Below, one piece after another: positions 1 through 64,000 of a stretch of 64,000 bases of DNA. The stretch spans positions 3,780,501 through 3,844,500 of the forward strand of contig NZ_CP150660.1 in NCBI RefSeq assembly GCF_038023995.1. Direction: 5' to 3'. Every line of letters begins with the position of its first letter. Positions within the stretch are counted from its first letter, which is position 1. This stretch comes from Polaribacter atrinae. Its GTDB lineage: Bacteria > Bacteroidota > Bacteroidia > Flavobacteriales > Flavobacteriaceae. Position numbers and translations under genes: made by a program. The notes beneath the pieces are model-generated. The model saw only the letters and a program-made list of their open reading frames with translations, made no database searches and had not been told where the DNA came from.

Positions 1-668
1 TTTACACTCACAGATGATCTATGCTTATAAAAGGACTTGTTAATTTTATCAAAGTCTTTTTTATTATTATATTTTAAATGCTCAATTGGGTACTTTTCTA
101 TTCTAGAAAAAATAGGATAGGTAAGTGCTACTTTTAAAACATGATTAAAACCGGTTGTTTCACTTGGGTGATGTTTGGCGTATTCTTCATAAGTTTTATC
201 TTTTAAAGCAAGTAGAGAATCTGTTTTTTTAATAAACGCATCAGGTTTTAATTGATTTAATTTATGAAACATCTTATTATCTTTCTCTTCTTGTAAAAAA
301 CAATCTATTAAAATGTTATTTCTTTCTGCTCCTTTACCAGCATAAACGATAGACTCATCAAAATCCCACGTATTTAAACGTAACATTAAACTGTCTTGAG
401 GTTCTAAGTAAATAAATTGATTTTCATTGCCATGTGCAAAATAATATAAACCTTCATTAGCGTTTTCTAATTTTCCTAAAAATCTATTGTCGTTTCCAAG
501 ATACAAGGTATCTATCACTTTTTCCATAGAAAATAGCACAACATATTTAGATTTTGGGTTTATAATTTTACCACCAAAATAAGTAGCTGTGTTTTTAGAA
601 TTAGAATCACAGCCTACAAAAGCGGTAATTATAATTAATAAAATTATATGAAGTAGTTTTTTAATCAT
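1..668 (-). CDS. Lipoprotein, thioredoxin-family N-terminal-like (partial)
   Basis: The frame is open from a start codon at 668 down to the left edge of the window, so the C-terminus is missing. The N-terminus is a lipoprotein signal: MIKKLL, a hydrophobic stretch, then AFVGC as lipobox. After it comes a beta-rich segment (TATYFGGKIINPKSKYVV, later YLEPQDSLMLRLNTWDFD) of the kind found N-terminal to TlpA-like thioredoxin domains in Bacteroidota (DUF4369-like). The thioredoxin domain itself would lie outside the window, so that identity is inference. It is divergent from the ABC-F gene at 858, with about 190 bp between them. Confidence 0.6.
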   Translation of the reverse strand, partial: MIKKLLHIILLIIITAFVGCDSNSKNTATYFGGKIINPKSKYVVLFSMEKVIDTLYLGNDNRFLGKLENANEGLYYFAHGNENQFIYLEPQDSLMLRLNTWDFDESIVYAGKGAERNNILIDCFLQEEKDNKMFHKLNQLKPDAFIKKTDSLLALKDKTYEEYAKHHPSETTGFNHVLKVALTYPIFSRIEKYPIEHLKYNNKKDFDKINKSFYKHRSSVSV

Positions 669-826
669 ATACAATAGGGATCTATTCTTTATAACAAAGT
701 TAGGTATTCATGTGAGCTATTGTTGTTAATTCATTGTTAAAATAGTTCTTAAATTGGTCATAAAAATGAAATTATAATTTATTAAAAACCGTTTGAAATC
801 AAGGGGGAAAAGATAAATCAAATTTG

Positions 827-834
827 TACTTTTG
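827..834 (+). promoter_or_regulatory. Bacteroidota -7 box (TACTTTTG)
   Basis: TACTTTTG fits the TAnnTTTG -7 consensus and lies 23 nt upstream of the ABC-F start codon at 858. No well-spaced -33 TTG element is obvious. Confidence 0.45.
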
Positions 835-854
835 CACAAAATTAAAAATAATAG

Positions 855-2477
<1,623 letters not shown>

Positions 2478-2500
2478 GATTTAATAAGATATTTATAATA

Positions 2501-2534
2501 AAAAAAAAGGAAGCTAAATAGCTTCCTTTTTTTT
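2501..2534. terminator. Bidirectional intrinsic terminator
   Basis: Stem GGAAGCT/AGCTTCC with an AAAT loop, an A-run on the left and a T-run on the right. It lies between the convergent ABC-F and oxyR genes. Confidence 0.85.
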
Positions 2535-2560
2535 GTGATTTTATCTCGTTTTATTACTAT

Positions 2561-3502
2561 TTATTTCTTCTGTAAAGGGCTAATAATTTTTACGTCAGAA
2601 AAAGAAATAGCACCTCTAACAACACCGTCAATCGTTTTCTTTAGAGCTTCTATTAATTGCATTTTTAATTGCGATTTATGATAAATTAAACTCACTTCTC
2701 TTGCCGGAGGAGGTGTTGTAAATTCTCTTAAATGGCTTTTATCCACATCATTTAAATCTAAAGTGTGTAGATAAGGTAGCAATGTCATTCCTAATCCTTC
2801 TTTAGAGAGTTTTATTAAGGTATCAAAACTTCCGCTTTCTAATTGAAATCCTTTTTTATTATCTACTTTTCGAGTACTACATAAATTAATAATACTGTCT
2901 TTAAAGCAATGACCGTCTTCTAATAGTAAAATATCTTCCATTTCTAACTCTTCGGCAGTAATGGTTTTATTTTTAGACAGTCTGTGGTTTGGAGGTATTA
3001 AACCAACAAAAGGCTCGTAATATAAAGGTCTTTCTTTAATTGCTTCATTTTCTAACGGAGTTGCTGCAAGACCTGCGTCTATGTGTCCATCAGTTAATTT
3101 TCTTATAATTTCTTCTGTAGTTAACTCTTCTATAATCAACTTTACCTTTGGGTATTTTTTAGTAAAGTTTTGCAGAAACATAGGTAATAGGGTAGGCATA
3201 ATTGTAGGAATAACTCCCAATTTAAACTCTCCACCGATATATCCTTTTTGTTGATGAACTATATCTAAAATTCTGTTACTCTCATCAACAATTACTTTTG
3301 CTTGTTCTACTATTTTTTTACCTACTTCAGTTAATTCAATTGGTTTTTTAGAGCGATTAAATATCTTAACACCTAATTCGTCTTCTAGTTTTTGAATTTG
3401 CATACTTAGAGTAGGTTGAGTCACAAAACTATGCTCTGCGGCCACCGTAAAGTTTTGGTATTCTGCAACAGACAAAACGTATTTTAATTGGGTAATTGTC
3501 AT
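2561..3502 (-). CDS. oxyR: Hydrogen peroxide sensor OxyR (LysR family)
   Basis: A 313-aa LysR regulator. The N-terminal winged HTH runs through FTVAAEHSFVTQPTLSMQIQ, and a periplasmic-binding-protein-like effector domain follows. The peroxide-sensing cysteine pair is visible in EDGHCFKDSIINLC: two cysteines nine residues apart in the same GHC context as Cys199 and Cys208 of E. coli OxyR, which form the regulatory disulfide. It is divergent from dps (3608), a classical OxyR target, and the 105-bp intergenic region probably holds its binding site. OxyR is clearly favoured over a generic LysR call because of the cysteine context and the neighbour. Confidence 0.9.
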   Translation of the reverse strand: MTITQLKYVLSVAEYQNFTVAAEHSFVTQPTLSMQIQKLEDELGVKIFNRSKKPIELTEVGKKIVEQAKVIVDESNRILDIVHQQKGYIGGEFKLGVIPTIMPTLLPMFLQNFTKKYPKVKLIIEELTTEEIIRKLTDGHIDAGLAATPLENEAIKERPLYYEPFVGLIPPNHRLSKNKTITAEELEMEDILLLEDGHCFKDSIINLCSTRKVDNKKGFQLESGSFDTLIKLSKEGLGMTLLPYLHTLDLNDVDKSHLREFTTPPPAREVSLIYHKSQLKMQLIEALKKTIDGVVRGAISFSDVKIISPLQKK

Positions 3503-3575
3503 TGTGTATAAAATTTTTTGATAAAGATATTAAAACTATCAATTATAATTATGCATTAAGCTATTAAATTTCTCA

Positions 3576-3583
3576 TAAATTTG
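3576..3583 (+). promoter_or_regulatory. Bacteroidota -7 box of dps (TAAATTTG)
   Basis: An exact TAnnTTTG match 24 nt upstream of the dps start codon, within the oxyR-dps divergent region. Confidence 0.5.
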
Positions 3584-3607
3584 AAGTATCAATAAAAAAA
3601 ATATAAA

Positions 3608-4081
3608 ATGAACAAAACAATATTAGGTTTAGACAAAAAAGAATCAGCAAATTTAGTAGATGAATTAAATGGTTTGTTAGCAAACTTTCAAATTTATTAT
3701 CAGAATTTAAGAGGTTTACACTGGAATATAAAAGGAAAAAATTTCTTTGAGTTACATGTAAAGTTCGAAGAATTTTATACAGATTCTCAAGTAAAAATAG
3801 ATGAAATTGCAGAACGTATTTTAACCTTACAAGGTAAGCCGTTGCATACTTTTACAGATTATATAAATTTAGCAACAGTGCCTGTAGGAAAAAATATTTC
3901 TAATGATGTAGAAGGTGTAGAATTGGTTGTAAACTCACTTTCTGAATTATTAAAAAATGAAAGAGCTATACTAGAATCTTCAGATGAAGCGAATGATGAA
4001 GGTACAAACTCAATGATGAGCGATTTCATTGCAGAGCAAGAAAAAACAATCTGGATGTTAAATTCTTGGTTGGGTAAATAA
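3608..4081 (+). CDS. dps: Dps ferritin-like DNA-binding protein
   Basis: A 157-aa four-helix-bundle protein of normal Dps length. Dps dodecamers oxidise Fe(II) with H2O2, store the iron and protect DNA. Ferroxidase ligands are recognisable in LRGLHWNIKGKNFFELHVKF followed by DSQVKIDEIAERI (His, His, Asp and Glu shared between subunits), and the C-terminal helix ends EKTIWMLNSWLGK. It is transcribed divergently from oxyR, so peroxide induction through OxyR is likely. There is no signal peptide. Confidence 0.93.
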   Translation: MNKTILGLDKKESANLVDELNGLLANFQIYYQNLRGLHWNIKGKNFFELHVKFEEFYTDSQVKIDEIAERILTLQGKPLHTFTDYINLATVPVGKNISNDVEGVELVVNSLSELLKNERAILESSDEANDEGTNSMMSDFIAEQEKTIWMLNSWLGK

Positions 4082-4223
4082 ATTTAAAAAAGGCTTTCTA
4101 ATAAGTATATATACAAGTAAAACTGAATTTGTTTCAGAATTTAATTAGCAGGGTAATTGATTGCTATTAAAGTCTTAAATAAGTTCATTTAGATAAGTAT
4201 TTTACTCAAAAGAGGGCCTTTTT

Positions 4224-4868
4224 TTAGTTTAATATATAAGAAATACCAAGTTCTAGGCCTAAAAAAGTATATCCACTATTTGGAGACTTAAAATCTAGGT
4301 TAGAGATGTGTCCTATATTACTTCCAATATATAAAGCTGTTTTTTGAGTTGTTTTATAAGACAGTCCTAAAGATGCATTTTCTAAAAAAGTAAAACCTTT
4401 AGCTAAACGCTCTGTTCTAGTGTCTATAGTTGCAATTCCTAAACCTGCTGTAAATTGAAAATCTAAGTTTTTAATAACTTCTCTTTTTAATACAAAACCT
4501 AATTCAAAAGCATATAAGTGCATTGTTTTTGGAGTTGTAAATTCAATTATTTTATCCTCAAAATTTTCTTCTGTTGGTAATATAAAATAAGAATTTAATA
4601 ACTGATGTTTTATAACCTGTACTTGAGGTTGAACAATCAATTCAATATCAAAAGACTTCCATTCTCCTAAGTTATAAAATACCTGTAATTTTAATGTGTT
4701 TGAGCTGTATTTGTAATCTTTATCTTCAAATATAAAGTTTTTAACATTTGCTTTATTGTATAAAACCCCAACTTTTTTAATGTTTAGAATTCCTTTTTTA
4801 TTCTCTTGTGCTTTTAAAGAATAGATAAGTATGAAAAATAAAAAAAACAGGTATTTTTTTTTCTGCAT
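4224..4868 (-). CDS. Acyloxyacyl hydrolase, PagL-like lipid A deacylase
   Basis: A 214-aa protein with a signal peptide (MQKKKYLFFLFFILIYSLKA) and alternating beta strands of a small outer-membrane barrel. Near the C-terminus the sequence GHISNLDFKSPNSGY matches the PagL signature (H-x-S-N followed by P-N-x-G) that carries the catalytic His-Ser pair. The family removes the 3-O acyl chain of lipid A in the outer membrane. The start is the ATG directly before the signal peptide. It is transcribed in the same direction as the dehydrogenase gene upstream of it, with a 33-nt gap. Confidence 0.75.
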   Translation of the reverse strand: MQKKKYLFFLFFILIYSLKAQENKKGILNIKKVGVLYNKANVKNFIFEDKDYKYSSNTLKLQVFYNLGEWKSFDIELIVQPQVQVIKHQLLNSYFILPTEENFEDKIIEFTTPKTMHLYAFELGFVLKREVIKNLDFQFTAGLGIATIDTRTERLAKGFTFLENASLGLSYKTTQKTALYIGSNIGHISNLDFKSPNSGYTFLGLELGISYILN

Positions 4869-4901
4869 TTAATTAATAGTTACTATTCTCGTAAAGAGAG
4901 G

Positions 4902-5789
4902 TTATATAAACATTTTAGCTACTTTCTCAGCCTTTCTACTTTCTGAATAATCATAAAAACCTTCACCAGATTTTACACCTAATTTACCAGCCATTACCAT
5001 GTTTACTAATAACGGACAAGGAGCGTATTTTGGGTTTTTAAAACCGTCATACAATACATTCATAATAGACAAGCAAACATCAAGACCAATAAAATCTGCC
5101 AATTGTAGTGGACCCATTGGGTGTGCCATACCAAGTTTCATTACTGTATCAATTTCTTCTACACCTGCAACATTGTTGTACAAAGTTTCAATAGATTCAT
5201 TAATCATTGGCATTAAAATTCTGTTTGCCACAAAACCAGGGTAGTCATTTACTTCCACCGGAATTTTACCAATCTTTTTTGAAAGTGCTACAATGGTTTC
5301 CATTACTTCGTTAGACGTGTTGTAGCCTCTAATAATTTCTACCAATTTCATAATCGGCACAGGATTCATAAAATGCATTCCAATAACTTTATCGGCTCTA
5401 TTGGTTGCTGCTGCAATTTGAGTTATAGAAATAGAAGAAGTGTTGGTTGCTAAAATGGTGTTTTCATTACAAACATCATCTAATTCTTTAAAAATTTTAG
5501 CTTTCAAAACGGCATTTTCAGTAGCAGCTTCCACAACTAAATTCGCATTTTTAACACCTTCTTTAATAGATGTAAAGGTGGTAATATTTTGTAAAGTCTG
5601 AGTTTTATCTGTTTCAGAAATTTTTTCTTTAGACACCATTCTATCTAAATTTCTAGCAATGGTATTCATTCCTTTTTCTAAAGAAGCATCAGAAATGTCT
5701 ATTAAACTTACTTTGTAATTAAACTGAGCAAAGGTATGAGCAATTCCATTTCCCATGGTTCCAGCTCCAATAATAGCTATGTTTTTCAT
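4902..5789 (-). CDS. hbd: 3-hydroxybutyryl-CoA dehydrogenase
   Basis: A 295-aa short 3-hydroxyacyl-CoA dehydrogenase, cytosolic. The N-terminal Rossmann motif is GAGTMGNGIAHTFAQ, followed by NTSSISITQIA and the catalytic-histidine segment GMHFMNPVPIMKLVEII. The C-terminal helical dimerisation domain contains DYPGFVANRILMPMINE and the GPLQLADFIGLD motif. It oxidises (S)-3-hydroxybutyryl-CoA to acetoacetyl-CoA with NAD(P). Length and motifs are those of stand-alone Hbd/PaaH enzymes rather than the multifunctional FadB. Confidence 0.9.
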   Translation of the reverse strand: MKNIAIIGAGTMGNGIAHTFAQFNYKVSLIDISDASLEKGMNTIARNLDRMVSKEKISETDKTQTLQNITTFTSIKEGVKNANLVVEAATENAVLKAKIFKELDDVCNENTILATNTSSISITQIAAATNRADKVIGMHFMNPVPIMKLVEIIRGYNTSNEVMETIVALSKKIGKIPVEVNDYPGFVANRILMPMINESIETLYNNVAGVEEIDTVMKLGMAHPMGPLQLADFIGLDVCLSIMNVLYDGFKNPKYAPCPLLVNMVMAGKLGVKSGEGFYDYSESRKAEKVAKMFI

Positions 5790-5807
5790 GTGTATTCTAT
5801 ATTATTT

Positions 5808-5885
5808 GGGCGTTTTAACGGGCTTTCGCTACTCGCTTTTTTCGTGCCTCAAAAGAGCTCAAACAGACCGCTCTATCCCTAACGC
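5808..5885. repeat. Flavobacterial dispersed intergenic palindromic element
   Basis: The element starts GGGCGTT and ends AACGC, with internal GGGCTTTCGCTACTCGC and CCGCTCTATCCC. I recognise this as a member of a family of short dispersed palindromic elements common between genes in Flavobacteriaceae. Only one copy is visible here, so the call rests on memory of the family rather than on repetition in the window. Confidence 0.5.
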
Positions 5886-6064
5886 AATTATTTGTAAACC
5901 TTACTATTTATATAAAAACTATTTGCTCTTTTAAAAGTAAATATCGGTTATTTCTTAATCAATAACCTAGCCCTTAAAGTAACAAGGTATGCTTATGATA
6001 CAAATATTTTTATTTTAAGCCACACGGAGGTAGTAGAATAAAATACTTGGCTATCTCCCTGTTA

Positions 6065-7024
6065 TTAAAAACAATCAATAATCATTTGGGCAACTTTTAG
6101 CGCTTCCGTTCCTTGTCTTAGACTAACTACAGGAGATGTGTTGCTTTTAATAGCATCAGCAAAAGACTCTAATTCATCTAAAATTGCGTTGTTGTTTTCT
6201 ACTTCTGGGTTTTCGAAATAAATTTGTTTTTTAACACCTTCTGCATTTTGTAAAATCATTGCAAATTCATCAGGGTTTGCAGGTACATCTTTCATTCTAA
6301 CAACTTCAGATTCCTTACTTAAAAAATTAACAGAAATATAGGCATCCTTTTGAAAAAAGCGAGATTTACGCATGTTTTTCATAGAAATTCTACTCGCAGT
6401 TAAATTAGCGACACAACCATTTTCAAATTCAATTCTTGCATTTGCAATATCCGGAGTTTCAGAAATAACAGCAACACCACTTGCGTGTACGCTTTTAACA
6501 TGAGATTTTACAACAGATAGAATAATATCAATATCATGAATCATTAAATCTAACACTACAGGCACATCTGTACCTCTTGGGTTAAATTCTGCCAATCTAT
6601 GACATTCAATAAACATTGGATTTTCAATTTGGTCTTTTACAGCGGTAAATGCAGGGTTAAAACGCTCTACATGACCAACCTGTCCTAAAACATGAAATTG
6701 ACTTGCTAAAGTTTTTAAAGCTTCTGCTTCTACAACAGTTTTGGTAATTGGTTTTTCAATAAAAATATGACGACCTTTTTCTATTGCAGATTTTGCACAA
6801 TCAAAATGAGATAAAGTAGGTGTTACAATATCTACAACTTCAACAGCATCTATTAGAGATTCAACAGAATCAAAAGCGGTATAGCCAAATTCTTCTGCAA
6901 CATTTTTTGCATTTTCTTTAGAAGGGTCGTAAAAACCAACTAAGTTGTATTTATCTGATTGTTGTAATAATCGTAAATGAATTTTTCCTAAGTGACCAGC
7001 ACCTAATACTCCTACTTTAAGCAT
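6065..7024 (-). CDS. Gfo/Idh/MocA family oxidoreductase
   Basis: A 319-aa NAD(P)-dependent dehydrogenase. The N-terminal Rossmann fold starts LKVGVLGAGHLGKIHL, and the family motif EKPITKT carries the conserved lysine that faces the nicotinamide and substrate. The C-terminal part is the alpha/beta substrate domain. Members act on sugars, sugar nucleotides, inositols or related compounds. The substrate cannot be read from the sequence or from the neighbours, which are functionally unrelated. No signal peptide is seen. Confidence 0.85.
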   Translation of the reverse strand: MLKVGVLGAGHLGKIHLRLLQQSDKYNLVGFYDPSKENAKNVAEEFGYTAFDSVESLIDAVEVVDIVTPTLSHFDCAKSAIEKGRHIFIEKPITKTVVEAEALKTLASQFHVLGQVGHVERFNPAFTAVKDQIENPMFIECHRLAEFNPRGTDVPVVLDLMIHDIDIILSVVKSHVKSVHASGVAVISETPDIANARIEFENGCVANLTASRISMKNMRKSRFFQKDAYISVNFLSKESEVVRMKDVPANPDEFAMILQNAEGVKKQIYFENPEVENNNAILDELESFADAIKSNTSPVVSLRQGTEALKVAQMIIDCF

Positions 7025-7233
7025 ATATAATATTTTTGGCCTTTTAGAACAAAGTAAAACAACTCTTTTAGTATTGTAGTTATTTTAAGATTACTTGCTT
7101 TACAGCAAGTAAGTTCATTATAAAGACATTAGTTTAGTTTATCTGATTAAAAATCAGCCAAAAACAAAGATACAATTTTATGCTTATTTATATGGATTAA
7201 TTACTATTTTTAGACTCCAGAAATTTATAAAAA

Positions 7234-7875
7234 TTGAAAGATACTTCTAAACACCAAGGTCTTAGAAACCAGTTAGCTAAAGTGCTAAAAGCAAAAGGTA
7301 TTATTGATAAAAATGTATTGAGTGCAGTGCGTAAAATACCACGTCACCTATTTATTGATAGTAGTTTTGAGTCTCATGCGTACCAAGACAAAGCTTTTCC
7401 TATTGCGGCAGAACAAACTATTTCGATGCCATATACAGTGGCTTTTCAATCGCAAACATTAGAAGTAGAACCTGGTGAAAAAGTATTAGAAATTGGTACA
7501 GGATCTGGGTATCAAACCGCCGTTTTATTAGAGTTAAAGGCAGAAGTGTATTCTATAGAGAGACAACGAGAGTTGTTTAAGAAAACCTCTCTTTTTTTAC
7601 CGAAATTAGGTTACAACCCAAAACGATTTATTTTTGGTGATGGATATATTGGTTTAAAAGAAGAAGCACCTTTTGATAAAATTATCGTGACTGCAGGTGC
7701 TCCTTTTGTACCAAAACCTTTATTATCTCAATTAAAAGTAGGAGGTAGGTTGTTAATTCCGGTTGGAGACAAAACACAAATAATGACGTTGTTTATTAGG
7801 AAATCTGCTACAGCCTTTGAAAAACACGAATTAGGAGATTTTGCTTTTGTACCGATGTTAGAAGAGAAGAATTAA
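7234..7875 (+). CDS. pcm: Protein-L-isoaspartate O-methyltransferase
   Basis: A 213-aa SAM-dependent methyltransferase that repairs isoaspartyl residues in damaged proteins. Visible are the SAM motif VLEIGTGSGYQTAVL and the family signatures ISMPYTVAFQ and IVTAGAPFVPKPLL. The only start that keeps the full N-terminus is TTG at 7234; an in-frame TAA lies just upstream, so a non-ATG start is likely. Its 3' end overlaps the convergent gene at 7872 by four nucleotides. Confidence 0.9.
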   Translation: MKDTSKHQGLRNQLAKVLKAKGIIDKNVLSAVRKIPRHLFIDSSFESHAYQDKAFPIAAEQTISMPYTVAFQSQTLEVEPGEKVLEIGTGSGYQTAVLLELKAEVYSIERQRELFKKTSLFLPKLGYNPKRFIFGDGYIGLKEEAPFDKIIVTAGAPFVPKPLLSQLKVGGRLLIPVGDKTQIMTLFIRKSATAFEKHELGDFAFVPMLEEKN

Positions 7876-9110
7876 CTCAACTTTTGAACTTTACCTACTG
7901 ATCCATTTACGTCTGGGATGAGCTCATAGATAAAGTTTGGTTGCAAATCTTTTACTTCTCTATGCGAAACAAAGAGTATTGTGGTATCGCTTTCTTTTAC
8001 AATTTTATTAATTAAAGCTACAACAATAGCAGTTCCTTTATTGTCTAAATTGATGAGTGGTTCATCTAAAATTAATAGAGGTGGATGTTTAATCATAGCT
8101 CTTGCTATTAAAACCAATCTTTGTTCTGCTGCCGTTAAGTTGTTAAATGGAGTGTTTTTTTTATTTTCTAAGTTTAATAACTCAAGCCAATCATTAGCTA
8201 CTTTAATTTGTAATGTAGATGGAGTTTCGTATAGTCCAACACTATCAAAAAAACCAGAAAGTACCATTTGTGCAACCGTAATTCTTCTTTTAAATAATTC
8301 TAAAATAGCAGGACTAAAATAACCGATTTTCTCTTTTATTTCCCAAACACTTTCTCCGGTACCTTTTTTCTTACCAAACAAATAGACTTCTTGCCTAAAA
8401 GCTTTTACATTGTTTCCATAAATCATGGATAAGATGGTGGTTTTCCCAGATCCATTAGGTCCTATTAGGTGCCAAAATTCATTTTTATTGATCGTCCAAT
8501 TAATGTTTTTTAAAATACTTCTTTCATCATATTCAACATTTACATTTTGTAATGCTATAAGTTGGTCTGGTATATTTTTGTAGAATGTAATCGGTTTAGG
8601 AACTTCTCCTTTAAAGCTAAAAATAATTTCTTTAAAGTTGTATTTCTCTATAGGAATAAACTCAATAATCTCATCATCTTTAAGTTCTAAAACGTGTGTT
8701 ATTATGGGTAAGATTTCTTCTTTTCTATTAAAAATCTGAATTAAAGTAATCTCCGACGATAATGTAATAAGGTGTTCTTTTAAATTAGAAACAGAAGCAA
8801 TATCTAAACTTTCAAACGGACTGTCTAAAATTAAAAATGCGGGTTTTTGTTCAAGTAAATAGTTGAGTAATGCTTTTTTCTGCTCACCACTAGACAAGGT
8901 TCTAATGCTTCTATTTTCTTTACTTGTTAAGGTGTTGGTGTTGTGTTTTGCTTCTTCGTCTATGAATTTGTCTAAAATAGAATTTGAAAATAAAAGTCCT
9001 TTTTTGTTTTTTAAATTAGGAAAACGGTGTTGTCCTTTTAAAATATTTTCTACCAAAGAACTTTTAGAAGAAAGACTTTTATTTTCAATTGTAAAATGGA
9101 TGTTCTCCAT
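7872..9110 (-). CDS. Duplicated ABC ATPase, ModF-like
   Basis: A 412-aa cytosolic protein with two fused ABC cassettes and no membrane segment. The N-terminal half has an LSSGEQ signature and LILDSPFESLD Walker B, but no recognisable P-loop. The C-terminal half is complete, with Walker A GPNGSGKTT and Walker B LLILDEPLINLD; its signature LTAAEQ is degenerate. The arrangement resembles ModF/PhrA-type ATPases, whose role is poorly defined. No permease gene is adjacent, so a transport role cannot be supported. Confidence 0.75.
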   Translation of the reverse strand: MENIHFTIENKSLSSKSSLVENILKGQHRFPNLKNKKGLLFSNSILDKFIDEEAKHNTNTLTSKENRSIRTLSSGEQKKALLNYLLEQKPAFLILDSPFESLDIASVSNLKEHLITLSSEITLIQIFNRKEEILPIITHVLELKDDEIIEFIPIEKYNFKEIIFSFKGEVPKPITFYKNIPDQLIALQNVNVEYDERSILKNINWTINKNEFWHLIGPNGSGKTTILSMIYGNNVKAFRQEVYLFGKKKGTGESVWEIKEKIGYFSPAILELFKRRITVAQMVLSGFFDSVGLYETPSTLQIKVANDWLELLNLENKKNTPFNNLTAAEQRLVLIARAMIKHPPLLILDEPLINLDNKGTAIVVALINKIVKESDTTILFVSHREVKDLQPNFIYELIPDVNGSVGKVQKLS

Positions 9111-9188
9111 AGTGATTCATTAATTTTTTTAATAAAGTAACATCAATATAACTAAGTACTTTTAGTTTATTCTATATTTGATTAAAAA

Positions 9189-9617
9189 CTATTCAACTGC
9201 ACGATACCAGTTTTGTGTACGGAATAAAAAGGCAATATAACCTCTTACGTTCAGCTTGTTAGCGTTGTCTTCATCTAACCAAATTTTACAGTCATATTCT
9301 TTTCCTTTTTGAGGGTCTAAAATTGTACCTCCTTTATATTCATCACCTTTCTTTTTCATGCCTTCAATAATTGTCATACCTAAGATAAGTTTATCTTTCT
9401 TATCTCCCTCACATTTATCACAAACAGCATCTTGACGGTCTTTGTTAAATACCTTAACAACTTTACCGTAAATTTTACCATTTTCTTCATAAAGGTTTAC
9501 TATAGATTTCGTTTCACCAGTCTCATCATCTACCGTTTTCCAATTCCCTAAAATAGATTGTGCATTTACTGTTACTGCAAGCATTAATAGTACGAATGTA
9601 AAAAGTAATTTTTTCAT
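9189..9617 (-). CDS. DUF2147 domain secreted protein
   Basis: A 142-aa protein with a clear signal peptide ending VTVNAQ. The mature part matches DUF2147: SILGNWKTVDDETGE, GKIYGKVVKVF, a CDKC motif, and the closing IAFLFRTQNWYR. The family is a small lipocalin-like beta structure in the cell envelope, of unknown function. It lies upstream of the kdsC-like gene but is separated from it on the minus strand by 83 nt. Confidence 0.85.
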   Translation of the reverse strand: MKKLLFTFVLLMLAVTVNAQSILGNWKTVDDETGETKSIVNLYEENGKIYGKVVKVFNKDRQDAVCDKCEGDKKDKLILGMTIIEGMKKKGDEYKGGTILDPQKGKEYDCKIWLDEDNANKLNVRGYIAFLFRTQNWYRAVE

Positions 9618-9700
9618 GTTTTTAATTTTTTAAAGACTTGGATAAGCTTTGTCTTGATTATTTGTATTGGTTTATTAATTAATAGAAAACAATTTAATGA

Positions 9701-10228
9701 TTAATCATATTTTGCACTAAAATTATTTTCCCATTTCCCTTGAACACGTAAAATTTGTTCAATTACATCTCTAACGCATCCTTCTCCTCCTTTTTTATAG
9801 GAAATATATTTAGAAACCCCTTGAATTTCGGGAGCGGCATCATTTGGGCAACAAGGCATTCCTACCAATTCCATAACAGGATAGTCTGGAATGTCGTCTC
9901 CCATGTACAATACGTTTTCTGGTTTTAAATTGTACTTTTCTACCAATTCATTGTATTGCTTAATTTTATCGTGAGCACCTAAATATATATCTTTAATTCC
10001 TAAATTAGCCAAACGCGTTCTTACTCCTTCGTTTTTTCCACCAGAAATAATACAAACATTTAAGCCTTTATCTACGGCAGTTTTTAGAGCGTAACCATCT
10101 TTAATATTCATGTGTCTTATTAATTCTCCGTCAGGCATAATGGTAACCATTCCGTTGGTTAGCACACCGTCTACATCAAAAATTAAAGTATTTATTTGTG
10201 GTAATAATTGTTTGTAACTAATTTCCAT
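9701..10228 (-). CDS. kdsC: KDO 8-phosphate phosphatase (HAD family)
   Basis: A 175-aa HAD-superfamily phosphatase of KdsC type. Motif I is LIFDVDGVLTNG, motif II CIISGGKNEG, and the C-terminal metal-binding motif YMGDDIPDYPVM. The family dephosphorylates KDO 8-phosphate for lipopolysaccharide core synthesis; it lacks a cap domain, as expected from the short length. It is probably co-transcribed with the upstream DUF2520 gene on the minus strand, 61 nt away. Confidence 0.85.
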   Translation of the reverse strand: MEISYKQLLPQINTLIFDVDGVLTNGMVTIMPDGELIRHMNIKDGYALKTAVDKGLNVCIISGGKNEGVRTRLANLGIKDIYLGAHDKIKQYNELVEKYNLKPENVLYMGDDIPDYPVMELVGMPCCPNDAAPEIQGVSKYISYKKGGEGCVRDVIEQILRVQGKWENNFSAKYD

Positions 10229-10289
10229 ATTTATTTTTTGTAAAACTTCTCTCTTGTTTTAGAAGTGGTTTTATTTGTTTAAAGTAAAT

Positions 10290-10988
10290 TTAATCAACTG
10301 AATTTTGAATTGATTTTGTTAAAAGTTGATAGATCTCCTGTTGATTTTCATCCAACAAATCTAAATGATTTTTAATTGTTTTTTTATCTTTTCTAACAGC
10401 AGGTCCTGTTTGTGCTTTTTTTGGTGATAAAAATTCAATTTTAGAAGCCGTTTCTTTAATTAAAGGGAACAAAACTTCAAAAGGCACTTTATGCTCTGTG
10501 CAAATATCATTCCCAATTTTGTAAAGGTGGTTGGTAAAGTTGTTTACAAAAACAGCGGCAACATGCAATGCTTTTCTTTGTTCAGAGTCTACTTCGTAAA
10601 TCTTTTCGCCTATAGATTTAGCAACTTTATCAAGTAATTGTTGGTCATTTTTATTGGTGGCTTCTAGGCAAAAAGGAACTTCACAAAAATTAACTTCTTT
10701 TCCTTTAGAAAAAGTTTGCAACATGTAAAAAACACCTTTGTTGTTTTCGTTTTTTAGCTCACTTATAGAGCATCCACCGGAGGTGTGTACCACAAGTTTG
10801 TTATTTATTTTTGATGAAACTTCTGCAATTGCATCATCAGAAACAGCAATAATTGTAAGATCTGCGCTTGGTATGTTTTTTAAGTTTCTAGAGCTAATTT
10901 GTGTAACTACAATTGTATCAGCCTTTAAAAAAGCAGTGTGCAAATGTGTAGCAACATTTCCGTTTCCGACAAGTAATACAGATATCAT
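10290..10988 (-). CDS. Rossmann-like DUF2520 domain protein
   Basis: A 232-aa cytosolic protein. The N-terminus is a Rossmann-type domain (ISVLLVGNGNVATHLHTAF) and the C-terminal helical part contains HVAAVFVNNFTNHLYKIG and the GPAVRKDKKTI segment of DUF2520 proteins. The architecture resembles ketopantoate-reductase or prephenate-dehydrogenase-type enzymes, but no substrate can be assigned. It sits just upstream of kdsC in the same direction and is divergent from the PLP enzyme at 11061. Confidence 0.8.
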   Translation of the reverse strand: MISVLLVGNGNVATHLHTAFLKADTIVVTQISSRNLKNIPSADLTIIAVSDDAIAEVSSKINNKLVVHTSGGCSISELKNENNKGVFYMLQTFSKGKEVNFCEVPFCLEATNKNDQQLLDKVAKSIGEKIYEVDSEQRKALHVAAVFVNNFTNHLYKIGNDICTEHKVPFEVLFPLIKETASKIEFLSPKKAQTGPAVRKDKKTIKNHLDLLDENQQEIYQLLTKSIQNSVD

Positions 10989-11060
10989 AAAACGAAGATA
11001 TTGATTTTTTTAGTGCATTGCACAAGGAATTACTAAATTAGCAATCATAAAAATAGAGAA

Positions 11061-12218
11061 ATGAAAGAATCTAAAAAATTAGGAATAAATACTACTTGTG
11101 TTCATGTTGGAGAAGTAAAGGACGCACAATATAAAGGAGCGGTTTCTCCTATTTACACATCTACTTCTTATGCTTTTGATGGTGTTGATGTTAAACGTTA
11201 TCCGCGTTATTTTAACACACCAAATCAAGAAATGTTGCACAAGAAAATTGCTGCCTTAGAAAAAACAGAAGATGCTTTGATTTTTGGCTCTGGAATGGCA
11301 GCTATATCTGCAGCATTATTTGCTTTTTTACAAAAAGGAGATCATGTTGTAATACAACAAGTAATTTATGGAGGAACTTATAACTTTATAGTATCAGAAT
11401 TTGATAAATTCGGAATAGAATATTCTTTTACAGAATCTGATAAAGTAGAAGATTTTAAACCTTTGATTAAAGAAAATACGAAGGTTTTATATATAGAAAC
11501 GCCTTCTAATCCGTTATTAGGGATTACGGATATGAAAGCAATTGCTGCTTTGGCAAAAGAAAACGGAATTCTAACAATGATAGATAATACGTTTGCTTCG
11601 CCTATTAATCAAAATCCTATAGATTTTGGAATTGATATTATGCTACATTCTGCTACTAAATATATGGGTGGTCATTCAGACATTTCTGCAGGTGCCATTG
11701 CTGCAACTAAAGAACATATTGAGAAAATATGGAAAACGGCTATTAATTTTGGTGGAAATCTAAGTGATCAAACGGTTTGGTTACTAGAAAGAAGTTTAAA
11801 AACACTGAATTTACGTGTAAAAGAACAAACTAAAAACGCACAAAAAATGGCTGAGTTTTTAGAAAATAACGCTGATATTGATAGGGTTTATTATCCCGGA
11901 TTAAAAAGTCATCCTCAGTACGAATTGGCAAAGAAGCAGATGAAAGGTTTTGGAGCAATGATGTCTTTTGAGTTGTCTGAAGGAATTGATGCAATGAAAT
12001 TTCAGAATCATTTACAATTGATAAAACCGTCAATGAGTTTAGCAGGTTTAGAAAGTACAACGGTAAGTCCGGTGCAAACAACACATGCTTTATTAAGTGA
12101 AGAAGAACGTTTGGCAAGAGGAATTAAAGACGGTTTAATTCGTTTTTCTTTAGGTATAGAAGAAACAGAAGATTTAATAGAAGATATTTTACAAGCAATA
12201 AAAAAAGCAAAGAGTTAA
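11061..12218 (+). CDS. Trans-sulfuration PLP enzyme (cystathionine gamma-synthase/lyase type)
   Basis: A 385-aa fold-type I PLP enzyme of the Cys/Met metabolism family. Motifs are SPIYTSTSYAFD, the PLP-stacking loop SGMAAISAAL, METPSNPLLG-like YIETPSNPLLGITD, and the Schiff-base lysine in HSATKYMGGHSDISAG. Cystathionine gamma-synthase, gamma-lyase and methionine gamma-lyase cannot be separated by eye. No SAM riboswitch is evident in the 72-bp upstream region. A terminator follows directly. Confidence 0.85.
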   Translation: MKESKKLGINTTCVHVGEVKDAQYKGAVSPIYTSTSYAFDGVDVKRYPRYFNTPNQEMLHKKIAALEKTEDALIFGSGMAAISAALFAFLQKGDHVVIQQVIYGGTYNFIVSEFDKFGIEYSFTESDKVEDFKPLIKENTKVLYIETPSNPLLGITDMKAIAALAKENGILTMIDNTFASPINQNPIDFGIDIMLHSATKYMGGHSDISAGAIAATKEHIEKIWKTAINFGGNLSDQTVWLLERSLKTLNLRVKEQTKNAQKMAEFLENNADIDRVYYPGLKSHPQYELAKKQMKGFGAMMSFELSEGIDAMKFQNHLQLIKPSMSLAGLESTTVSPVQTTHALLSEEERLARGIKDGLIRFSLGIEETEDLIEDILQAIKKAKS

Positions 12219-12233
12219 AACTCTTTGCTTTTT
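12200..12233 (+). terminator. Intrinsic terminator after the PLP gene
   Basis: Stem AAGCAAAGAG/CTCTTTGCTT followed by a T-run. It overlaps the last codons and lies between convergent genes. Confidence 0.8.
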
Positions 12234-12255
12234 AAAGTGAATCTTTGTTAGACTC

Positions 12256-13866
12256 TTACATGTGCTCTAATTTGTGGTGTTCATCAATTAATGGCCCACC
12301 TTCTATAATTTGTTCTGATGCTTCATTTGCAAATTTCTCGAAGTTTAAGTGGAAGAAGTGTGCTAAGTGAATTGCTTTACTAATGTATGCACTTTTGTTT
12401 ATCCAAGTATTCATTGGGTTTAACATTTCTGTTGGTACATTAGGACAATATTTAGGCATAAATAATCCGAAAATTGGGTGTTGTTCAAATTCGATGTTGT
12501 CTAAACTTCCGTTTAAAATTTCAGTAATCATTGCTCTTGTATATTTTAATTTAATACGAGAACCAGTTCCGTAAGGACCTCCAGACCAACCTGTGTTAAT
12601 TAACCAAACATTTACACCAGCTTCAGTCATTTTTTTACTTAACATTTCAGCATATTTTGTTGGGTGTAATGGCATAAATGGTTCACCAAAACAAGCAGAG
12701 AATGATGGTACAGGTTCTGTGATTCCTGCTTCTGTTCCTGCTACTTTTGCAGTATAACCAGAGATAAAGTGGTATGCAGCTTGTCCTGGAGTTAATTTAG
12801 ATACCGGAGGCAATACACCAAAAGCATCAGCAGTTAAAAAGAAAATGTTTTTAGGGTTGCTTGCATAAGAAGGTTTTGCAATGTTGTCGATATGATAAAT
12901 AGGGTAACTTACACGTGTGTTTTGTGTAATTGTACTATCCATATAATCTACATCTCCATTTTCATCAAAAACTACATTTTCTAACAAAGCACCTGGCTTA
13001 ATAGCTCTAAAAATGTCTGGTTCTTTTTCTTCAGATAAGTCAATTACTTTTGCGTAACATCCACCTTCAAAGTTAAAGATATTGTTTTCTGCTGTCCAAC
13101 CATGTTCATCATCACCAATTAATTTTCTTTTAGGATCTGCAGATAAGGTAGTTTTTCCTGTTCCAGATAATCCAAAGAAAATAGCAGTATCACCATCTTC
13201 ACCAACATTTGCAGAACAGTGCATTGGTAATACATTTTTTTCTACTGGTAAAATTAAATTTAATGCAGAAAAAATACCTTTTTTCATCTCTCCTGTGTAA
13301 GCAGAACCACCAATTAAAGCAATTTTATCTGTAAAGTTAATGATAGAGAAGTTTCCTTGACGAATTCCGTATGCTTTAGGATCATCACAAACATAACCAG
13401 GAGCACATAAAATTAACCAATCTTCATCAAAATTTGCTAATTCTTCTTCAGAAGGTCTTAAAAACATATTATGTACAAAAGAACTAGACCAAGGGTATTC
13501 TGCTACAGTTCTAATATCTGTTTTGTAAGTTGGGTCTGCACACACATAACCGTCTCTTACGTATAATTCTCTGTTAGATAAGTAGTTTACTACGTTCGCT
13601 TTTAATTTATCGAAGTTTTCTTGAGAAACTGGTTTGTTGGTTTTTCCCCACCAAACTTTGTCTGCAGTATATTCATCTTTTACAATAAATCTATCTTGTG
13701 GAGATCTTCCTGTAAATTTACCAGTATTAATAGCTAAAGTTCCATTTTTGGTTTCTTTACCCATTCCTTTCTCAATAGTGATTTTTTGAAGCTCTTCTGG
13801 AGATAAATTCCATTTTACAGTTACGTTTTTAAGTCCGTAAGTTTCCATGTTTCTGTTGGTTTCCAT
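12256..13866 (-). CDS. pckA: Phosphoenolpyruvate carboxykinase (ATP)
   Basis: A 536-aa ATP-type PEPCK, the gluconeogenic enzyme converting oxaloacetate and ATP to PEP, ADP and CO2. The kinase-1a P-loop is GLSGTGKTTLSADP, preceded by MHCSANVGEDGDTAIFF (metal-binding His) and followed by IGDDEHGW. RFIVKDEYT and GWSGGPYGTGSRIKLKYTR are the substrate and adenine regions. A second Met lies seven codons downstream (METYGLKN), so the start is uncertain by six residues. The gene is divergent from bshB1. Confidence 0.95.
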   Translation of the reverse strand: METNRNMETYGLKNVTVKWNLSPEELQKITIEKGMGKETKNGTLAINTGKFTGRSPQDRFIVKDEYTADKVWWGKTNKPVSQENFDKLKANVVNYLSNRELYVRDGYVCADPTYKTDIRTVAEYPWSSSFVHNMFLRPSEEELANFDEDWLILCAPGYVCDDPKAYGIRQGNFSIINFTDKIALIGGSAYTGEMKKGIFSALNLILPVEKNVLPMHCSANVGEDGDTAIFFGLSGTGKTTLSADPKRKLIGDDEHGWTAENNIFNFEGGCYAKVIDLSEEKEPDIFRAIKPGALLENVVFDENGDVDYMDSTITQNTRVSYPIYHIDNIAKPSYASNPKNIFFLTADAFGVLPPVSKLTPGQAAYHFISGYTAKVAGTEAGITEPVPSFSACFGEPFMPLHPTKYAEMLSKKMTEAGVNVWLINTGWSGGPYGTGSRIKLKYTRAMITEILNGSLDNIEFEQHPIFGLFMPKYCPNVPTEMLNPMNTWINKSAYISKAIHLAHFFHLNFEKFANEASEQIIEGGPLIDEHHKLEHM

Positions 13867-14250
13867 AATTTAAGTTTATAGTTATTAATTAATGTGTATT
13901 ACAATTGCCAAATTATTGACGTTTATATTATTATTTTTTGATACTGTAAAATTACTCACATTATAGAGTTTGTTTTATGACATATATCATACCAGTACCC
14001 TACAGTTAATTTTTATGATAATCCTAACAAAAAGAAGCCAACTTTATATAAAGTTAAATACGAAAACGTAATAGAAATAATTTCTTATTAAGTTTCTTTA
14101 AAAATTGATTATTTTTGATGATTCATTTTATTGTTTTGTTATAGAATAATTAATAAAACGATGAATTTGTTGTCTATTTTTAGGGCAATGGAATGGTTTT
14201 TATAACAAAAACTGATAAAATATTAATTATCTTAAATAAGTACATTATAT
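13867..14250. other. Divergent intergenic region pckA-bshB1
   Basis: An AT-rich 384-bp stretch without a supported ORF. It must hold the promoters of pckA (minus) and bshB1 (plus). No exact TAnnTTTG element with convincing spacing was found for either. Confidence 0.5.
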
Positions 14251-14967
14251 ATGAAACTAGATATTTTGGCTTTTGGAGCCCATCCAGATGATGTGGAATT
14301 GGGTTGTGGAGCAACAATTGCAAAGGAAATTTCTTTAGGAAAAAAGGTAGGGATCGTAGATCTTACAAGAGGAGAATTGGGGACTAGAGGATCTGCTGAT
14401 TTACGAGATATTGAAGCCGCTAATGCAGCTAAAATTTTAGGGGTTTCTGTACGTGAAAATCTTGGTTTTTCTGATGCCTTTTTTACCAATGATAAAAAGC
14501 ATCAATTAGCTATTATTAAAATGATACGAAAGTACCAGCCAGAAATTGTGTTGTGTAATGCTGTTGATGATCGTCATATAGATCATCCAAAAGGAAGTCG
14601 TTTGGTTTCTGATGCCTGCTTTTTAAGTGGCTTATTAAAAATTGAAACAGAAATAGAAGGTGAGTTGCAAGAAAAATGGAGACCAAAACTTGTGTATCAT
14701 TATATACAGTGGAAAAATATAGAGCCAGACTTTGTAATAGACGTGACAGGTTTTATGGAAATTAAGAAGAAATCGGTGTTAGCATATACTTCTCAATTCT
14801 ATGATCCGACAAGTAATGAGCCAGAAACACCTATTACAAGCAAGAATTTTACAGATAGTGTAGAGTATAGAGCAAAAGATTTAGGAAGATTGATTGGTGT
14901 TGAATCTGCAGAAGGCTTTAATACAGAGCGTTACGTGGCTGTAGAAAATTTTAGTAAATTAATTTAA
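14251..14967 (+). CDS. bshB1: Bacillithiol biosynthesis deacetylase BshB1
   Basis: A 238-aa LmbE/PIG-L zinc deacetylase. The metal-binding motif is AHPDDVELGCG at the N-terminus, followed by the BshB1 hallmarks DLTRGELGTRGSADLRDIEA and DDRHIDHPKGSRL. BshB1 removes the acetyl group from GlcNAc-malate in bacillithiol synthesis, which many Bacteroidota use as their low-molecular-weight thiol. It is a single gene here and is followed by tRNA-His. Confidence 0.92.
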   Translation: MKLDILAFGAHPDDVELGCGATIAKEISLGKKVGIVDLTRGELGTRGSADLRDIEAANAAKILGVSVRENLGFSDAFFTNDKKHQLAIIKMIRKYQPEIVLCNAVDDRHIDHPKGSRLVSDACFLSGLLKIETEIEGELQEKWRPKLVYHYIQWKNIEPDFVIDVTGFMEIKKKSVLAYTSQFYDPTSNEPETPITSKNFTDSVEYRAKDLGRLIGVESAEGFNTERYVAVENFSKLI

Positions 14968-14998
14968 CTTTTTCTTTTTTTGTAATGTAAAAAAGATA

Positions 14999-15006
14999 TA
15001 TATTTG
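14999..15006 (+). promoter_or_regulatory. -7 box of tRNA-His (TATATTTG)
   Basis: An exact TAnnTTTG match 15 nt before the mature tRNA 5' end. Confidence 0.55.
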
Positions 15007-15021
15007 CAGCCGAAATTATAT

Positions 15022-15097
15022 GGTGGTTGTAGCTCAGTTGGTTAGAGTATCGGTTTGTGGTACCGAGTGTCGCGGGTTCGAGTCCCGTCTTCCACCC
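15022..15097 (+). tRNA. tRNA-His (GTG)
   Basis: A cloverleaf is visible: D-arm GTAGCTCAGTTGGTTAGAG, anticodon stem-loop CGGTTTGTGGTACCG with anticodon GTG, and T-arm CGCGGGTTCGAGTCCCG. The 5' extra G typical of tRNA-His is present. The last bases of the 3' end are set only to within one nucleotide. Confidence 0.95.
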
Positions 15098-15104
15098 AAA
15101 AAAC

Positions 15105-15134
15105 AAAGCTTCTTAGAAATAAGAAGCTTTTTTT
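15105..15134 (+). terminator. Terminator after tRNA-His
   Basis: Stem AAAGCTTCTTA/TAAGAAGCTTT with a GAAA loop and T-run, 8 nt after the tRNA. Confidence 0.85.
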
Positions 15135-15343
15135 GTGCCTAAACTTTTTTGTATAAGTGATCTCTAAAATAGCCGCGGTTGTCTAAAAAAAAATAAAAAC
15201 CAATTTTAAGCACCTTTATGTAGGCTTTTTATCATGCTTATTTATAATATGTTAAAAAGTCTTTAGCTATTATCCGTTTTCTCTTCTCTAAAGTAAAATA
15301 AAAGTTTATTTTTACGCAAATTTTACAACACAACAAATTTATA

Positions 15344-16297
15344 ATGAAAAAATACACATACACAGAAAAAAAAGACACACGTTCAGGTTTTGGAGATGGT
15401 TTAACAGAATTAGGTAGAACAAACCCAAACGTAGTTGCCTTATGTGCTGATTTAATTGGTTCTTTAAAAATGGATCAATTTATTGAAGAAAACCCTGAAA
15501 GATTTTTCCAAATAGGTATTGCAGAAGCAAATATGATAAGTATTGCTGCAGGATTAACAATTGGAGGTAAAATTCCTTTTACAGGTACATTTGCTAACTT
15601 TTCTACAGGTAGAGTGTATGACCAAATTCGTCAATCTGTGGCGTATTCAGGTAAGAACGTAAAAATTTGTGCATCTCACGCAGGAGTTACTTTAGGAGAA
15701 GATGGCGCAACACACCAAATATTAGAAGATATTGGTTTGATGAAAATGTTACCAGGAATGACTGTAATTAATACGTGTGATTACAACCAAACAAAAGCGG
15801 CTACAATTGCAATTGCAGATTTTGATGGACCTGTATATTTACGTTTTGGTCGTCCAAAAGTACCAGTATTTATGCCAACAGATGAAAAATTTGAAATAGG
15901 TAAAGGAATACAATTAACAGAAGGAACAGATGTAACTATTGTTGCAACAGGGCACTTAGTTTGGGAATCTTTACAAGCTGCTGAGCAATTAGAAGCAGAA
16001 GGAATCTCTGTAGAAGTAATAAATATACATACCATTAAACCTTTAGATGAAGACATTATATTAAAGTCTGTTGCTAAAACTGGTTGTATTGTTACTGCAG
16101 AAGAGCATAATAAATTAGGTGGTTTAGGAGAAAGTGTTGCTAGAACTTTAGCTTTAAACACACCAACACCTCAAGAATTTGTTGCTACAGATGATACTTT
16201 TGGAGAATCTGGAACACCAGAGCAATTAATGGCTAAATATGGTTTAGATGCTGCTGCAGTTGTAAAAGCTGTTAAAAAAGTAATTTCTAGAAAATAA
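15344..16297 (+). CDS. Transketolase, C-terminal half (split enzyme)
   Basis: A 317-aa protein equal to the C-terminal two domains of transketolase: the pyrimidine-binding domain (GIAEANMISIAAGLTIGG, GEDGATHQ) and the C-terminal domain (VATGHLVWESLQAAEQL, TAEEHNKLGGLGESVA). In Bacteroidota and many other bacteria the enzyme is split into an N-terminal (TPP phosphate-binding) and this subunit, usually encoded side by side. No N-terminal partner is adjacent here: tRNA-His and bshB1 lie upstream. A partner elsewhere in the genome is required for activity. Confidence 0.88.
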   Translation: MKKYTYTEKKDTRSGFGDGLTELGRTNPNVVALCADLIGSLKMDQFIEENPERFFQIGIAEANMISIAAGLTIGGKIPFTGTFANFSTGRVYDQIRQSVAYSGKNVKICASHAGVTLGEDGATHQILEDIGLMKMLPGMTVINTCDYNQTKAATIAIADFDGPVYLRFGRPKVPVFMPTDEKFEIGKGIQLTEGTDVTIVATGHLVWESLQAAEQLEAEGISVEVINIHTIKPLDEDIILKSVAKTGCIVTAEEHNKLGGLGESVARTLALNTPTPQEFVATDDTFGESGTPEQLMAKYGLDAAAVVKAVKKVISRK

Positions 16298-16343
16298 AAG
16301 CGTTAGTATTTTAAAGATCTTTAATAGTAACTTAAAATAATAA

Positions 16344-16949
16344 ATGATGAAAAAAGTAATTTTAATGTTTTGCTTAGCCTTTGGATTTACTCAATTATCA
16401 AATGCTCAGGTAGATTTTGGTTTAAAAGCAGGTGTAAACTATAATAATGCGGGAGAAGACTCTTTTAAAGAATCTTCAGCAGATATTGTAGATGGAGGAG
16501 CAGAGGCTAAGACTGGTTATCATGTAGGTTTGTGGTTTAGAGGAGATATACCTGTTTTAGGTGGTTTATATTTAAGACCAGAAATTGTTTATACACAAGT
16601 TAAAACAGAATTTGAATTACTAAGTGATTCAGATGATTATTCATTTAAGAAATTAGATGTACCTGTTTTAGTAGGTAAAAAATTCTTAGGATTTGCAAAT
16701 GTTTTTATTGGTCCTTCTTTTCAATATATTTTAGATGATGAAATTAGTTATAAAGAATTTACTTCTGATGAACTTGATAAATTTTCTGTAGGGCTTCAAA
16801 TGGGAGTAGGAGTAGAATTTGGTAATATAGGTGTTGATGTACGTTGGGAAAGAGGTTTGACTAACAATGAGGCTAATTTTGTTACAGATAATTTTACCGT
16901 AGATAATAGAACAAATCAAATAATATTTGGACTTTCTTTAAAGTTGTAA
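16344..16949 (+). CDS. Outer-membrane beta-barrel protein
   Basis: A 201-aa protein with a signal peptide (MKKVILMFCLAFGFTQLSNA) and alternating amphipathic strands: VDFGLKAGVNYNN, LYLRPEIVYTQVKTEF, VFIGPSFQYILDDE, a glycine-rich GVGVEFGNIGVDVRWERG, and the terminal FGLSLKL. This is the OMP_b-brl family of small porin-like proteins of Bacteroidota. The function is unknown. It follows the transketolase gene by 46 nt in the same direction and is closed by a terminator, so the two may be co-transcribed. Confidence 0.8.
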   Translation: MMKKVILMFCLAFGFTQLSNAQVDFGLKAGVNYNNAGEDSFKESSADIVDGGAEAKTGYHVGLWFRGDIPVLGGLYLRPEIVYTQVKTEFELLSDSDDYSFKKLDVPVLVGKKFLGFANVFIGPSFQYILDDEISYKEFTSDELDKFSVGLQMGVGVEFGNIGVDVRWERGLTNNEANFVTDNFTVDNRTNQIIFGLSLKL

Positions 16950-16970
16950 ATACACAAATTATTTAATATT

Positions 16971-17005
16971 AAAAAAGCTCTTGAAATTTTCAAGAGCTTT
17001 TTTTT
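16971..17005 (+). terminator. Intrinsic terminator
   Basis: Stem AAAGCTCTTGAAA/TTTCAAGAGCTTT with a long T-run, 21 nt after the barrel gene. Confidence 0.85.
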
Positions 17006-17298
17006 AGTATATAACACAATATTTTATATTCTCTTTTTTTTAGTTTAAAAGTACAGAAGCTTTCAATACATTAATCTTACCTTATATTTTTTATAGAGTT
17101 AAACAAGTTTGAATTCATTTAAGACACCTATTTCTTTTTTCTTTGTCATTTTTTAAGAAAACTTACATTTATATTTTATAAAACTAATTGATATGGGAAG
17201 TCTAAATCATTTTAAGGGTGTTTAGTTAAATGTTTTTCTTATAAATCAATGCTCAGAGTAATAACTGAATGTTCTCTTAAAGCGTTGTTTTATATCAA
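17006..17298. other. Non-coding AT-rich gap
   Basis: Nothing supported was found between the two facing terminators: no ORF with a plausible start, and no recognisable RNA. Confidence 0.4.
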
Positions 17299-17332
17299 AA
17301 AAAAAAGACCCTTAATTGCTTAAGGGCCTTTT
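17299..17332 (-). terminator. Terminator of the FKBP gene
   Basis: Stem CCCTTAA/TTAAGGG with a TTGC loop. On the minus strand it is followed by a long T-run. Confidence 0.8.
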
Positions 17333-17355
17333 AATATTTTTTAGATACTTTAACT

Positions 17356-18225
17356 TTAATTTATATCAGGATTTAGGTAATCTGCTAAAGTTGGATTATT
17401 AATTTCATCACTAAAATCATTTGCAGGGTTTCCATCATTATTTTTATCTTCATTAATGGTTAAAACACCATCACCATCGTCATCTTCATCAAAATAGTTA
17501 GGTACTCCATTTAAATCTGTGTCATCATCTCTAGGATCTCCATTACCATCAGGGTCTTCCATTATAGAAGGGATTCCGTCATTATCATGATCTGTGTCTT
17601 TTACAAAATCATATAAGTCAATATAGAAAAAGATACATTCGTTAGATAAAATATTACCACTTCCTATATTCCCGTAGGCTAAGCCAGAAGGAATGAATAA
17701 AATTCCCTTTCCTCCATTTTCATATGTAATAGGTCCATTGTCAGTAATATTGTCCCCACCTTTAAAATTGGTAAAACCATGAGACCAACCTCTAATAACG
17801 CCATTAAGTGTAAACCATTGTCCGTCATTGTAGTCAAAAACAGCACTAATGCTATCAGTTTTTACAATCCTTTGTCCGTAATATTTTACAAAAACAGAAT
17901 CCATTACGGTTGGGTTTCCTTTTTCTATTGTTGGAGTTCCTATGTTGTTTACATAATAATATAATGTATAATCAATATCATTTTCAGTAACATTCATAGA
18001 ACTTATGTTCTCGTAAAGAGGTGTTTGCCCAGAGATTATTGCTTTTACAGAATCTACTGTAGTATCAAAATAATGATTTTTTAAAAATTGAACTAAAGTA
18101 TCATTATCGATTAAAGCTTGTGCTTCATAATCAAAGTCATCTACTGCTGTAGAAGTTGTGTTACTACAAGAATATAGTATAATTGAAATAATTGCAAATG
18201 CAAAAATATTTTTTATTTTATTCAT
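17356..18225 (-). CDS. FKBP-type peptidyl-prolyl isomerase lipoprotein with calcium-binding repeats
   Basis: A 289-aa protein. The signal ends ILYSC, a lipobox, so it is anchored in the cell envelope. The middle (about residues 70-210) is an FKBP domain: DSVFVKYYGQ, FTLNGVIRGWSHGF, GKGILFIPSGLAYGN and CIFFYIDLYDF. The C-terminus is Asp/Asn-rich (DTDHDNDGIPS, DPDGNGDPRDDDTDLNG, DEDDDGDGVLTINED) like thrombospondin type-3 calcium-binding repeats. The role is probably folding of exported proteins; the Ca-binding tail is typical of Flavobacteriaceae lipoprotein FKBPs. Confidence 0.85.
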   Translation of the reverse strand: MNKIKNIFAFAIISIILYSCSNTTSTAVDDFDYEAQALIDNDTLVQFLKNHYFDTTVDSVKAIISGQTPLYENISSMNVTENDIDYTLYYYVNNIGTPTIEKGNPTVMDSVFVKYYGQRIVKTDSISAVFDYNDGQWFTLNGVIRGWSHGFTNFKGGDNITDNGPITYENGGKGILFIPSGLAYGNIGSGNILSNECIFFYIDLYDFVKDTDHDNDGIPSIMEDPDGNGDPRDDDTDLNGVPNYFDEDDDGDGVLTINEDKNNDGNPANDFSDEINNPTLADYLNPDIN

Positions 18226-18304
18226 TTAATCTTAAAATTAGAGCGTGCAATTTACCAATTTTATACCTTTGTAAAAAGATAAACGTTATATTTTAACTAT
18301 TTAT

Positions 18305-18685
18305 ATGAGAATTGATAAATATTTGTGGTGTATTAGGATTTTTAAAACAAGAAGTTTAGCATCTACAGCCTGTAAGAAAGGGCAAGTTAAGATAGATAAT
18401 AAAAGCTTAAAGCCTTCTAAAGAGGTATTTGGAGATGAATTGATTTTAGTAAGAAAAAATCAAATAAATTATCAAATAAAAGTTTTAGATTTACCGGAAA
18501 GTAGAGTTGGAGCTAAAATAGTAGATCTTTATAGAAAAGATGTTACACCTAAAGAGGAGTTTGAGAAAACAGATCTTTTAAAATATGCTAAAGATTACTA
18601 TAGAAAAAAGGGAACTGGTAGGCCAACAAAGAAAGATAGACGAGATATAGACGATTATCAAGACGATACAACAGAAGAAATATGA
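18305..18685 (+). CDS. S4-domain RNA-binding protein, Hsp15-like
   Basis: A 126-aa protein. The N-terminal S4 domain is MRIDKYLWCIRIFKTRSLASTACKKG followed by VKIDNKSLKPSKEV, then a basic C-terminal tail (GRPTKKDRRDIDDYQDD). Hsp15/HslR-type proteins bind 50S subunits that carry stalled peptidyl-tRNA. Its stop overlaps the start of the next gene (ATGA), so the two are translationally coupled. Confidence 0.85.
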   Translation: MRIDKYLWCIRIFKTRSLASTACKKGQVKIDNKSLKPSKEVFGDELILVRKNQINYQIKVLDLPESRVGAKIVDLYRKDVTPKEEFEKTDLLKYAKDYYRKKGTGRPTKKDRRDIDDYQDDTTEEI

Positions 18686-19185
18686 CAACATCAGGTAGCA
18701 TTATATTAAATCAATTGCAAATTTCTCAAAAAATAAGAAGGATTGCGTATCAGATTTATGAAACTAATAGTTCTGAAAAAGAAGTTGTACTAGCAGGAAT
18801 TGTTGGTAATGGCTTTATTTTTGCAGAAAAATTAATGGAAGTTTTACAAGAAATATCACCTTTAAAAGTAACTATTTGTAAGGTTAATATTGATAAAAAA
18901 AATCCTTTAAAACCAATTACCACTTCTTTAAATGTAGAAGATTATAAAAATAAGTCTTTAGTTTTAGTTGATGATGTTTTAAGTTCTGGAACTACACTAA
19001 TTTACGGAATTAAGCATTTTTTAGATGTGCCATTAAAGAGGTTTAAAACCGCTGTATTGGTAAATAGAAATCATAAGAAATACCCTGTAAAAGCAGATTT
19101 TAAAGGGATTTCTCTATCTACTTCTATAAAAGAACATATACAAGTAGAATTTTTTGCAAAAGAAGCAATTGCTTATTTAGCTTAA
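18682..19185 (+). CDS. PyrR-like phosphoribosyltransferase
   Basis: A 167-aa type I phosphoribosyltransferase. The PRPP loop is LVLVDDVLSSGTTLIYG, and VLAGIVGNGFIFAEKL is at the N-terminal side. The overall organisation resembles PyrR/uracil phosphoribosyltransferase-type proteins. It overlaps the S4 gene by 4 nt, so the two form an operon. The substrate is not determined. The 3' end overlaps convergent aroK by nine nucleotides. Confidence 0.8.
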   Translation: MTTSGSIILNQLQISQKIRRIAYQIYETNSSEKEVVLAGIVGNGFIFAEKLMEVLQEISPLKVTICKVNIDKKNPLKPITTSLNVEDYKNKSLVLVDDVLSSGTTLIYGIKHFLDVPLKRFKTAVLVNRNHKKYPVKADFKGISLSTSIKEHIQVEFFAKEAIAYLA

Positions 19186-19692
19186 TAAATGTTCTAATTC
19201 TTCTGCAACTTCTTTTTTAGATTTGTTGTCTATTTTTACAATAGTTTTTGCTTGTTCATAATAAGGACGTCTTTCAAAAAGATGTTTTGCTACAAATTCA
19301 GGAATTTGATCATCACCTAAAGAAGCTATTAATGGGCGCTTGCTTTTCTTTCTAATCAATCGCTCAATCATGGTTGCGGTACTACCTTGTAAATAGATAG
19401 AATTAGCATTTGCTGTTTTAATAACATCCATATTATTTGCATAACAAGGCGTTCCTCCACCTAAAGCAAGGATAAAACCTTTGTCTTTTTCTAGTATTTC
19501 TTTTAAATATTTGTTTTCTATCAACCTAAAATACACTTCTCCTTTGGTTTCAAAAATTTTAGAAATAGACATTTTTTCTTTTTCAATAATATAATCATCT
19601 AAGTCTAAAAACTTCATTGACAGCTTTTTAGAAAGTCGTTTGCCAATACTAGATTTTCCTGAAGCCATATAACCTAAAAGTACTATTTTCAT
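19177..19692 (-). CDS. aroK: Shikimate kinase
   Basis: A 171-aa P-loop kinase of normal AroK length, phosphorylating shikimate in the aromatic amino acid pathway. Walker A is GYMASGKSSIGKRL, the shikimate-binding Asp is in FLDLDDYI, and GGGTPCY and the lid RPLIASLG with a downstream Arg (LFERRPYYEQA) are all present. It starts 98 nt upstream of tRNA-Lys and is divergent from it. Confidence 0.92.
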   Translation of the reverse strand: MKIVLLGYMASGKSSIGKRLSKKLSMKFLDLDDYIIEKEKMSISKIFETKGEVYFRLIENKYLKEILEKDKGFILALGGGTPCYANNMDVIKTANANSIYLQGSTATMIERLIRKKSKRPLIASLGDDQIPEFVAKHLFERRPYYEQAKTIVKIDNKSKKEVAEELEHLLS

Positions 19693-19763
19693 TTATTTGT
19701 ATTTTTATGCAAATATCTATAAAAAAAAATCAATTTAATGCTAATTATTCCAATGTTTGATAG

Positions 19764-19771
19764 TATATTTG
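19764..19771 (+). promoter_or_regulatory. -7 box of the tRNA-Lys/tRNA-Leu region (TATATTTG)
   Basis: An exact TAnnTTTG match 18 nt upstream of tRNA-Lys. Confidence 0.55.
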
Positions 19772-19789
19772 CAACCGGTTTACAAAAAA

Positions 19790-19862
19790 GACCTGGTAGC
19801 TCAGTTGGTAGAGCATCTCCCTTTTAAGGAGAGGGTCCTGGGTTCGAGCCCCAGCCCGGTCA
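19790..19862 (+). tRNA. tRNA-Lys (TTT)
   Basis: A complete cloverleaf: acceptor GACCTGG/CCCGGTC, D-arm GCTCAGTTGGTAGAGC, anticodon arm CTCCCTTTTAAGGAG (anticodon TTT), T-arm CTGGGTTCGAGCCCCAG. CCA is not encoded. Confidence 0.97.
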
Positions 19863-19866
19863 CAAC

Positions 19867-19897
19867 AAAAATGTTAAGCAATATGCTTAACATTTTT
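19867..19897 (+). terminator. Hairpin between tRNA-Lys and tRNA-Leu
   Basis: A near-perfect stem AAATGTTAAGCA/TGCTTAACATTT with an ATA loop and T-run, 4 nt after tRNA-Lys. Confidence 0.75.
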
Positions 19898-19910
19898 GGT
19901 TTATACAAAT

Positions 19911-19994
19911 GCGCACGTGGCGAAATTGGTAGACGCGCAGCCTTGAGGGGGCTGTGTTCGCAAGAACGTGGAAGTTCGAATCTTCTCGTGCGCA
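19911..19994 (+). tRNA. tRNA-Leu (GAG)
   Basis: A class II tRNA: acceptor GCGCACG/CGTGCGC, anticodon arm CAGCC-TTGAGGG-GGCTG (anticodon GAG), long variable arm TGTTCGCAAGAACG, T-arm GAAGTTCGAATCTTC. A tyrosine recombinase gene starts 119 nt downstream, so its 3' end is a candidate attachment site. Confidence 0.96.
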
Positions 19995-20113
19995 CTTAGG
20001 TTCAAACATCTGTTTAACAGTGTTATTAGAGTTGTTTTTTATTTAAAAACAAAAAACAAAATGGCTCTAAAAAACAAATCGTACCAGTATTCGTACCAGT
20101 TTCAAATCATCGT

Positions 20114-21220
20114 ATGAGATATTCTAATCCAAAAATATTTATACCAAAAGCTAAGAATAAAAAAGGAGTATTAAAGCCAACAATAGCGGCTGGTAAATAT
20201 TGGTATGTGAAGTATTCTTATAGAAATCCAGAAACTGGACTTATGGAAATGTTCAGAATTAAAGAAGGGATTAATCGAATAGAAACCATTAAAGAACGCA
20301 CCAGAGCAATTAAAAATTTACGAACAGCAGTACAAAATCTTCTTGAACGCGGATACTCTCCTTTTGAGTACTTTCCTGAAAATGTTTTTATTCGATATTT
20401 GGAAACTTCAAACTTATATCATAAAAATATTAATGATATTACAAAAAGACACATTATACTATTTTTAAATAACCTTGGTAAAGATAAAAATAAACCTGTA
20501 AATCCAGCAACTAGAAATACGTATCGAAAAATAATAAGTAGTTTATTTAATCAATTGGTAGCAGATGATATTATCAATAAAAACTTTGTAGAAAGTATTC
20601 CTAAATTAGTCTCAAAGCCTAAAAAGAATATTCCATTTCGTAAAAAAGAAATGAAAACAATAAAAGAATATTTACTAGAACATGATCCTTATTTATATCT
20701 TTTTATAAAATTTGTAATGTATGGTTTCTTAAGACCTGTAGAAGTTTGTAGAATAAAAATAAAGGACATTAATATAGATCGTAATACCATTTCTGTGCAG
20801 AGTAAAACAGAAGACGCCACTGCAAATACCGTTTTCCTTACAAAACAGTTAAAGGATACCATTACTGAAATGGAAATTCAAAAATTTAATTCTGAATTTC
20901 ACTTATTTAGTTCAAAATTAAAACCTTCTATTTGGGTTGCTGACGATACTGTAAAAAGAACATATTTTGGTAGACGTTTTGCTAAAGTAAAAAAAGCACT
21001 AAGTTTTGATGAAAATTATGGTATTTATTCTTTTAGACACACCGCAGCCATAGATATTTTTACAACCTATAAGCAACAAGGATTAACCGATTTAGAAGCT
21101 AAGCATAAAATGTTACCAATTACAAGGCACAAAAGTATTGATAGCTTAAATAAGTACCTACGTGATATTGGAGCTTCTTTACCTAAAGACTATTCCGATG
21201 ATTATAGTTTAGATTTTTAA
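20114..21220 (+). CDS. Tyrosine recombinase (phage/ICE-type integrase)
   Basis: A 368-aa tyrosine recombinase. It has an N-terminal arm/SAM-like DNA-binding domain (about 80-190) and a C-terminal catalytic domain with Arg in YGFLRPVEVCRIKI, the His-x-x-Arg region as YSFRHTAAIDIF, the second His in TRHKSID, and the nucleophile Tyr in SLNKYLRD. It lies directly downstream of tRNA-Leu, the usual place for an island integrase. Upstream (20077-20101) a TCGTACCAGT word occurs twice, possibly an arm-type site. I see no IntI-specific extra helix, so it is not an obvious candidate for mobilising the cassette array further right. Confidence 0.9.
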   Translation: MRYSNPKIFIPKAKNKKGVLKPTIAAGKYWYVKYSYRNPETGLMEMFRIKEGINRIETIKERTRAIKNLRTAVQNLLERGYSPFEYFPENVFIRYLETSNLYHKNINDITKRHIILFLNNLGKDKNKPVNPATRNTYRKIISSLFNQLVADDIINKNFVESIPKLVSKPKKNIPFRKKEMKTIKEYLLEHDPYLYLFIKFVMYGFLRPVEVCRIKIKDINIDRNTISVQSKTEDATANTVFLTKQLKDTITEMEIQKFNSEFHLFSSKLKPSIWVADDTVKRTYFGRRFAKVKKALSFDENYGIYSFRHTAAIDIFTTYKQQGLTDLEAKHKMLPITRHKSIDSLNKYLRDIGASLPKDYSDDYSLDF

Positions 21221-21350
21221 TACAATCTATGAAGATCTTAAACTTTATGTTTTTGAAACACTATTAGGTAAATTACTTTAAACACGTTTTTTAAATGTTC
21301 TAATTTTAATTAGGGACAACCACAGGTTGTAAGACTATTCATTTTTATTA

Positions 21351-21725
21351 TTACACAATCAATCCATTCTCCCAAAATGCCAAAATAACATCCATTTGAG
21401 AATTAGACCTTTTATCTCTAAGTTCTAATTGCTCCCACAATTCTTTTGGTGAAAACCTCGTTTGCCTATTTTGTTTTAAAATGGCTATAGCTTTTAAAGC
21501 ATACTCTTTATTTTTAAGAGACTTTGTATAATTTCCTTTGGGTATTCCCTTCACTAAACCTTCCTCGCACAAACCTAAAAAAGTGCCTTTAGGACAACTT
21601 TTTTCTTGTGAACTTTTAGAGTTAGGAAAAACTTCTTTTACAGATCTTGACCATATTTCTATTATAGAATAGGTGTCTTTAAAATTTTGTGCACTTTTTA
21701 GGGCTGTTAATGCATATTTATTCAT
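21351..21725 (-). CDS. DUF6979-like small protein
   Basis: A 124-aa cytosolic protein. I recognise a conserved core CPKGTFLGLCEEGLVKGIPKGNYTKS and the closing SQMDVILAFWENGLIV, shared with a family I believe is DUF6979; function is unknown. It is predicted helical with a winged-helix flavour (RFSPKELWEQLEL). It lies between the integrase and the GIY-YIG gene, within the accessory segment. Confidence 0.55.
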   Translation of the reverse strand: MNKYALTALKSAQNFKDTYSIIEIWSRSVKEVFPNSKSSQEKSCPKGTFLGLCEEGLVKGIPKGNYTKSLKNKEYALKAIAILKQNRQTRFSPKELWEQLELRDKRSNSQMDVILAFWENGLIV

Positions 21726-21782
21726 AATGAGTTTTTAATTAATTATTATTTTACCATACCATTTAACTACTAAAATAAAGAG

Positions 21783-22214
21783 TTAATTAATAGAATATTT
21801 ACTTTTTTTATTATCAATTGGCTGAACATTGTAAATTAAAAATTCTTCCAAAGCTAAACGCTCAAACCAAGTTTCTGTAGGAACAGCTATTGAGCAAACG
21901 TATCTTGGTGTTTTATTCCATTTATGAATAATTTTACAAGATTTGTCTTCTGAAAATTGGAAATAGTTACTTAGTCTATTACCAATGTTTGAAGATTCAC
22001 CTATATAAATTACATTTTTATCCTTATCCATAATTAGATAAATTCCGTATCTACCAATGTTCGGCCATTCATTAAACCATCCATAAGTGTCTTTACTTTC
22101 AGGAAATAGGTCATAAATATCACTAATTTCAAATTCCCCAAGATTTTTACCTCTGTATTTTACAGCATATTCATTTACAAGTTCTAATACCTTATTTAAT
22201 TGTGTTTTATCCAT
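21783..22214 (-). CDS. GIY-YIG nuclease family protein
   Basis: A 143-aa protein with the GIY-YIG core GIYLIMDKDKNVIYIGESSNIGNRLSNYF and a downstream Glu in TETWFERLALEEFLI. Such domains are Mg-dependent nucleases in DNA repair, homing or restriction. The short length means a minimal nuclease with an N-terminal extension of about 60 residues. The context is a decayed type I restriction locus; it sits immediately next to a duplicated hsdS 3' fragment, so it may have arrived with a rearrangement. Confidence 0.75.
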   Translation of the reverse strand: MDKTQLNKVLELVNEYAVKYRGKNLGEFEISDIYDLFPESKDTYGWFNEWPNIGRYGIYLIMDKDKNVIYIGESSNIGNRLSNYFQFSEDKSCKIIHKWNKTPRYVCSIAVPTETWFERLALEEFLIYNVQPIDNKKSKYSIN

Positions 22215-22232
22215 AACAATTTGTTTTTATTT

Positions 22233-22321
22233 CTACTTTTTCATTTCATATTCCTCTCCATCCTCAGCAACCAAACCCAACTTCTTATTCTGTATGACCA
22301 ACAGAAACTTAGCTAATTCTT
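22233..22321 (-). pseudogene. hsdS: Second, truncated hsdS 3' end
   Basis: Read on the minus strand this stretch encodes ...LGLVAEDGEEYEMKK and a stop, paralogous to the C-terminus of the intact hsdS (GLGLVAEGGEEYKKSLKKK) about 400 bp away. An in-frame stop lies just upstream, so only about 28 codons remain. It shows that hsdS was partly duplicated or that the genes at 21.8-22.6 kb were inserted by recombination between hsdS ends. Confidence 0.7.
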
Positions 22322-22349
22322 AAAATATATAATCTCTTAATTTTTTAAT

Positions 22350-22634
22350 TTACGGACAGGTCCAACATTGACTCCCAAAGCTTTTATTAACTGCTTCCTG
22401 AGCAGAATAATACGCATTTGAAGCATTTTCTGAAGCTTCTTCTGCAGAATCTGCTGCATTACTTGCATAATATGCCGCTTTTTCAGCTTCTTCGTATGCT
22501 CTTCTAGCTTCATAACTTGCGCTGTTTGCCGCATCAATAGCTTCTTCCATTTTAATTTGTAATAAAATATTATTTGCAATTAACACAACAATAACTATTA
22601 TTAATAGGCTTTTATAATTCAAGTACTTTTTCAT
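22350..22634 (-). CDS. Small membrane-anchored alanine-rich coiled-coil protein
   Basis: A 94-aa protein with one N-terminal transmembrane helix (LLIIVIVVLIANNILL) followed by a highly regular Ala/Glu/Ser helix with heptad-like spacing (ANSASYEARRAYEEAEKAA, ASNAADSAEEASENASNA) and a C-terminal CWTCP. No family is recognised. Its start is three nucleotides from the hsdS stop, so it is probably co-transcribed with the restriction genes. Confidence 0.55.
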   Translation of the reverse strand: MKKYLNYKSLLIIVIVVLIANNILLQIKMEEAIDAANSASYEARRAYEEAEKAAYYASNAADSAEEASENASNAYYSAQEAVNKSFGSQCWTCP

Positions 22635-22637
22635 AGC

Positions 22638-24017
22638 TTACTTTTTTTTTAAACTTTTTTTATATTCCTCTCCACCCTCAGCAACCAACCCCAAACCATT
22701 GTTTTCATTCTGATTATAAGATTGCTTCGTGCCTCGCAATGACGCACTACCAACACTAACCTGTCCATTCATTAACATAGGCAACAACCAATCTCTTAAT
22801 TCGGATAGTTTTTGGGTTTCCTCGTTAAGTTTTACTTGTTTATTTAAAATTGGTTTTATGATCTTATCTATTTCATTAATTAAATCTATTTGAGGAATTA
22901 CAATTCTACTTTGTTTTAAATGCTCTTGCGTAATGTGACCCATTGTAGTTTTTCTCAATTCAGCTTGCATTTTAAAATGTTGTAAGTAATTAAGTAATTC
23001 AAAGTAGTAATATGATTTAGGAAATTTTTCAGATGTAACTTTAAAAATATGTTGATTTAAAGCTCCTTCTCCTCCAGACCACTGAATAACTTCAAGTGAT
23101 GCCGACCAAGAAAATAATATATCTCCATTAAAAATTTTAATTTTATCAGGTACATCAGGTCTAACCTTTTCAGTTTTCTCTGAAAAACCTTCCTTCATAT
23201 CTTTAATTTTGATAACTCTTAAAAACTCATCATTAATTGGTCTATATTTTTGACAAGCCAAACCATTTTGGAAATTTGCAATATCTAACAATGTTCCTAT
23301 TTCCCAACCTTCAGGAATCTCTCGCTTCAATTCTTCATTAAAAACCATTTTCCCTCCAGAAGATTTATAAGGTTTTCCTGCCTGTCCTGAGCTTGTCGAA
23401 GGGTCAGGAAAATCGAACTGTACAAACCAATAATCATAGAGCGTTTTTGCCATCGCTTCTAATTCTTGGTTTATTTTATTGTTGATTTCTATTTTGGAAT
23501 CTAAATCTGAAAGTACTTTTGCTATTTGTTTTTGTAATATTAAAGATCTGTATGGAAATTCTAATAACCTAAAATTAGTTGTTGCTTGCGCTAGAGCAGG
23601 AACACCAACGTGGCTTTTAAAAGATAATAATCTTTTCTGGCCTTCATTTGTATGAAAATAATAAGTAAAATAAATTGGATCAACTAAATCTTTCTTTAAG
23701 GTAACCCTAAATTGGCTTTGTGATATAATGTAATTATCATACGTCGAATCTTCAGGAATGTATGAAATTTGACCTAATGTTCCTCGATGTGTAATTACAA
23801 TATCTCCTCTTTTTGTATTTGCTTTTTTTAAAAACTTTGCGTTTTCTTCTGAAACATATCTAAACGATTCTTCTGTGAGTTTTACACCACTAATATTAGA
23901 ACCATTTAAAACAGGAACTCCATCATCAATAAAACTATCAACCTTAATATCAGAACCAAAAGGACCCATAGTAATTTCGTGAATCAAATCCTTCATTAAA
24001 ACCATCTTTCTATTCAT
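22638..24017 (-). CDS. hsdS: Type I restriction-modification specificity subunit HsdS
   Basis: A 459-aa HsdS with two target-recognition domains. The first starts near EITMGPFGSDIKVDSF and the second near GWEIGTLLDIANFQNGLACQ; the conserved helical spacers are LQKQIAKVLSDLDSKIEINNKINQELEAMAKTLYDYWFVQFDF and LINEIDKIIKPILNKQVKLNEE. HsdS fixes the DNA target of the HsdM/HsdR complex. It overlaps the hsdM stop by 8 nt. Oddly, two dispersed-repeat sequences are inserted in frame, one encoding DPSTSSGQAGKP between the spacer and TRD2 and one encoding ASLRGTKQS near the C-terminus. Confidence 0.9.
   Translation of the reverse strand: MNRKMVLMKDLIHEITMGPFGSDIKVDSFIDDGVPVLNGSNISGVKLTEESFRYVSEENAKFLKKANTKRGDIVITHRGTLGQISYIPEDSTYDNYIISQSQFRVTLKKDLVDPIYFTYYFHTNEGQKRLLSFKSHVGVPALAQATTNFRLLEFPYRSLILQKQIAKVLSDLDSKIEINNKINQELEAMAKTLYDYWFVQFDFPDPSTSSGQAGKPYKSSGGKMVFNEELKREIPEGWEIGTLLDIANFQNGLACQKYRPINDEFLRVIKIKDMKEGFSEKTEKVRPDVPDKIKIFNGDILFSWSASLEVIQWSGGEGALNQHIFKVTSEKFPKSYYYFELLNYLQHFKMQAELRKTTMGHITQEHLKQSRIVIPQIDLINEIDKIIKPILNKQVKLNEETQKLSELRDWLLPMLMNGQVSVGSASLRGTKQSYNQNENNGLGLVAEGGEEYKKSLKKK
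22721..22744. repeat. Dispersed repeat inside hsdS (encodes ASLRGTKQS)
   Basis: The word ATTGCTTCGTGCCTCGCAAT followed by GACG is a palindromic dispersed element known from many bacterial genomes. Translated it yields the familiar ASLRGTKQS peptide, here in frame near the HsdS C-terminus. Confidence 0.6.
23381..23408. repeat. Dispersed repeat inside hsdS (encodes STSSGQA)
   Basis: The sequence contains CCTGAGCTTGTCGAAGGG, flanked by CCTGT and TCAGG. This is a widespread palindromic repeat, here in frame in the linker between the two recognition domains. Confidence 0.65.
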
Positions 24018-25637
24018 AGTGCAAGTTTTTTAAATTCTTCTGAATCTCTTTTTCTAAACTTTTAGATTCAGAAAATAAACTTTCTAAATTGCTTTCAAAG
24101 GTTTTCATTTTAGAAGTAAACTCATCCGCAGAAATGTCTACATACTCAATTTTAACCTCAAAATATTGTCCTGCACTTAAACTGTAGTTTTTAGCTTTTA
24201 TCTCATCATAAGAAACTACTACAGAAAAATCTTCTTTTGCTTCTTTTGCATTAAAAACATCAATAATTTGTTGTTCTTCAGCATCACTTAAAACTGTTTT
24301 CTGGTTTTTACCGTCTTTAACTTTGGTTCCTAAATTAGAAGCATCCACCAACACCACATCTTTGGTATTTGCTTTGTCTAAAAACAAAATACTAACGTTG
24401 GTACCCGTAGTTGCAAAAATATTAGAAGGCATAGAAACAACTCCTGCCAACATTTTACTTTCCACTAATTTCTGGCGTATTTTTTTATCAATGCCACTTT
24501 GTGCCGTAATAAAACCTGTTGGTACCACAATTGCAGCTTTACCTGTTTCTGGGGTTAAAGAATGCATAATATGTTGTATAAACAACAAATAAATTGCCAT
24601 TGAGTCTTTCTTTGATTTCGGAATATTTGGGATTCCTGCAAAAAAGCGTTCTTTATTGGCTTTGTTATCTAAAGCTACGCTGTAATCAGAAAAATCTAAT
24701 TTAAATGGCGGATTCGAAACAATATAATCAAACTGTGCTAATTGTCCGTTTTCTTGTTTATGATACGGACTTAAAATGGTATTCCCTTGTATAATATTTT
24801 GGATAGAATGTACGAGGTTGTTTAAAATTAAATTTAAACGCAACAAGGCAGAAGATTTCTGAGAAATATCTTGCGAGTAAATAGTACATTTTTCTTCGCC
24901 GATGGCGTATGCAATATTCATTAACAACGTACCAGAACCTGCACTTGGGTCGTAACACGTGGCATTGTTTACATTTTTGTCTGTTACCAAACAGGCTGCC
25001 ATAATTTTTGCAACTGCGTGTGGTGTAAAGTATTCGGCATATTTACCACCTGAATTGGTGTTGTAATCTTTAATTAAGTACTCGAAAATAGTAGCGAAAA
25101 AATCGAACTTCTCTTCAAAAATTTGCTCAAAACTAAAACTGACTAATTTATTTACCAAGGCTTTGCAAAAAGCGTCTCTATTGTCTGTTACATATTTGCT
25201 AATATTCTCGAACAACACAATACGTTCTCCTCCTTGTGTTAATACAGAGAAAATATCATTATTTGCTCTGGCAACATCTAATAAGGTTTCATCAAAAATA
25301 TCTGCAAACTTATCTTTGTTTTGTTGCTCGAACAAACGAGATAGTAAATTTTTTGGTGCAATTAAAGCCGTATTCTGGCTAATTTGCATGGTTAATAATT
25401 CTAAATCATCATCAGAAAAAGCTTTTAAAGCATCATCTATATTTTCTGCTTCGGCTAATGTTGGTTCTATTTTTTTAAGTTCATATACATATTTATCATT
25501 CAGGAATTTATATAAAAAACTTGCGTGATAATCTTAAATTCGTTTCCATCATTCCCTAAACCATAATTAGCACAAACGCTTTTTAAATCGTCTATTAATG
25601 CTTTGGTTTTGGTTTCAAATTGTTGTGTTTTTGTCAT
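24010..25637 (-). pseudogene. hsdM: Type I methyltransferase subunit HsdM, frameshifted near the N-terminus
   Basis: The catalytic part is intact: SAM motif I DPSAGSGTLLMN and the N6-adenine motif NPPF. An ATG at 25637 opens an N-terminal segment (MTKTQQFETKTKALIDDL ... GNEFKIITQVFY) that belongs to HsdM, but the frame breaks at about 25508-25514. There the sequence reads TTTATATAAATTC where TTTATAAATTC would restore the family motif VFYKFLNDKY. An extra TA dinucleotide shifts the frame. The longest uninterrupted ORF starts only at 25389 and lacks about 83 N-terminal residues. No hsdR is nearby, so the system appears decayed or phase-switched off. A sequencing error is possible. Confidence 0.8.
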
Positions 25638-25734
25638 AAATAATTAATTATAAATTTTCAATTACGAAATATTTTGTGTTCACTTTTGATTCTATTTTTT
25701 TTGATGTAAAACGATGCTTTATATTGAAAAAACT

Positions 25735-25851
25735 TCTCGATACAATTCCGTGAAAAACGGAATTACTCGAAGTGACAGTATGTTTTTACTCATGCTTTAT
25801 TACTAATGTCATATCGAGTGAAATTCTTTTTTCAAGAATTCTGTATCGAGA
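25735..25851. repeat. Long imperfect palindrome (dispersed-element type)
   Basis: Outer arms TCTCGATACA and TGTATCGAGA pair perfectly. Inside are hairpins ATTCCG/CGGAAT and ATTCTT/AAGAAT and a second pairing ACTCGA/TCGAGT. It lies between rhuM and hsdM and looks like a flavobacterial REP-like element; it may also act as terminator for rhuM. Confidence 0.55.
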
Positions 25852-25862
25852 TATTTTTAGGA

Positions 25863-26840
25863 TTATTTCATTTTACTTCTATTTAACACGCTAATAACTA
25901 AACGTGTTACTGTTTGCATTTCTTCTGGCTTACTAGAAGCTATAAAAAGCGTTAAACTCGCTAAAGTGTCGTTGCTAATTATGGGTTGATTATCACTATT
26001 AAAAAGCAGATTGTTTTGTTGTAAAAACTTTAAAAAGCAAGCTGCTGCAATCCGTTTATTTCCATCTACAAACGAATGGTTTTTTACTACAAAATATAAA
26101 AGCATGGTTGCTTTTTCTTCTATGGATGGATAAAAATCGTCTTCTCCAAACCCTTTTGCTATTTGAGCAACAGAACTTTCAAAACTTTTATCTTTTTCTT
26201 TTCCAAAAACATCCGAATCAAATTCGGTAAGCATTTGGTTAATTAATTCTTGATACTCATGTAAACTAGGGTAATTTGCTTCTTTGGTAGTTAACCCTTT
26301 TGCATCTAATTGTTCGTGATCATAATCATCTAACAAGCTTAAACCTTTCGAAAAAAGGGTAAGCCATTGGTTGTTTGCTGTTTTTTCTTCAATAGCTCTA
26401 CTTAAAATCTGAATACCACTTTTTAATATTTTTACTTCTTGCTCTTTTTGTTCTAAACGTTTTTGATTAATAGCATAACCTTGTACTAAATAATCTTTTA
26501 AAATACTGTTTGCCCATATTCTAAACTGTGTTCCTCTTAATGAGTTTACACGATAACCAACAGAAATTATAACGTCTAGATTATAATGAATTCTGTTTCT
26601 AGTTACTAATCTATTACCTTCTTGTTGAACTGTTCGGAATTTCCGAACAGTTGCCGATTTAGATAATTCTCCAGAAGAAAAAATATGTTTTATATGCTCG
26701 CTAATATTAGCTTTACTTGAATTAAAAACCGCTACAATTTGAGACTGCGTTAACCAAATGGTATCATCTTGAAGGTTAACTTGTAGCTGAGTCGTTCCAT
26801 CTTCAGATTGATATATAACTATTTGATTTTGTTCTTTCAT
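25863..26840 (-). CDS. RhuM family protein with Fic/Doc domain
   Basis: A 325-aa protein. The N-terminal two thirds match the RhuM (virulence protein) family: DDTIWLTQSQIVAVFNSSKANISEHI, RNRIHYNLDVIISVGYRVNS and FRIWANSILKDYLVQGYAIN. The C-terminus carries a Fic motif, HSFVDGNKRIAAACFLKFL (HxFxDGNKR), which in active Fic enzymes AMPylates or phosphorylates proteins. RhuM genes are frequently embedded in type I restriction operons of Bacteroidota, as here between hsdM and a possible gene remnant. It may act as toxin or regulator; the role is inference. Confidence 0.82.
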   Translation of the reverse strand: MKEQNQIVIYQSEDGTTQLQVNLQDDTIWLTQSQIVAVFNSSKANISEHIKHIFSSGELSKSATVRKFRTVQQEGNRLVTRNRIHYNLDVIISVGYRVNSLRGTQFRIWANSILKDYLVQGYAINQKRLEQKEQEVKILKSGIQILSRAIEEKTANNQWLTLFSKGLSLLDDYDHEQLDAKGLTTKEANYPSLHEYQELINQMLTEFDSDVFGKEKDKSFESSVAQIAKGFGEDDFYPSIEEKATMLLYFVVKNHSFVDGNKRIAAACFLKFLQQNNLLFNSDNQPIISNDTLASLTLFIASSKPEEMQTVTRLVISVLNRSKMK

Positions 26841-26914
26841 TTAATCTTTTACTTTTCAACTATCGCATATTTTGCGACTGTTGATTCTAATTTACTTAAA
26901 AACTATGTACAAAT

Positions 26915-27043
26915 TTAAGCAACATTGCCATTATATTCATTAATATACTCTTTTACTAAAATGTTGTTAATGCGTTTTACATCTGTTGCATTGATGTTGA
27001 TGTTTTGTTTGTTTTTAAATTGATTAATTACCAAACGCATCAT
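26915..27043 (-). pseudogene. 42-codon remnant adjoining the CRISPR array
   Basis: The minus strand reads MMRLVINQFKNKQ...TDVKRINNILVKEYINEYNG... and stops at 26915. It begins two nucleotides from the first CRISPR repeat and looks like the C-terminal end of a larger protein cut off there. Position upstream of rhuM-hsdM-hsdS suggests a lost hsdR, but I cannot confirm this from sequence. A short genuine ORF is the alternative. Confidence 0.35.
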
Positions 27044-27044
27044 C

Positions 27045-27242
27045 CTTGTGATTGCTCACGTAAAAATACAATGTGAAATCAATTCACAACCAACATTAGG
27101 CGCACCAACAATAGGATAAACTTGTGATTGCTCACGTAAAAATACAATTTGAAATCAATTCACAACATTTGTTGAGGTGTTAACTAATTCACGTGCCTTG
27201 TGATTGCTCACGTAAAAATACAATTTGAAATCAATTCACAAC
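27045..27242. CRISPR. Orphan CRISPR array, three 46-nt repeats, two 30-nt spacers
   Basis: Repeats lie at 27045-27090, 27121-27166 and 27197-27242; spacers are exactly 30 nt each. On the minus strand the repeat begins GTTGTGAATTGATTTC and ends GAGCAATCACAAG. Length, the GTTGTG..CACAA ends and the 30-nt spacers are typical of type II-C (Cas9) arrays of Flavobacteriia. The first repeat carries one substitution (AATGTG for AATTTG), as terminal repeats often do. No cas gene or tracrRNA candidate is recognisable in the neighbouring segment, so the array would rely on Cas9 encoded elsewhere or is a relic. Confidence 0.88.
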
Positions 27243-27490
27243 AAGTCAAGAAGTTTTTTTATTGAATTTAGAAAAAAGATGGATAGAGAAATAAATAGTT
27301 TTTATTTTTTTTAATAAGTATATTGACACAAAGGCGTGCTATTTTGAACACTTATTATAATAATTAATAGCATTTAAGGAAGTTTGTATTGTTTTACTAT
27401 GATGATTAAAAAATATCCAATTGTTTTAGCTATGTTTTATCAAAACAAAAAAAGCTAAGATATAAATCTTGACTTTCCGTACTATACTTG
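27243..27490. other. Non-coding gap after the CRISPR array
   Basis: AT-rich. No ORF or RNA recognised. It could include a CRISPR leader, but orientation is undetermined. Confidence 0.35.
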
Positions 27491-27533
27491 TAGCGAGAAC
27501 GGGATTTGAACCCGTGACCTCAGGGTTATGAAT
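27491..27533 (-). other. 3' half of tRNA-Met (attachment-site scar)
   Basis: On the minus strand the sequence runs from the anticodon loop (TTCATAA, anticodon CAT) through the variable loop, a perfect T-arm (CGGGTTCAAATCCCG) and the acceptor strand TTCTCGC. The 5' half (acceptor, D-arm, 5' anticodon stem) is absent and replaced by unrelated sequence on the right. This is the classical footprint left at the distal end of an element integrated into a tRNA-Met gene by a tyrosine recombinase. By geometry the element would extend to the right, toward an intact tRNA-Met outside the window. Confidence 0.75.
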
Positions 27534-27680
27534 TCAGAAAATCATGAATCATATGCCTGAAATGGTGTTTTTTATGCTATAAATGTACTTAATCGTGTTC
27601 CAAAACGTGTTCAGTCTTTGTTCACTTTGTGAATAAATTTTATACAGTAAAAATACAATTTTTTGTTATTATAAAGTATA
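27534..27680. other. Element-end sequence beside the tRNA-Met scar
   Basis: Contains the word CGTGTTC twice (27594-27613) followed by TTTGTTCAC, resembling arm-type direct repeats of tyrosine-recombinase elements. No gene. It is cut on the right by an IS3-family copy. Confidence 0.35.
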
Positions 27681-27738
27681 TGGATTGTCTAGTTTAGATG
27701 TGACGAATTTTTACGGTCATAAATTATATATTTGAATT

Positions 27739-28020
27739 ATGGCAAAAAGATACGATAACGAATTAAAGGTTACAATAGTAGAACTATTGCAATCAGGAAT
27801 CAAGGCAAAACAAATTAGCGAGGACTATGGTGTTGCTCCCAGCCTTATAAGTCGTTGGAAAAAGGAATATTAGGCTAAATCTGGAGACTTTTCCAAGAAA
27901 AGGGAACTTACTAAAGAAGAGCAAGAACTTAAAGCGCTGCGTAAAGAATTACGTGATGTGAAAATGGAGCGTGATATTTTAAAAAAGGCAGTAAGCATCT
28001 TTTCCAAGAGCGACCAATAA
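27739..28020 (+). pseudogene. IS3 transposase OrfA with internal stop
   Basis: Corresponds codon for codon to the intact OrfA at 53989. The GAG codon of KDYEAK is TAG here (27871-27873), truncating the HTH protein after 44 residues. This copy is probably unable to transpose by itself. Confidence 0.9.
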
Positions 28021-28055
28021 AATATCAATTCATATTATCAAATGAAACAGATTTT

Positions 28056-28901
28056 GTGGTTGAGACGATGTGTAAATGTATGCGGGTCAGTAAAAATGCA
28101 TATTACAATTGGCGTAAGAACAGGGGGTTAGTAAGAGCTAAAAACTCCGTAATACTCCTAAAAGAAAGGATTAAGGCAATTTTTGAAGACAGTAAAGAGA
28201 TTTATGGAAGCTGCAGAATACAAAAAATGTTAGAACGAGAAGACCTGAATTATTGCCGTTCTTATATCGCAATATTGATGAAAGAAATGGGACTAAAAAG
28301 TGTTTTAAGAAGAAAGTTTGTAAACACAACAGATTCCAAGCATAGCTTTCCATTGGCTAAAAATGAACTGGATAGAGAATTTTCAAGTTCAATAATAGGA
28401 GAAAAATGGGTGTCAGATATTACTTATATTAGGGTAAATAACAGCTGGAATTACCTAACAACTATTATAGATTTAGCTGACAGAAAAGTAGTAGGATGGG
28501 CGTTAAGTGAAGACATGACGGTTCAAAATACAGTACTAAAAGCCTGGGTTCATGCTAGAAGAACAAGAGATATTTCAAATAACTTCATATTTCATTCTGA
28601 CAGAGGGGTTCAATATTCAGCTAATACAATGACTAATATCTTTTCTTTCAATAGCAATATAACACAATCCATGAGCAGGAAAGGGAACTGTTGGGATAAT
28701 GCAGTAGCGGAAAGCTTTTTCAAGACTATTAAACACGAATGGCTGTATCGCTTTAAATTTAAATCTTACTTGCAATTATTTGACAAAGTAAGCCAATACA
28801 TTACTTGGTATAACACAAAGAGAATTCATTCAAGCCTGGATTATTTAACACCATTAGAAATGGAACTAAAACTAAAACGAATTATCAACAATGCGGCCTA
28901 A
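28056..28901 (+). CDS. IS3-family transposase OrfB (integrase core)
   Basis: At least 281 aa with HTH_21 region (MRVSKNAYYNWRKNRGL, RRKFVNTTDSKHSFPLA) and DDE integrase core: first Asp in WVSDITYI, second Asp in IFHSDRGVQYS, Glu in NAVAESFFKTIKHEW. In IS3 elements OrfB is translated as an OrfAB fusion by -1 frameshifting on an AAAAAAG slippery site, present just upstream. With orfA broken here, only OrfB alone could be made. Confidence 0.9.
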   Translation: MVETMCKCMRVSKNAYYNWRKNRGLVRAKNSVILLKERIKAIFEDSKEIYGSCRIQKMLEREDLNYCRSYIAILMKEMGLKSVLRRKFVNTTDSKHSFPLAKNELDREFSSSIIGEKWVSDITYIRVNNSWNYLTTIIDLADRKVVGWALSEDMTVQNTVLKAWVHARRTRDISNNFIFHSDRGVQYSANTMTNIFSFNSNITQSMSRKGNCWDNAVAESFFKTIKHEWLYRFKFKSYLQLFDKVSQYITWYNTKRIHSSLDYLTPLEMELKLKRIINNAA

Positions 28902-28932
28902 AAAATTAGTCCCATTTTTATTAGGTAGTCCA

Positions 28933-29027
28933 AAGTGAACGGCTATTTTCCGCAGGAAAATGGACGTTTACAAAAATGCGACTAGTTTTGTAAATCACTA
29001 ATTTAGCAATTTTTATTATACGGTGTT
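28933..29027 (-). repeat. attC-like site 0, left part removed by IS3
   Basis: Retains the apical part GAACGGCTATTTTCCGCAGG and the right arm TATTATACGGTGTTAGC; its left arm is missing at the IS boundary. Same subtype as sites 5 and 18. Confidence 0.75.
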
Positions 29028-29198
29028 AGCAAATGTTTTTTACTTTCGATTGTCTTTATTAAATTAATAGATTGATTTTTAGTTCGGTAATTTATATTTT
29101 TCACTTCCGACTTAATTCCGAAAACTTGCTTTATTAGGAATTTTACATTTTTTTCGATTTTAAGTAAATATTTTAATCTCTATTAAATTTTATTTCTG

Positions 29199-29663
29199 TT
29201 ATGGGCAAATTGGTTTAATGTCATTTTTTGATAAATTAGTTTTTATTAAAAGATAATTCCACGTTGTTTGATTACCAAAATAATTTTCAATTTGATATAA
29301 ATCTATATTGTTTTGAGAGACTGTAAATGTATATATGTTATTTTCATTTGATCCATAATCAGATTTTATTTGTAGTTCATTTGTTTCTTGTATTGTAATA
29401 CTCTCATATCTTGAATCTAACTCACTCATTACTTCACTTATGTAGAAACAATCAGAGTTACTTAATTTAACATATTTGGTAACAGGATTGTTTTGGTTAT
29501 TTTCAATCAAGTAATATACATTTGCATCATTATTTTCAAATCGCCAAACTGTACCATCAAATTTCTGTAAGAATGTTTCAGATAAGTTTTCATTTTCAGA
29601 ACTACTACAACTAATAAAGATAAGAATAGTTATTGTTAAATGTAGTAAATAGTTTTTTTTCAT
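29199..29663 (-). CDS. Cassette 1: small lipoprotein
   Basis: A 154-aa protein with lipobox ILIFISC after a short signal. The mature part, starting near FLQKFDGTVWRFENND, is a compact beta-rich domain of about 125 residues resembling lipocalin-like DUFs of Bacteroidota, but I cannot name the family. The cassette begins GTTAGCAAAT (29025) and ends ATTTGCTAAC (29729). It differs from most others in having about 170 nt between the stop and the site core; that stretch holds no other ORF. Confidence 0.7.
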   Translation of the reverse strand: MKKNYLLHLTITILIFISCSSSENENLSETFLQKFDGTVWRFENNDANVYYLIENNQNNPVTKYVKLSNSDCFYISEVMSELDSRYESITIQETNELQIKSDYGSNENNIYTFTVSQNNIDLYQIENYFGNQTTWNYLLIKTNLSKNDIKPICP

Positions 29664-29766
29664 TTTTTATTATTCGTTTTTGTTTATTTTTTTCAGAGGT
29701 TAAAATTTCTTTTTGAAATATTTGCTAACGTGTTTCTTTAGTTTGTATTAAATATCTTTATGTAGT

Positions 29767-29829
29767 AACAGAGGAGAACTATAACGTGTTTTAGATTTGA
29801 AGGTCCCTTACACGTACGAGTCCTCTGTT
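29767..29829 (+). ncRNA. Putative bridge RNA loop of IS110 element A
   Basis: A 9-bp stem AACAGAGGA/TCCTCTGTT closes a 45-nt loop. The loop holds TAACGTGTTT (29782-29791), identical to the left target half at 29726-29735. It also holds CCTTACAC (29806-29813), the complement of GTGTAAGG, which matches GTGTAAG of attC-like site 14 and 6 of 8 bases of the occupied site (GTATATGG). In bridge RNAs one loop strand copies the left target and the other is complementary to the right target. The fold is drawn by eye. Confidence 0.5.
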
Positions 29830-29929
29830 TCTATAAAGTTGCAAAGAACCATTTGGAATACTAGGCGTATAAAATCCCGATAAAGGAAGTAGTTTTTGCA
29901 ACATATTTAATCATTCTAATTGTAAAAAT

Positions 29930-30922
29930 ATGAAAAATTACCAAGAAGTAGTAGGAATTGATGTATCAAAAAAGACGATTGATGCTTATTGTTATCATGC
30001 CCAAGTACACAAAGAGTTTAAGAACGATTTAACTGGTTACAAAAGCCTTATAAAATGGGTTTTAAAAGCAACAAAAGATAGTGCTGTTTTTTATTGTTTT
30101 GAGAATACCGGTTATTATTCCTTAAAGTTGGCACTTTATTTACACAGTAAAAAAGTTATTTATGTAGAGGAGAGTCCGTTAAAAATTAAACGTTCATCTG
30201 GCATTGTAAAAGAAAAAACTGATAAGTTAGATGCTCAGGTAATTGCTAGGTATGGTTGGCTTTACCGGGAAGAATTAACTGCAAGTACTGTTAAAAGTAG
30301 TGCTCATTTAGAGTTGGGTAGATTGTTAGCTTTAAGAGATCAGTTGGTTCGAAATAATGCAGGCTTAAAAGGTACTTTAAAAGAGATGAAAGTACTTTTA
30401 ACAAGCTCTACAACCGATTTAGGCTGTATCAGTTTAAAACGAAGTATTGACTATCTCACAAAGCAAGTCAAGGCAATAAAAAATAGAATTGAAGAAATAA
30501 TTTTTGATGATATTTCTATGAGTAAAAACTACGAATTACTTAGAAGCATGAGAGGAATTGGTCTTGTTGTTGCTTGTCAACTTATTTATCATACAGGCAA
30601 TTTTACAAGGTTTAAAAGTTGGCGAGCATTCTCTAGCTATTGTGGAACCGCACCTTTTGAACATCGCTCTGGAACCAGTATTCATAGACGAAAACAGTGT
30701 CATTATTTAGGCGATAGAAAGATGAAAAGTTTATTGAGTATGGCAAGTGTTTCTGCAATACAACATGATAGTGAATTAAAGTTATATTATCAAAAAAAAA
30801 TAGCAGAAGGAAAAGATAAAATGTTAGCGATAAATAATGTGAGAAATAAACTGTTAGCAAGAGCATTTGCAGTTGTTAAGAGAGGAACACCTTATGTTGT
30901 TCTTAAAAATTATGCTGCTTAA
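29930..30922 (+). CDS. IS110-family DEDD transposase (element A)
   Basis: A 330-aa transposase/serine recombinase. The N-terminal RuvC-like DEDD domain starts VVGIDVSKKTIDAYCY, with the Glu in YCFENTGYYS and further acids in EKTDKLDAQVIARY. The C-terminal Tnp20-type domain has SMRGIGLVVACQLIYHTG and SYCGTAPFEHRSGTSI with the catalytic Ser region. It inserts without duplicating its target and is guided by an RNA from its own non-coding end. It is not closely similar to the second IS110 protein (35572). Confidence 0.92.
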   Translation: MKNYQEVVGIDVSKKTIDAYCYHAQVHKEFKNDLTGYKSLIKWVLKATKDSAVFYCFENTGYYSLKLALYLHSKKVIYVEESPLKIKRSSGIVKEKTDKLDAQVIARYGWLYREELTASTVKSSAHLELGRLLALRDQLVRNNAGLKGTLKEMKVLLTSSTTDLGCISLKRSIDYLTKQVKAIKNRIEEIIFDDISMSKNYELLRSMRGIGLVVACQLIYHTGNFTRFKSWRAFSSYCGTAPFEHRSGTSIHRRKQCHYLGDRKMKSLLSMASVSAIQHDSELKLYYQKKIAEGKDKMLAINNVRNKLLARAFAVVKRGTPYVVLKNYAA

Positions 30923-31087
30923 AATAAAAACTAAATTTTATTAGGTTTTGATCTTGGAATACGTATATGGTTTGTTGCGTGGTTTAAGCAACTAATTTAG
31001 TAAATAAATACCGACCAAGAAAGTCCGCGAGGACTTTCGTAAGTAGGCGAGAAGCCAGCAATAAATTATATACAGTGTTGGGCACAG

Positions 31088-31855
31088 TTATTTATATTCT
31101 ATTTCCCTCGTTCGTATGTAATTTAGTTTGTCATTCTCAATTGATTCTCTTTGTGTCCAATTTTCAAACTTGTCAAATTCGTATTTATATTCTGTTGTTG
31201 AAATCAAAGAATCTTTGCTATTAAATTCTTTTATTTCCATTAAAATTCCACAATCGTATTTATATTCAGTATTTCGATTCCGTTCAGGTTTTCTAAAGTC
31301 CGATAGTTTGGATTCAGTTACAAATTCCTTGTCGTTATATTTACTTATTTCAAGAGTATTAGTAATTGTGTCATTTGTTTCAACGTCAATGTAGATTTGC
31401 TTTAATGAACTTTCTTTTAGTTTGTTATCAGAATTATATTTATAACCTCCAATTTGTTTGAATTGAAAAATGTCATTTTTGGATTCTGATTTTGTTTCCA
31501 AAAGCAATGTGTCTTTGTAGAAATAATCGACAATAAAATTTGAACTGTCGTTTGAAAGTTTCACAATTTCTCTTTTTATCTTTTTCTCATTATTGTAAAT
31601 GAATTCAATATCCATTGTTTCGTCAGCAAATAAATTCCGCTGATGTCTGCTAATTATTTGGTCATTTTCGTTGTATTTCTTTTCTGTAATTACAAGCGTA
31701 TCTTGAATCTTATTATTCAGAGAATCATTTTCCAATTTAATTGTGTATTCGGTAATTTGTGTTGCTTTTTGAGTCAGTCCGTTATTCAACAATTTTGGTT
31801 CATTGCAACAACCAATTAAGAATATTGAAAAAAGTAAAATTAGAAGTCTATTCAT
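31088..31855 (-). CDS. Cassette 2: YD-repeat-like lipoprotein
   Basis: A 255-aa lipoprotein (lipobox IFLIGC). The mature part is a series of strands with the recurring pattern Y-x-Y-D/N (ITEKKYNENDQIIS, IEFIYNNEKKIKR, GGYKYNSDNKLKES, TEYKYDCGILMEIK, TEYKYEFDKFENWTQRES), resembling RHS/YD repeats. The C-terminal strand RTREIEYK recurs in the related cassettes 18, 21 and 26. The stop is 7 nt from site 1 and the start 13 nt from the other cassette end. Function unknown; an immunity or envelope role is speculative. Confidence 0.75.
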   Translation of the reverse strand: MNRLLILLFSIFLIGCCNEPKLLNNGLTQKATQITEYTIKLENDSLNNKIQDTLVITEKKYNENDQIISRHQRNLFADETMDIEFIYNNEKKIKREIVKLSNDSSNFIVDYFYKDTLLLETKSESKNDIFQFKQIGGYKYNSDNKLKESSLKQIYIDVETNDTITNTLEISKYNDKEFVTESKLSDFRKPERNRNTEYKYDCGILMEIKEFNSKDSLISTTEYKYEFDKFENWTQRESIENDKLNYIRTREIEYK

Positions 31856-31872
31856 TCGGTTTTAATTGTGCC

Positions 31873-32061
31873 CAACGGTCTTGTATAAGAATAGTAGGGC
31901 TGAAAATAGTCGCTAACCATTCGGATGGACACAAGTCGAATTTTTAAATTTTTCTTATTACTTTTTTTTCAATAAGCCAATTTTAAAAATTTGGCGACCT
32001 TGCAAATGTGACATTACCATTGGATTAAGCCTCATTGCCCTATTATTTTTATGCGTTGTTA
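31873..32061 (-). repeat. attC-like site 2 (long subtype, ~189 bp)
   Basis: Starts CAACGGTCTTGTATAAG and ends GTTAGC. It contains the internal inverted pair TTTTTAAATTT...AAATTT and lacks the common apical hairpin. Similar in layout to site 11. Confidence 0.7.
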
Positions 32062-32077
32062 GCAAATGTTATTTATT

Positions 32078-35000
32078 TTAGTTTGAGATTTTATTTCCTT
32101 CTTTATCAATGTAATAAATATTAGGTTTGAAGTAATTTCCATCATTGACCTGTGCTTTTCCATTTTCAAATGGAGTACCTGTATAATATTTAAGTGGGGT
32201 TATTTTATTTCCATTTGTATCAATATAACCAACTTTTCTGCCCAATACACTAACCTTAGCTACAACTGCAATACCTTCAGAAAAATTACCGCATTCTTGA
32301 TATTTTTCACTTACTATTATTTCACCGTTTTCGTTTATATATCCATATTTTTTAAATGTTCCATTGCTTTTATCATTAAAAACCGCTAAACCATTATAGA
32401 AAAGACCTAAGGTTTTGTAGTCTACAGGAATAGTTGTTTTACCATCATTATTTATAAAGCCGTACCTTTCGTCTTTTTTAATTCTAAATCCGTTACCAGA
32501 CTGTGTTACTTCGTCATATTTTTCCTTAAGAATTTTCTCTAAATCTTCTACGGATTCAATATTGCTTAACTCCTCAATTTCTGTGTTTGAATCTTTATCT
32601 TCAATTATTCTTGAACCATTTTTGTCTATATAAAATACCTCATCATTTAGCTCCACAAGTGCCTTTCCATTTTCAAAAGGTTGTGCTTTAGTATATTTTA
32701 TTTTCGCAATTGTTTTTCCCGTATAGTCGATATAACCATATTTAGTATATGTACCAAATACAGCTCTCCAAGCAGTACTTGTACTTACAACAGCAATACC
32801 TTCATTAAATATAGGTTTGTTATGAAATTTTAGTTTGGATGTAATTTTTCCGTTGCTATCTACAATAGCGTAATAATTACCGTCCTTTATTGTAGAGTAA
32901 CCATTATTGGAGTTAAAAGCATCCACTAAGTTGGATTCTTCTTCACTAGCCTCATTGCCTTCTTTATCAATATAATAAGTTTTATCGTTGCCACCACCCA
33001 TAAAAGAATCATTTCTAGTATATCTTGTGACTCTTGCATAACCATTTTTAAAAGATTCACCGGTATCGAAACTTCCTTCAATAATAATGTCCTCTTTATT
33101 ATTAATATAGACAGCCTCAGTTACATATACTTTAACTTCTTGTCGAGTTACTGGATTAATGTACTTTCCTTCTTTCTCTCTTTTTATTTTTTTTACAAAA
33201 GCTAAACCTTGAGAAAATGCTTTTGCTTCAGCATATTTAAAATCAATGACTATTTTTCCAAATTCATCAATAAAGCCCCATTTCTGATTTGTATAGTCTT
33301 GAACTGCGGACAAACCTTCAGAGAAATGAGTTGCATTTAAATAAGTAGGTGTAGTCTGGATTTCCCCTTTTGTATTTAAAAAACCATAAAGATTTGTACC
33401 ATTTAGACTCTGCCTAAACCTTAAACGGCCATTATTATATTGTTTTGAGATTTCACTCTCTCTAAAATTATCATTATTGAAATCATATTTATTGCCAAAA
33501 TCAAGAACTTTTGTGCCGTTTTTATTAATTACTATATGTCGAGGTTTAGCAAATTCGTATTGATAATCAATATAAACACGCATTAAATTATCGTGCTCTG
33601 TCCAGTTATAATCTTTATGTTTAGAAAGTGTAATATTGATAATTTGCTGTTCTTTTAGTTTAAGCTCAGCTATTGTTTTTAAAACATCATCAAAATCATT
33701 TTTATATTGACCACTTTTATCGATGGCAACTACTCTTTTTAAAATACTTGCTCTTTCATAGATATCTAAACCTTGTACTAAAGTTTTTTCATAAAGCCAT
33801 TCTGCTTTATTCGGTTCCGCATCTATAGCTAATTCAAGAAAATAAGGTGCTTTATCTCTTACTAATTCAAACGAATTTTTTTGTTTTCTTTTGTAGGCAT
33901 TAAAATAATCTTGGCCACTTATTGGCTTCTTGGTTTTTGTAGCAGGTTTAGAATTTTGGGGTTTCTCACAAGAATAATCATCTACAACTATTTTAAAAGC
34001 ATTTTCAGTCATACATTTTGCATATTCGTATTGGGCTAAATGATAATCTTCATTTTCTTTCTTTAGAGCATAAATAGCAGCTTGTTTGTGTTGGATTTTT
34101 ATGGGCTCAAATTTGTCGATAATCTTTTGTGATAATTTGTTTAAAATTTGTTGTTTTTCGTTTTCAAGTTTTTCTTGAGCTTTTTTTCTTTCTTTTTCTA
34201 AATTTGATTGAGATAAGGCTGTTAAACCTGCACCGAGTATTCCTCCAGCTATGGCTTGTTCTTCATTTTGAGCAGAGTTTACGAGGTTTTGAGTAGCTGA
34301 AACACCTTGGTTTAAGGCATCTTGTTTTCTTGTAGCGTATTCATTATTTATTTGCTGAGCCTTACTTCTAGCTTCATTTACAATTGAAGATGCATTTACA
34401 CTTTTGATATTAGTAAGAGATGAAATTTTTGACTGAAAATCTCGTTCTTCAGCCCAACTATTTGAAATTTGATTAAAGGTTTGAGTTAAATCATTTGCTA
34501 ATTGTTGATTTAGAGCTTGCTGCTTTGCAAATTGTTCGTTTTGACTGCCTATAAAATCTTGGGCATTTTTAGACTGATTATTCTTAGATACAGGTGTGTC
34601 ATAACTCCCTTGATTGTTTAAAGCTTTTTCCTCATTTTTTTCTTTAGGTGAGTTAAAATCGATTTTATTATTTATATCACCACACAAACTTAATTTACTT
34701 GCAAAATGTTCTTGTATATATGCATCTACTGAAACAATTGTTCCAGGTAATCTCTCAATTTCATACACTTTTTCTTGTGTTATAAAAGCTTGTCCTGCAA
34801 TATTAGTAGCCTTAGGTGTAGCATCTGGGTCATCTGTAGCAAGCGCAATTTGAGAGCTTTTATAAATTGGATGTGATTTTATTGCTTTTAGTATGGCAGC
34901 ATTTACATCTTGCCACCAAAAATTATCTCTAGGTATACACAATTCTTGAGGAGGAAAATATGCAGCATAAAAATGATATTGTAATTGTTCTCCTTCGCTA

Positions 35001-35140
35001 TTAGTTCCAATAATTGAAGTCCAACCTCCAATGCCAGTTTTCTCTTTTACTCCAGATTTTGAATAACATTCACACTTAGTTTCTTGTGAAAAAGTGGATA
35101 ATGAAAAAAAGACAATAATGATTGTTAAATATGCTTTCAT
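32078..35140 (-). CDS. Cassette 3: large secreted WG-repeat protein
   Basis: A 1,020-aa protein with a signal peptide (IIIVFFSLSTFSQ). After a Cys-containing N-terminal domain and a long Gln/Ala/Glu-rich coiled-coil region (about 170-370) comes a TPR-like part (KAEWLYEKTLVQGLDIYERA), then at least eight WG repeats (GFINNDGKTTIPVDYKTLG, YGYINENGEIIVSEKY, WGFIDEFGKIVIDFKY). WG repeats form beta-propeller-like surfaces of unknown ligand. At 3.17 kb it is an unusually large cassette. Ends GTTAGCAAAT/ATTTGCTAAC match. Confidence 0.85.
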   Translation of the reverse strand: MKAYLTIIIVFFSLSTFSQETKCECYSKSGVKEKTGIGGWTSIIGTNSEGEQLQYHFYAAYFPPQELCIPRDNFWWQDVNAAILKAIKSHPIYKSSQIALATDDPDATPKATNIAGQAFITQEKVYEIERLPGTIVSVDAYIQEHFASKLSLCGDINNKIDFNSPKEKNEEKALNNQGSYDTPVSKNNQSKNAQDFIGSQNEQFAKQQALNQQLANDLTQTFNQISNSWAEERDFQSKISSLTNIKSVNASSIVNEARSKAQQINNEYATRKQDALNQGVSATQNLVNSAQNEEQAIAGGILGAGLTALSQSNLEKERKKAQEKLENEKQQILNKLSQKIIDKFEPIKIQHKQAAIYALKKENEDYHLAQYEYAKCMTENAFKIVVDDYSCEKPQNSKPATKTKKPISGQDYFNAYKRKQKNSFELVRDKAPYFLELAIDAEPNKAEWLYEKTLVQGLDIYERASILKRVVAIDKSGQYKNDFDDVLKTIAELKLKEQQIINITLSKHKDYNWTEHDNLMRVYIDYQYEFAKPRHIVINKNGTKVLDFGNKYDFNNDNFRESEISKQYNNGRLRFRQSLNGTNLYGFLNTKGEIQTTPTYLNATHFSEGLSAVQDYTNQKWGFIDEFGKIVIDFKYAEAKAFSQGLAFVKKIKREKEGKYINPVTRQEVKVYVTEAVYINNKEDIIIEGSFDTGESFKNGYARVTRYTRNDSFMGGGNDKTYYIDKEGNEASEEESNLVDAFNSNNGYSTIKDGNYYAIVDSNGKITSKLKFHNKPIFNEGIAVVSTSTAWRAVFGTYTKYGYIDYTGKTIAKIKYTKAQPFENGKALVELNDEVFYIDKNGSRIIEDKDSNTEIEELSNIESVEDLEKILKEKYDEVTQSGNGFRIKKDERYGFINNDGKTTIPVDYKTLGLFYNGLAVFNDKSNGTFKKYGYINENGEIIVSEKYQECGNFSEGIAVVAKVSVLGRKVGYIDTNGNKITPLKYYTGTPFENGKAQVNDGNYFKPNIYYIDKEGNKISN

Positions 35141-35406
35141 AACTTTATAAAATTTATGTTGTAAAATATCTTTGTTCTAAGTATTTGTCAATACCTAATA
35201 GTGGGTATTTTTATTTTAATATTTGCTAACGTTTGTGTATATGGTTTGTTGCGTGTTTTAAGCAACTAATTTAGTAAATAATTACCGACCAAGAAAGTCC
35301 GCGAGGACTTTCGTAAGTAAGCAAGAAGCCAGCAATAAATTATATACGGCTTAAGTTAGCATTTTATAATAAAAGACTAAATTTAAGTATATAAATCAGA
35401 AAGAAT

Positions 35407-35478
35407 AAAAGAGAGAATTAAGGTTAATATATACGGTGAAGCCAAGACTTCGACAACATTGATAATCCTCTCTCTTTT
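35407..35478 (+). ncRNA. Putative bridge RNA loop of IS110 element B
   Basis: A perfect 10-bp stem AAAAGAGAGA/TCTCTCTTTT encloses a loop containing TATATACGGTG (35428-35438). This is identical over 11 nt to the right arm of the common attC-like site, spanning the insertion point. CAACA (35454-35458) is the complement of the TGTTG half on the other side. This is the arrangement expected of left and right target guides in IS110 bridge RNAs. Fold judged by eye. Confidence 0.6.
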
Positions 35479-35571
35479 CTACTAAAAATCACGTTCAGTT
35501 CTGTGAGACCTAGATCTCGATTTCAAGTTGTTGTGAGTAAAAGTAGGTTATTCTTTCATAAATCAGTTCTT

Positions 35572-36540
35572 ATGAATAAATATAAGGAAATTTTTGGAGT
35601 TGACATCAGTAAAGACGTTTTTGATGTTTATGGAAGTACAAGTGGTCATGATCAATTTAAAAATGATGAATTAGGTTTTAAAACCTTCTTAAAAAGTTTA
35701 CCTAAAAACTCACTAGTAATTATGGAAGCAACAGGTTATTACCATTATAGATTAGCTCAGTTTTTATACAAGCAAAGCATTTTTGTATCGGTTGTAAATC
35801 CTTTATCAGTCAAGCGATTTATCCAAATGAAATTATCTAAAGTAAAGACGGATAAAAGTGATGCGAAGGCTATTTGTGAATATGGAACCATTAATGAAGT
35901 TCCATTGTATACGGCTCTTACCAATGTTCAGAGTGAGTGTTTACAGTTGTTTAGATTATTAGATAGTAATATTAAAAAACGTACAGCGGTTAAGAATAAA
36001 ATTCACGGAGAAGAAGTTTTAGGGATTCCTTCTAAATGGGTTTATGGTTCATTAAAACGGACTAAAAAACATTTAGATAAAGAGATTTTAGGAATCGAAA
36101 CGAAAGTACTTTCATTAGTAAAACAAGACCAGCAAGCACAATTAACATTACTAACTAGTATTCCAGGAATAGGTTTGAAAACGGCATTGTTTTTAATCGT
36201 AATTACTGATGGATTTAAGAAGTTTGAAACGGCTTCACAATTATGTAGTTATGTAGGGATCACTCCAACGATAAGAGTATCTGGAAGTAATGTACGGGGA
36301 AGAAGTAGAATAAGTAAGGTTGGAAATAGGAAGCTACGAAACCTTTTGTTTCTCTGTGCTTTTACAGCTTGCAAGCATAATAAAGGGTGTCGCGAGATTT
36401 ATGAGCGAATTGTAAACAAGGGTAAGAGTAAGAAATTGGCTTTAATAGCGGTTTCAAATAAACTGATAAAACAGAGTTTTGCTATCGCAAAATCAGGTTT
36501 ACCATATGACGAAACGTACGTTTCTGTTTTATCAAAATAA
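35572..36540 (+). CDS. IS110-family DEDD transposase (element B)
   Basis: A 322-aa protein from the ATG at 35572 (MNKYKEIFGVDISKDVFDVY); an in-frame GTG/ATG 69 nt earlier only adds residues without family similarity. The DEDD domain shows VDIS, VIMEATGYYHY, KTDKSDAKAICEY; the C-terminal Tnp20 domain shows TSIPGIGLKTALFLI, SYVGITPTIRVSGS and GRSRISKVGNRKLR. It is the recombinase of element B, presumably programmed by the adjacent non-coding RNA toward attC-like DNA. Confidence 0.92.
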   Translation: MNKYKEIFGVDISKDVFDVYGSTSGHDQFKNDELGFKTFLKSLPKNSLVIMEATGYYHYRLAQFLYKQSIFVSVVNPLSVKRFIQMKLSKVKTDKSDAKAICEYGTINEVPLYTALTNVQSECLQLFRLLDSNIKKRTAVKNKIHGEEVLGIPSKWVYGSLKRTKKHLDKEILGIETKVLSLVKQDQQAQLTLLTSIPGIGLKTALFLIVITDGFKKFETASQLCSYVGITPTIRVSGSNVRGRSRISKVGNRKLRNLLFLCAFTACKHNKGCREIYERIVNKGKSKKLALIAVSNKLIKQSFAIAKSGLPYDETYVSVLSK

Positions 36541-36654
36541 GTAGTAATTACATAAAAAATAAAAGCTCAAAATACTAATTGATAGAATTATGAGCCTGGA
36601 GCAATAGTGCATAAATTTTATGAAGAAAAGAGTTGTTTTTTAGCTCAGTTCTTT

Positions 36655-37122
36655 GTTGGCATTTCGTTGTTTTTATTCAGAATTTGAATTATTCGGCTTA
36701 ATTCCGTTTTTCTTTTTCTTGCGTTTGAGTGAATTCAGTCAGCGTTTTATTCCGCAAAATTTTTCAATTCCGATTGAGTGAGAAATTCCACAACTTTAAA
36801 TTTAGCATTTAATTCAGCTTTTGTTTTTCAATTCAGTTTCTTATTCCACAAACGAGCTAAAAGTCCGCCATTAATTTTATTCAGATTCGATATTTTTCTT
36901 AAATTTTGATTCCGTACTATAAATTAATATTATTGATGCCAAAATAATAAATGATGATATAATTAAAGACCAATAATGTTTCGGTTCTGAAATATCAGAA
37001 AATTCAACATTCAACATTCAAGATATTTATGATACTTGAAATTATTATTAAAATTGATGCTAGGTTTCTTTTAATCATTTTTTTTAATTCAGATTTTGAG
37101 TTTTTGGTCAATGAATGCCAAC
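36655..37122. other. Cassette 4: no supported ORF
   Basis: Begins GTTGGCATT and ends AATGCCAAC, so it is a proper cassette. The interior (about 460 bp) is AT-rich with recurrent words (AATTCCG, TTGAGTGA, ATTCCACAA) shared in style with cassettes 6, 9 and 25. No credible reading frame on either strand. Confidence 0.6.
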
Positions 37123-37243
37123 GTGTTTGTATATGGTTTGTTGCGTGTTTAAGCACCTAATTTAGCAAATACAAACCGAATAGAAAATCCGCGAGGATTT
37201 TCGTAAGTAGGCTAGAACTAGCAATAAATTATATACGGTGTTG
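37119..37243 (-). repeat. attC-like site 4
   Basis: 125 bp, starts CAACGTGTTTGTATATGG. Apical stem variant GAAAATCC-GCGA-GGATTTTC (both strands changed relative to site 1, keeping the pairing). Ends GGTGTTG. Confidence 0.85.
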
Positions 37244-37253
37244 TAAGCCGTTT

Positions 37254-37511
37254 TTAATTCAGTTCTATTTTTTCAAAATTATTTCTGCTTAACATTTCTT
37301 TAAATTCTTTTCTGTTAAGACTTTTTTCAGTTCGATAATGCCAATGATGATAGCCAAATTCAATGTTGTAATAATCTCTAGTTTGTTCAAATCCGATTTC
37401 AATTATTTTTCCGATGAATTCATTAAATACAGATTCGTCTTTTGTGTGTAATCGAATTTTTTTATGTTCGTCCAAAGTCAGATTTGTTTCTCCTTTTTTT
37501 GGATGAACCAC
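37254..37511 (-). pseudogene. Cassette 5: gene interrupted by an IS3-type element
   Basis: An 85-codon ORF (VVHPKKGETNLTLDEHKKIRL ... YHHWHYRTEKSL) whose reading frame continues upstream to the IS boundary as NNESTLKNGFIDIVVHP. Beyond the IS (38800-38841) an ATG opens MEQFFIDFDWDSFW, which may be the original N-terminus or that of another gene, since the cassette ends do not match and the IS lacks a target duplication. No family recognised. The stop is 10 nt from site 4. Confidence 0.6.
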
Positions 37512-37585
37512 AATGTCAATAAATCCGTTTTTTAATGTTGATTCGTTATTTTGTAGGCTTCCCTAAAAATGTAAGCTTCCCCTTT

Positions 37586-38368
37586 TTAGGACACCTTAAA
37601 GTTCGATAAATAATTATTATTTAGGTCAGATTTGATGAAGAATTTAAATTCTTCATCAAATCTGGGCATATATTCTTTAGGGGATTTGTTTCCTAGTGAT
37701 TTATGTGGATGGTTAAAATTATAGTCTTCCCGCCAGTTATCGCTTATCTTTTGCAACTGATGTGTGTCATTAAAGTAGTAAGCATCTAGTATATCTTCTC
37801 TAAAGAAACGATTAAAACGCTCTATGTATCCGTTTTGCATTGGTTTTCCAGGTTGTGTATATTTGATTTCTATAAAGTTCTTTTTACACCAGTTCATAAA
37901 TGTTTTTGAGATAAACTCAGGACCATTATCACATCTTACATACTTAGGCACTCCTATTTCCTCTTTTAGGCATTCAAGGGTTTCTACAACAGCTCTTGCT
38001 GGATATGATAGTCCTGCTTCAATAGCTAGTGCTTCCCGATTGCAGTCGTCTATAACATTAAAGACTCTAAGCTTTCTGCCATCGGTAAGGGCATCACTCA
38101 TAAAGTCCATACTCCAGCACACATTGAGTTCTTCTGGTGTTTCTAAAGGTTGTTTTACACGTTTAACTAAACGCTTTTTATGCTTACGTCTTAAACCAAG
38201 CTTCATCTCACGATATACTCGTAGCACTCGTTTTCTGTTCCATTTTAAGCCTTCACGACGGATTTTGTGGTAATACTCATCAAAACCTCTGGTGGGATAA
38301 GATTCCGCAAGTTCTGTTAGTTTATCAATAACTTCACTATCGTTTTTCTTGCTCTGATAGTACCACAT
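37586..38368 (-). CDS. IS3-family transposase OrfB (middle element)
   Basis: 260 aa from the ATG, part of a longer -1 frame that continues upstream to the slippery site. DDE core: first Asp in CWSMDFMSDAL, second Asp in VRCDNGPEFIS, Glu in NGYIERFNRFFRED. HTH_21 segment RGFDEYYHKIRREGLKWNRKRV. It is normally produced as OrfAB by frameshifting at TCAAAAAAG near 38470 (minus strand). All catalytic residues are present. Confidence 0.9.
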   Translation of the reverse strand: MWYYQSKKNDSEVIDKLTELAESYPTRGFDEYYHKIRREGLKWNRKRVLRVYREMKLGLRRKHKKRLVKRVKQPLETPEELNVCWSMDFMSDALTDGRKLRVFNVIDDCNREALAIEAGLSYPARAVVETLECLKEEIGVPKYVRCDNGPEFISKTFMNWCKKNFIEIKYTQPGKPMQNGYIERFNRFFREDILDAYYFNDTHQLQKISDNWREDYNFNHPHKSLGNKSPKEYMPRFDEEFKFFIKSDLNNNYLSNFKVS

Positions 38369-38463
38369 TGACCTACTTAACCCTACAACCTTACAGGCAC
38401 GTAAAATAGGTACGGTAAACTCTTTAACAAGATATTTGACACGAACTCGCTTGTCGGAAGGCT

Positions 38464-38730
38464 TTAGAACTTTTTTGACAATATATCTTTTAACATTTTA
38501 TTGTCTAAACTAACATCAGCATACATTTGCTTGAGCTTGTTATTCTCTGCTTCAAGCTCTTTGAGACGCTTAAGCTCTTGTTGTTCCATACCGCCGTATT
38601 TCTTACGCCAGTAATAAAACGTACTCTTGTCGATACCTAATTCTCTTGATATATCGCCTACGGATCTACCTTGTTGATTCTCCTTGAGAGCCTTGATGAT
38701 TTGACTCTCGCTAAATTTGCTGTTTCTCAT
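38464..38730 (-). CDS. IS3-family transposase OrfA (middle element)
   Basis: 88 aa with helix-turn-helix (FSESQIIKALKENQQGRSVGDISRELGIDKSTFYYWRKKYGG) and a leucine-zipper-like tail (LKRLKELEAENNKLKQMYADV), as in HTH_Tnp_1 OrfA proteins. It ends in DILSKKF over the A6G slippery heptamer used for -1 frameshifting into orfB. Confidence 0.9.
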   Translation of the reverse strand: MRNSKFSESQIIKALKENQQGRSVGDISRELGIDKSTFYYWRKKYGGMEQQELKRLKELEAENNKLKQMYADVSLDNKMLKDILSKKF

Positions 38731-38868
38731 TGTGACAGTTTGAATTTAAAGTTAGTAAATTCGAATTATTAACTGTCCTATTTTTAGGGAAGCCTACAAT
38801 CCAAAATGAATCCCAATCAAAATCTATAAAAAATTGTTCCATTTTAGTTCTCTTTTTTAACTTGTTGC

Positions 38869-38996
38869 CAACGTGTTTGTGTAATGAAAGTTGCGATTTT
38901 TGTGAACGGCTATTTTCCGTAGGAAAATTGAAGTGAATAAAAATGCAACTACTTTTGGTAAAACACTAATTTAGCAATTTTTAATACACGGTGTTG
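38869..38996 (-). repeat. attC-like site 5
   Basis: Starts CAACGTGTTTGTGTAATG. Apical hairpin CTATTTTCC-GTA-GGAAAAT. Right arm TAATACACGGTGTTG. Confidence 0.8.
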
Positions 38997-39251
38997 CAAA
39001 ATCGTTGTTTTTTGTTTTCAATTTAGTTTTTTTACTTTCAGTTTTTCATAAATTTTATATTTCTTAAGGATTTTCAATTCCGCAACTTTGATTTTCCACA
39101 TTTTGCTGAATTACTCAAACTTTTTGAATTCAGAACTTGAGTAAGAACTCCGCGTTTTTATTTTCAGAGTTTGTGGAAGTTCCACAATTTAGAAAATTCA
39201 ACAAGTTGAATTTCACGAGCGAGAGAGTGTTCCACAATTTTCAAATTAATA

Positions 39252-39446
39252 TTATGATAATAATCGTGAAAGTTCATAAAAGAATAATATTATGCTTGCA
39301 ATTACTACGCCTAAATTTCTTATGTAAATTTTTAAATCTATGTAATGTTTAGTTTTTTTATATTCGGCATAATCTTTTTTTAAATTTAGCATACAGTAAA
39401 TTCCAAATCCGATAAATACTAAAATAAATATATCTAAACTTTTCAT
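39252..39446 (-). CDS. Cassette 6: small membrane protein
   Basis: 64 aa with two predicted transmembrane helices (LDIFILVFIGFGIYCML and VVIASIILFFYEL) separated by a charged loop (KKDYAEYKKTKHYIDLKIYI). No family recognised. It sits in the right part of the cassette; the left 250 bp hold no ORF and show the AATTCCG/TTGAGTAA words of the ORF-less cassettes. The cassette ends GTTGCAAAA/TTTTGCAAC match over 9 nt. Confidence 0.5.
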   Translation of the reverse strand: MKSLDIFILVFIGFGIYCMLNLKKDYAEYKKTKHYIDLKIYIRNLGVVIASIILFFYELSRLLS

Positions 39447-39498
39447 TTTATTTTTTTCAGTTTAAGTCATTTCCGCAAACTTGCTTGACAATGTTTTG

Positions 39499-39624
39499 CA
39501 ACGTGTTTGTATAAGAAAAGTTACGTGTTTAAAGCGTTAAAGTTAGCAAATAAAAGCCAAATAGAAAGTCTGTAAGGATTTTCGTAAATTGGCTTTTACT
39601 AGTAATTTTTTTTATACGGTGTTG
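39499..39624 (-). repeat. attC-like site 6
   Basis: Starts GCAACGTGTTTGTATAAG, contains AAAGTCTGTAAGGATTTTCG as a weakened apical hairpin, ends ATACGGTGTTG. Confidence 0.8.
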
Positions 39625-39634
39625 TGGTTTGTAT

Positions 39635-40009
39635 TTAATCAATTATTTTATCTTCAACTAACCATATTTTCTCAACTTCTATTAAACAGCCATATTTGTA
39701 GTTATTTTTGATAAATATATAAAATGAGTACTCATTATAATATTCAGGAAATTTTTTCGTTTTATTCTTCTTTACAAAATCATCTATTGTTATAACATAT
39801 TTTTTTATCGAACTGTAATTAGCTTCTGTCTGTTTATGCTTTTTTTCTATAAATTGATATGTTTGATTATTACCTATTTTATAAATTTTTTTCTTTTTAT
39901 TAAAAACTATTGTATCTTTATTTATATCATATATAAATATTATTTTTTCTTTTTTTTGAGCAAAAAGACTATATGTGGATAATAAAAATATAAATATTAT
40001 TTTTTTCAT
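39635..40009 (-). CDS. Cassette 7b: small secreted protein
   Basis: 124 aa from the ATG at 40009, which gives a signal peptide (MKKIIFIFLLSTYSLFA). The mature part is Lys-rich and beta-like (IIFIYDINKDTIVFNKKKKIYKIG; YSFYIFIKNNYKYGCLIEVEKIWL). No family recognised. It starts two nucleotides after the stop of the upstream gene, so translation is probably coupled and the pair may act together. The stop is 10 nt from site 6. Confidence 0.65.
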   Translation of the reverse strand: MKKIIFIFLLSTYSLFAQKKEKIIFIYDINKDTIVFNKKKKIYKIGNNQTYQFIEKKHKQTEANYSSIKKYVITIDDFVKKNKTKKFPEYYNEYSFYIFIKNNYKYGCLIEVEKIWLVEDKIID

Positions 40010-40011
40010 AA

Positions 40012-41685
40012 TTACTGACAATTAGGATTACTTGTATTAAAATTGTTAATAGTATTTAGAATATTTAGTCTTTCGGAAAGAGATGTGTTTATCCATGCTT
40101 GAGTTGAATTAGAATACAAACCAGTAGATGAATTGAAAGTGCCAGAACCCATTAATCCAACCCAAGACAGGGCATTGTATGTTTGTTCGGATTGTGTACT
40201 ATCAAAATTTTTCAAAGCTTGTTTTATAATTCCCCTATAATGTTGAGCCATTGATTCGTGTTGTGGACTAGAAGGGGTTTGTCCTTGTGGTAAATTCCAT
40301 TTCCACCTCATATAATAGTCGTATAAACCAGGATAATCGTTTTTCAGTTGTATAATTTGATTTTGGTCTAACTGTATACTTGGATGTTGAGCTACCGAAA
40401 GTAGTTTTCTGAAAATTTCAGCATGAATTATTTCATGTATCATAGTTCTAGCAATAGACAATCGAGGCCTAGCAAGATTATTTTCATTAAATGTAATACT
40501 AATTAAATAATTTTGTGGAGCACTTGTTTCTGCATTTGTATTTGAAGGTAGGGATGTACTTGATGAAAATCTTAAATGTGCTACTGAAAACTCTGGTTCA
40601 AAGTTTTGTAAATATTCTTTAAATTTAGTTGCTTTTCCCATTTTGTCATAAACAGATTTTAAACAGGAATTGTCTTTGAAACTATCATCTATAAAAACTT
40701 GTTCATCAAAAGTACATTCATCTATATTTCCTCCATTTACTGAACACTCACAAACTTCATTAGTATACCCTAACATTAGACAGCCTTCATACTCATCAAT
40801 GGTACAATCTCTATTTAAATCTCCTGGTAAATCACATTCTTCACAGTCTAAACTAGCAACACATTCTTGTTCTAAATTAGTAGGTAATCCACCACCACCA
40901 GAAGGAGCAGTTGAAACACCACCAGTATTTGTAGGATTTCCACTAGTATCATCGTTTGAAGGACCTCCACTACCACCACTAGCACCTCCACATTCTCCAG
41001 AGATTGTGAATTTACTAGGTGGATTACCACCACTTAAATTCGTCCAATAATCACATTCCCAAACTGTATCTTCATTTTGAAAACTATGATTTCCAGAACT
41101 ACAAGTTTCGTAAACTGTTTGATCTCCACAAAAATCTCCTTTAGCTAAAGTATTATTACTATTGTAAGAGACTACTTTTCCAATTCCATTTGGTTGAATA
41201 ACAACTTTTTGAAGCAATTTTCCATATAAATTACTAACGTAGAATGTTTTTGTGTCTTGTGGGTTTGGGTAGGTTAGTAAATAAGAATTGTTAATTTCTC
41301 CAGTTGTTACTGAAAATAAAACTCTTTTATAATTACCAAAAGTTTTAACAGGAGCACTTAATACTTCAGTACTATCAGTTAAAGAATAATATGTGTTTTC
41401 TAGATTTAATCTTTCAATAAGTTCTTCAAATGTTAATTCTCCAGCTGTATTTTTGTTTAGCGAGCTATTATTTTTTTTTGAATCTTTGACTTTTGCAGCG
41501 ACTTTTTTAGTTGTTTTTAAATTTAAAAAATTCTCTTTTGATATACCATATTCTATAATGCTTTTCTCTGGACTTATTTCTTCATTAGTAATATTATTTT
41601 GACAATTCCAAAGTAAAATAGAAACTCCAAAAAGTAGAATTCCTGTTTTTAAAAGGTTAGGTAGTTTGTTTTTTTTCATTTTCAT
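40012..41685 (-). CDS. Cassette 7a: lipoprotein with HExxH metallopeptidase-like domain
   Basis: A 557-aa lipoprotein (lipobox VSILLWNC). The N-terminal third is beta-rich. The middle is a Gly/Ser/Asn linker with a Cys-rich stretch (ECVASLDCEECDLPGDLNRDC). The C-terminal part holds TMIHEIIHAEIFRKL, an HExxH zinc-binding motif, followed by HESMAQHYRG as a possible third ligand. Such domains occur in Bacteroidota surface toxins and peptidases; the substrate is unknown. It forms a two-gene cassette with the small secreted protein downstream, conceivably effector and partner. Confidence 0.7.
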   Translation of the reverse strand: MKMKKNKLPNLLKTGILLFGVSILLWNCQNNITNEEISPEKSIIEYGISKENFLNLKTTKKVAAKVKDSKKNNSSLNKNTAGELTFEELIERLNLENTYYSLTDSTEVLSAPVKTFGNYKRVLFSVTTGEINNSYLLTYPNPQDTKTFYVSNLYGKLLQKVVIQPNGIGKVVSYNSNNTLAKGDFCGDQTVYETCSSGNHSFQNEDTVWECDYWTNLSGGNPPSKFTISGECGGASGGSGGPSNDDTSGNPTNTGGVSTAPSGGGGLPTNLEQECVASLDCEECDLPGDLNRDCTIDEYEGCLMLGYTNEVCECSVNGGNIDECTFDEQVFIDDSFKDNSCLKSVYDKMGKATKFKEYLQNFEPEFSVAHLRFSSSTSLPSNTNAETSAPQNYLISITFNENNLARPRLSIARTMIHEIIHAEIFRKLLSVAQHPSIQLDQNQIIQLKNDYPGLYDYYMRWKWNLPQGQTPSSPQHESMAQHYRGIIKQALKNFDSTQSEQTYNALSWVGLMGSGTFNSSTGLYSNSTQAWINTSLSERLNILNTINNFNTSNPNCQ

Positions 41686-41782
41686 AGTTTTATAAAATTA
41701 GTAATTAATATTCAATTTATTGTAAATAAGCAAAGATTTTTAGGTATTCTATTTCGCTTTTAGACTAGCGAAATATAAACCA

Positions 41783-41905
41783 CAACGGTTTTGTGTATGG
41801 CTCGTTGCGGGAAATCAGCTATGATTTTCCGCCGTAACCGAAAGATAGTGAATTGCAATGAATTCCGATTAGGAATTCAGCCGCAATGAGCTATACACGT
41901 TGTTG
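41783..41905 (-). repeat. attC-like site 7
   Basis: Starts CAACGGTTTTGTGTATGG. Two internal hairpins (GGAAATCAGC...GATTTTCC and GAATTCC-GATTA-GGAATTC). Ends ACACGTTGTTGG. Confidence 0.8.
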
Positions 41906-41918
41906 GCTGTAGTATTTT

Positions 41919-43019
41919 TTATTTCCAATTTTGATTAAATCTTAATTCGTAAAACATTTCATAAACTCTTTTAAGTCCATAAGTTCCAATTAGTCCATCG
42001 TCTTTTATAGTCTTTACTTTTCCATTGTCATATGTGATTTTTAAAGTAACAGAACTCGAATGAGTTGCACCAGAAGAATATATATTGTCAAGATTAGGAA
42101 AGTCTAAATAATTGATAATTCCATAGATTTCTTTAAAATGTCTATTAGAAATTTGAGTTTTATATTCTCCATTAATATCATTTGGTTCTAAATCGTGTGA
42201 AAAGTCTTTATCAAACCAATTATAGTTTATAGCATTGAATATCCCATTTTTATTTTTATCTATTGAAATAGTAAATTCGGGACAGCCAGCTACACAGCCT
42301 TGAGCAATAAATTCTATGTTCTCAATATCGTATTTATTATTATTTTCGTTTTGCTCAATAAAAGTTCCATATTTATAAACTATCGGAATAGTTCTTTTCA
42401 ATTTTTTTAATTCTCCATTTTCAATTTTGTAGTCAATTGGTTTATACAATTCAATGTAAGAGCCATTTTTAGTTTCAATAATTTTAGGAACTAATGATAA
42501 CGATTTGGTGATAAAGTTTAAATCGATAGGATTAATGGAATCATTTCCGAAATTCATAAGTGAATAAACACTGAAATCACAAGAAATAGATTCACCATCA
42601 TCACATCCAGCCATTGCTATGCAATTATGTCCATCTCCAATTATCAATAAATCAGTTAAACCATTGTTGTCAAAATCCGATTTATAAAAGCTTTTCCTTA
42701 TTTTTAAAGAGTCGGCAACTTTTTTAGTTAAAGTATCCTCGTCAAATCTACAGTCTCTTTTAAATTCACTTATTTTTTTAAGTTCAAATTCCTCAAATTT
42801 CCTATAAATTCTAATCGAATCATCGGATATTTTTTGTTCATAAAAAGGATATTGTAATTGATTGACAAAAGTTTGAACTTCTTTTTCAGATTTTAAACTG
42901 TCAATTTTTGAAGAAATGATTTCTGCTTTTTTAAATTCAGATTCGAGGTGTTTTTCGTTATCTTTTTTTTTGCAATTCACTAACATCAAAAAAAGTAAAA
43001 AACTTATTAAATATCTCAT
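41919..43019 (-). CDS. Cassette 8: DUF6438-like lipoprotein
   Basis: A 366-aa lipoprotein (LMLVNC). The N-terminal half includes a repeat-like Asp motif (YKSDFDNNGLTDLLIIGDGHNC). The C-terminal part, starting IENIEFIAQGCVAGCPEFTISIDK and running through YKTQISNRHFKEIYGIINYLDF to TLKITYDNGKVKTIKDDG, fits DUF6438, a small domain with a conserved CxxxCP. Function unknown. The stop is 13 nt from site 7 and the start 20 nt from the other cassette end. Confidence 0.7.
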   Translation of the reverse strand: MRYLISFLLFLMLVNCKKKDNEKHLESEFKKAEIISSKIDSLKSEKEVQTFVNQLQYPFYEQKISDDSIRIYRKFEEFELKKISEFKRDCRFDEDTLTKKVADSLKIRKSFYKSDFDNNGLTDLLIIGDGHNCIAMAGCDDGESISCDFSVYSLMNFGNDSINPIDLNFITKSLSLVPKIIETKNGSYIELYKPIDYKIENGELKKLKRTIPIVYKYGTFIEQNENNNKYDIENIEFIAQGCVAGCPEFTISIDKNKNGIFNAINYNWFDKDFSHDLEPNDINGEYKTQISNRHFKEIYGIINYLDFPNLDNIYSSGATHSSSVTLKITYDNGKVKTIKDDGLIGTYGLKRVYEMFYELRFNQNWK

Positions 43020-43045
43020 AGTTTGAGGTTAAGTTATATTACAGC

Positions 43046-43174
43046 CAACGGTTTTGTGTATGGAAAGTTGCGTTGAACGAGCGCGAGGATTTTCCGAAGG
43101 AAAATCAGACGCAAACAAAAACGCAACGACCATTTGATTTGAATAAAATAAGCAATTTTTTATACACGTTGTTG
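43046..43174 (-). repeat. attC-like site 8
   Basis: Starts CCAACGGTTTTGTGTATGG. Apical hairpin GATTTTCC-GAA-GGAAAATC with a DNA-type GNA loop. Ends TACACGTTGTTG. Confidence 0.82.
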
Positions 43175-43509
43175 TAAAAAGTAGCGACACATTTGAGTAA
43201 GCACGTTCAGTATTGAATTCCGATAAAAATTTTCAGATTCAGAGTTTTTCAGAAAGTACTTACTTAAAATTCAAAAAAAATTCGAAAAACTAAACTGCTT
43301 TTTTTTATTCCGATTTTAGATTCCACAAACTGGCTCAAATTCCGTTCGAGTGTGTTTTCCGATTCAGGCTCAATTCCACGCAATGCTTGGTTCAAATTCC
43401 ACGTTTGAGTAAAAAGTCAGCGTAGAGTTAGTCAAATCCGAGTAATTTCAGATTCAATTCATTCAGTTAAAATTCGGGTTTGAGTTTTTTCGGAGCTATT
43501 TTTTACAAC
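43171..43509. other. Cassette 9: no supported ORF
   Basis: A 339-bp cassette with matching ends GTTGTAAAAA/TTTTTACAAC. No ORF. Near its left end it shares ACATTTGAGTAAGCACGTT with cassette 25, so the two belong to a family of non-coding cassettes. Confidence 0.65.
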
Positions 43510-43632
43510 GTTGTTGTATAAGCTTTGTTGCGTTATTTAAGCAGTGAATTTAATAAATAAAACACGAACGGCGAAATTCCGGAGGAATTTCCCAAGTGAG
43601 CTAAAACCAGCAATAAAGTTTATACGGTGTTG
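43506..43632 (-). repeat. attC-like site 9
   Basis: Starts CAACGTTGTTGTATAAGC. Apical GAAATTCC-GGA-GGAATTTC. Ends ACGGTGTTG. Confidence 0.82.
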
Positions 43633-43643
43633 TGTGTAGTTTT

Positions 43644-44591
43644 TTATTTTACAGGACTAAAATCCATTATTCCAATAAAAAATATTGATTCATTGTTAAC
43701 TGTAATTATTTTTTTTCCGTTATAAAATTCTACGGCAAAACAATTTGTGTCAAAGACATCAATAATTTTTCCTGTTTGTCCTTCCTTCAATTTTTTATTT
43801 AAACTCTTTTTTAATATAATTTTCTTATTTACAACTTGGTTGATTAGTTTTTGCTGTAATTCGGGAGATTTTCTATTATTAATTTGTTTTTTTCCTGCGT
43901 TTTTTTTGAATGTTGTTATTCCTGTATCTTTATATGATTTTTCTAATTTTTGGGCAAGCAGTTCAGGCTGATAAACAATTTCAGGACTTATATATATGTT
44001 TTTTTCAATAATTTTTATATCTGAATCAATTTTCAATACTTTCCTGATGTTATCAATCATTAAAATATTATATTTAGGATAATTTCTTCTTAAAGCTGAT
44101 AATTTTTCTTGAGTTTTGGGTTCTGTACTTAAGCCATTTAAAGAATGTATTTCTTCAACTGTATATAAGTTTTTCCTTACTTCAGGAGTTATTTTTTTAG
44201 AAATATATGTAGGATTCTTTTCTACTTTTTTTATAGCGTCTTTTTTTTCGGTTTTTTCTATATTTTTAATTTTTTTTATAATTTTTTTCTTTTTTTCTAT
44301 TGGTGATTTTTCTTCTAATTCTTTTTTTAGTTTTTCTTTTATAGATTCTAAGTTTAAGTTTTCTTTTTTTGATGAAATATTTTCTTTTATTTCTGTGGAA
44401 AATATTTTTTTAGAAATTATATATGAAAATATTATTGTTATGAATTGCAAAATTAAAAGCCAAGACATATAAACTTGTAGAATAGTAAAGATACAGATTA
44501 AAACGATTGCCGTAATTCTTGATTTTTCTCCTAATTTTCCTGCAATTAATATCGCTAAAAAAATTCCTATTTGATAAAGTAATACTTCCAT
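43644..44591 (-). CDS. Cassette 10: membrane-anchored Lys/Glu-rich protein
   Basis: 315 aa. The N-terminus has membrane segments (LLYQIGIFLAILIAGKL; AIVLICIFTILQVYMSWLLILQFITIIFSYII). It is followed by a very charged Lys/Glu linker (KEKLKKELEEKSPIEKKKKIIKKI) and a cytosolic C-terminal part with TVEEIHSLNGLSTEPKTQEKL and a small final beta domain (GQTGKIIDVFDTNCFAVEFYNGKKII) reminiscent of a KOW/SH3-like fold. No family can be named. The stop is 11 nt from site 9; cassette ends GTTGTGTGTA/TACACACAAC match. Confidence 0.7.
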   Translation of the reverse strand: MEVLLYQIGIFLAILIAGKLGEKSRITAIVLICIFTILQVYMSWLLILQFITIIFSYIISKKIFSTEIKENISSKKENLNLESIKEKLKKELEEKSPIEKKKKIIKKIKNIEKTEKKDAIKKVEKNPTYISKKITPEVRKNLYTVEEIHSLNGLSTEPKTQEKLSALRRNYPKYNILMIDNIRKVLKIDSDIKIIEKNIYISPEIVYQPELLAQKLEKSYKDTGITTFKKNAGKKQINNRKSPELQQKLINQVVNKKIILKKSLNKKLKEGQTGKIIDVFDTNCFAVEFYNGKKIITVNNESIFFIGIMDFSPVK

Positions 44592-44637
44592 TTCTTTTTC
44601 TTCTTTTTTTTTGGGGATTCAGTGGCTTAATTACACA

Positions 44638-44765
44638 CAACGTTGTTGTATATGGTTTGTTGCGTGTTTAAAGCAACTAATTTAGTAAATAATTACGGAC
44701 AAAGAAAGTCCGCGAGGACTTTCGCAAGTAGGCAAGAAGCCAGCAATAAATTATATACGGTGTTA
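44638..44765 (-). repeat. attC-like site 10
   Basis: Common type: starts CAACGTTGTTGTATATGG, apical GAAAGTCC-GCGA-GGACTTTC, ends ATACGGTGTTA. Confidence 0.87.
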
Positions 44766-44777
44766 TAGCCCGTTTTT

Positions 44778-45572
44778 TTACCCGAAGTAATAATTCCAAA
44801 CTTCTTTATTAATTCCGAATTTTCCTTGCCACCAATCAACTGGATATGACCAATCTGTTTTATTAACTGGTCTATCTTCTCTTTCGTTGTAAGGTATAAA
44901 ATTATTATAGAAACCTTTCTGGTCTTCAGTTTCTAAAATTCCGCATATTCCTAATATGTTAAGAATATTTTCTCTTTCATTTATATTCGATTTAAAAACT
45001 TTCGATAATTTTTTTTCCAATTGTCTTGGTCTTTCTTCTTGTGGTAAATTAATAATCACATTCTTAATATCCTCTAAAATTTCGTAATCCTCTTTCGTTG
45101 GTTTTGCATTTGTTATTTTTTCTATTTGTTCTAAATCAAATAATACATATTCTATACTCGAGAATCTAACTCCGCCCCATTTAATTTTTTCAAAATTTAA
45201 AACATTCAAATCATATTCAGTTTTTCCCTTATTATAAATTCCGCAATTTTTACAAATTTTGTAATCAGTTGATTGGAATTTATGTGTTTTAAAAACTCGA
45301 GCAATTGCAAAACTCGAAAGAAACGAACGATATTCTAATTTTCTTGAAGTCAAACTTGCGATAAAAAAGTCAACAACTTGTTGCTTGTCAATTTTATCAT
45401 AAACTTTCAATAATTTTCTCCCCAATTCTTCGTGGTCGATTGTGATTTTTTCAAACATTACTCCTTTTGATTTCGCATATTCAAAATCTTTTGTGCCAGT
45501 AATTTTTTCATCTCTCCAACCAGAACTGGTCCAAAATGTATTTATTAAAATTTTTTTAGCTTTGGTATCCAT
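44778..45572 (-). CDS. Cassette 11: cytosolic protein of unknown function
   Basis: 264 aa from the ATG at 45572 (MDTKAKKILINTFWTSSGWR); the longer frame upstream merely translates the attC-like site. No signal or membrane segment. A short CKNCGIYNKGKTEYD segment carries a CxxC pair. The final RPVNKTDWSYPVDWWQGKFGINKE is Trp-rich. I do not recognise the family. Cassette ends GTTATAGCCC/GGGCTATAAC match exactly. Confidence 0.7.
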   Translation of the reverse strand: MDTKAKKILINTFWTSSGWRDEKITGTKDFEYAKSKGVMFEKITIDHEELGRKLLKVYDKIDKQQVVDFFIASLTSRKLEYRSFLSSFAIARVFKTHKFQSTDYKICKNCGIYNKGKTEYDLNVLNFEKIKWGGVRFSSIEYVLFDLEQIEKITNAKPTKEDYEILEDIKNVIINLPQEERPRQLEKKLSKVFKSNINERENILNILGICGILETEDQKGFYNNFIPYNEREDRPVNKTDWSYPVDWWQGKFGINKEVWNYYFG

Positions 45573-45592
45573 CGGTTTTTTTAAATGGGCTA

Positions 45593-45787
45593 TAACGGTT
45601 ATGTATATGAAAAGTAGCGCTGAAAATAAGCGATAACTATTCGGATGAAACACAAGCCAAATTTTTAGATTTTACTATTTATTTTATTTTTTGGGAAATC
45701 GTCAAATTTAAAAATTTGTCGACTTCCTAAAAATGAACGAACCTTTGTGTTAGCAACTACTCGCGGTATTTTTTATATACGTTGTTG
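45593..45787 (-). repeat. attC-like site 11 (long subtype, ~195 bp)
   Basis: Starts TAACGGTTATGTATATG and ends ATACGTTGTTG, with an internal pair AAATTTTTAGATTTT...AAATTTAAAAATTT. Layout like site 2. Confidence 0.7.
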
Positions 45788-45816
45788 TAAAACGTTTTAT
45801 TTTCGAATCATTAATT

Positions 45817-46368
45817 TTAAAGTTCACTTCCTTTTTTAACTCCCATTTCAATTAGCATATCCCTTAATTCAAACAAACCATCTTCGTCATATTCATTGAA
45901 CTTTTCTTTATCTGCAATAATCATATTGACATAATCTAAAATAGTTTCTTTTTTACCCTCAATAATTTCATATAATTTCCAATTAATTGAATAGAGTTCA
46001 TCATTTTCTGCTAAATGATCTATATATGCATAGTCTTGTAAAGCGATCATTCTTTTAAAAATATGCTCATTTTTTCTGTGTTTTGTATTTGAGTCATCTC
46101 CACAAATTAAGTTTTTATGATTATCATTCAAAAATTCGGAAATTTTATAAAATTTATTTGGGTCATCAAAGTCAACTTGTATTTTTTTTAATATTACGCT
46201 TTCAAACGAAACAACAGGTGTAGGTCCATGCAAAGCAAGATATGCAGCCCTACAAATCGAAGATCTCAAATCATCGTTTTCAACAGGTGGTAAGGTTTGA
46301 GAATAAACTTCAGTATAACATAGAATTACTAATAAATTCAGAATAATCTTTTTGGAAATATTTTTCAT
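45817..46368 (-). CDS. Cassette 12: secreted helical protein
   Basis: 183 aa with a signal peptide (ILNLLVILCYTEVYSQ). The mature part is mostly helical (SSICRAAYLALHGPTPVVSF; HRKNEHIFKRMIALQDYAYI; EDGLFELRDMLIEMGVKKG). Two cysteines (Cys in SSICRAA and LICGDD) could form a disulfide. No family recognised. Its start is 18 nt from site 12's core and its stop 30 nt from site 11. Confidence 0.65.
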   Translation of the reverse strand: MKNISKKIILNLLVILCYTEVYSQTLPPVENDDLRSSICRAAYLALHGPTPVVSFESVILKKIQVDFDDPNKFYKISEFLNDNHKNLICGDDSNTKHRKNEHIFKRMIALQDYAYIDHLAENDELYSINWKLYEIIEGKKETILDYVNMIIADKEKFNEYDEDGLFELRDMLIEMGVKKGSEL

Positions 46369-46382
46369 TTTTAAATGTTTTA

Positions 46383-46510
46383 CAACGTGTTTGTATATGG
46401 TTTGTTGCGTGGTTTAAGCAACTAATTTAGTAAATAATTACCGACCAAGAAAGTCCGCGAGGACTTTCGTAAGTAGGCGAGAAGCTAGCAATAAATTATA
46501 TACGGTGTTG
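46383..46510 (-). repeat. attC-like site 12
   Basis: Common type: starts CAACGTGTTTGTATATGG, apical GAAAGTCC-GCGA-GGACTTTC, ends ATACGGTGTTG. Confidence 0.88.
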
Positions 46511-46522
46511 CCAGTAGTTTTT

Positions 46523-47371
46523 TTATGTTCTATTTCTATATTCTAATCCTCTAATTTGTCTTTGAACTATATCGTTAATAAACTTTTCTAAATCGCAGGA
46601 TTCTATTTTCTTAATTTCAAAGTTTATTTTTTTTAGATAATCATCATAAAAATATTCAAATGGCGTTGTAATTGAGTCAAGTTTAAAGCTATCACTTCTA
46701 AACCTTCCTAAATCGACAATCATATTGTATACTGAATTTACTATATTATATCTTGATGTTGTTGTTATGATGTTTTCCTTGTTTATTTTATCGGTTAATC
46801 TTTGACTGAAAACTTCTGAAATTGGTGCTTCAAAAGCAAAATTCCATTCTCCGTGTTGAACCTTGTTTCTAATTGCAAAATTTGGTGTTAAATTTTCAGA
46901 TATAATTCTCCGTAACGTTAAGTATTGTTGAACTAGTTTATTCCCAAGATTATGTCTTTCTCCTCTAATGTTTACTTGAGTACAAAATTCATCATTGTCA
47001 GGTGTTAAATCATAAGCAAAACAAAAAACAATTTTAAATATTTCTAACCATTTTTCAATTAACGGTTTATTGAGTATATAATTTCGTTGATTATCGTTCA
47101 ATAGGTCTTTTTCGTATAATAACCGTTTTAAGCTCTCTTCTGCCCAAGAAACTTGTATTCCTGACAATATTCGACTAAAAGATAACTCCTTTTCTTGTAA
47201 TCGAATTTTTTTTATGTCGGTATCTTGTAAGCTATAAATTAGCGTTCCATTTTTATCAGTAGACTTATAAAATGATTTTATTTGATTGCGCATTTCAATA
47301 TATCCAATTTTCAAGGATTTCATATTGGAATTGTGATAATCAAAGTAATTTCTTATTTCTTCTTCTGTCAT
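46523..47371 (-). CDS. Cassette 13: HEPN-like protein
   Basis: A 282-aa, mainly helical cytosolic protein. The segment TPNFAIRNKVQHGEWNFAF contains R-N-x(3)-H, the pattern of HEPN-superfamily ribonucleases. A second conserved-looking helix precedes it (QVNIRGERHNLGNKLVQQYLTLR). HEPN proteins act in abortive infection and toxin systems, but the motif alone is weak evidence and no partner antitoxin is in the cassette. The 5' leader (47372-47630) is unusually long and structured. The stop is 12 nt from site 12. Confidence 0.6.
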   Translation of the reverse strand: MTEEEIRNYFDYHNSNMKSLKIGYIEMRNQIKSFYKSTDKNGTLIYSLQDTDIKKIRLQEKELSFSRILSGIQVSWAEESLKRLLYEKDLLNDNQRNYILNKPLIEKWLEIFKIVFCFAYDLTPDNDEFCTQVNIRGERHNLGNKLVQQYLTLRRIISENLTPNFAIRNKVQHGEWNFAFEAPISEVFSQRLTDKINKENIITTTSRYNIVNSVYNMIVDLGRFRSDSFKLDSITTPFEYFYDDYLKKINFEIKKIESCDLEKFINDIVQRQIRGLEYRNRT

Positions 47372-47389
47372 AGTTGATTAATTGGGAAG

Positions 47390-47505
47390 AATCACGGCCG
47401 AAGAAAGACTTTTAATACTCCTTCGGCCGGGAATCGAACCCGACAAAACTGAATTGCTTCAGTTGGACACCTGTCCACGCTTCTTTTAGTGAAGACCTTT
47501 ATTTT
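47390..47505 (-). ncRNA. Structured, tRNA-like leader of cassette 13
   Basis: On the minus strand a run of hairpins is visible: CTTC..GAAG, GGAC-AGGT-GTCC, AACTGAA-GCAA-TTCAGTT, then CGGG-TTCGATT-CCCG, which is an exact tRNA T-arm consensus, and GGCCGAAG..CTTCGGCC. The acceptor strand that should pair upstream is instead found downstream, so no normal cloverleaf forms. It could be a tRNA relic, a decoy or a regulatory leader; by-eye folding only. Confidence 0.35.
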
Positions 47506-47628
47506 ATTTAGTTACAAACAAAATTCAAAATTTGATTTGTTACTTGATTTATTTGTGAATTTAATATATAAAATACGATTAATCTATATTTTTCAATGTA
47601 ATTTTCACGTTTCGGCTTAAATTACTGG

Positions 47629-47756
47629 CAACGGTTACGTATATGGAAAGTTGCGTGTTTGTGTGCGAGGATTTTCCGAAGGAAAATCAGAAGCTAGCAA
47701 ACAAAGCAACTAACATTGGTTAAGCACAAAAAAGCAATTTTTTATATACAATGTTG
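47629..47756 (-). repeat. attC-like site 13
   Basis: Starts CAACGGTTACGTATATGG. Apical GATTTTCC-GAA-GGAAAATC. Ends TATACAATGTTG. Confidence 0.82.
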
Positions 47757-47759
47757 TGC

Positions 47760-48341
47760 TTAGTACTTTTTTGTTGCAATTATAATTCCAGTTGACCAAT
47801 TCATTTTTGTCAAATTGAAATCTTTTCTGTTTTCTAAATATTCAATTAATTTGTCAACATTTTCTTGATGTCCATCTGGCCAATTTGGTTGAGCTAACAT
47901 ATCGTCAATTATATATAATCCACCAACTTTTATCATATCAAGAATTTCCTCAATCTCACTATATTTTCCAGGCCAAGCGTCTGCAAAAACTAAATCGAAT
48001 TTATCTTCATTGTGATTTTTTATCCATTCAGTTCCGTCTGCACATATTATTTCCACTCGTTTATCTTGTCCGAAATAATTTTTAGCTATCTCAATCAATT
48101 TAGGGTCATTGTCAATACTAATTAATCTAGATTCAGAGTCCATTCCGTCTATCATCCAAGAGAGTGATAATCCAATTCCAGTTCCTAATTCCAATAAAGT
48201 TGATTTAGGTTTAGATGTTATAAGTGTTTTTAGAAATGTTCCGATGTGTAAGTCAGAAGGCATTGTAAATCCTATTTCTTTAGATTTATTCTCAATTTCT
48301 GAATGAATTTTTGGTTTGTCAAGAATATTTAAATCGTTCAT
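47760..48341 (-). CDS. Cassette 14: class I SAM-dependent methyltransferase
   Basis: A 193-aa O-methyltransferase-like protein. SAM motif I is STLLELGTGIGLSLSWMID, followed by an acidic residue after SRLISIDND, motif FDLVFADAWPGKYSEIEEIL, and GGLYIIDDML. The arrangement with Asp-Asp after the fifth strand resembles the metal-dependent catechol-OMT-like group. Substrate unknown. The stop is 4 nt from the site 13 core, one of the tightest junctions in the array. Ends GTTGTGCTTA/TAAGCACAAC match. Confidence 0.82.
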   Translation of the reverse strand: MNDLNILDKPKIHSEIENKSKEIGFTMPSDLHIGTFLKTLITSKPKSTLLELGTGIGLSLSWMIDGMDSESRLISIDNDPKLIEIAKNYFGQDKRVEIICADGTEWIKNHNEDKFDLVFADAWPGKYSEIEEILDMIKVGGLYIIDDMLAQPNWPDGHQENVDKLIEYLENRKDFNLTKMNWSTGIIIATKKY

Positions 48342-48386
48342 AATTTTTTATTAATGTTTTTTCCGTGTCGTTTTTCGTATTAAGCA

Positions 48387-48512
48387 CAACGTTTTTGTGT
48401 AAGATTAGTTGCGTGTTTTAAGCACTTAAGTTAGTAAATAAATCACAGATAGAAAGTCCGCAAGGACTTTCGTAAATTGGCTAAAACCAGCAATTAATTT
48501 TACACGGTGTTG
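48387..48512 (-). repeat. attC-like site 14
   Basis: Starts CAACGTTTTTGTGTAAGATT and the right arm reads AATTTTACACGGTGTTG; both arms have changed together relative to the common type, preserving pairing. Apical GAAAGTCC-GCAA-GGACTTTC. Confidence 0.87.
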
Positions 48513-48523
48513 GCAACTGTAAT

Positions 48524-49675
48524 TTATTTTTCATATTTAACTTCTTCTCCTCTTGCTATGAAAACAAGAGTATCAAAGTGATTCAGTAATTTTGTTTTGT
48601 CATTTGGTAAATTAAAAATATACATATCATTAAAAAATTTATTTCTTAATTCTATATTTTTTGATATTATTTTTTTCGCATCTAGAAAATAATTCCTTTC
48701 AAGAGAAGGCAAAAGAGACAAAATATTATTACTTTTTTTTCCAGCTTTTATGATGTCTTTTTCTTTTCTTTCAGGTAATCTTATTGAACCAAAAGCAATA
48801 TGATAAGAACTATTTGGATTTAGTTCTCTAAATTGATATCCCATAGTTTGACCATTCAGTAACGTACTTTTAGATTTTGACATATGTCCATTTGCAAGCC
48901 AAACAATAAATTTTTTATTTGGATTATTTTTGACTAAAAAATTAAGATTTTCAGCCATTTGTTTGTCTCTTATTGGAATTCTATTCTTATCTGAATAATT
49001 GTCTTTTATAGTATAAAGTTCAATAGCACTTTCAATACTTTTTAAAATTTGATTCCAAATTTTGTTTGTTTTAATTAATTTATTTTTTTGAAGTTCTGTA
49101 ATATATGCTTTTAGATAATCAATTTCTTTTTGTGATAATTTCTTTCTACTATCATACTGATTCTTTATAATTAATTTGATAAGTTTAGTAAATTTTGTGC
49201 TTAATTCAAATTCGTCTTTTTTAAGAATTTCAGATAGTTTTTTCGTGAAATTTTGATATGAATACCTTGAATATAATTTATTGTCAAATCCCCAAATTGT
49301 CACTTTATTTTTTTCAAGGAAATCGAAGAGTTCTTTACATTGATTTGACTTATTCCACATTGAATATAAGTTATGTTTATTGTGGTCAAATAATAGAGCG
49401 AAAAAATCACTTTCGAAAGCAATGTCTTTGTAACCGTGTTCAGTTACCAAATATTTTACAAATTCAGTTTTAGCAAGAAAATCAGAACCACTATAATGCA
49501 CAGATTCTCCAAGAAATACTGTTTGTTTTTCACTAACATTATGTTCAATGACTATCTTAACTTCATCAGTTAATAAATTATTTATTGAATTCAATTCGTA
49601 AATATCTTTTTCAATTTGAGAGAAGATAATTTGATTTGAAAAAAATAATATTGATAGTAAAAGTGCTTTTCTCAT
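48524..49675 (-). CDS. Cassette 15: secreted erythromycin-esterase-like protein
   Basis: 383 aa from the ATG at 49675, which starts a signal peptide (RKALLLSILFFSNQIIFSQ). Family signatures of the erythromycin esterase/EreA superfamily are visible: TVFLGESVHYSGSDFLAKTEFVKYL with the Glu-x-x-His pair, DIAFESDFF, and KKFIVWLANGHMSKS with the active His. Known members hydrolyse macrolide lactones or act on other substrates. Presence in an integron-like cassette recalls ere genes of clinical integrons, but macrolide activity cannot be inferred. The stop is 11 nt from site 14. Confidence 0.78.
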   Translation of the reverse strand: MRKALLLSILFFSNQIIFSQIEKDIYELNSINNLLTDEVKIVIEHNVSEKQTVFLGESVHYSGSDFLAKTEFVKYLVTEHGYKDIAFESDFFALLFDHNKHNLYSMWNKSNQCKELFDFLEKNKVTIWGFDNKLYSRYSYQNFTKKLSEILKKDEFELSTKFTKLIKLIIKNQYDSRKKLSQKEIDYLKAYITELQKNKLIKTNKIWNQILKSIESAIELYTIKDNYSDKNRIPIRDKQMAENLNFLVKNNPNKKFIVWLANGHMSKSKSTLLNGQTMGYQFRELNPNSSYHIAFGSIRLPERKEKDIIKAGKKSNNILSLLPSLERNYFLDAKKIISKNIELRNKFFNDMYIFNLPNDKTKLLNHFDTLVFIARGEEVKYEK

Positions 49676-49684
49676 TATTGTTGC

Positions 49685-49809
49685 CAACGTGTTTGTATAT
49701 GGTTTGTTGCGTGGTTTAGCACGTAATTTAGCAAATAAAAACCGAATAGAAAATCCGCGAGGATTTTCGTAAGTAAGCTAGAACTAGCAATAAATTATAT
49801 ACGGTGTTG
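49685..49809 (-). repeat. attC-like site 15
   Basis: Starts CAACGTGTTTGTATATGG. Apical GAAAATCC-GCGA-GGATTTTC. Ends ATACGGTGTTG. Confidence 0.88.
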
Positions 49810-49816
49810 TACAGCG

Positions 49817-51532
49817 TTATTTTAAATTTTCAAATCTTTTTATAATATATCTCATTGAATAAGGTAAATTCCTTTTTTCAGAATTATTTATAATATTGAG
49901 TAACACATCTAAGTCCTTAATTCTTTCATCTCTGTTTTCAAATAAATAATTTGAATTTCTGTTTTCCTCGTCAATATTTAAATAACTATAGGTCAAATTT
50001 TTACCATTAGATGTTGATAAAAGGTCCATTTCTAAATTATAATTCATACATATTAAATCAAAATCAGGTGTTAATTGTAAAGATTTTGTATGGTTAGAAA
50101 AAAAGTATTTCTCTATTAAATCTCTTTTTGCTTTTATAGGTAACAATTCAGGAATTAATTTGGTTGATTTAAAAGTGTCTTTGTACTTAAAGAAACCATT
50201 ACTATCACGACTAGTACTTTTTTTACCGTTAGAATATGGTAGGAAAAAATCTTTATCAACTACAAATGTTTTAGGTAAAGCTAATTCCTTGATTAAATAA
50301 AATGCATACTTTAAGGATGTAATTCCACCAAGTTCTAATACAGATACACCATTTTTTTCAATGTTAATTCTGTCTTTTAAGAGTAGATTTCTAATCACTT
50401 CGGAATCGACTGGACTTTCTGTAACTAAAATGTGATTTGCAAAAAAGAAGTCTGAATTTCTAAATCTATGGAACTTATTGTATTTTAACTTGTCAAGATT
50501 GTAGTCATCCCAAAAGGTATTGCTCAACTGTTTAATGATAGATTTGAACTTTCTCTTTACACAATCTATTTTTCTTATTAAAATTATATCGGAGTGTTCT
50601 AATTGGTCTATTAATACGGTTGAATGAGTGGTAAATACAATTTGGATATCATTATTGTTACTTTCCTCAACCAAAGAATAAATCAATTCTTTTTGTGCTT
50701 GAGGATGAAGATTTATTTCAGGTTCTTCGATTCCAATAATGAAATTAGAATGACTTAATTCAGCTAGATATTTATATACTGAAATCGCTACCAAACTTTG
50801 TATTCCGCTCCCACATTCTTCTAGTTTAAAAAACCTGTCTCCTTCACTTATTTTAATTGCTAAATCATTAATGAATAATTCATAACTTAAAGGATATTTG
50901 CTGTCAATCGTTATTTCAAATCCCCTTTTTGCTAAATATTTGCTTTCAATTCCTTTTGATACTTTTTTAAGTGCTTTGTCTTTAAAATATTCAAACGCTT
51001 TTTTCACTTTAGGTGTGAGTGTGTCTCTTTGTGAATAATTTTCAAGGAAAAATTTGTCAAAAAGATTTCTTAAAACTCCTGTTTCATTCTCTAAGTTATT
51101 GATTAATCCTCTTTCAGATGGGATTAGTACAAATTGAATTTCTGTATGAAGAGATTTAAGTTCATCGTCTGTTAAAACCTTATATTTTTTATTTACGTCT
51201 AAAATTGAATAATCAAGTTTTTTTCTTTTTTTATTATACTCTTGTTTAATTTTAACTATATCATTTATCAAATAATTTATAAAGATTGAGTTTTGTGAAA
51301 TATTAGAAAATGAAATGATAATTCTTGGAACAGAATAAGAAGTACTAAATAAGTTCGTGCCATCATTGTAAAATCTAAGTTCTAAATTAGGATTGAAAAA
51401 AGAATTTAATGCTCTCATAATTCCTGATTTTCCAGAATTATTTTGACCGACAATCGCGTTGAGATTAGTTAAGTTAAATTCTCCTTTTTCAATCGAACGA
51501 AATTTTGAAATTTCGACCTTATTTATTTTCAT
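49817..51532 (-). CDS. Cassette 16: OLD-like AAA ATPase with TOPRIM nuclease domain
   Basis: 571 aa. The N-terminal SMC/RecF-type ATPase begins INKVEISKFRSIEKGEF with Walker A GQNNSGKS, an ABC-type signature region (EECGSGIQSLVAISVYK) and Walker B IIGIEEPEINLHPQAQ with H-loop TTHST. The C-terminal TOPRIM domain shows ILVTESPVDSEVIRNLL and VDKDFFLPY. This is the OLD (overcoming lysogenisation defect) architecture, whose relatives include phage-defence nucleases such as GajA. No UvrD-like GajB partner is in the cassette, so a stand-alone OLD role is more likely. It is the clearest defence candidate in the array. Confidence 0.85.
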   Translation of the reverse strand: MKINKVEISKFRSIEKGEFNLTNLNAIVGQNNSGKSGIMRALNSFFNPNLELRFYNDGTNLFSTSYSVPRIIISFSNISQNSIFINYLINDIVKIKQEYNKKRKKLDYSILDVNKKYKVLTDDELKSLHTEIQFVLIPSERGLINNLENETGVLRNLFDKFFLENYSQRDTLTPKVKKAFEYFKDKALKKVSKGIESKYLAKRGFEITIDSKYPLSYELFINDLAIKISEGDRFFKLEECGSGIQSLVAISVYKYLAELSHSNFIIGIEEPEINLHPQAQKELIYSLVEESNNNDIQIVFTTHSTVLIDQLEHSDIILIRKIDCVKRKFKSIIKQLSNTFWDDYNLDKLKYNKFHRFRNSDFFFANHILVTESPVDSEVIRNLLLKDRINIEKNGVSVLELGGITSLKYAFYLIKELALPKTFVVDKDFFLPYSNGKKSTSRDSNGFFKYKDTFKSTKLIPELLPIKAKRDLIEKYFFSNHTKSLQLTPDFDLICMNYNLEMDLLSTSNGKNLTYSYLNIDEENRNSNYLFENRDERIKDLDVLLNIINNSEKRNLPYSMRYIIKRFENLK

Positions 51533-51556
51533 AGATTATGTTGGTTTAATGCTGTA

Positions 51557-51684
51557 CAACGTTTTTGTATATGGTTTGTTGCGTGGTTTAAGCAACTAAT
51601 TTAGTAAATAATTACGGACAAAGAAAGTCCGCGAGGACTTTCGTAAGTAGGCAAGAAGCCAGCAATAAATTATATACGGTGTTG
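51557..51684 (-). repeat. attC-like site 16
   Basis: Common type: starts CAACGTTTTTGTATATGG, apical GAAAGTCC-GCGA-GGACTTTC, ends ATACGGTGTTG. Confidence 0.88.
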
Positions 51685-51691
51685 TACATAG

Positions 51692-52327
51692 TTATTTCTT
51701 TCTTAAAACTGAATTACAAACCTTTTCTATTCCGCTTATGATTTGTTCTATTTTTTCTTTTATTTCATCACCATTATTCTCTCCATAATCTTCCCAAATT
51801 ATTGCTTCGTATTCCTCCATTTTTTTCAGATGTTTTTCAAATTGTTGATCTGTAAATTTTCTTCTTCCTTGGTCTTTCCAGTATCTTCTTCCTAAAAATC
51901 CAGATACTGTCATTATTCGGTTTGTAAGTTTAACAATATCGTTAAAGTACTCTTCGGATTCTTTTCCAAATATTGTTATAAATCTATATTTTAAAGCTCT
52001 CAATTTATAGAAAGGTTCTTTATTATTTTCAAATCTCTCAATTACTACAAACGCCTGGTCAAGAATTTCAGAATCCTCTTTTCTTTCATTTTCATTCCGT
52101 TTTCTTGTTTTTCCTTCATTAGTATTTCCAAAAGGACTTCTAATTATTGAAATAGCATCTTGAACTTCATAAAAAAGTGATAATGTTTCTTCAGCTAATT
52201 CATATTTTCTTTTCCATTTTGTTTCTCTTCTCCAAGAATTAATTCCATAAATGGCTACTCCAGATGCAAGAATAATTGATAGGCTTTTTATGAAATCAAA
52301 AAGTAAATTCCAATCTATTTCACACAT
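51692..52327 (-). CDS. Cassette 17: single-pass membrane protein with helical cytosolic domain
   Basis: 211 aa. One N-terminal transmembrane helix (LLFDFIKSLSIILASGVAIYGI) is followed by a basic stop-transfer (WRRETKWKRK) and a long charged helical domain (ELAEETLSLFYEVQDAI; FEKHLKKMEEYEAIIWED). No family can be named with confidence. Cassette ends GTTGTACATA/TATGTACAAC match. The stop is 7 nt from site 16. Confidence 0.65.
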   Translation of the reverse strand: MCEIDWNLLFDFIKSLSIILASGVAIYGINSWRRETKWKRKYELAEETLSLFYEVQDAISIIRSPFGNTNEGKTRKRNENERKEDSEILDQAFVVIERFENNKEPFYKLRALKYRFITIFGKESEEYFNDIVKLTNRIMTVSGFLGRRYWKDQGRRKFTDQQFEKHLKKMEEYEAIIWEDYGENNGDEIKEKIEQIISGIEKVCNSVLRKK

Positions 52328-52353
52328 TTTCAGATTTTGGTTTTAATTATGTA

Positions 52354-52481
52354 CAACGTTGTTGTGTATGGTTAGTTGCGTGGTTAAGCAACTAATTTAG
52401 TAAACTTTGACGTACCTGAGAATATTCCGAAGGAATATTCCAGATGAGCACTTACAAAGCAATTAATTATACACGGTGTTG
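52354..52481 (-). repeat. attC-like site 17
   Basis: Starts CAACGTTGTTGTGTATGG. Apical GAATATTCC-GAA-GGAATATTC. Right arm AATTATACACGGTGTTG co-varies with the left. Confidence 0.86.
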
Positions 52482-52491
52482 GCAACAGTTT

Positions 52492-53355
52492 TTATTTATA
52501 TTTGAAAATATGTGTTACTTCTGGTTCATTTAATTTATTATATCTAATCCTTTTGGAAACTAAATTATTATTCAAATAATCAGTAATTGTAATATATTTC
52601 AGTTGTCCTTTTTCGTTCCTAACAGTTTCTTTTATTATTCTTTTTTCTTCATCAAGTTCATAAATATGAGTTGATTGTCGTGTGTAATTGTTATACCAAG
52701 TATTAATTACTTTATATCCATTATTGAAATAACTATATTCATCTTTCCAAATAAGATTTTCATCATCTTCATAAAAACTGTGGCTACTTATTCTGTTCTT
52801 ATTGTCATATTCCCAGTTATAAACGTTTATGAAAATACCATTATTTATTTTGGTAATCATTTTTATTTTATTTCCGTCTTTATTATATAAATATTTGACA
52901 TTACTTAATTCTTGCCAAGATTTTTCTTTCTCATAATCATCACTATTTATTGTACATCCGTCAGGTCGACCAATTCCTTTATCAACACTTTTTTTTAATC
53001 TTTGCTTGAAGTCATAATTTTCTTTAGATAATAAAATACCTGTTTTTGAGTATTTATTAATTGATTTGAAACTATCATCATTAGGGTATGATGTAATCAC
53101 TTTTGTTAGTAGGCTATCTGAATAGAAATAGTTATTCTTAAATTTTGAACCTCCAATATATTTTGATGTTTTAAATCCATTTGATTCTTCAGTTAAAATT
53201 TGTCCATTTTTATTGTAAGAAATGTTTTTAACTAATTTTTGATTTAAACTGTCGATATTTTCATATTGATAAACTTCACAATATCTATAATTGTTCGTGC
53301 AATTTGCAAATAATAAGCAAATTAGAGATGTAAGAAGTAGTTTTCGGAAGTTCAT
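52492..53355 (-). CDS. Cassette 18: YD-repeat-like lipoprotein
   Basis: 287 aa from the ATG at 53355 (MNFRKLLLTSLICLLFANC, a clean lipobox). The longer frame upstream is only site sequence. The mature protein is built from Y/N-rich strands (VKNISYNKNGQILTEES, VKYLYNKDGNKIKMITK, NWEYDNKNRISSHSF, HIYELDEEKRIIKET) like cassettes 2, 21 and 26, and ends VTHIFKYK. It belongs to the same paralogous set. Function unknown. Ends GTTGGCAACA/TGTTGCCAAC match. Confidence 0.72.
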   Translation of the reverse strand: MNFRKLLLTSLICLLFANCTNNYRYCEVYQYENIDSLNQKLVKNISYNKNGQILTEESNGFKTSKYIGGSKFKNNYFYSDSLLTKVITSYPNDDSFKSINKYSKTGILLSKENYDFKQRLKKSVDKGIGRPDGCTINSDDYEKEKSWQELSNVKYLYNKDGNKIKMITKINNGIFINVYNWEYDNKNRISSHSFYEDDENLIWKDEYSYFNNGYKVINTWYNNYTRQSTHIYELDEEKRIIKETVRNEKGQLKYITITDYLNNNLVSKRIRYNKLNEPEVTHIFKYK

Positions 53356-53369
53356 TATTAAATTGTTGC

Positions 53370-53497
53370 CAACGTTGTTGTGTATTGAAAGTTGCGTTTT
53401 TAATGAACGGCTATTTTCCGAAGGAAAATTGAAGTGAATAAAAAAGCAACAACTTTTGGTTAAGCTAAAATTAAGCAATTTTTACTACACGGTGTTG
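53370..53497 (-). repeat. attC-like site 18
   Basis: Starts CCAACGTTGTTGTGTATTG. Apical CTATTTTCC-GAA-GGAAAAT. Right arm TTTACTACACGGTGTTG. Confidence 0.82.
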
Positions 53498-53988
53498 TAA
53501 AACGTTTTTTATTCAATTAGATTTTCAATTTTTTCTAAATGTATTTTTCCGTCAAAAACTGTATCTGTAATTTTTCCGTTTTTATTAGCTAAAAGATAAT
53601 GAGGGAAAGTTGTTCTTTCATTCAAATCAATTATTTCAGTTTTTAAATAACTTTTATAATGATTATAATTGTCAAAGTTTATGTGAATTCCATTTAAATT
53701 GAGATTATTCATTTTTATAAACCACTTCTTATAATTTTCACTTTCAAGACCGTTTGAAATAAAAATAATATTAATATTTTCATTCTTAAATTTTTCAAAC
53801 ATTTCATTTAAAACTATTTTGTCAGACTTCAGTCTTTTTTCAGACAATCTAGTGTTAAAGTAAATAAAGGATGGTTTATTTATTAATTCAGGAATTTTCA
53901 GTAATTCAGAATAAGTTTTTATTTTGGAAGTGGATTGTCTAGTTTAGATGTGACGAATTTTTACGGTCATAAATTATATATTTGAATT

Positions 53989-54270
53989 ATGGCAAAAAGA
54001 TACGATAACGAATTAAAGGTTACAATAGTAGAACTATTGCAATCAGGAATCAAGGCAAAACAAATTAGCGAGGACTATGGTGTTGCTCCCAGCCTTATAA
54101 GTCGTTGGAAAAAGGATTATGAGGCTAAATCTGGAGACTTTTCCAAGAAAAGGGAACTTACTAAAGAAGAGCAAGAACTTAAAGCGCTGCGTAAAGAATT
54201 ACGTGATGTGAAAATGGAGCGTGATATTTTAAAAAAGGCAGTAAGCATCTTTTCCAAGAGCGACCAATAA
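53989..54270 (+). CDS. IS3-family transposase OrfA
   Basis: A 93-aa HTH_Tnp_1 protein (AKRYDNELKVTIVELLQSGIKAKQISEDYGVAPSLISRWKKDYE) with a coiled-coil end ([20 protein letters not shown]) over the slippery site. Intact counterpart of the truncated ORF at 27739. Confidence 0.93.
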   Translation: MAKRYDNELKVTIVELLQSGIKAKQISEDYGVAPSLISRWKKDYEAKSGDFSKKRELTKEEQELKALRKELRDVKMERDILKKAVSIFSKSDQ

Positions 54271-54305
54271 AATATCAATTCATATTATCAAATGAAACAG
54301 ATTTT

Positions 54306-55151
54306 GTGGTTGAGAAGATGTGTAAATGTATGCGGGTCAGTAAAAATGCATATTACAATTGGCGTAAGAACAGGGGGTTAGTAAGAGCTAAAAACTCCGT
54401 AATACTCCTAAAAGAAAGGATTAAGGCAATTTTTGAAGACAGTAAAGAGATTTATGGAAGCTGTAGAATACAAAAAATGTTAGAACGAGAAGACCTGAAT
54501 TATTGCCGTTCTTATATCGCAATATTGATGAAAGAAATGGGACTAAAAAGTGTTTTAAGAAGAAAGTTTGTAAACACAACAGATTCCAAGCATAGCTTTC
54601 CATTGGCTAAAAATGAACTGGATAGAGAATTTTCAAGTTCAATAATAGGAGAAAAATGGGTGTCAGATATTACTTATATTAGGGTAAATAACAGCTGGAA
54701 TTACCTAACAACTATTATAGATTTAGCTGACAGAAAAGTAGTAGGATGGGCGTTAAGTGAAGACATGACGGTTCAAAATACAGTACTAAAAGCCTGGGTT
54801 CATGCTAGAAGAACAAGAGATATTTCAAATAACTTCATATTTCATTCTGACAGAGGGGTTCAATATTCAGCTAATACAATGACTAATATCTTTTCTTTCA
54901 ATAGCAATATAACACAATCCATGAGCAGGAAAGGGAACTGTTGGGATAATGCAGTAGCGGAAAGCTTTTTCAAGACTATTAAACACGAATGGCTGTATCG
55001 CTTTAAATTTAAATCTTACTTGCAATTATTTGACAAAGTAAGCCAATACATTACTTGGTATAACACAAAGAGAATTCATTCAAGCCTGGATTATTTAACA
55101 CCATTAGAAATGGAACTAAAACTAAAACGAATTATCAACAATGCGGCCTAA
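54306..55151 (+). CDS. IS3-family transposase OrfB
   Basis: Integrase-core protein as in the left copy: Asp in WVSDITYI, Asp in IFHSDRGVQYS, Glu in NAVAESFFKTIK. The open -1 frame continues upstream to the AAAAAAG heptamer ([20 protein letters not shown]), so the active product is the OrfAB fusion; an isolated OrfB would start near 54306. Confidence 0.92.
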   Translation: MVEKMCKCMRVSKNAYYNWRKNRGLVRAKNSVILLKERIKAIFEDSKEIYGSCRIQKMLEREDLNYCRSYIAILMKEMGLKSVLRRKFVNTTDSKHSFPLAKNELDREFSSSIIGEKWVSDITYIRVNNSWNYLTTIIDLADRKVVGWALSEDMTVQNTVLKAWVHARRTRDISNNFIFHSDRGVQYSANTMTNIFSFNSNITQSMSRKGNCWDNAVAESFFKTIKHEWLYRFKFKSYLQLFDKVSQYITWYNTKRIHSSLDYLTPLEMELKLKRIINNAA

Positions 55152-55344
55152 AAAATTAGTCCCATTTTTATTAGGTAGTCCAAAGAGTCAATTTCAATGA
55201 CTTTTATTCCAGTTTCATTTTTTATATTTTTCAAATAATAAAATTCGATACTTTCTTTAGAATTCCAAATTATTAATATAACAATAAAAAGAATGTAATA
55301 TTTCGTTTTCAGCTTTCTTTTCGGCATTTTTGGTTAATGTTTTA

Positions 55345-55468
55345 CAACGTGTTTTGTGTATGGTAAGTAAGGGATAAGTATAAACTACCTTTCATTTGGC
55401 ACTTTAAAAATAAGTATTAACTAATTTAAAACAAGCAATATCGCCCTTATTTATTATACACGATGTTG
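55345..55468 (-). repeat. attC-like site 19 (divergent)
   Basis: Starts CAACGTGTTTTGTGTATGG and ends TTATTATACACGATGTTG. The centre differs: GTAAGGGATAAGTA on the left, CGCCCTTATT on the right as second stem. Confidence 0.75.
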
Positions 55469-55580
55469 TGTACAGTACTATTCAGAAGCTAAGTTATTAT
55501 TCAAGTTCTTTGTAAATATTATAAAAGTGTTAAAGATATGTTAAAGTCGGTATTTAGTCTTTTTTAAGTTAATTAAGATA

Positions 55581-55588
55581 TATTTTTG
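55581..55588 (+). promoter_or_regulatory. -7 box inside cassette 20 (TATTTTTG)
   Basis: Fits TAnnTTTG 15 nt before the start of the plus-strand gene at 55604, so this cassette gene seems to have its own promoter. Confidence 0.45.
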
Positions 55589-55603
55589 TTATAAAAAACA
55601 AGC

Positions 55604-55813
55604 ATGGAAGATTTAATTAAAACATTGTTATCTAAAATTGATTCTTTAGATAGCAAGATAACTAATTTAGAAACAAATGTTAGTTCTTTGGAAACAAAGA
55701 TGATTAATGAATTTTCAAGTGTAAACAAGAGATTAGATGGTATTGATTATGAATTAAAAAAACTCAATACTGTTACTAAATATAAAGATACTTATAGAAA
55801 CATACCTGCTTAA
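55604..55813 (+). CDS. Cassette 20a: small coiled-coil protein on the opposite strand
   Basis: 69 aa, one of the two supported plus-strand genes within the cassettes, apart from IS genes. The sequence is a heptad-repeat helix (IKTLLSKIDSLDSKITNLETNVSSLETKM, NKRLDGIDYELKKLNTV). No family recognised; such short coiled coils occur as tails or partners of membrane proteins. A TAnnTTTG box precedes it. It converges with the minus-strand gene at 56228. Confidence 0.55.
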   Translation: MEDLIKTLLSKIDSLDSKITNLETNVSSLETKMINEFSSVNKRLDGIDYELKKLNTVTKYKDTYRNIPA

Positions 55814-56157
55814 AGATTTGTTCTATAAAAACAAAGAGTGTAGTCCGCTAAAACATACACTCAATGTAATTTCAGTATTAACTTTTCAGAAATACTCGGT
55901 AAATTAGATAAGCCCAGTTCAATAGACTTCTAATTAACCTCTCGTAATTGAGCCACTTCTCCCTTGGAGATAAAGGCTCTTTTCTATGATTACTCATACT
56001 CTTAAATATCTTTGTGTTTTTAATTGGAAAGACTTCGGGTTTGAGTAATCAATACGATTCTTACAAAGTTACAGTAAAATTCAGCTTTTGATTTAGATAG
56101 TTTATTGTAAGTTATTAACAGGCTTTATATAATTATCTATACTTACTGTTTTATATT
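55814..56157. other. Non-coding interior of cassette 20
   Basis: 344 bp without a credible ORF. Short hairpins are visible, e.g. GAGTGTA..TACACTC near 55837-55862 and GAGCC..GGCTC near 55953-55980. It may hold the promoter of the small ORF at 56158. Confidence 0.35.
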
Positions 56158-56271
56158 ATGAGTTGGTTTAAAAAAATAGATTTTGAAAGTCCAAAATTCA
56201 GATTTTACACAAGTTTAGTTGCGTTAATTATTTCAATAATAGCGTTAGTATCGACACTATTAGAGCGATAA
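56158..56271 (+). CDS. Cassette 20b: 37-residue membrane microprotein
   Basis: ATG at 56158 opens MSWFKKIDFESPKFRFYTSLVALIISIIALVSTLLER and stops at 56271. It has a short amphipathic start and one transmembrane helix. Its 3' 44 nt overlap, antisense, the 3' end of the minus-strand gene at 56228, and the two proteins end in similar segments (FYTSLVALIISIIAL against FYTAIIALIVSILTL). This similarity, plus FE-x-x-K before it in both, supports translation of both. Confidence 0.45.
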   Translation: MSWFKKIDFESPKFRFYTSLVALIISIIALVSTLLER

Positions 56272-56650
56272 TAGCAGTATAAAATCCCCACTTACCATAT
56301 TCAAAACTTTCGATTGTTCCTTTTCGGATTATTTCCTCTTGGGTTTCTTTTCTGATTTCTTTATTTTTATTACTTGTTTCCTTTTCTTTTGTTTCGTTAA
56401 GATACTTTAACCAACCTTTGTTTTCGTATATTCTAATTCCATTGCTTGTTAAAGTACAAAATTCACCATAAATAGAAATTAAACCATATCTCTCCATATA
56501 ATTTGCTATAACTTTCGGTTGAATATCTACACTATCAATTCTTTCTCCTTTTATATCAATAAAATAATGATAAGACTCTCTTTTATCGTTTCGATTCCCT
56601 AAAACATTTAAGTTTATATTTATTAATTCTTTTATTTCCTTATCTGTCAT
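56228..56650 (-). CDS. Cassette 20c: tail-anchored protein
   Basis: 140 aa from the ATG at 56650 (MTDKEIKELININLNVL); upstream codons only translate the attC-like site. The cytosolic part resembles a small winged-helix-like domain (QPKVIANYMERYGLISIYGEFCTLTSNGIRIYENKGWLKYL), then a charged helix (ETKEKETSNKNKEIRKETQEEI) and a C-terminal transmembrane anchor (FYTAIIALIVSILTLLLK). No family named. Ends GTTGTGTACA/TGTACACAAC match. Confidence 0.65.
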   Translation of the reverse strand: MTDKEIKELININLNVLGNRNDKRESYHYFIDIKGERIDSVDIQPKVIANYMERYGLISIYGEFCTLTSNGIRIYENKGWLKYLNETKEKETSNKNKEIRKETQEEIIRKGTIESFEYGKWGFYTAIIALIVSILTLLLK

Positions 56651-56684
56651 TCCTTTTACATTGAGCGAGATTGGGTATTGTACA

Positions 56685-56809
56685 CAACGTTGTTGTGTAT
56701 GATTAGTGGCGTGTTTAAGCACCTAATTTAGCAAATAAAAACCGAATAGAAAATCCGCGAGGATTTTCGTAAGTAGGCGAGAACTAGCCATTAATTATAC
56801 ACGTTGTTG
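56685..56809 (-). repeat. attC-like site 20
   Basis: Starts CAACGTTGTTGTGTATGA. Apical GAAAATCC-GCGA-GGATTTTC. Ends TATACACGTTGTTG. Confidence 0.86.
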
Positions 56810-56820
56810 CCACACGTTTT

Positions 56821-57795
56821 TTATTTCCAATAACTTATTTTTCTCGTATCCACATAAATTGGAACGAATTCCTTTGAATTATTAAAATGTTCTTTCATTG
56901 ATACATTTTTCTTAATCCAATTCCCATTTTCGTCAAATTCATAGGTAAATTTCAGTTCACGATTTAATTTTGAGTTTTCATATTCTTTTGAATTAGTGGG
57001 ATTATATAAAATATCAAATTCAGTTATATTGTCTAAATGCTTTTTTAAATCCGCTGATATTGTATAAGAAGTTTGTTTAAAAATTCTTCCATCTTTCCAT
57101 TCCGTTTCGCTTATCATTTCTATCCATTCTGTTTTATATGACGATTCTATTAGATTGTTGTTATTGTCATATTTAAACAGATTAGTTGTCATTGATTTGT
57201 CATTCCCTTTTTCTTTTTGTGTAGAAGATATTATTTTATCATTATTATCAAAAGCGTATTCTAAATTAACTTCGGTCGTATCATTTCCTTTAATGGAAAT
57301 TCGTTTTATTTGATAATCATTTTTTCCATAATAAAAAGTTGTTTTATGGTCAATTGTATCATTAACGAAAACACTCAATTCACTCGTGTTTTTGATAGTA
57401 TCATATTCCGAAGTTTGAATAATATTCGATTCGTTTGATTTGTTAATTGAAACACTTTTTATGAAATCTTGGTTTTTGTTATAATCAATAACATTAGTTT
57501 GTGTAAGTTCTCCATAATTATCGAAGTATTCTACTTTTTTTAATTCCCCAAAATCAGTGTACTCTTCTATTTTGTTCAGAACAGGTTTATCTTCATTTAC
57601 TGTGTTCTGAAAAGTTGTTTTGTAATATTCAATTTTTTCAACTTTTCCATACAGATTGTTTCCTTGTAAAGCGTTTTTCGAATCTGAATAAATTGGCTGT
57701 AAATCGGTTCTCAATTCAGTTTTATTTTGGCAGTTAAATAAAATAATTGACAGTAAAGTCAGTAAGTAAATTTTTCTCAATGTTCTTATTTTCAA
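56821..57795 (-). CDS. Cassette 21: YD-repeat-like lipoprotein
   Basis: 324 aa (lipobox LLSIILFNC). The mature part is made of repeated strands (KVEKIEYYKTTFQ, LKKVEYFDNYGELTQ, NVIDYNKNQDFIKS, VNLEYAFDNNDKIIS, NLFKYDNNNNLIESS, LKFTYEFDENGNWIKK) and ends VDTRKISYWK, paralogous to cassettes 2, 18 and 26. The NGNWI-K motif before the last strand is the most conserved piece of the set. Function unknown. The stop is 11 nt from site 20; ends GTTGCCACAC/GTGTGGCAAC match. Confidence 0.73.
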   Translation of the reverse strand: MKIRTLRKIYLLTLLSIILFNCQNKTELRTDLQPIYSDSKNALQGNNLYGKVEKIEYYKTTFQNTVNEDKPVLNKIEEYTDFGELKKVEYFDNYGELTQTNVIDYNKNQDFIKSVSINKSNESNIIQTSEYDTIKNTSELSVFVNDTIDHKTTFYYGKNDYQIKRISIKGNDTTEVNLEYAFDNNDKIISSTQKEKGNDKSMTTNLFKYDNNNNLIESSYKTEWIEMISETEWKDGRIFKQTSYTISADLKKHLDNITEFDILYNPTNSKEYENSKLNRELKFTYEFDENGNWIKKNVSMKEHFNNSKEFVPIYVDTRKISYWK

Positions 57796-57803
57796 ATGTG
57801 TGG

Positions 57804-57931
57804 CAACGTTGATGTATATGGTTTGTTGCGTGTTTCAAGCAACTAATTTAGTAAATAATTACCGACCAAGAAAGTCCGCGAGGACTTTCGCAAGTAGGCA
57901 AGAAGCAAGCAATAAATTATATACGGTGTTG
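57804..57931 (-). repeat. attC-like site 21
   Basis: Common type: starts CAACGTTGATGTATATGG, apical GAAAGTCC-GCGA-GGACTTTC, ends ATACGGTGTTG. Confidence 0.88.
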
Positions 57932-57941
57932 CCAGTAGTTA

Positions 57942-58655
57942 TTATAGTTTATGTGCTGCAACTTTCAGCCAAATTTCTTTAAGTTCTTTTCTGCTAATAT
58001 TAAATTTTTTCATTATAATCGGTTCAGATTGTTCTTCTTGCATATCCCAATATTTTTCGCTCATAATTTCGTTGTAAATTTCCAATTCTCTTTTTGTCGG
58101 CAAATCAGATTTAGTTATTTTTCCAACTTTGTCTTTGATTATTATCTCAAAATTATAATTCGTTCTTATATTACTTTTTGCAATTTCAGGCGTTACATTT
58201 CCAGTTTTTGCATTAGGCGACCAAAGTAATTTTCCAAAAGTGTATCCATTTCCAATGTCATTTTTGTCATCGTAAGCAAATATTACGATTTCATCAATAT
58301 CTTTATTTTTTTCCGTTTGTTCATAAACGATAGATTTTAAAGTATTTTCAAGATTCTCTTTTGAAATGTCAAATGGAATAACAATTGACATTGTTAATCT
58401 TATAAAATTTGGTAAATCCTTAAGTTCTTGAGTTGAATAATCAGATAATTTTCGAGTTAAAGCCTTTGCGCTTGAAAATTCAGATTCCTCAATTGTAAAA
58501 CTCGAAATTTTTGTTGAGTCAAATTCTATTTTAAATTCAGGTTCAGAATTTGAAGTTTCTAATTTCAATTCAGTTTTTGATTCAGTTTTGTTCTTCTTCG
58601 TTTCATTACAACTTAATAAAATCAGAATTGGTAAAATCCATAATATTCTTTTCAT
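57942..58655 (-). CDS. Cassette 22: lipoprotein of unknown family
   Basis: 237 aa from the ATG at 58655 (MKRILWILPILILLSC, lipobox). A Lys/Glu/Ser-rich spacer precedes a globular part with DLPNFIRLTMSIVIPFDISKENLENTL and IDEIVIFAYDDKNDIGNGYTFGKLLWSP, which resembles DUF4875-type domains; that name is tentative. The C-terminus is helical (MKKFNISRKELKEIWLKVAAHKL). Ends GTTGCCAGTA/TACTGGCAAC are the same as those of cassette 13, although the genes are unrelated. Confidence 0.68.
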   Translation of the reverse strand: MKRILWILPILILLSCNETKKNKTESKTELKLETSNSEPEFKIEFDSTKISSFTIEESEFSSAKALTRKLSDYSTQELKDLPNFIRLTMSIVIPFDISKENLENTLKSIVYEQTEKNKDIDEIVIFAYDDKNDIGNGYTFGKLLWSPNAKTGNVTPEIAKSNIRTNYNFEIIIKDKVGKITKSDLPTKRELEIYNEIMSEKYWDMQEEQSEPIIMKKFNISRKELKEIWLKVAAHKL

Positions 58656-58700
58656 TTCTCGCTTTTTGTGTTGAGTTCTTCGGTTTTCGTTAATTACTGG

Positions 58701-58827
58701 CAACGGTCTCGTATAACCGTCAGTTACGGGTTAATATGCGTTAATTTTCGATTTATCACAGGCTTTAGCAATTCCGAGTGGATTCGGACGTAGTCGAATC
58801 CGCCGTAATTGCGGTTATACATTGTTG
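58701..58827 (-). repeat. attC-like site 22 (divergent)
   Basis: Starts CAACGGTCTCGTATAACCG and ends CGGTTATACATTGTTG, a strong outer stem. The centre carries ATTCCGAGTGGATTCGG hairpins. Confidence 0.78.
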
Positions 58828-59357
58828 TGCCCAGTTTTTATTTTTTCAATCAGTTTGTCAATCCGTTCATTTCTGCACCAAGCTGTTCGGTCAAAATTTA
58901 TTTCGTGAACGGTTCTGCCATAATTATTGATTTTTAAAATCCTTTGTTTTCCAAAAAGAGAATCTTCCTTATTTTGAAAATCATAGCTTAAATTTTTATA
59001 ATCGTAATGGTTGTCTTTTTCCTTATTATTAGCTAGATTAATAGTTTTAATTTCCAGTTTGCGCTCCGAGTCATTAAACTCAATTTTGTAAACTTCTCCG
59101 AATTTATATTTTTTTCTAGTCCGATAGATAAACCAAGTTATAACTCCTATCGAAATTATCAGACTCGACCACAACGGATTTTCAAATAAAAGTTCAGCAG
59201 TTGTGTTTACTCTAGTCGGTCTGCCATTAGATACAAATAATGGAATGGCAATCCAACTTGCCAAAAAGAGGACAATGAATAATACAATATATTTAATTCC
59301 GATTGTCAAAAAGTTTAAATCAGAGGCAGGTTTTTCTATTTCGTAACTGTCGTTCAT
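58815..59357 (-). CDS. Cassette 23: two-helix membrane protein
   Basis: 180 aa from the ATG at 59357 (MNDSYEIEKPASDLNF). Two transmembrane helices (YIVLFIVLFLASWIAIPLFV and SLIISIGVITWFIYRT) are followed by a beta-rich cytosolic domain (FGEVYKIEFNDSERKLEIKTI; KQRILKINNYGRTVHEINFD) with a PH-like strand pattern. It ends inside attC-like site 22, from which the last residues (TGHNNV) and the stop codon derive. No family named. Ends GTTGTGCCCA/TGGGCACAAC match. Confidence 0.66.
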   Translation of the reverse strand: MNDSYEIEKPASDLNFLTIGIKYIVLFIVLFLASWIAIPLFVSNGRPTRVNTTAELLFENPLWSSLIISIGVITWFIYRTRKKYKFGEVYKIEFNDSERKLEIKTINLANNKEKDNHYDYKNLSYDFQNKEDSLFGKQRILKINNYGRTVHEINFDRTAWCRNERIDKLIEKIKTGHNNV

Positions 59358-59367
59358 AAATTGGGCA

Positions 59368-59492
59368 CAACGTGTTTGTATATGGTTTGTTGCGTGGTTA
59401 AGCACGTAATTTAGCAAATAAAAACCGAATAGAAAATCCGCGAGGATTTTCGTAAGTAGGCTAGAACTAGCAATAAATTATATACGGTGTTA
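59368..59492 (-). repeat. attC-like site 23
   Basis: Starts CAACGTGTTTGTATATGG. Apical GAAAATCC-GCGA-GGATTTTC. Ends ATACGGTGTTA. Confidence 0.88.
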
Positions 59493-59559
59493 GCACCAGT
59501 TTTTTAATCATTTATATAATCTGTTGTTCATTTAATGAAATGTGTAGTCTTTAGTATTT

Positions 59560-60468
59560 TCAACGCCAAATACCTTCAGGAATTGGCTTTTCCTCTACTA
59601 TTTCTACTAATAGACTGTCAGGGCCTCTAACAAAAAAACTTTTCATTCCGTGAATAGAGTCAATTTTTATATTATGAACAATATCTAGTCCATCGGATTT
59701 CATTTTCTTCATTAGAAACTCAATATTTTCAGTTGAAAAACCAATATGATCGATTGAGCTACCATCTGTTGGTTTAATTTCTTCATTAGACCACCACGAT
59801 TCTTCCTCAACTGGTTTGCCAAACACAATTATATTAATATTATTGACGGTCAATAAATTCCATTTCCATCGAAGCTCGTTATTCTGCCATTGCTTCGCTT
59901 CTTTATATACTGGAAGGAATCCTAGATTGGATTCAAACCAGTTCATAGTTTTATCAACATCAGATGATAGTAAGTGGATATGTTCAAACCTATGATTTTT
60001 GTTTCCAGTATAAACTTCTATGACTTCTTTTTCTGGGCCAAGAAAGTACATCCAAAAATTATCACCAAGAGGTGTAATGTTGGTATGAACCGCTATTCCT
60101 TCATTGACTCTCCAGTCAAATTCAGATTGACCATCCACACCTGACCAACCAATATGCCATAAACTGGAACCTAAATGTGTTGGTGGTGCAATATCGACAA
60201 GGTTCATTAATAAAAACGATTTTTCCGTATAAAGAGCATCCACTCGCTCTCGATATTTTATTTGAGTCGCACCAAAGTATTTTTGATAATATGCAATAGT
60301 TGAATCTCTGTCTGTAACATTTAGATGGATATGATGAAAATTTACTTTACTTAATTTTTCAGTCTCTTCGGATTTTTCAGGTAGCTGTTTACATCCAACA
60401 AATTGAAATATTAGAGTAGCGAAGACAATTAAGGTAGTTCTATATTTTATGTCATTCAAATTATTCAT
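59560..60468 (-). CDS. Cassette 24: lipoprotein with two VOC (glyoxalase-like) domains
   Basis: 302 aa. The N-terminal hydrophobic segment ends IFQFVGC, a lipobox. Two vicinal-oxygen-chelate domains follow: the first begins FHHIHLNVTDRDSTIAYYQKYFGA and the second EHIHLLSSDVDKTMNWFESNLGF, each opening with the metal-ligand His. EVIEVYTG and LLVEIVEE carry the closing Glu of each module. Such proteins include glyoxalases, dioxygenases and drug-binding proteins; the substrate is unknown. The stop is 68 nt from site 23, further than usual. Confidence 0.8.
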   Translation of the reverse strand: MNNLNDIKYRTTLIVFATLIFQFVGCKQLPEKSEETEKLSKVNFHHIHLNVTDRDSTIAYYQKYFGATQIKYRERVDALYTEKSFLLMNLVDIAPPTHLGSSLWHIGWSGVDGQSEFDWRVNEGIAVHTNITPLGDNFWMYFLGPEKEVIEVYTGNKNHRFEHIHLLSSDVDKTMNWFESNLGFLPVYKEAKQWQNNELRWKWNLLTVNNINIIVFGKPVEEESWWSNEEIKPTDGSSIDHIGFSTENIEFLMKKMKSDGLDIVHNIKIDSIHGMKSFFVRGPDSLLVEIVEEKPIPEGIWR

Positions 60469-60484
60469 TTTTTCAAATTGGTGC

Positions 60485-60612
60485 TAACGTTTTGGTATAA
60501 AGAAAGTTGCGGTTTTGTCAACGAGGAATTTCCAGCGGAAATTCAGAAGTTGGCAAAAATGCAACTACTTTAAATTAAGCACTAATTTAGCAATTTTTTT
60601 TATACGGTGTTG
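60485..60612 (-). repeat. attC-like site 24
   Basis: Starts TAACGTTTTGGTATAAAG. Apical GGAATTTCC-AGC-GGAAATTC. Ends TATACGGTGTTG. Confidence 0.82.
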
Positions 60613-60984
60613 TAATTTCGTTGTGAAACATTTGAGTAAGCACGTTTTGATTCCATTTTCAACTTTTCAGCGTGTGAGTAAATTCCTACATTTTAACTTT
60701 AAAATACTTTTTTTAAAAATTACCGCAATAAATTCCACATTTTTGGTTTCCCGCTTGAGTTAATTCAAACGTTACGATTCCGCAAAGATTTTCAATTCCG
60801 CCTACTTAATTATTCACGAGATTTTGTCCCTCAAAATTCAGTTTCCCAATCTTGTAAAATTCCAAAGTTGAGTAAAATTTGCAAAGATTTTCAATTCAAT
60901 ATTTTGAGTGTTTTTTTACTTTAAAAACTCAAACTTCATTTTATTTTTCAACCGTTTTCGTTTTTCTGAACAATGAATTACAAC
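60609..60984. other. Cassette 25: no supported ORF
   Basis: A 376-bp cassette with ends GTTGTAATT/AATTACAAC. Shares ACATTTGAGTAAGCACGTT with cassette 9 and many AATTCCG/TTGAGT words with cassettes 4 and 6. The open frames here are short and implausible. Confidence 0.65.
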
Positions 60985-61108
60985 GTTTATGTATATGGTT
61001 TGTTGCGTGTTTTAAGCAACTAATTTAGTAAATAATTACCGACCAAGAAAGTCCGAGAGGACTTTCGCAAGTAGGCGAGAAGCCAGCAATAAATTATATA
61101 CGGTGTTA
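60981..61108 (-). repeat. attC-like site 25
   Basis: Common type with apical GAAAGTCC-GAGA-GGACTTTC. Starts CAACGTTTATGTATATGG, ends ATACGGTGTTA. Confidence 0.88.
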
Positions 61109-61115
61109 GGCAACG

Positions 61116-61970
61116 TTATTTGTAATATTCAATTTTTCTAACTATGACAAAAGTTGGTTTTAAGTTATCATAAACTACTTTTTCAATCCAATTTCCTTTT
61201 GTGTCATACTCAAATTTTTCTTTCCTTATTATTTTTTCATTTTTATCAAAATCATTTATTTCAATTAGTAAATCTTTTTCGTTATAATTTCTAACGCTTT
61301 TGAAAACTTGCTTATTAATAGAATCAAAAATTTTCACAGAAATCAATTGATTCTTATTATTGTAATTCAGAATTCTTTTGTCGTCAAATTTCCCTTTATA
61401 ATAAAACTCTTCTTTTTCTTTATTATTTTCAGAATCAAACTCGTATAATGCTTTTGAAATTAAAATATTGTCAGAGTTTAAAAAGTTTTCTTGAACTACT
61501 AAATTTTTATTATTAAATGTGTTAATCATTTTGCTTTCATACTTTCCATCACTATCATAATCTATATTTTCTATATTATTTCCTTTTTCATCATATTTCC
61601 AAATTGTTTTTCCAGATAAAGTTCCATTGGAATTATAGTGATTATTTTCTATAACATCATTATTCTTATCATATTTAACAGTTGTTTTTGAGATTAACAA
61701 ACCATTTTTGTCCATTTTATTCCGCTCAATTAAATAACCATTTTCATTATAAATATTCTCATAATTTTTTCTCCAACTATATTCTAATTTTAAATCTCCT
61801 TTTTCTGTTTTACCAAACTTTTCAACTGCCAGATAAGTTCTTTCTGTAGTTGATTTAACTTTTCTTTTTAAATCATTTAGTTCTAAAGAGTTTTGTTTTC
61901 TTTCAAATGAAGTACAGTTTGAAAAAAATAAAAGTAATAATGTGTATGAAAATATTTTATTGATATGCAT
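61116..61970 (-). CDS. Cassette 26: YD-repeat-like lipoprotein
   Basis: 284 aa (signal ending LLLLFFSNC). Repeats are especially regular: YENIYNENGYLIERN, TTVKYDKNNDVIENN, TIWKYDEKGNNIENI, ALYEFDSENNKEKEE, RILNYNNKNQLISVK, RNYNEKDLLIEIND, EKFEYDTKGNWIEKV, ending RKIEYYK. It is the clearest member of the set with cassettes 2, 18 and 21. Spacing of about 20 residues per unit matches RHS/YD repeats. Function unknown; the stop is 7 nt from site 25 and ends GTTAGGCAAC/GTTGCCTAAC match. Confidence 0.75.
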   Translation of the reverse strand: MHINKIFSYTLLLLFFSNCTSFERKQNSLELNDLKRKVKSTTERTYLAVEKFGKTEKGDLKLEYSWRKNYENIYNENGYLIERNKMDKNGLLISKTTVKYDKNNDVIENNHYNSNGTLSGKTIWKYDEKGNNIENIDYDSDGKYESKMINTFNNKNLVVQENFLNSDNILISKALYEFDSENNKEKEEFYYKGKFDDKRILNYNNKNQLISVKIFDSINKQVFKSVRNYNEKDLLIEINDFDKNEKIIRKEKFEYDTKGNWIEKVVYDNLKPTFVIVRKIEYYK

Positions 61971-61987
61971 TTTTTTTTAATGTTGCC

Positions 61988-62114
61988 TAACGGTCTTGGC
62001 TATGGTTTCGTTGCGGAATGGTTCGGCAGAACTATTCCGCCGTAAACCAAAGTTAGCAAATACGCAGGAATTTCCGAGAGGAAATTCCACCGCAATGAAC
62101 TATAGCCGTTGTTG
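61988..62114 (-). repeat. attC-like site 26
   Basis: Starts TAACGGTCTTGGCTATGG and ends ACTATAGCCGTTGTTG (outer stem GGCTATGG/CTATAGCC). Apical GGAATTTCC-GAGA-GGAAATTCC. Confidence 0.8.
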
Positions 62115-62124
62115 TACAACGTAC

Positions 62125-62820
62125 TTATTTTTCCGTGTCTATTAACCAAGCGTTTCTGTATTCCGTTATTTTACTTAATTCTTGTTTTAATTTTTGTCGG
62201 TCTAAATCCATTTCGGAATATTCTGCTCGTTCATAGAGTAGGTTATAAGCCGATTGATGAAGTCCGTATTTTTTTAAGGTGTAAAAGTCAGATTCCGCAT
62301 TTTTAGAATTCAGATTTTCGTTATCAAACTCAATTTTTAAAAGGTCAACCAATGTGTCATTTACAAACTGGTTTTCGTAATTCAGTCGTTTTTTTTCCGA
62401 TTTCATTGAGTTAAATTCTTGGATAATTTCGTAAACGATTGAGTCGTTTTTCTCCGCCTTTCTTCGGTTCCAAAATTCAGCGTAATATTTTGTCTGTATT
62501 TCAGGTTTGTTATAGGTAAGTTCCAAACTGTCCATTAAATTCTCAAAATTTTGTTTTATATAAATTCCTTGAATTAAAAATTCATTGTCACTTTTAAAAA
62601 TCAGCCTTTCGAGTTTGTCGTAACCAAACTTTTTAAATGATTCGTGAACCATTTTTAAATTCTTCGGTTTTCGAATCCACGAGTTTTTTGTCCAGTCTCC
62701 ATTTCTCAAATCGAAAAATGAAGTTTGGTTTTCTGCATAAAATTCCAATTCAGATTTCTTGTCGTTTTTACAAGACAGAAATAAGAAAATCAGAAGTAAA
62801 ATTGTCAGCAGTTTGTTCAT
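62125..62820 (-). CDS. Cassette 27: lipoprotein of unknown family
   Basis: 231 aa from the ATG at 62820 (MNKLLTILLLIFLFLSC, lipobox). The mature part is helical and charged (SFFDLRNGDWTKNSWIRKPKNLKMVHESFKKFGYDKL; EYSEMDLDRQKLKQELSKITEYRNAWLIDTEK). No family recognised. The cassette ends are the palindromic GTTGTACAAC on both sides. The stop is 10 nt from site 26. Confidence 0.68.
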   Translation of the reverse strand: MNKLLTILLLIFLFLSCKNDKKSELEFYAENQTSFFDLRNGDWTKNSWIRKPKNLKMVHESFKKFGYDKLERLIFKSDNEFLIQGIYIKQNFENLMDSLELTYNKPEIQTKYYAEFWNRRKAEKNDSIVYEIIQEFNSMKSEKKRLNYENQFVNDTLVDLLKIEFDNENLNSKNAESDFYTLKKYGLHQSAYNLLYERAEYSEMDLDRQKLKQELSKITEYRNAWLIDTEK

Positions 62821-62835
62821 TTCGGGTATGTTGTA

Positions 62836-62856
62836 CAACGTTTAGTATAAGAGTAG
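62836..62856 (-). repeat. attC-like half-site 27
   Basis: CAACGTTTAGTATAAGAGTAG resembles the left arm of site 2 (CAACGGTCTTGTATAAGAAT), but the rest of the site is missing: the next gene's stop codon is at 62865. Either a truncated site or a different kind of junction. Confidence 0.55.
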
Positions 62857-62864
62857 AGGCGGAT

Positions 62865-64000
62865 TTAAGACCATAACTTTTTCCACCACGACTTAGGTTC
62901 GTTGTTTGTACTAATTTTGGATTTTACACTATTTCCGCCATTACTTTTATATATTGTTGGGCGTTCGTTTTTTTTTGTAGGACTTTCCAATTTTTTAAGT
63001 CTATTTGTTTTTTCGTTAAACACTTCGTGGTTTACAACATTTCCCGATTTCCCCCAATTCTTGCGAACAATCATTCTGCCATCTCTATAAGTAAGTTCAG
63101 AATCTATTTTTCCATTCTCAAACCAAACTTTATAAGAAACACCATCTATATTTTGTCCATTTTCCAAAATTTGTTCCATTCTTTTTTGTCCATTCTCGAA
63201 GAAGGAAACTAAAGTTCCGTGATATTGCCCCTTGTTGTTAAATGGTTGAATAAATTGTATCTTCCCAGATTTATAGTAATCTTTCCAAGTACCATTTCTT
63301 AAGCCTTTTATGTAGTAATGTTCTTTTTGTAATTGTCCATTATCATACCAGTATTTTGCAATTCCATCAACTTTGTCATTTATATAGAGAGCTTTGTGTT
63401 TGAGTTGTCCATTATCGTGATATTCTTCATATTCACCATTTTTAATGATTGAGTGCAAATTGCTCTTGGGATTTTTGAGAGTTTCCTCAATATACAAATC
63501 TTTCTCATCCCAATTTTTTAAAATATGTTCAATTTGAAAAGGATATAATACTTCTGATAAAGTTTCAGCATCAAATTCTATCTCGGTGATGTCTTTTGGT
63601 AAATAAGTCAGTATTGCTAATGGAGGAGACAATTTTAAATTTTGATAAGCTAACAATTTATGATGTCCATCTAAGATATAGTATGAAGAGTCATAGTCGT
63701 TTGATGCAAAGTATGCATTTAACAATATAGCAAAAGGTCTTTCTCCATTTTTGATGATTTCTTCAAAGTACTTTACTCTATTCTGATCTATTTTATCGAA
63801 TGGTTGAGTAGCATAAAATGATTCGTCTCCAGTATATATTCCACTTGTTGTGTATTCCAGAATTTCGGAAGGATAGTATTTTTTGGAAATAGCATTTTCT
63901 TTCAAAAAATCCTTATGGTCTTTTATAACTTGCTCTAAATTGGAGGCATTAGTTGTTTTGTTAGCGAAAACGACTTCTAAAGGATTAAAATGTGTCTCTT
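62865..64000 (-). CDS. ParB-like/MORN-repeat protein (partial)
   Basis: The frame is open to the right edge of the window, so the N-terminus is missing; codons upstream of 63905 (ETHFNPLEVVFANKTTNASN) remain in frame. The N-terminal part has YYILDGHHKLLAYQNL, a ParB/Srx-like DGHH motif. The C-terminal half has MORN/YwqK-type repeats (NGEYEEYHDNGQLKHKALY, DGIAKYWYDNGQLQKEHYY, GTWKDYYKSGKIQF, KVWFENGKIDSELTY) with a basic tail. YwqK-type repeats are often annotated as antitoxin/immunity-like. It sits where the cassette array loses its regular site structure. Confidence 0.75.
   Translation of the reverse strand, partial: ETHFNPLEVVFANKTTNASNLEQVIKDHKDFLKENAISKKYYPSEILEYTTSGIYTGDESFYATQPFDKIDQNRVKYFEEIIKNGERPFAILLNAYFASNDYDSSYYILDGHHKLLAYQNLKLSPPLAILTYLPKDITEIEFDAETLSEVLYPFQIEHILKNWDEKDLYIEETLKNPKSNLHSIIKNGEYEEYHDNGQLKHKALYINDKVDGIAKYWYDNGQLQKEHYYIKGLRNGTWKDYYKSGKIQFIQPFNNKGQYHGTLVSFFENGQKRMEQILENGQNIDGVSYKVWFENGKIDSELTYRDGRMIVRKNWGKSGNVVNHEVFNEKTNRLKKLESPTKKNERPTIYKSNGGNSVKSKISTNNEPKSWWKKLWS

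Follow-up and report, generated by a model that had tools for sequence, protein, structure and literature searches.

The chromosome of Polaribacter atrinae carries, in the 64,000-nt stretch analysed here (the window), a long row of gene cassettes with complementary ends, which raises the question of whether this locus is an integron and which enzyme could have built it. An integron-like array of ~34 kb had been predicted; the array was found, and it is larger, with 34 cassettes over 45 kb in the window and the next 20 kb (window position 29025 to position 9447 of locus L016). It lies on the minus strand (28933..64000), is cut at its left end by an insertion element and runs on to G000:C1:3853947, ~9.4 kb past the window.

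Cassettes, their ends and their cargo

Twenty-seven cassettes lie wholly inside the window and a 28th crosses its end, all on the minus strand. When the two ends of each cassette were compared over 10 nt, 27 of the 34 cassettes matched at 10/10 and six at 9/10. Those at 10/10 include cassettes 1 (29025..29729), 2 (31077..31876), 3 (32058..35230, encoding a 1020-aa WG-repeat protein), 7 (39621..41786), 9 (43171..43509), 11 (44762..45596), 12 (45784..46386), 13 (46507..47632), 17 (51681..52357), 18 (52478..53373), 20 (55465..56688), 22 (57928..58704), 23 (58824..59371), 26 (61105..61991) and 27 (62111..62839). A match of 9/10 was seen for cassettes 4 (36655..37122, where a transposase-like gene at 35503-36540 separates the start from its site), 6 (38993..39502), 15 (48509..49688, erythromycin-esterase-like domain), 25 (60609..60984) and 28 (62956..64000, with its true end beyond the window at L016 377). 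The exception is cassette 5 (37240..38872), which has transposase-like genes within it and non-matching ends (6/10). The row is completed by cassettes 8 (41902..43049, DUF6438), 10 (43629..44641), 14 (47753..48390, methyltransferase), 16 (49806..51560, an AAA ATPase with an OLD-like TOPRIM domain), 19 (53494..55348, enclosing a transposase-like gene at 54306-55151), 21 (56806..57807) and 24 (59489..60488, glyoxalase-like). Cassettes 8 and 9 are separated by an attC-like site (43047..43173, minus strand) consisting of AAC, 121 nt and GTT, and the remaining cassettes are likewise separated by such sites, two of which are broken by insertions. The array as a whole is interrupted by insertion elements at several points, one element being present in two copies.

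As in an integron, the cassette genes run in one direction: the longest ORF is on the minus strand in 26 of the 30 cassettes with an ORF of 50 aa, four of the 34 cassettes having none. Among 27 array proteins scanned, 13 had no Pfam family at E 0.01, and the recognised cargo includes an OLD-like TOPRIM ATPase, putAbiC, a methyltransferase, a glyoxalase and DnaJ. A set of 98 proteins that included a second array of this genome added type IIG restriction enzymes and a ParE toxin (among the top 25 families listed). Phage defence is likely to be part of the cargo, since putAbiC, OLD-like ATPase, type IIG enzyme and ParE-type families are all present.

The cassettes have the AAC/GTT ends of attC, with R''/R' pairing inside the cassette at 9/10 or better in 33 of 34. 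The original prediction of complementary ends in 26 of 27 cassettes gave the same 26 of 27 on recount, and the four end pairs it quoted (41902/43040, 44762/45587, 49806/51551 and 59489/60479) were all present in the sequence. At the free positions 5-10, own ends agree in 194 of 204 comparisons, compared to a mean of 74.0 (sd 8.3, maximum 108) when the ends were re-dealt 20,000 times. The outer ends of the same site, in line with the prediction, are unmatched beyond GTTR, agreeing in 59 of 198 comparisons across the site with no exact match. Pairing over ~10 nt was also correctly foreseen, but it reaches further, to 14 positions, of which position 11 is a constant mismatch. This position is G/T on the plus strand in 30 of the 34 cassettes, and in the other four after a 1-nt shift (by eye); positions 12-14 pair again in 29, 34 and 27 of 34.

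We then examined position 11 in 117 cassettes with 10/10 ends, picked without using that position from 189 cassettes in chains of at least two at 41 loci (the 72 at 9/10 were left uncounted). In 116 of the 117, an A at the start faces a C at the end, while positions 12, 13 and 14 pair in 117, 116 and 109. This is the sole fair count of A/C, as a score rewarding A/C called the cassettes behind the L-arm, folding, second-array, second-clade and copy-pair counts given below. An A/C on the top strand is a G·T wobble on the bottom strand only, and since the wobble exists only there, the folded bottom strands are likely to be the recombination substrate. The same method was applied to 40 kb around a true IntI in eight genomes. 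Three canonical arrays with clear long chains (G179, G362 and G374) yielded 35 cassettes with ends matching at 9/10 or better. Among the 27 exact ones, position 11 forms a Watson-Crick pair in 21 and is never A/C or G/T; in a wider pool of 150 cassettes (at least 8/10, from both strands and with chance chains counted in), 85 are Watson-Crick at this position and 15 have A/C or G/T. End pairing in the canonical arrays also extends over ~10 nt. The short GTTR core and the ~10-nt pairing had been taken as departures from attC, which proved mistaken: parts of a published account (PMC2727003) describe a core of just GTT/AAC and pairing over 9-11 nt as ordinary for attC. What truly sets the locus apart is its enzyme (see below), the bottom-strand G·T fixed at position 11 and a stem of 14 positions.

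The site interior carries L''/L' arms as well. In 272 sites (L020 and L060, from the same genomes as G030 and G017, were excluded here and from the folding and copy-pair counts), 1207 of 1904 cells pair, compared to 858 (sd 18) after shuffling. The L-arm spacers within the site are 3 and 6 nt long, and the sites are mostly 115-121 nt. A/C mismatches, i.e., bottom-strand G·T, recur often in the L arms at positions 7, 8 and 12 (151, 87 and 146 of 272), and at position 4 the wobble tends the opposite way, 54 of the 272 sites having G/T on top. Folding of the 272 reconstructed circle sites with DNA parameters favoured the bottom strand in 264, a bias that is partly built in because the cassette-calling score rewards A/C, and the circle form was favoured over the in-array form in 265.

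Recombinase and attI-like site at the head of the array

A tyrosine recombinase with the IntI patch had been predicted to the right of the window, on the minus strand at the array head. A recombinase gene does lie there, 96 nt from the first cassette (374 aa, G000:C1:3854044-3855168, L016 9544-10668, minus strand), but the IntI-specific segment is absent. The distance from KGxKxR to RHSFAT is 67 residues (once 68) in 15 rows of this family and 109 in all eight IntI compared, and the protein scores 189.6 bits against TIGR02249 (cut-off 265), skipping model positions 177-238. Hence, the array-head recombinase is not an IntI-family integrase with the additional domain. The XerA type is both the best sequence profile and the best structural match of residues ~100-365, which are preceded by an extra N-terminal domain of ~95 residues. 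The gene shares its reading direction with most cassette genes, and an attI-like half-site lies between it and the first cassette (coding strand, CTGTATATAAACAA/GTTGGCAACA).

Upstream of the recombinase are a DinB-like and then a DnaE-like polymerase gene, the recombinase being third, with a divergent HTH/S24 (LexA-like) gene. SOS control was considered and remains a lead only, as this layout recurs in just 2 of 75 other loci with more than 1500 nt upstream. The SOS-type motifs given for Bacteroidetes in parts of PMC8565304, CTAA-N5-TTAG and GGA-N5-TCC, were not spotted by eye in the intergenic stretch at the recombinase locus; of 79 recombinase genes, three have CTAA-N5-TTAG in the preceding 300 nt (shuffled 0) and none has GGA-N5-TCC there (shuffled 2).

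A profile built from 20 relatives and searched against genome contigs gave 521 relatives. The best 80 of these are mainly from Flavobacteriaceae, a few being from elsewhere in Bacteroidia; Polaribacter supplies the top matches. Among the best 80, 58 loci have at least 900 nt behind the recombinase gene, and in 53 of these a cassette starts 60-250 nt past the recombinase stop, compared to 9 of 58 in dinucleotide-shuffled sequence and 3 of 54 upstream flanks; none was found in this interval in L039, L046, L087, L089 and L098. A conserved element precedes the first GTT (...TTCCGCATATAAACAA/GTT as a consensus read by eye; CTTCCGCATA, further upstream, resembles it). Of the 58 stretches that hold a first cassette, 53 have its attI-like [CT]ATA 4-6 nt ahead of the first GTT (one after shuffling; absent from L038, L069, L072, L074 and L077), as do 48 of the 53 cassette-led loci with at least 900 nt downstream. 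In a second recombinase clade, 40-45% identical, a first cassette was found in 10 of 19 loci, some of which have little sequence behind the gene, and GTTR lies within ~45 nt of the stop in 13 of 15 (by eye). The site model R1, built partly from the genome of the window and its relatives, matches 84 of 117 relatives. Of these 117 genomes (tallied by hand, the genome of the window included, recombinase counted at E ≤2.1e-48), 57 have both a close recombinase and sites, two the recombinase only, 27 sites only and 31 neither, so that sites are still present in 27 of the 58 genomes without a close recombinase.

Cassette copies and a second array

The same genome contains a second array of 105 cassettes in two chains (64 + 41 cassettes, shuffled sequence giving chains of just 2) at 1061703-1197410 on the plus strand. 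At 90 aa, 81 cassettes have genes in one direction vs. 1 in the opposite. Its head retains an attI-like element but no more of a group-2 recombinase gene than its last codons (by eye); an intact group-2 gene is found 1.7 Mb away without an attI-like element (by eye), and no cassette chain was detected in ~20 kb behind the group-2 recombinase gene at 2777149. A phage-type integrase fragment near the second array (1060627) was rejected as unrelated and interrupted.

The movement of cassettes as units with breakpoints at GTT, which had been proposed as a check, was examined by comparing near-identical copies. Among 423 cassettes, 27 copy pairs in 21 families share at least 95% identity over 95% of their length. 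On the left, no more than 6 nt are common before the GTT start in 22 of the 27 pairs; on the right, 16 pairs stay identical across the downstream site and lose identity no more than 8 nt from the next GTT. Both boundaries are sharp in 13 pairs, and to this extent the proposal held. The exceptions are 11 pairs on the right, where the downstream site already differs 5-90 nt past the cassette end, and five on the left, where identity overshoots by 10-30 nt. A simple capture model leaves both groups unexplained, and a later exchange between sites behind the early-diverging ones is a guess. Two copy pairs sit side by side in one array, where simple tandem duplication may account for them.

Five pairs have one member in the second array and the other in the array of the window or its continuation (95.9, 98.8, 99.9, 99.9 and 100% identity); in two of them the identity takes in the entire downstream site. 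The second array holds a 100% identical 1148-nt copy of cassette 8, a 99.9% identical copy of cassette 10 and a 99.9% identical copy of cassette 21, whose downstream site diverges after 70 nt. One pair joins two species (G046/G062): 659 nt are 99.85% identical and the downstream sites 100%, while the upstream sites are 59.8% alike, random site pairs being 65.0% alike (sd 7.3). With the exceptions given, copy identity stops at GTT on the left and right, and these sequences indicate that cassettes moved as units with a junction in GTT, as in integrons; as GTT is common to both partners, the junction is placed to within these three letters. The moving unit is GTT...AAC plus the downstream site, and its orientation is therefore fixed.

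Mechanism, alternatives and known systems

The recombinase without the IntI segment and the GTT breakpoints support the original prediction that the array is a mobile, integron-related cassette system whose integrase may be non-canonical. Its working is integron-like, with one defining feature, the integrase, failing. We consider it very probable (about 0.85) that this is a chromosomal cassette array with copies bounded at GTT, in which the neighbouring tyrosine recombinase, lacking the IntI segment, most likely acquired the cassettes at a single attI-like site. Every cassette brings its own downstream site, and in a closed circle its two ends would meet around this site to form the 14-position stem, which is continuous on the bottom strand via the G·T at position 11, where the top strand has A·C. 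The recombinase would bind the folded bottom strand of the circle site and exchange one strand with double-stranded attI between G and TT; replication would then complete the insertion, so that new cassettes would enter beside the recombinase gene. The A·C/G·T asymmetry would select the strand, a role served in known attC by extrahelical bases; the sites here match the bottom-strand logic given for integrons in parts of PMC2727003.

Rather more tentatively, and at somewhat less than even odds, flavobacteria may run a second, separately evolved integron system. Its XerA-like recombinase, never with an IntI domain, would recombine single-stranded attC hairpins, the strand being chosen via the added N-terminal nucleic-acid-structure-binding domain (XPB-damage-recognition/HARP-like) and the built-in bottom-strand G·T pairs. 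Direct descent of enzyme and sites from canonical integrons, with an IntI that diverged and lost its extra segment, seems unlikely. The adjacent gene could also be a passenger, the cassettes being mobilised in trans by the host XerC/XerD or another recombinase. This we judge improbable: the genome has 15 stretches resembling TIGR02249, two of them from the array-head recombinase itself, and some genomes have sites but no close recombinase copy; even so, the order of recombinase, attI-like site and first cassette is seen in 53 of 58 loci, and the second clade also precedes cassettes in its 10 of 19.

Homologous recombination between repeated sites, shuffling units without a site-specific enzyme, would fit the breaks inside the site in 11 of 27 copy pairs and the likeness of sites within one array (~68% on average, up to 93%). 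It is very improbable, however, given that 22 of the 27 pairs lose identity no more than 6 nt to the left of GTT and that the upstream sites of 11 copy pairs are just 54-78% alike, and it leaves the pairing of a cassette's own ends unexplained. An immobile RNA or terminator structure, conserved in the repeats, is hardly credible as the explanation, even though the sites fold strongly, because the matching arms sit at opposite cassette ends, 0.3-3.6 kb apart, rather than around one site, and because unit copies with GTT breakpoints exist; an Rfam search of window positions 28900-64000 gave no match at E 0.1.

Reviews count Bacteroidota among the integron-bearing phyla (in parts of PMC8618304 and PMC9668308). 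In our sample, IntI above the cut-off was found in 84 of 296 genomes of the phylum, just one of them in Bacteroidia and none in Flavobacteriales. As far as the relevant parts of these papers go, the IntegronFinder 2.0 paper gives one complete integron in Bacteroidetes proper, in Salinibacter ruber (PMC9024848), and a Tenacibaculum paper using IntegronFinder reports none in its genome (PMC10013915). The open-licence literature, to which our search was confined (subscription papers and preprints being outside its scope), yielded no account of such a cassette system with a recombinase lacking the IntI segment. Integrons are located via IntI, and if our reading is true, flavobacterial gene banks of superintegron size (105 cassettes in one array) escape IntI-based searches. 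Two enzymes differing in the IntI segment would also make the need for this segment on folded single-stranded sites testable, and capture by a recombinase without it would amount to a second kind of bacterial gene-capturing platform.

Among known systems, the XerA-type recombinases resemble the core of the array-head enzyme most closely; they act in chromosome resolution in archaea and are not known for cassette arrays. CALINs, attC clusters without an integrase, are probably the most that an IntI-model search could report for this array, but here a recombinase is present, though below the IntI model cut-off. In the Treponema integrons, as described in parts of PMC3607928, the integrase gene is likewise read toward attI, in the cassette direction, but the integrase is treated as IntI. 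The sedentary chromosomal integrons (IntI, attI and attC) share with this locus one recombinase, one attI-like site, long unidirectional arrays of mostly one-gene cassettes, a downstream site owned by the cassette, AAC/GTT ends, R and L arms and unit movement at GTT. They differ in that the enzyme here has no IntI additional domain and carries the ~95-residue extra N-terminal domain, and in that the sites here combine the fixed bottom-strand G·T at position 11 with a 14-position end stem, a length of 115-121 nt and spacers of 3 and 6 nt.

Repeated elements within the array and a second array

The attC-like sites of the window array include two long ones, of 181 nt (31877-32057) and 187 nt (45597-45783), which share 73% identity across a compared stretch of 96 nt; a second site-length class, of 170-184 nt, was seen in other arrays too. 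The same ten-base end was found on different cassettes, being common to cassettes 1 and 3, to 13 and 22, to 12, 19 and 33, and to 18 and 34; one such end, GTTGTAAAAC, is present three times. A transposase-like gene is also repeated, with one copy at the left end of the array (28056-28901) and one within cassette 19 (54306-55151), and the two copies are 99% identical over the 300 nt compared. The same genome carries a further array of this kind, with 105 cassettes (G000:C1:1061703-1197410), at whose head lies a recombinase remnant.

Gene neighbourhood and plasmid relatives of the recombinase

In L016, the stretch that continues the array to the right of the window, the recombinase is the third gene after a DinB-like and a DnaE-like gene, with a divergent HTH/S24 (LexA-like) gene (9544-15707). 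These three neighbours suggest a possible SOS link of the recombinase. Among 75 loci, the DnaE neighbour was found again only in two (L021 and L022).

A partial relative of the recombinase, annotated as a tyrosine-type recombinase or TnpF, occurs on Acinetobacter plasmids and on one plasmid from an uncultured bacterium (records H6-H20), covering residues 161-373 with 57.5% identity.

A cassette in phage P12002L

The lytic Polaribacter phage P12002L (L164) contains one complete cassette of the window-array type (14622-15197, minus strand), whose ends pair at 10/10 positions, followed by the A/C mismatch at position 11 and three further pairs. The site model R1 matches this phage at 14503-14624 (minus strand, E 2.9e-11) and at 31118-31313 (plus strand, E 4.1e-5). 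One attC of P12002L is reported to be recombined with attI1 by IntI1 (PMC9892861).
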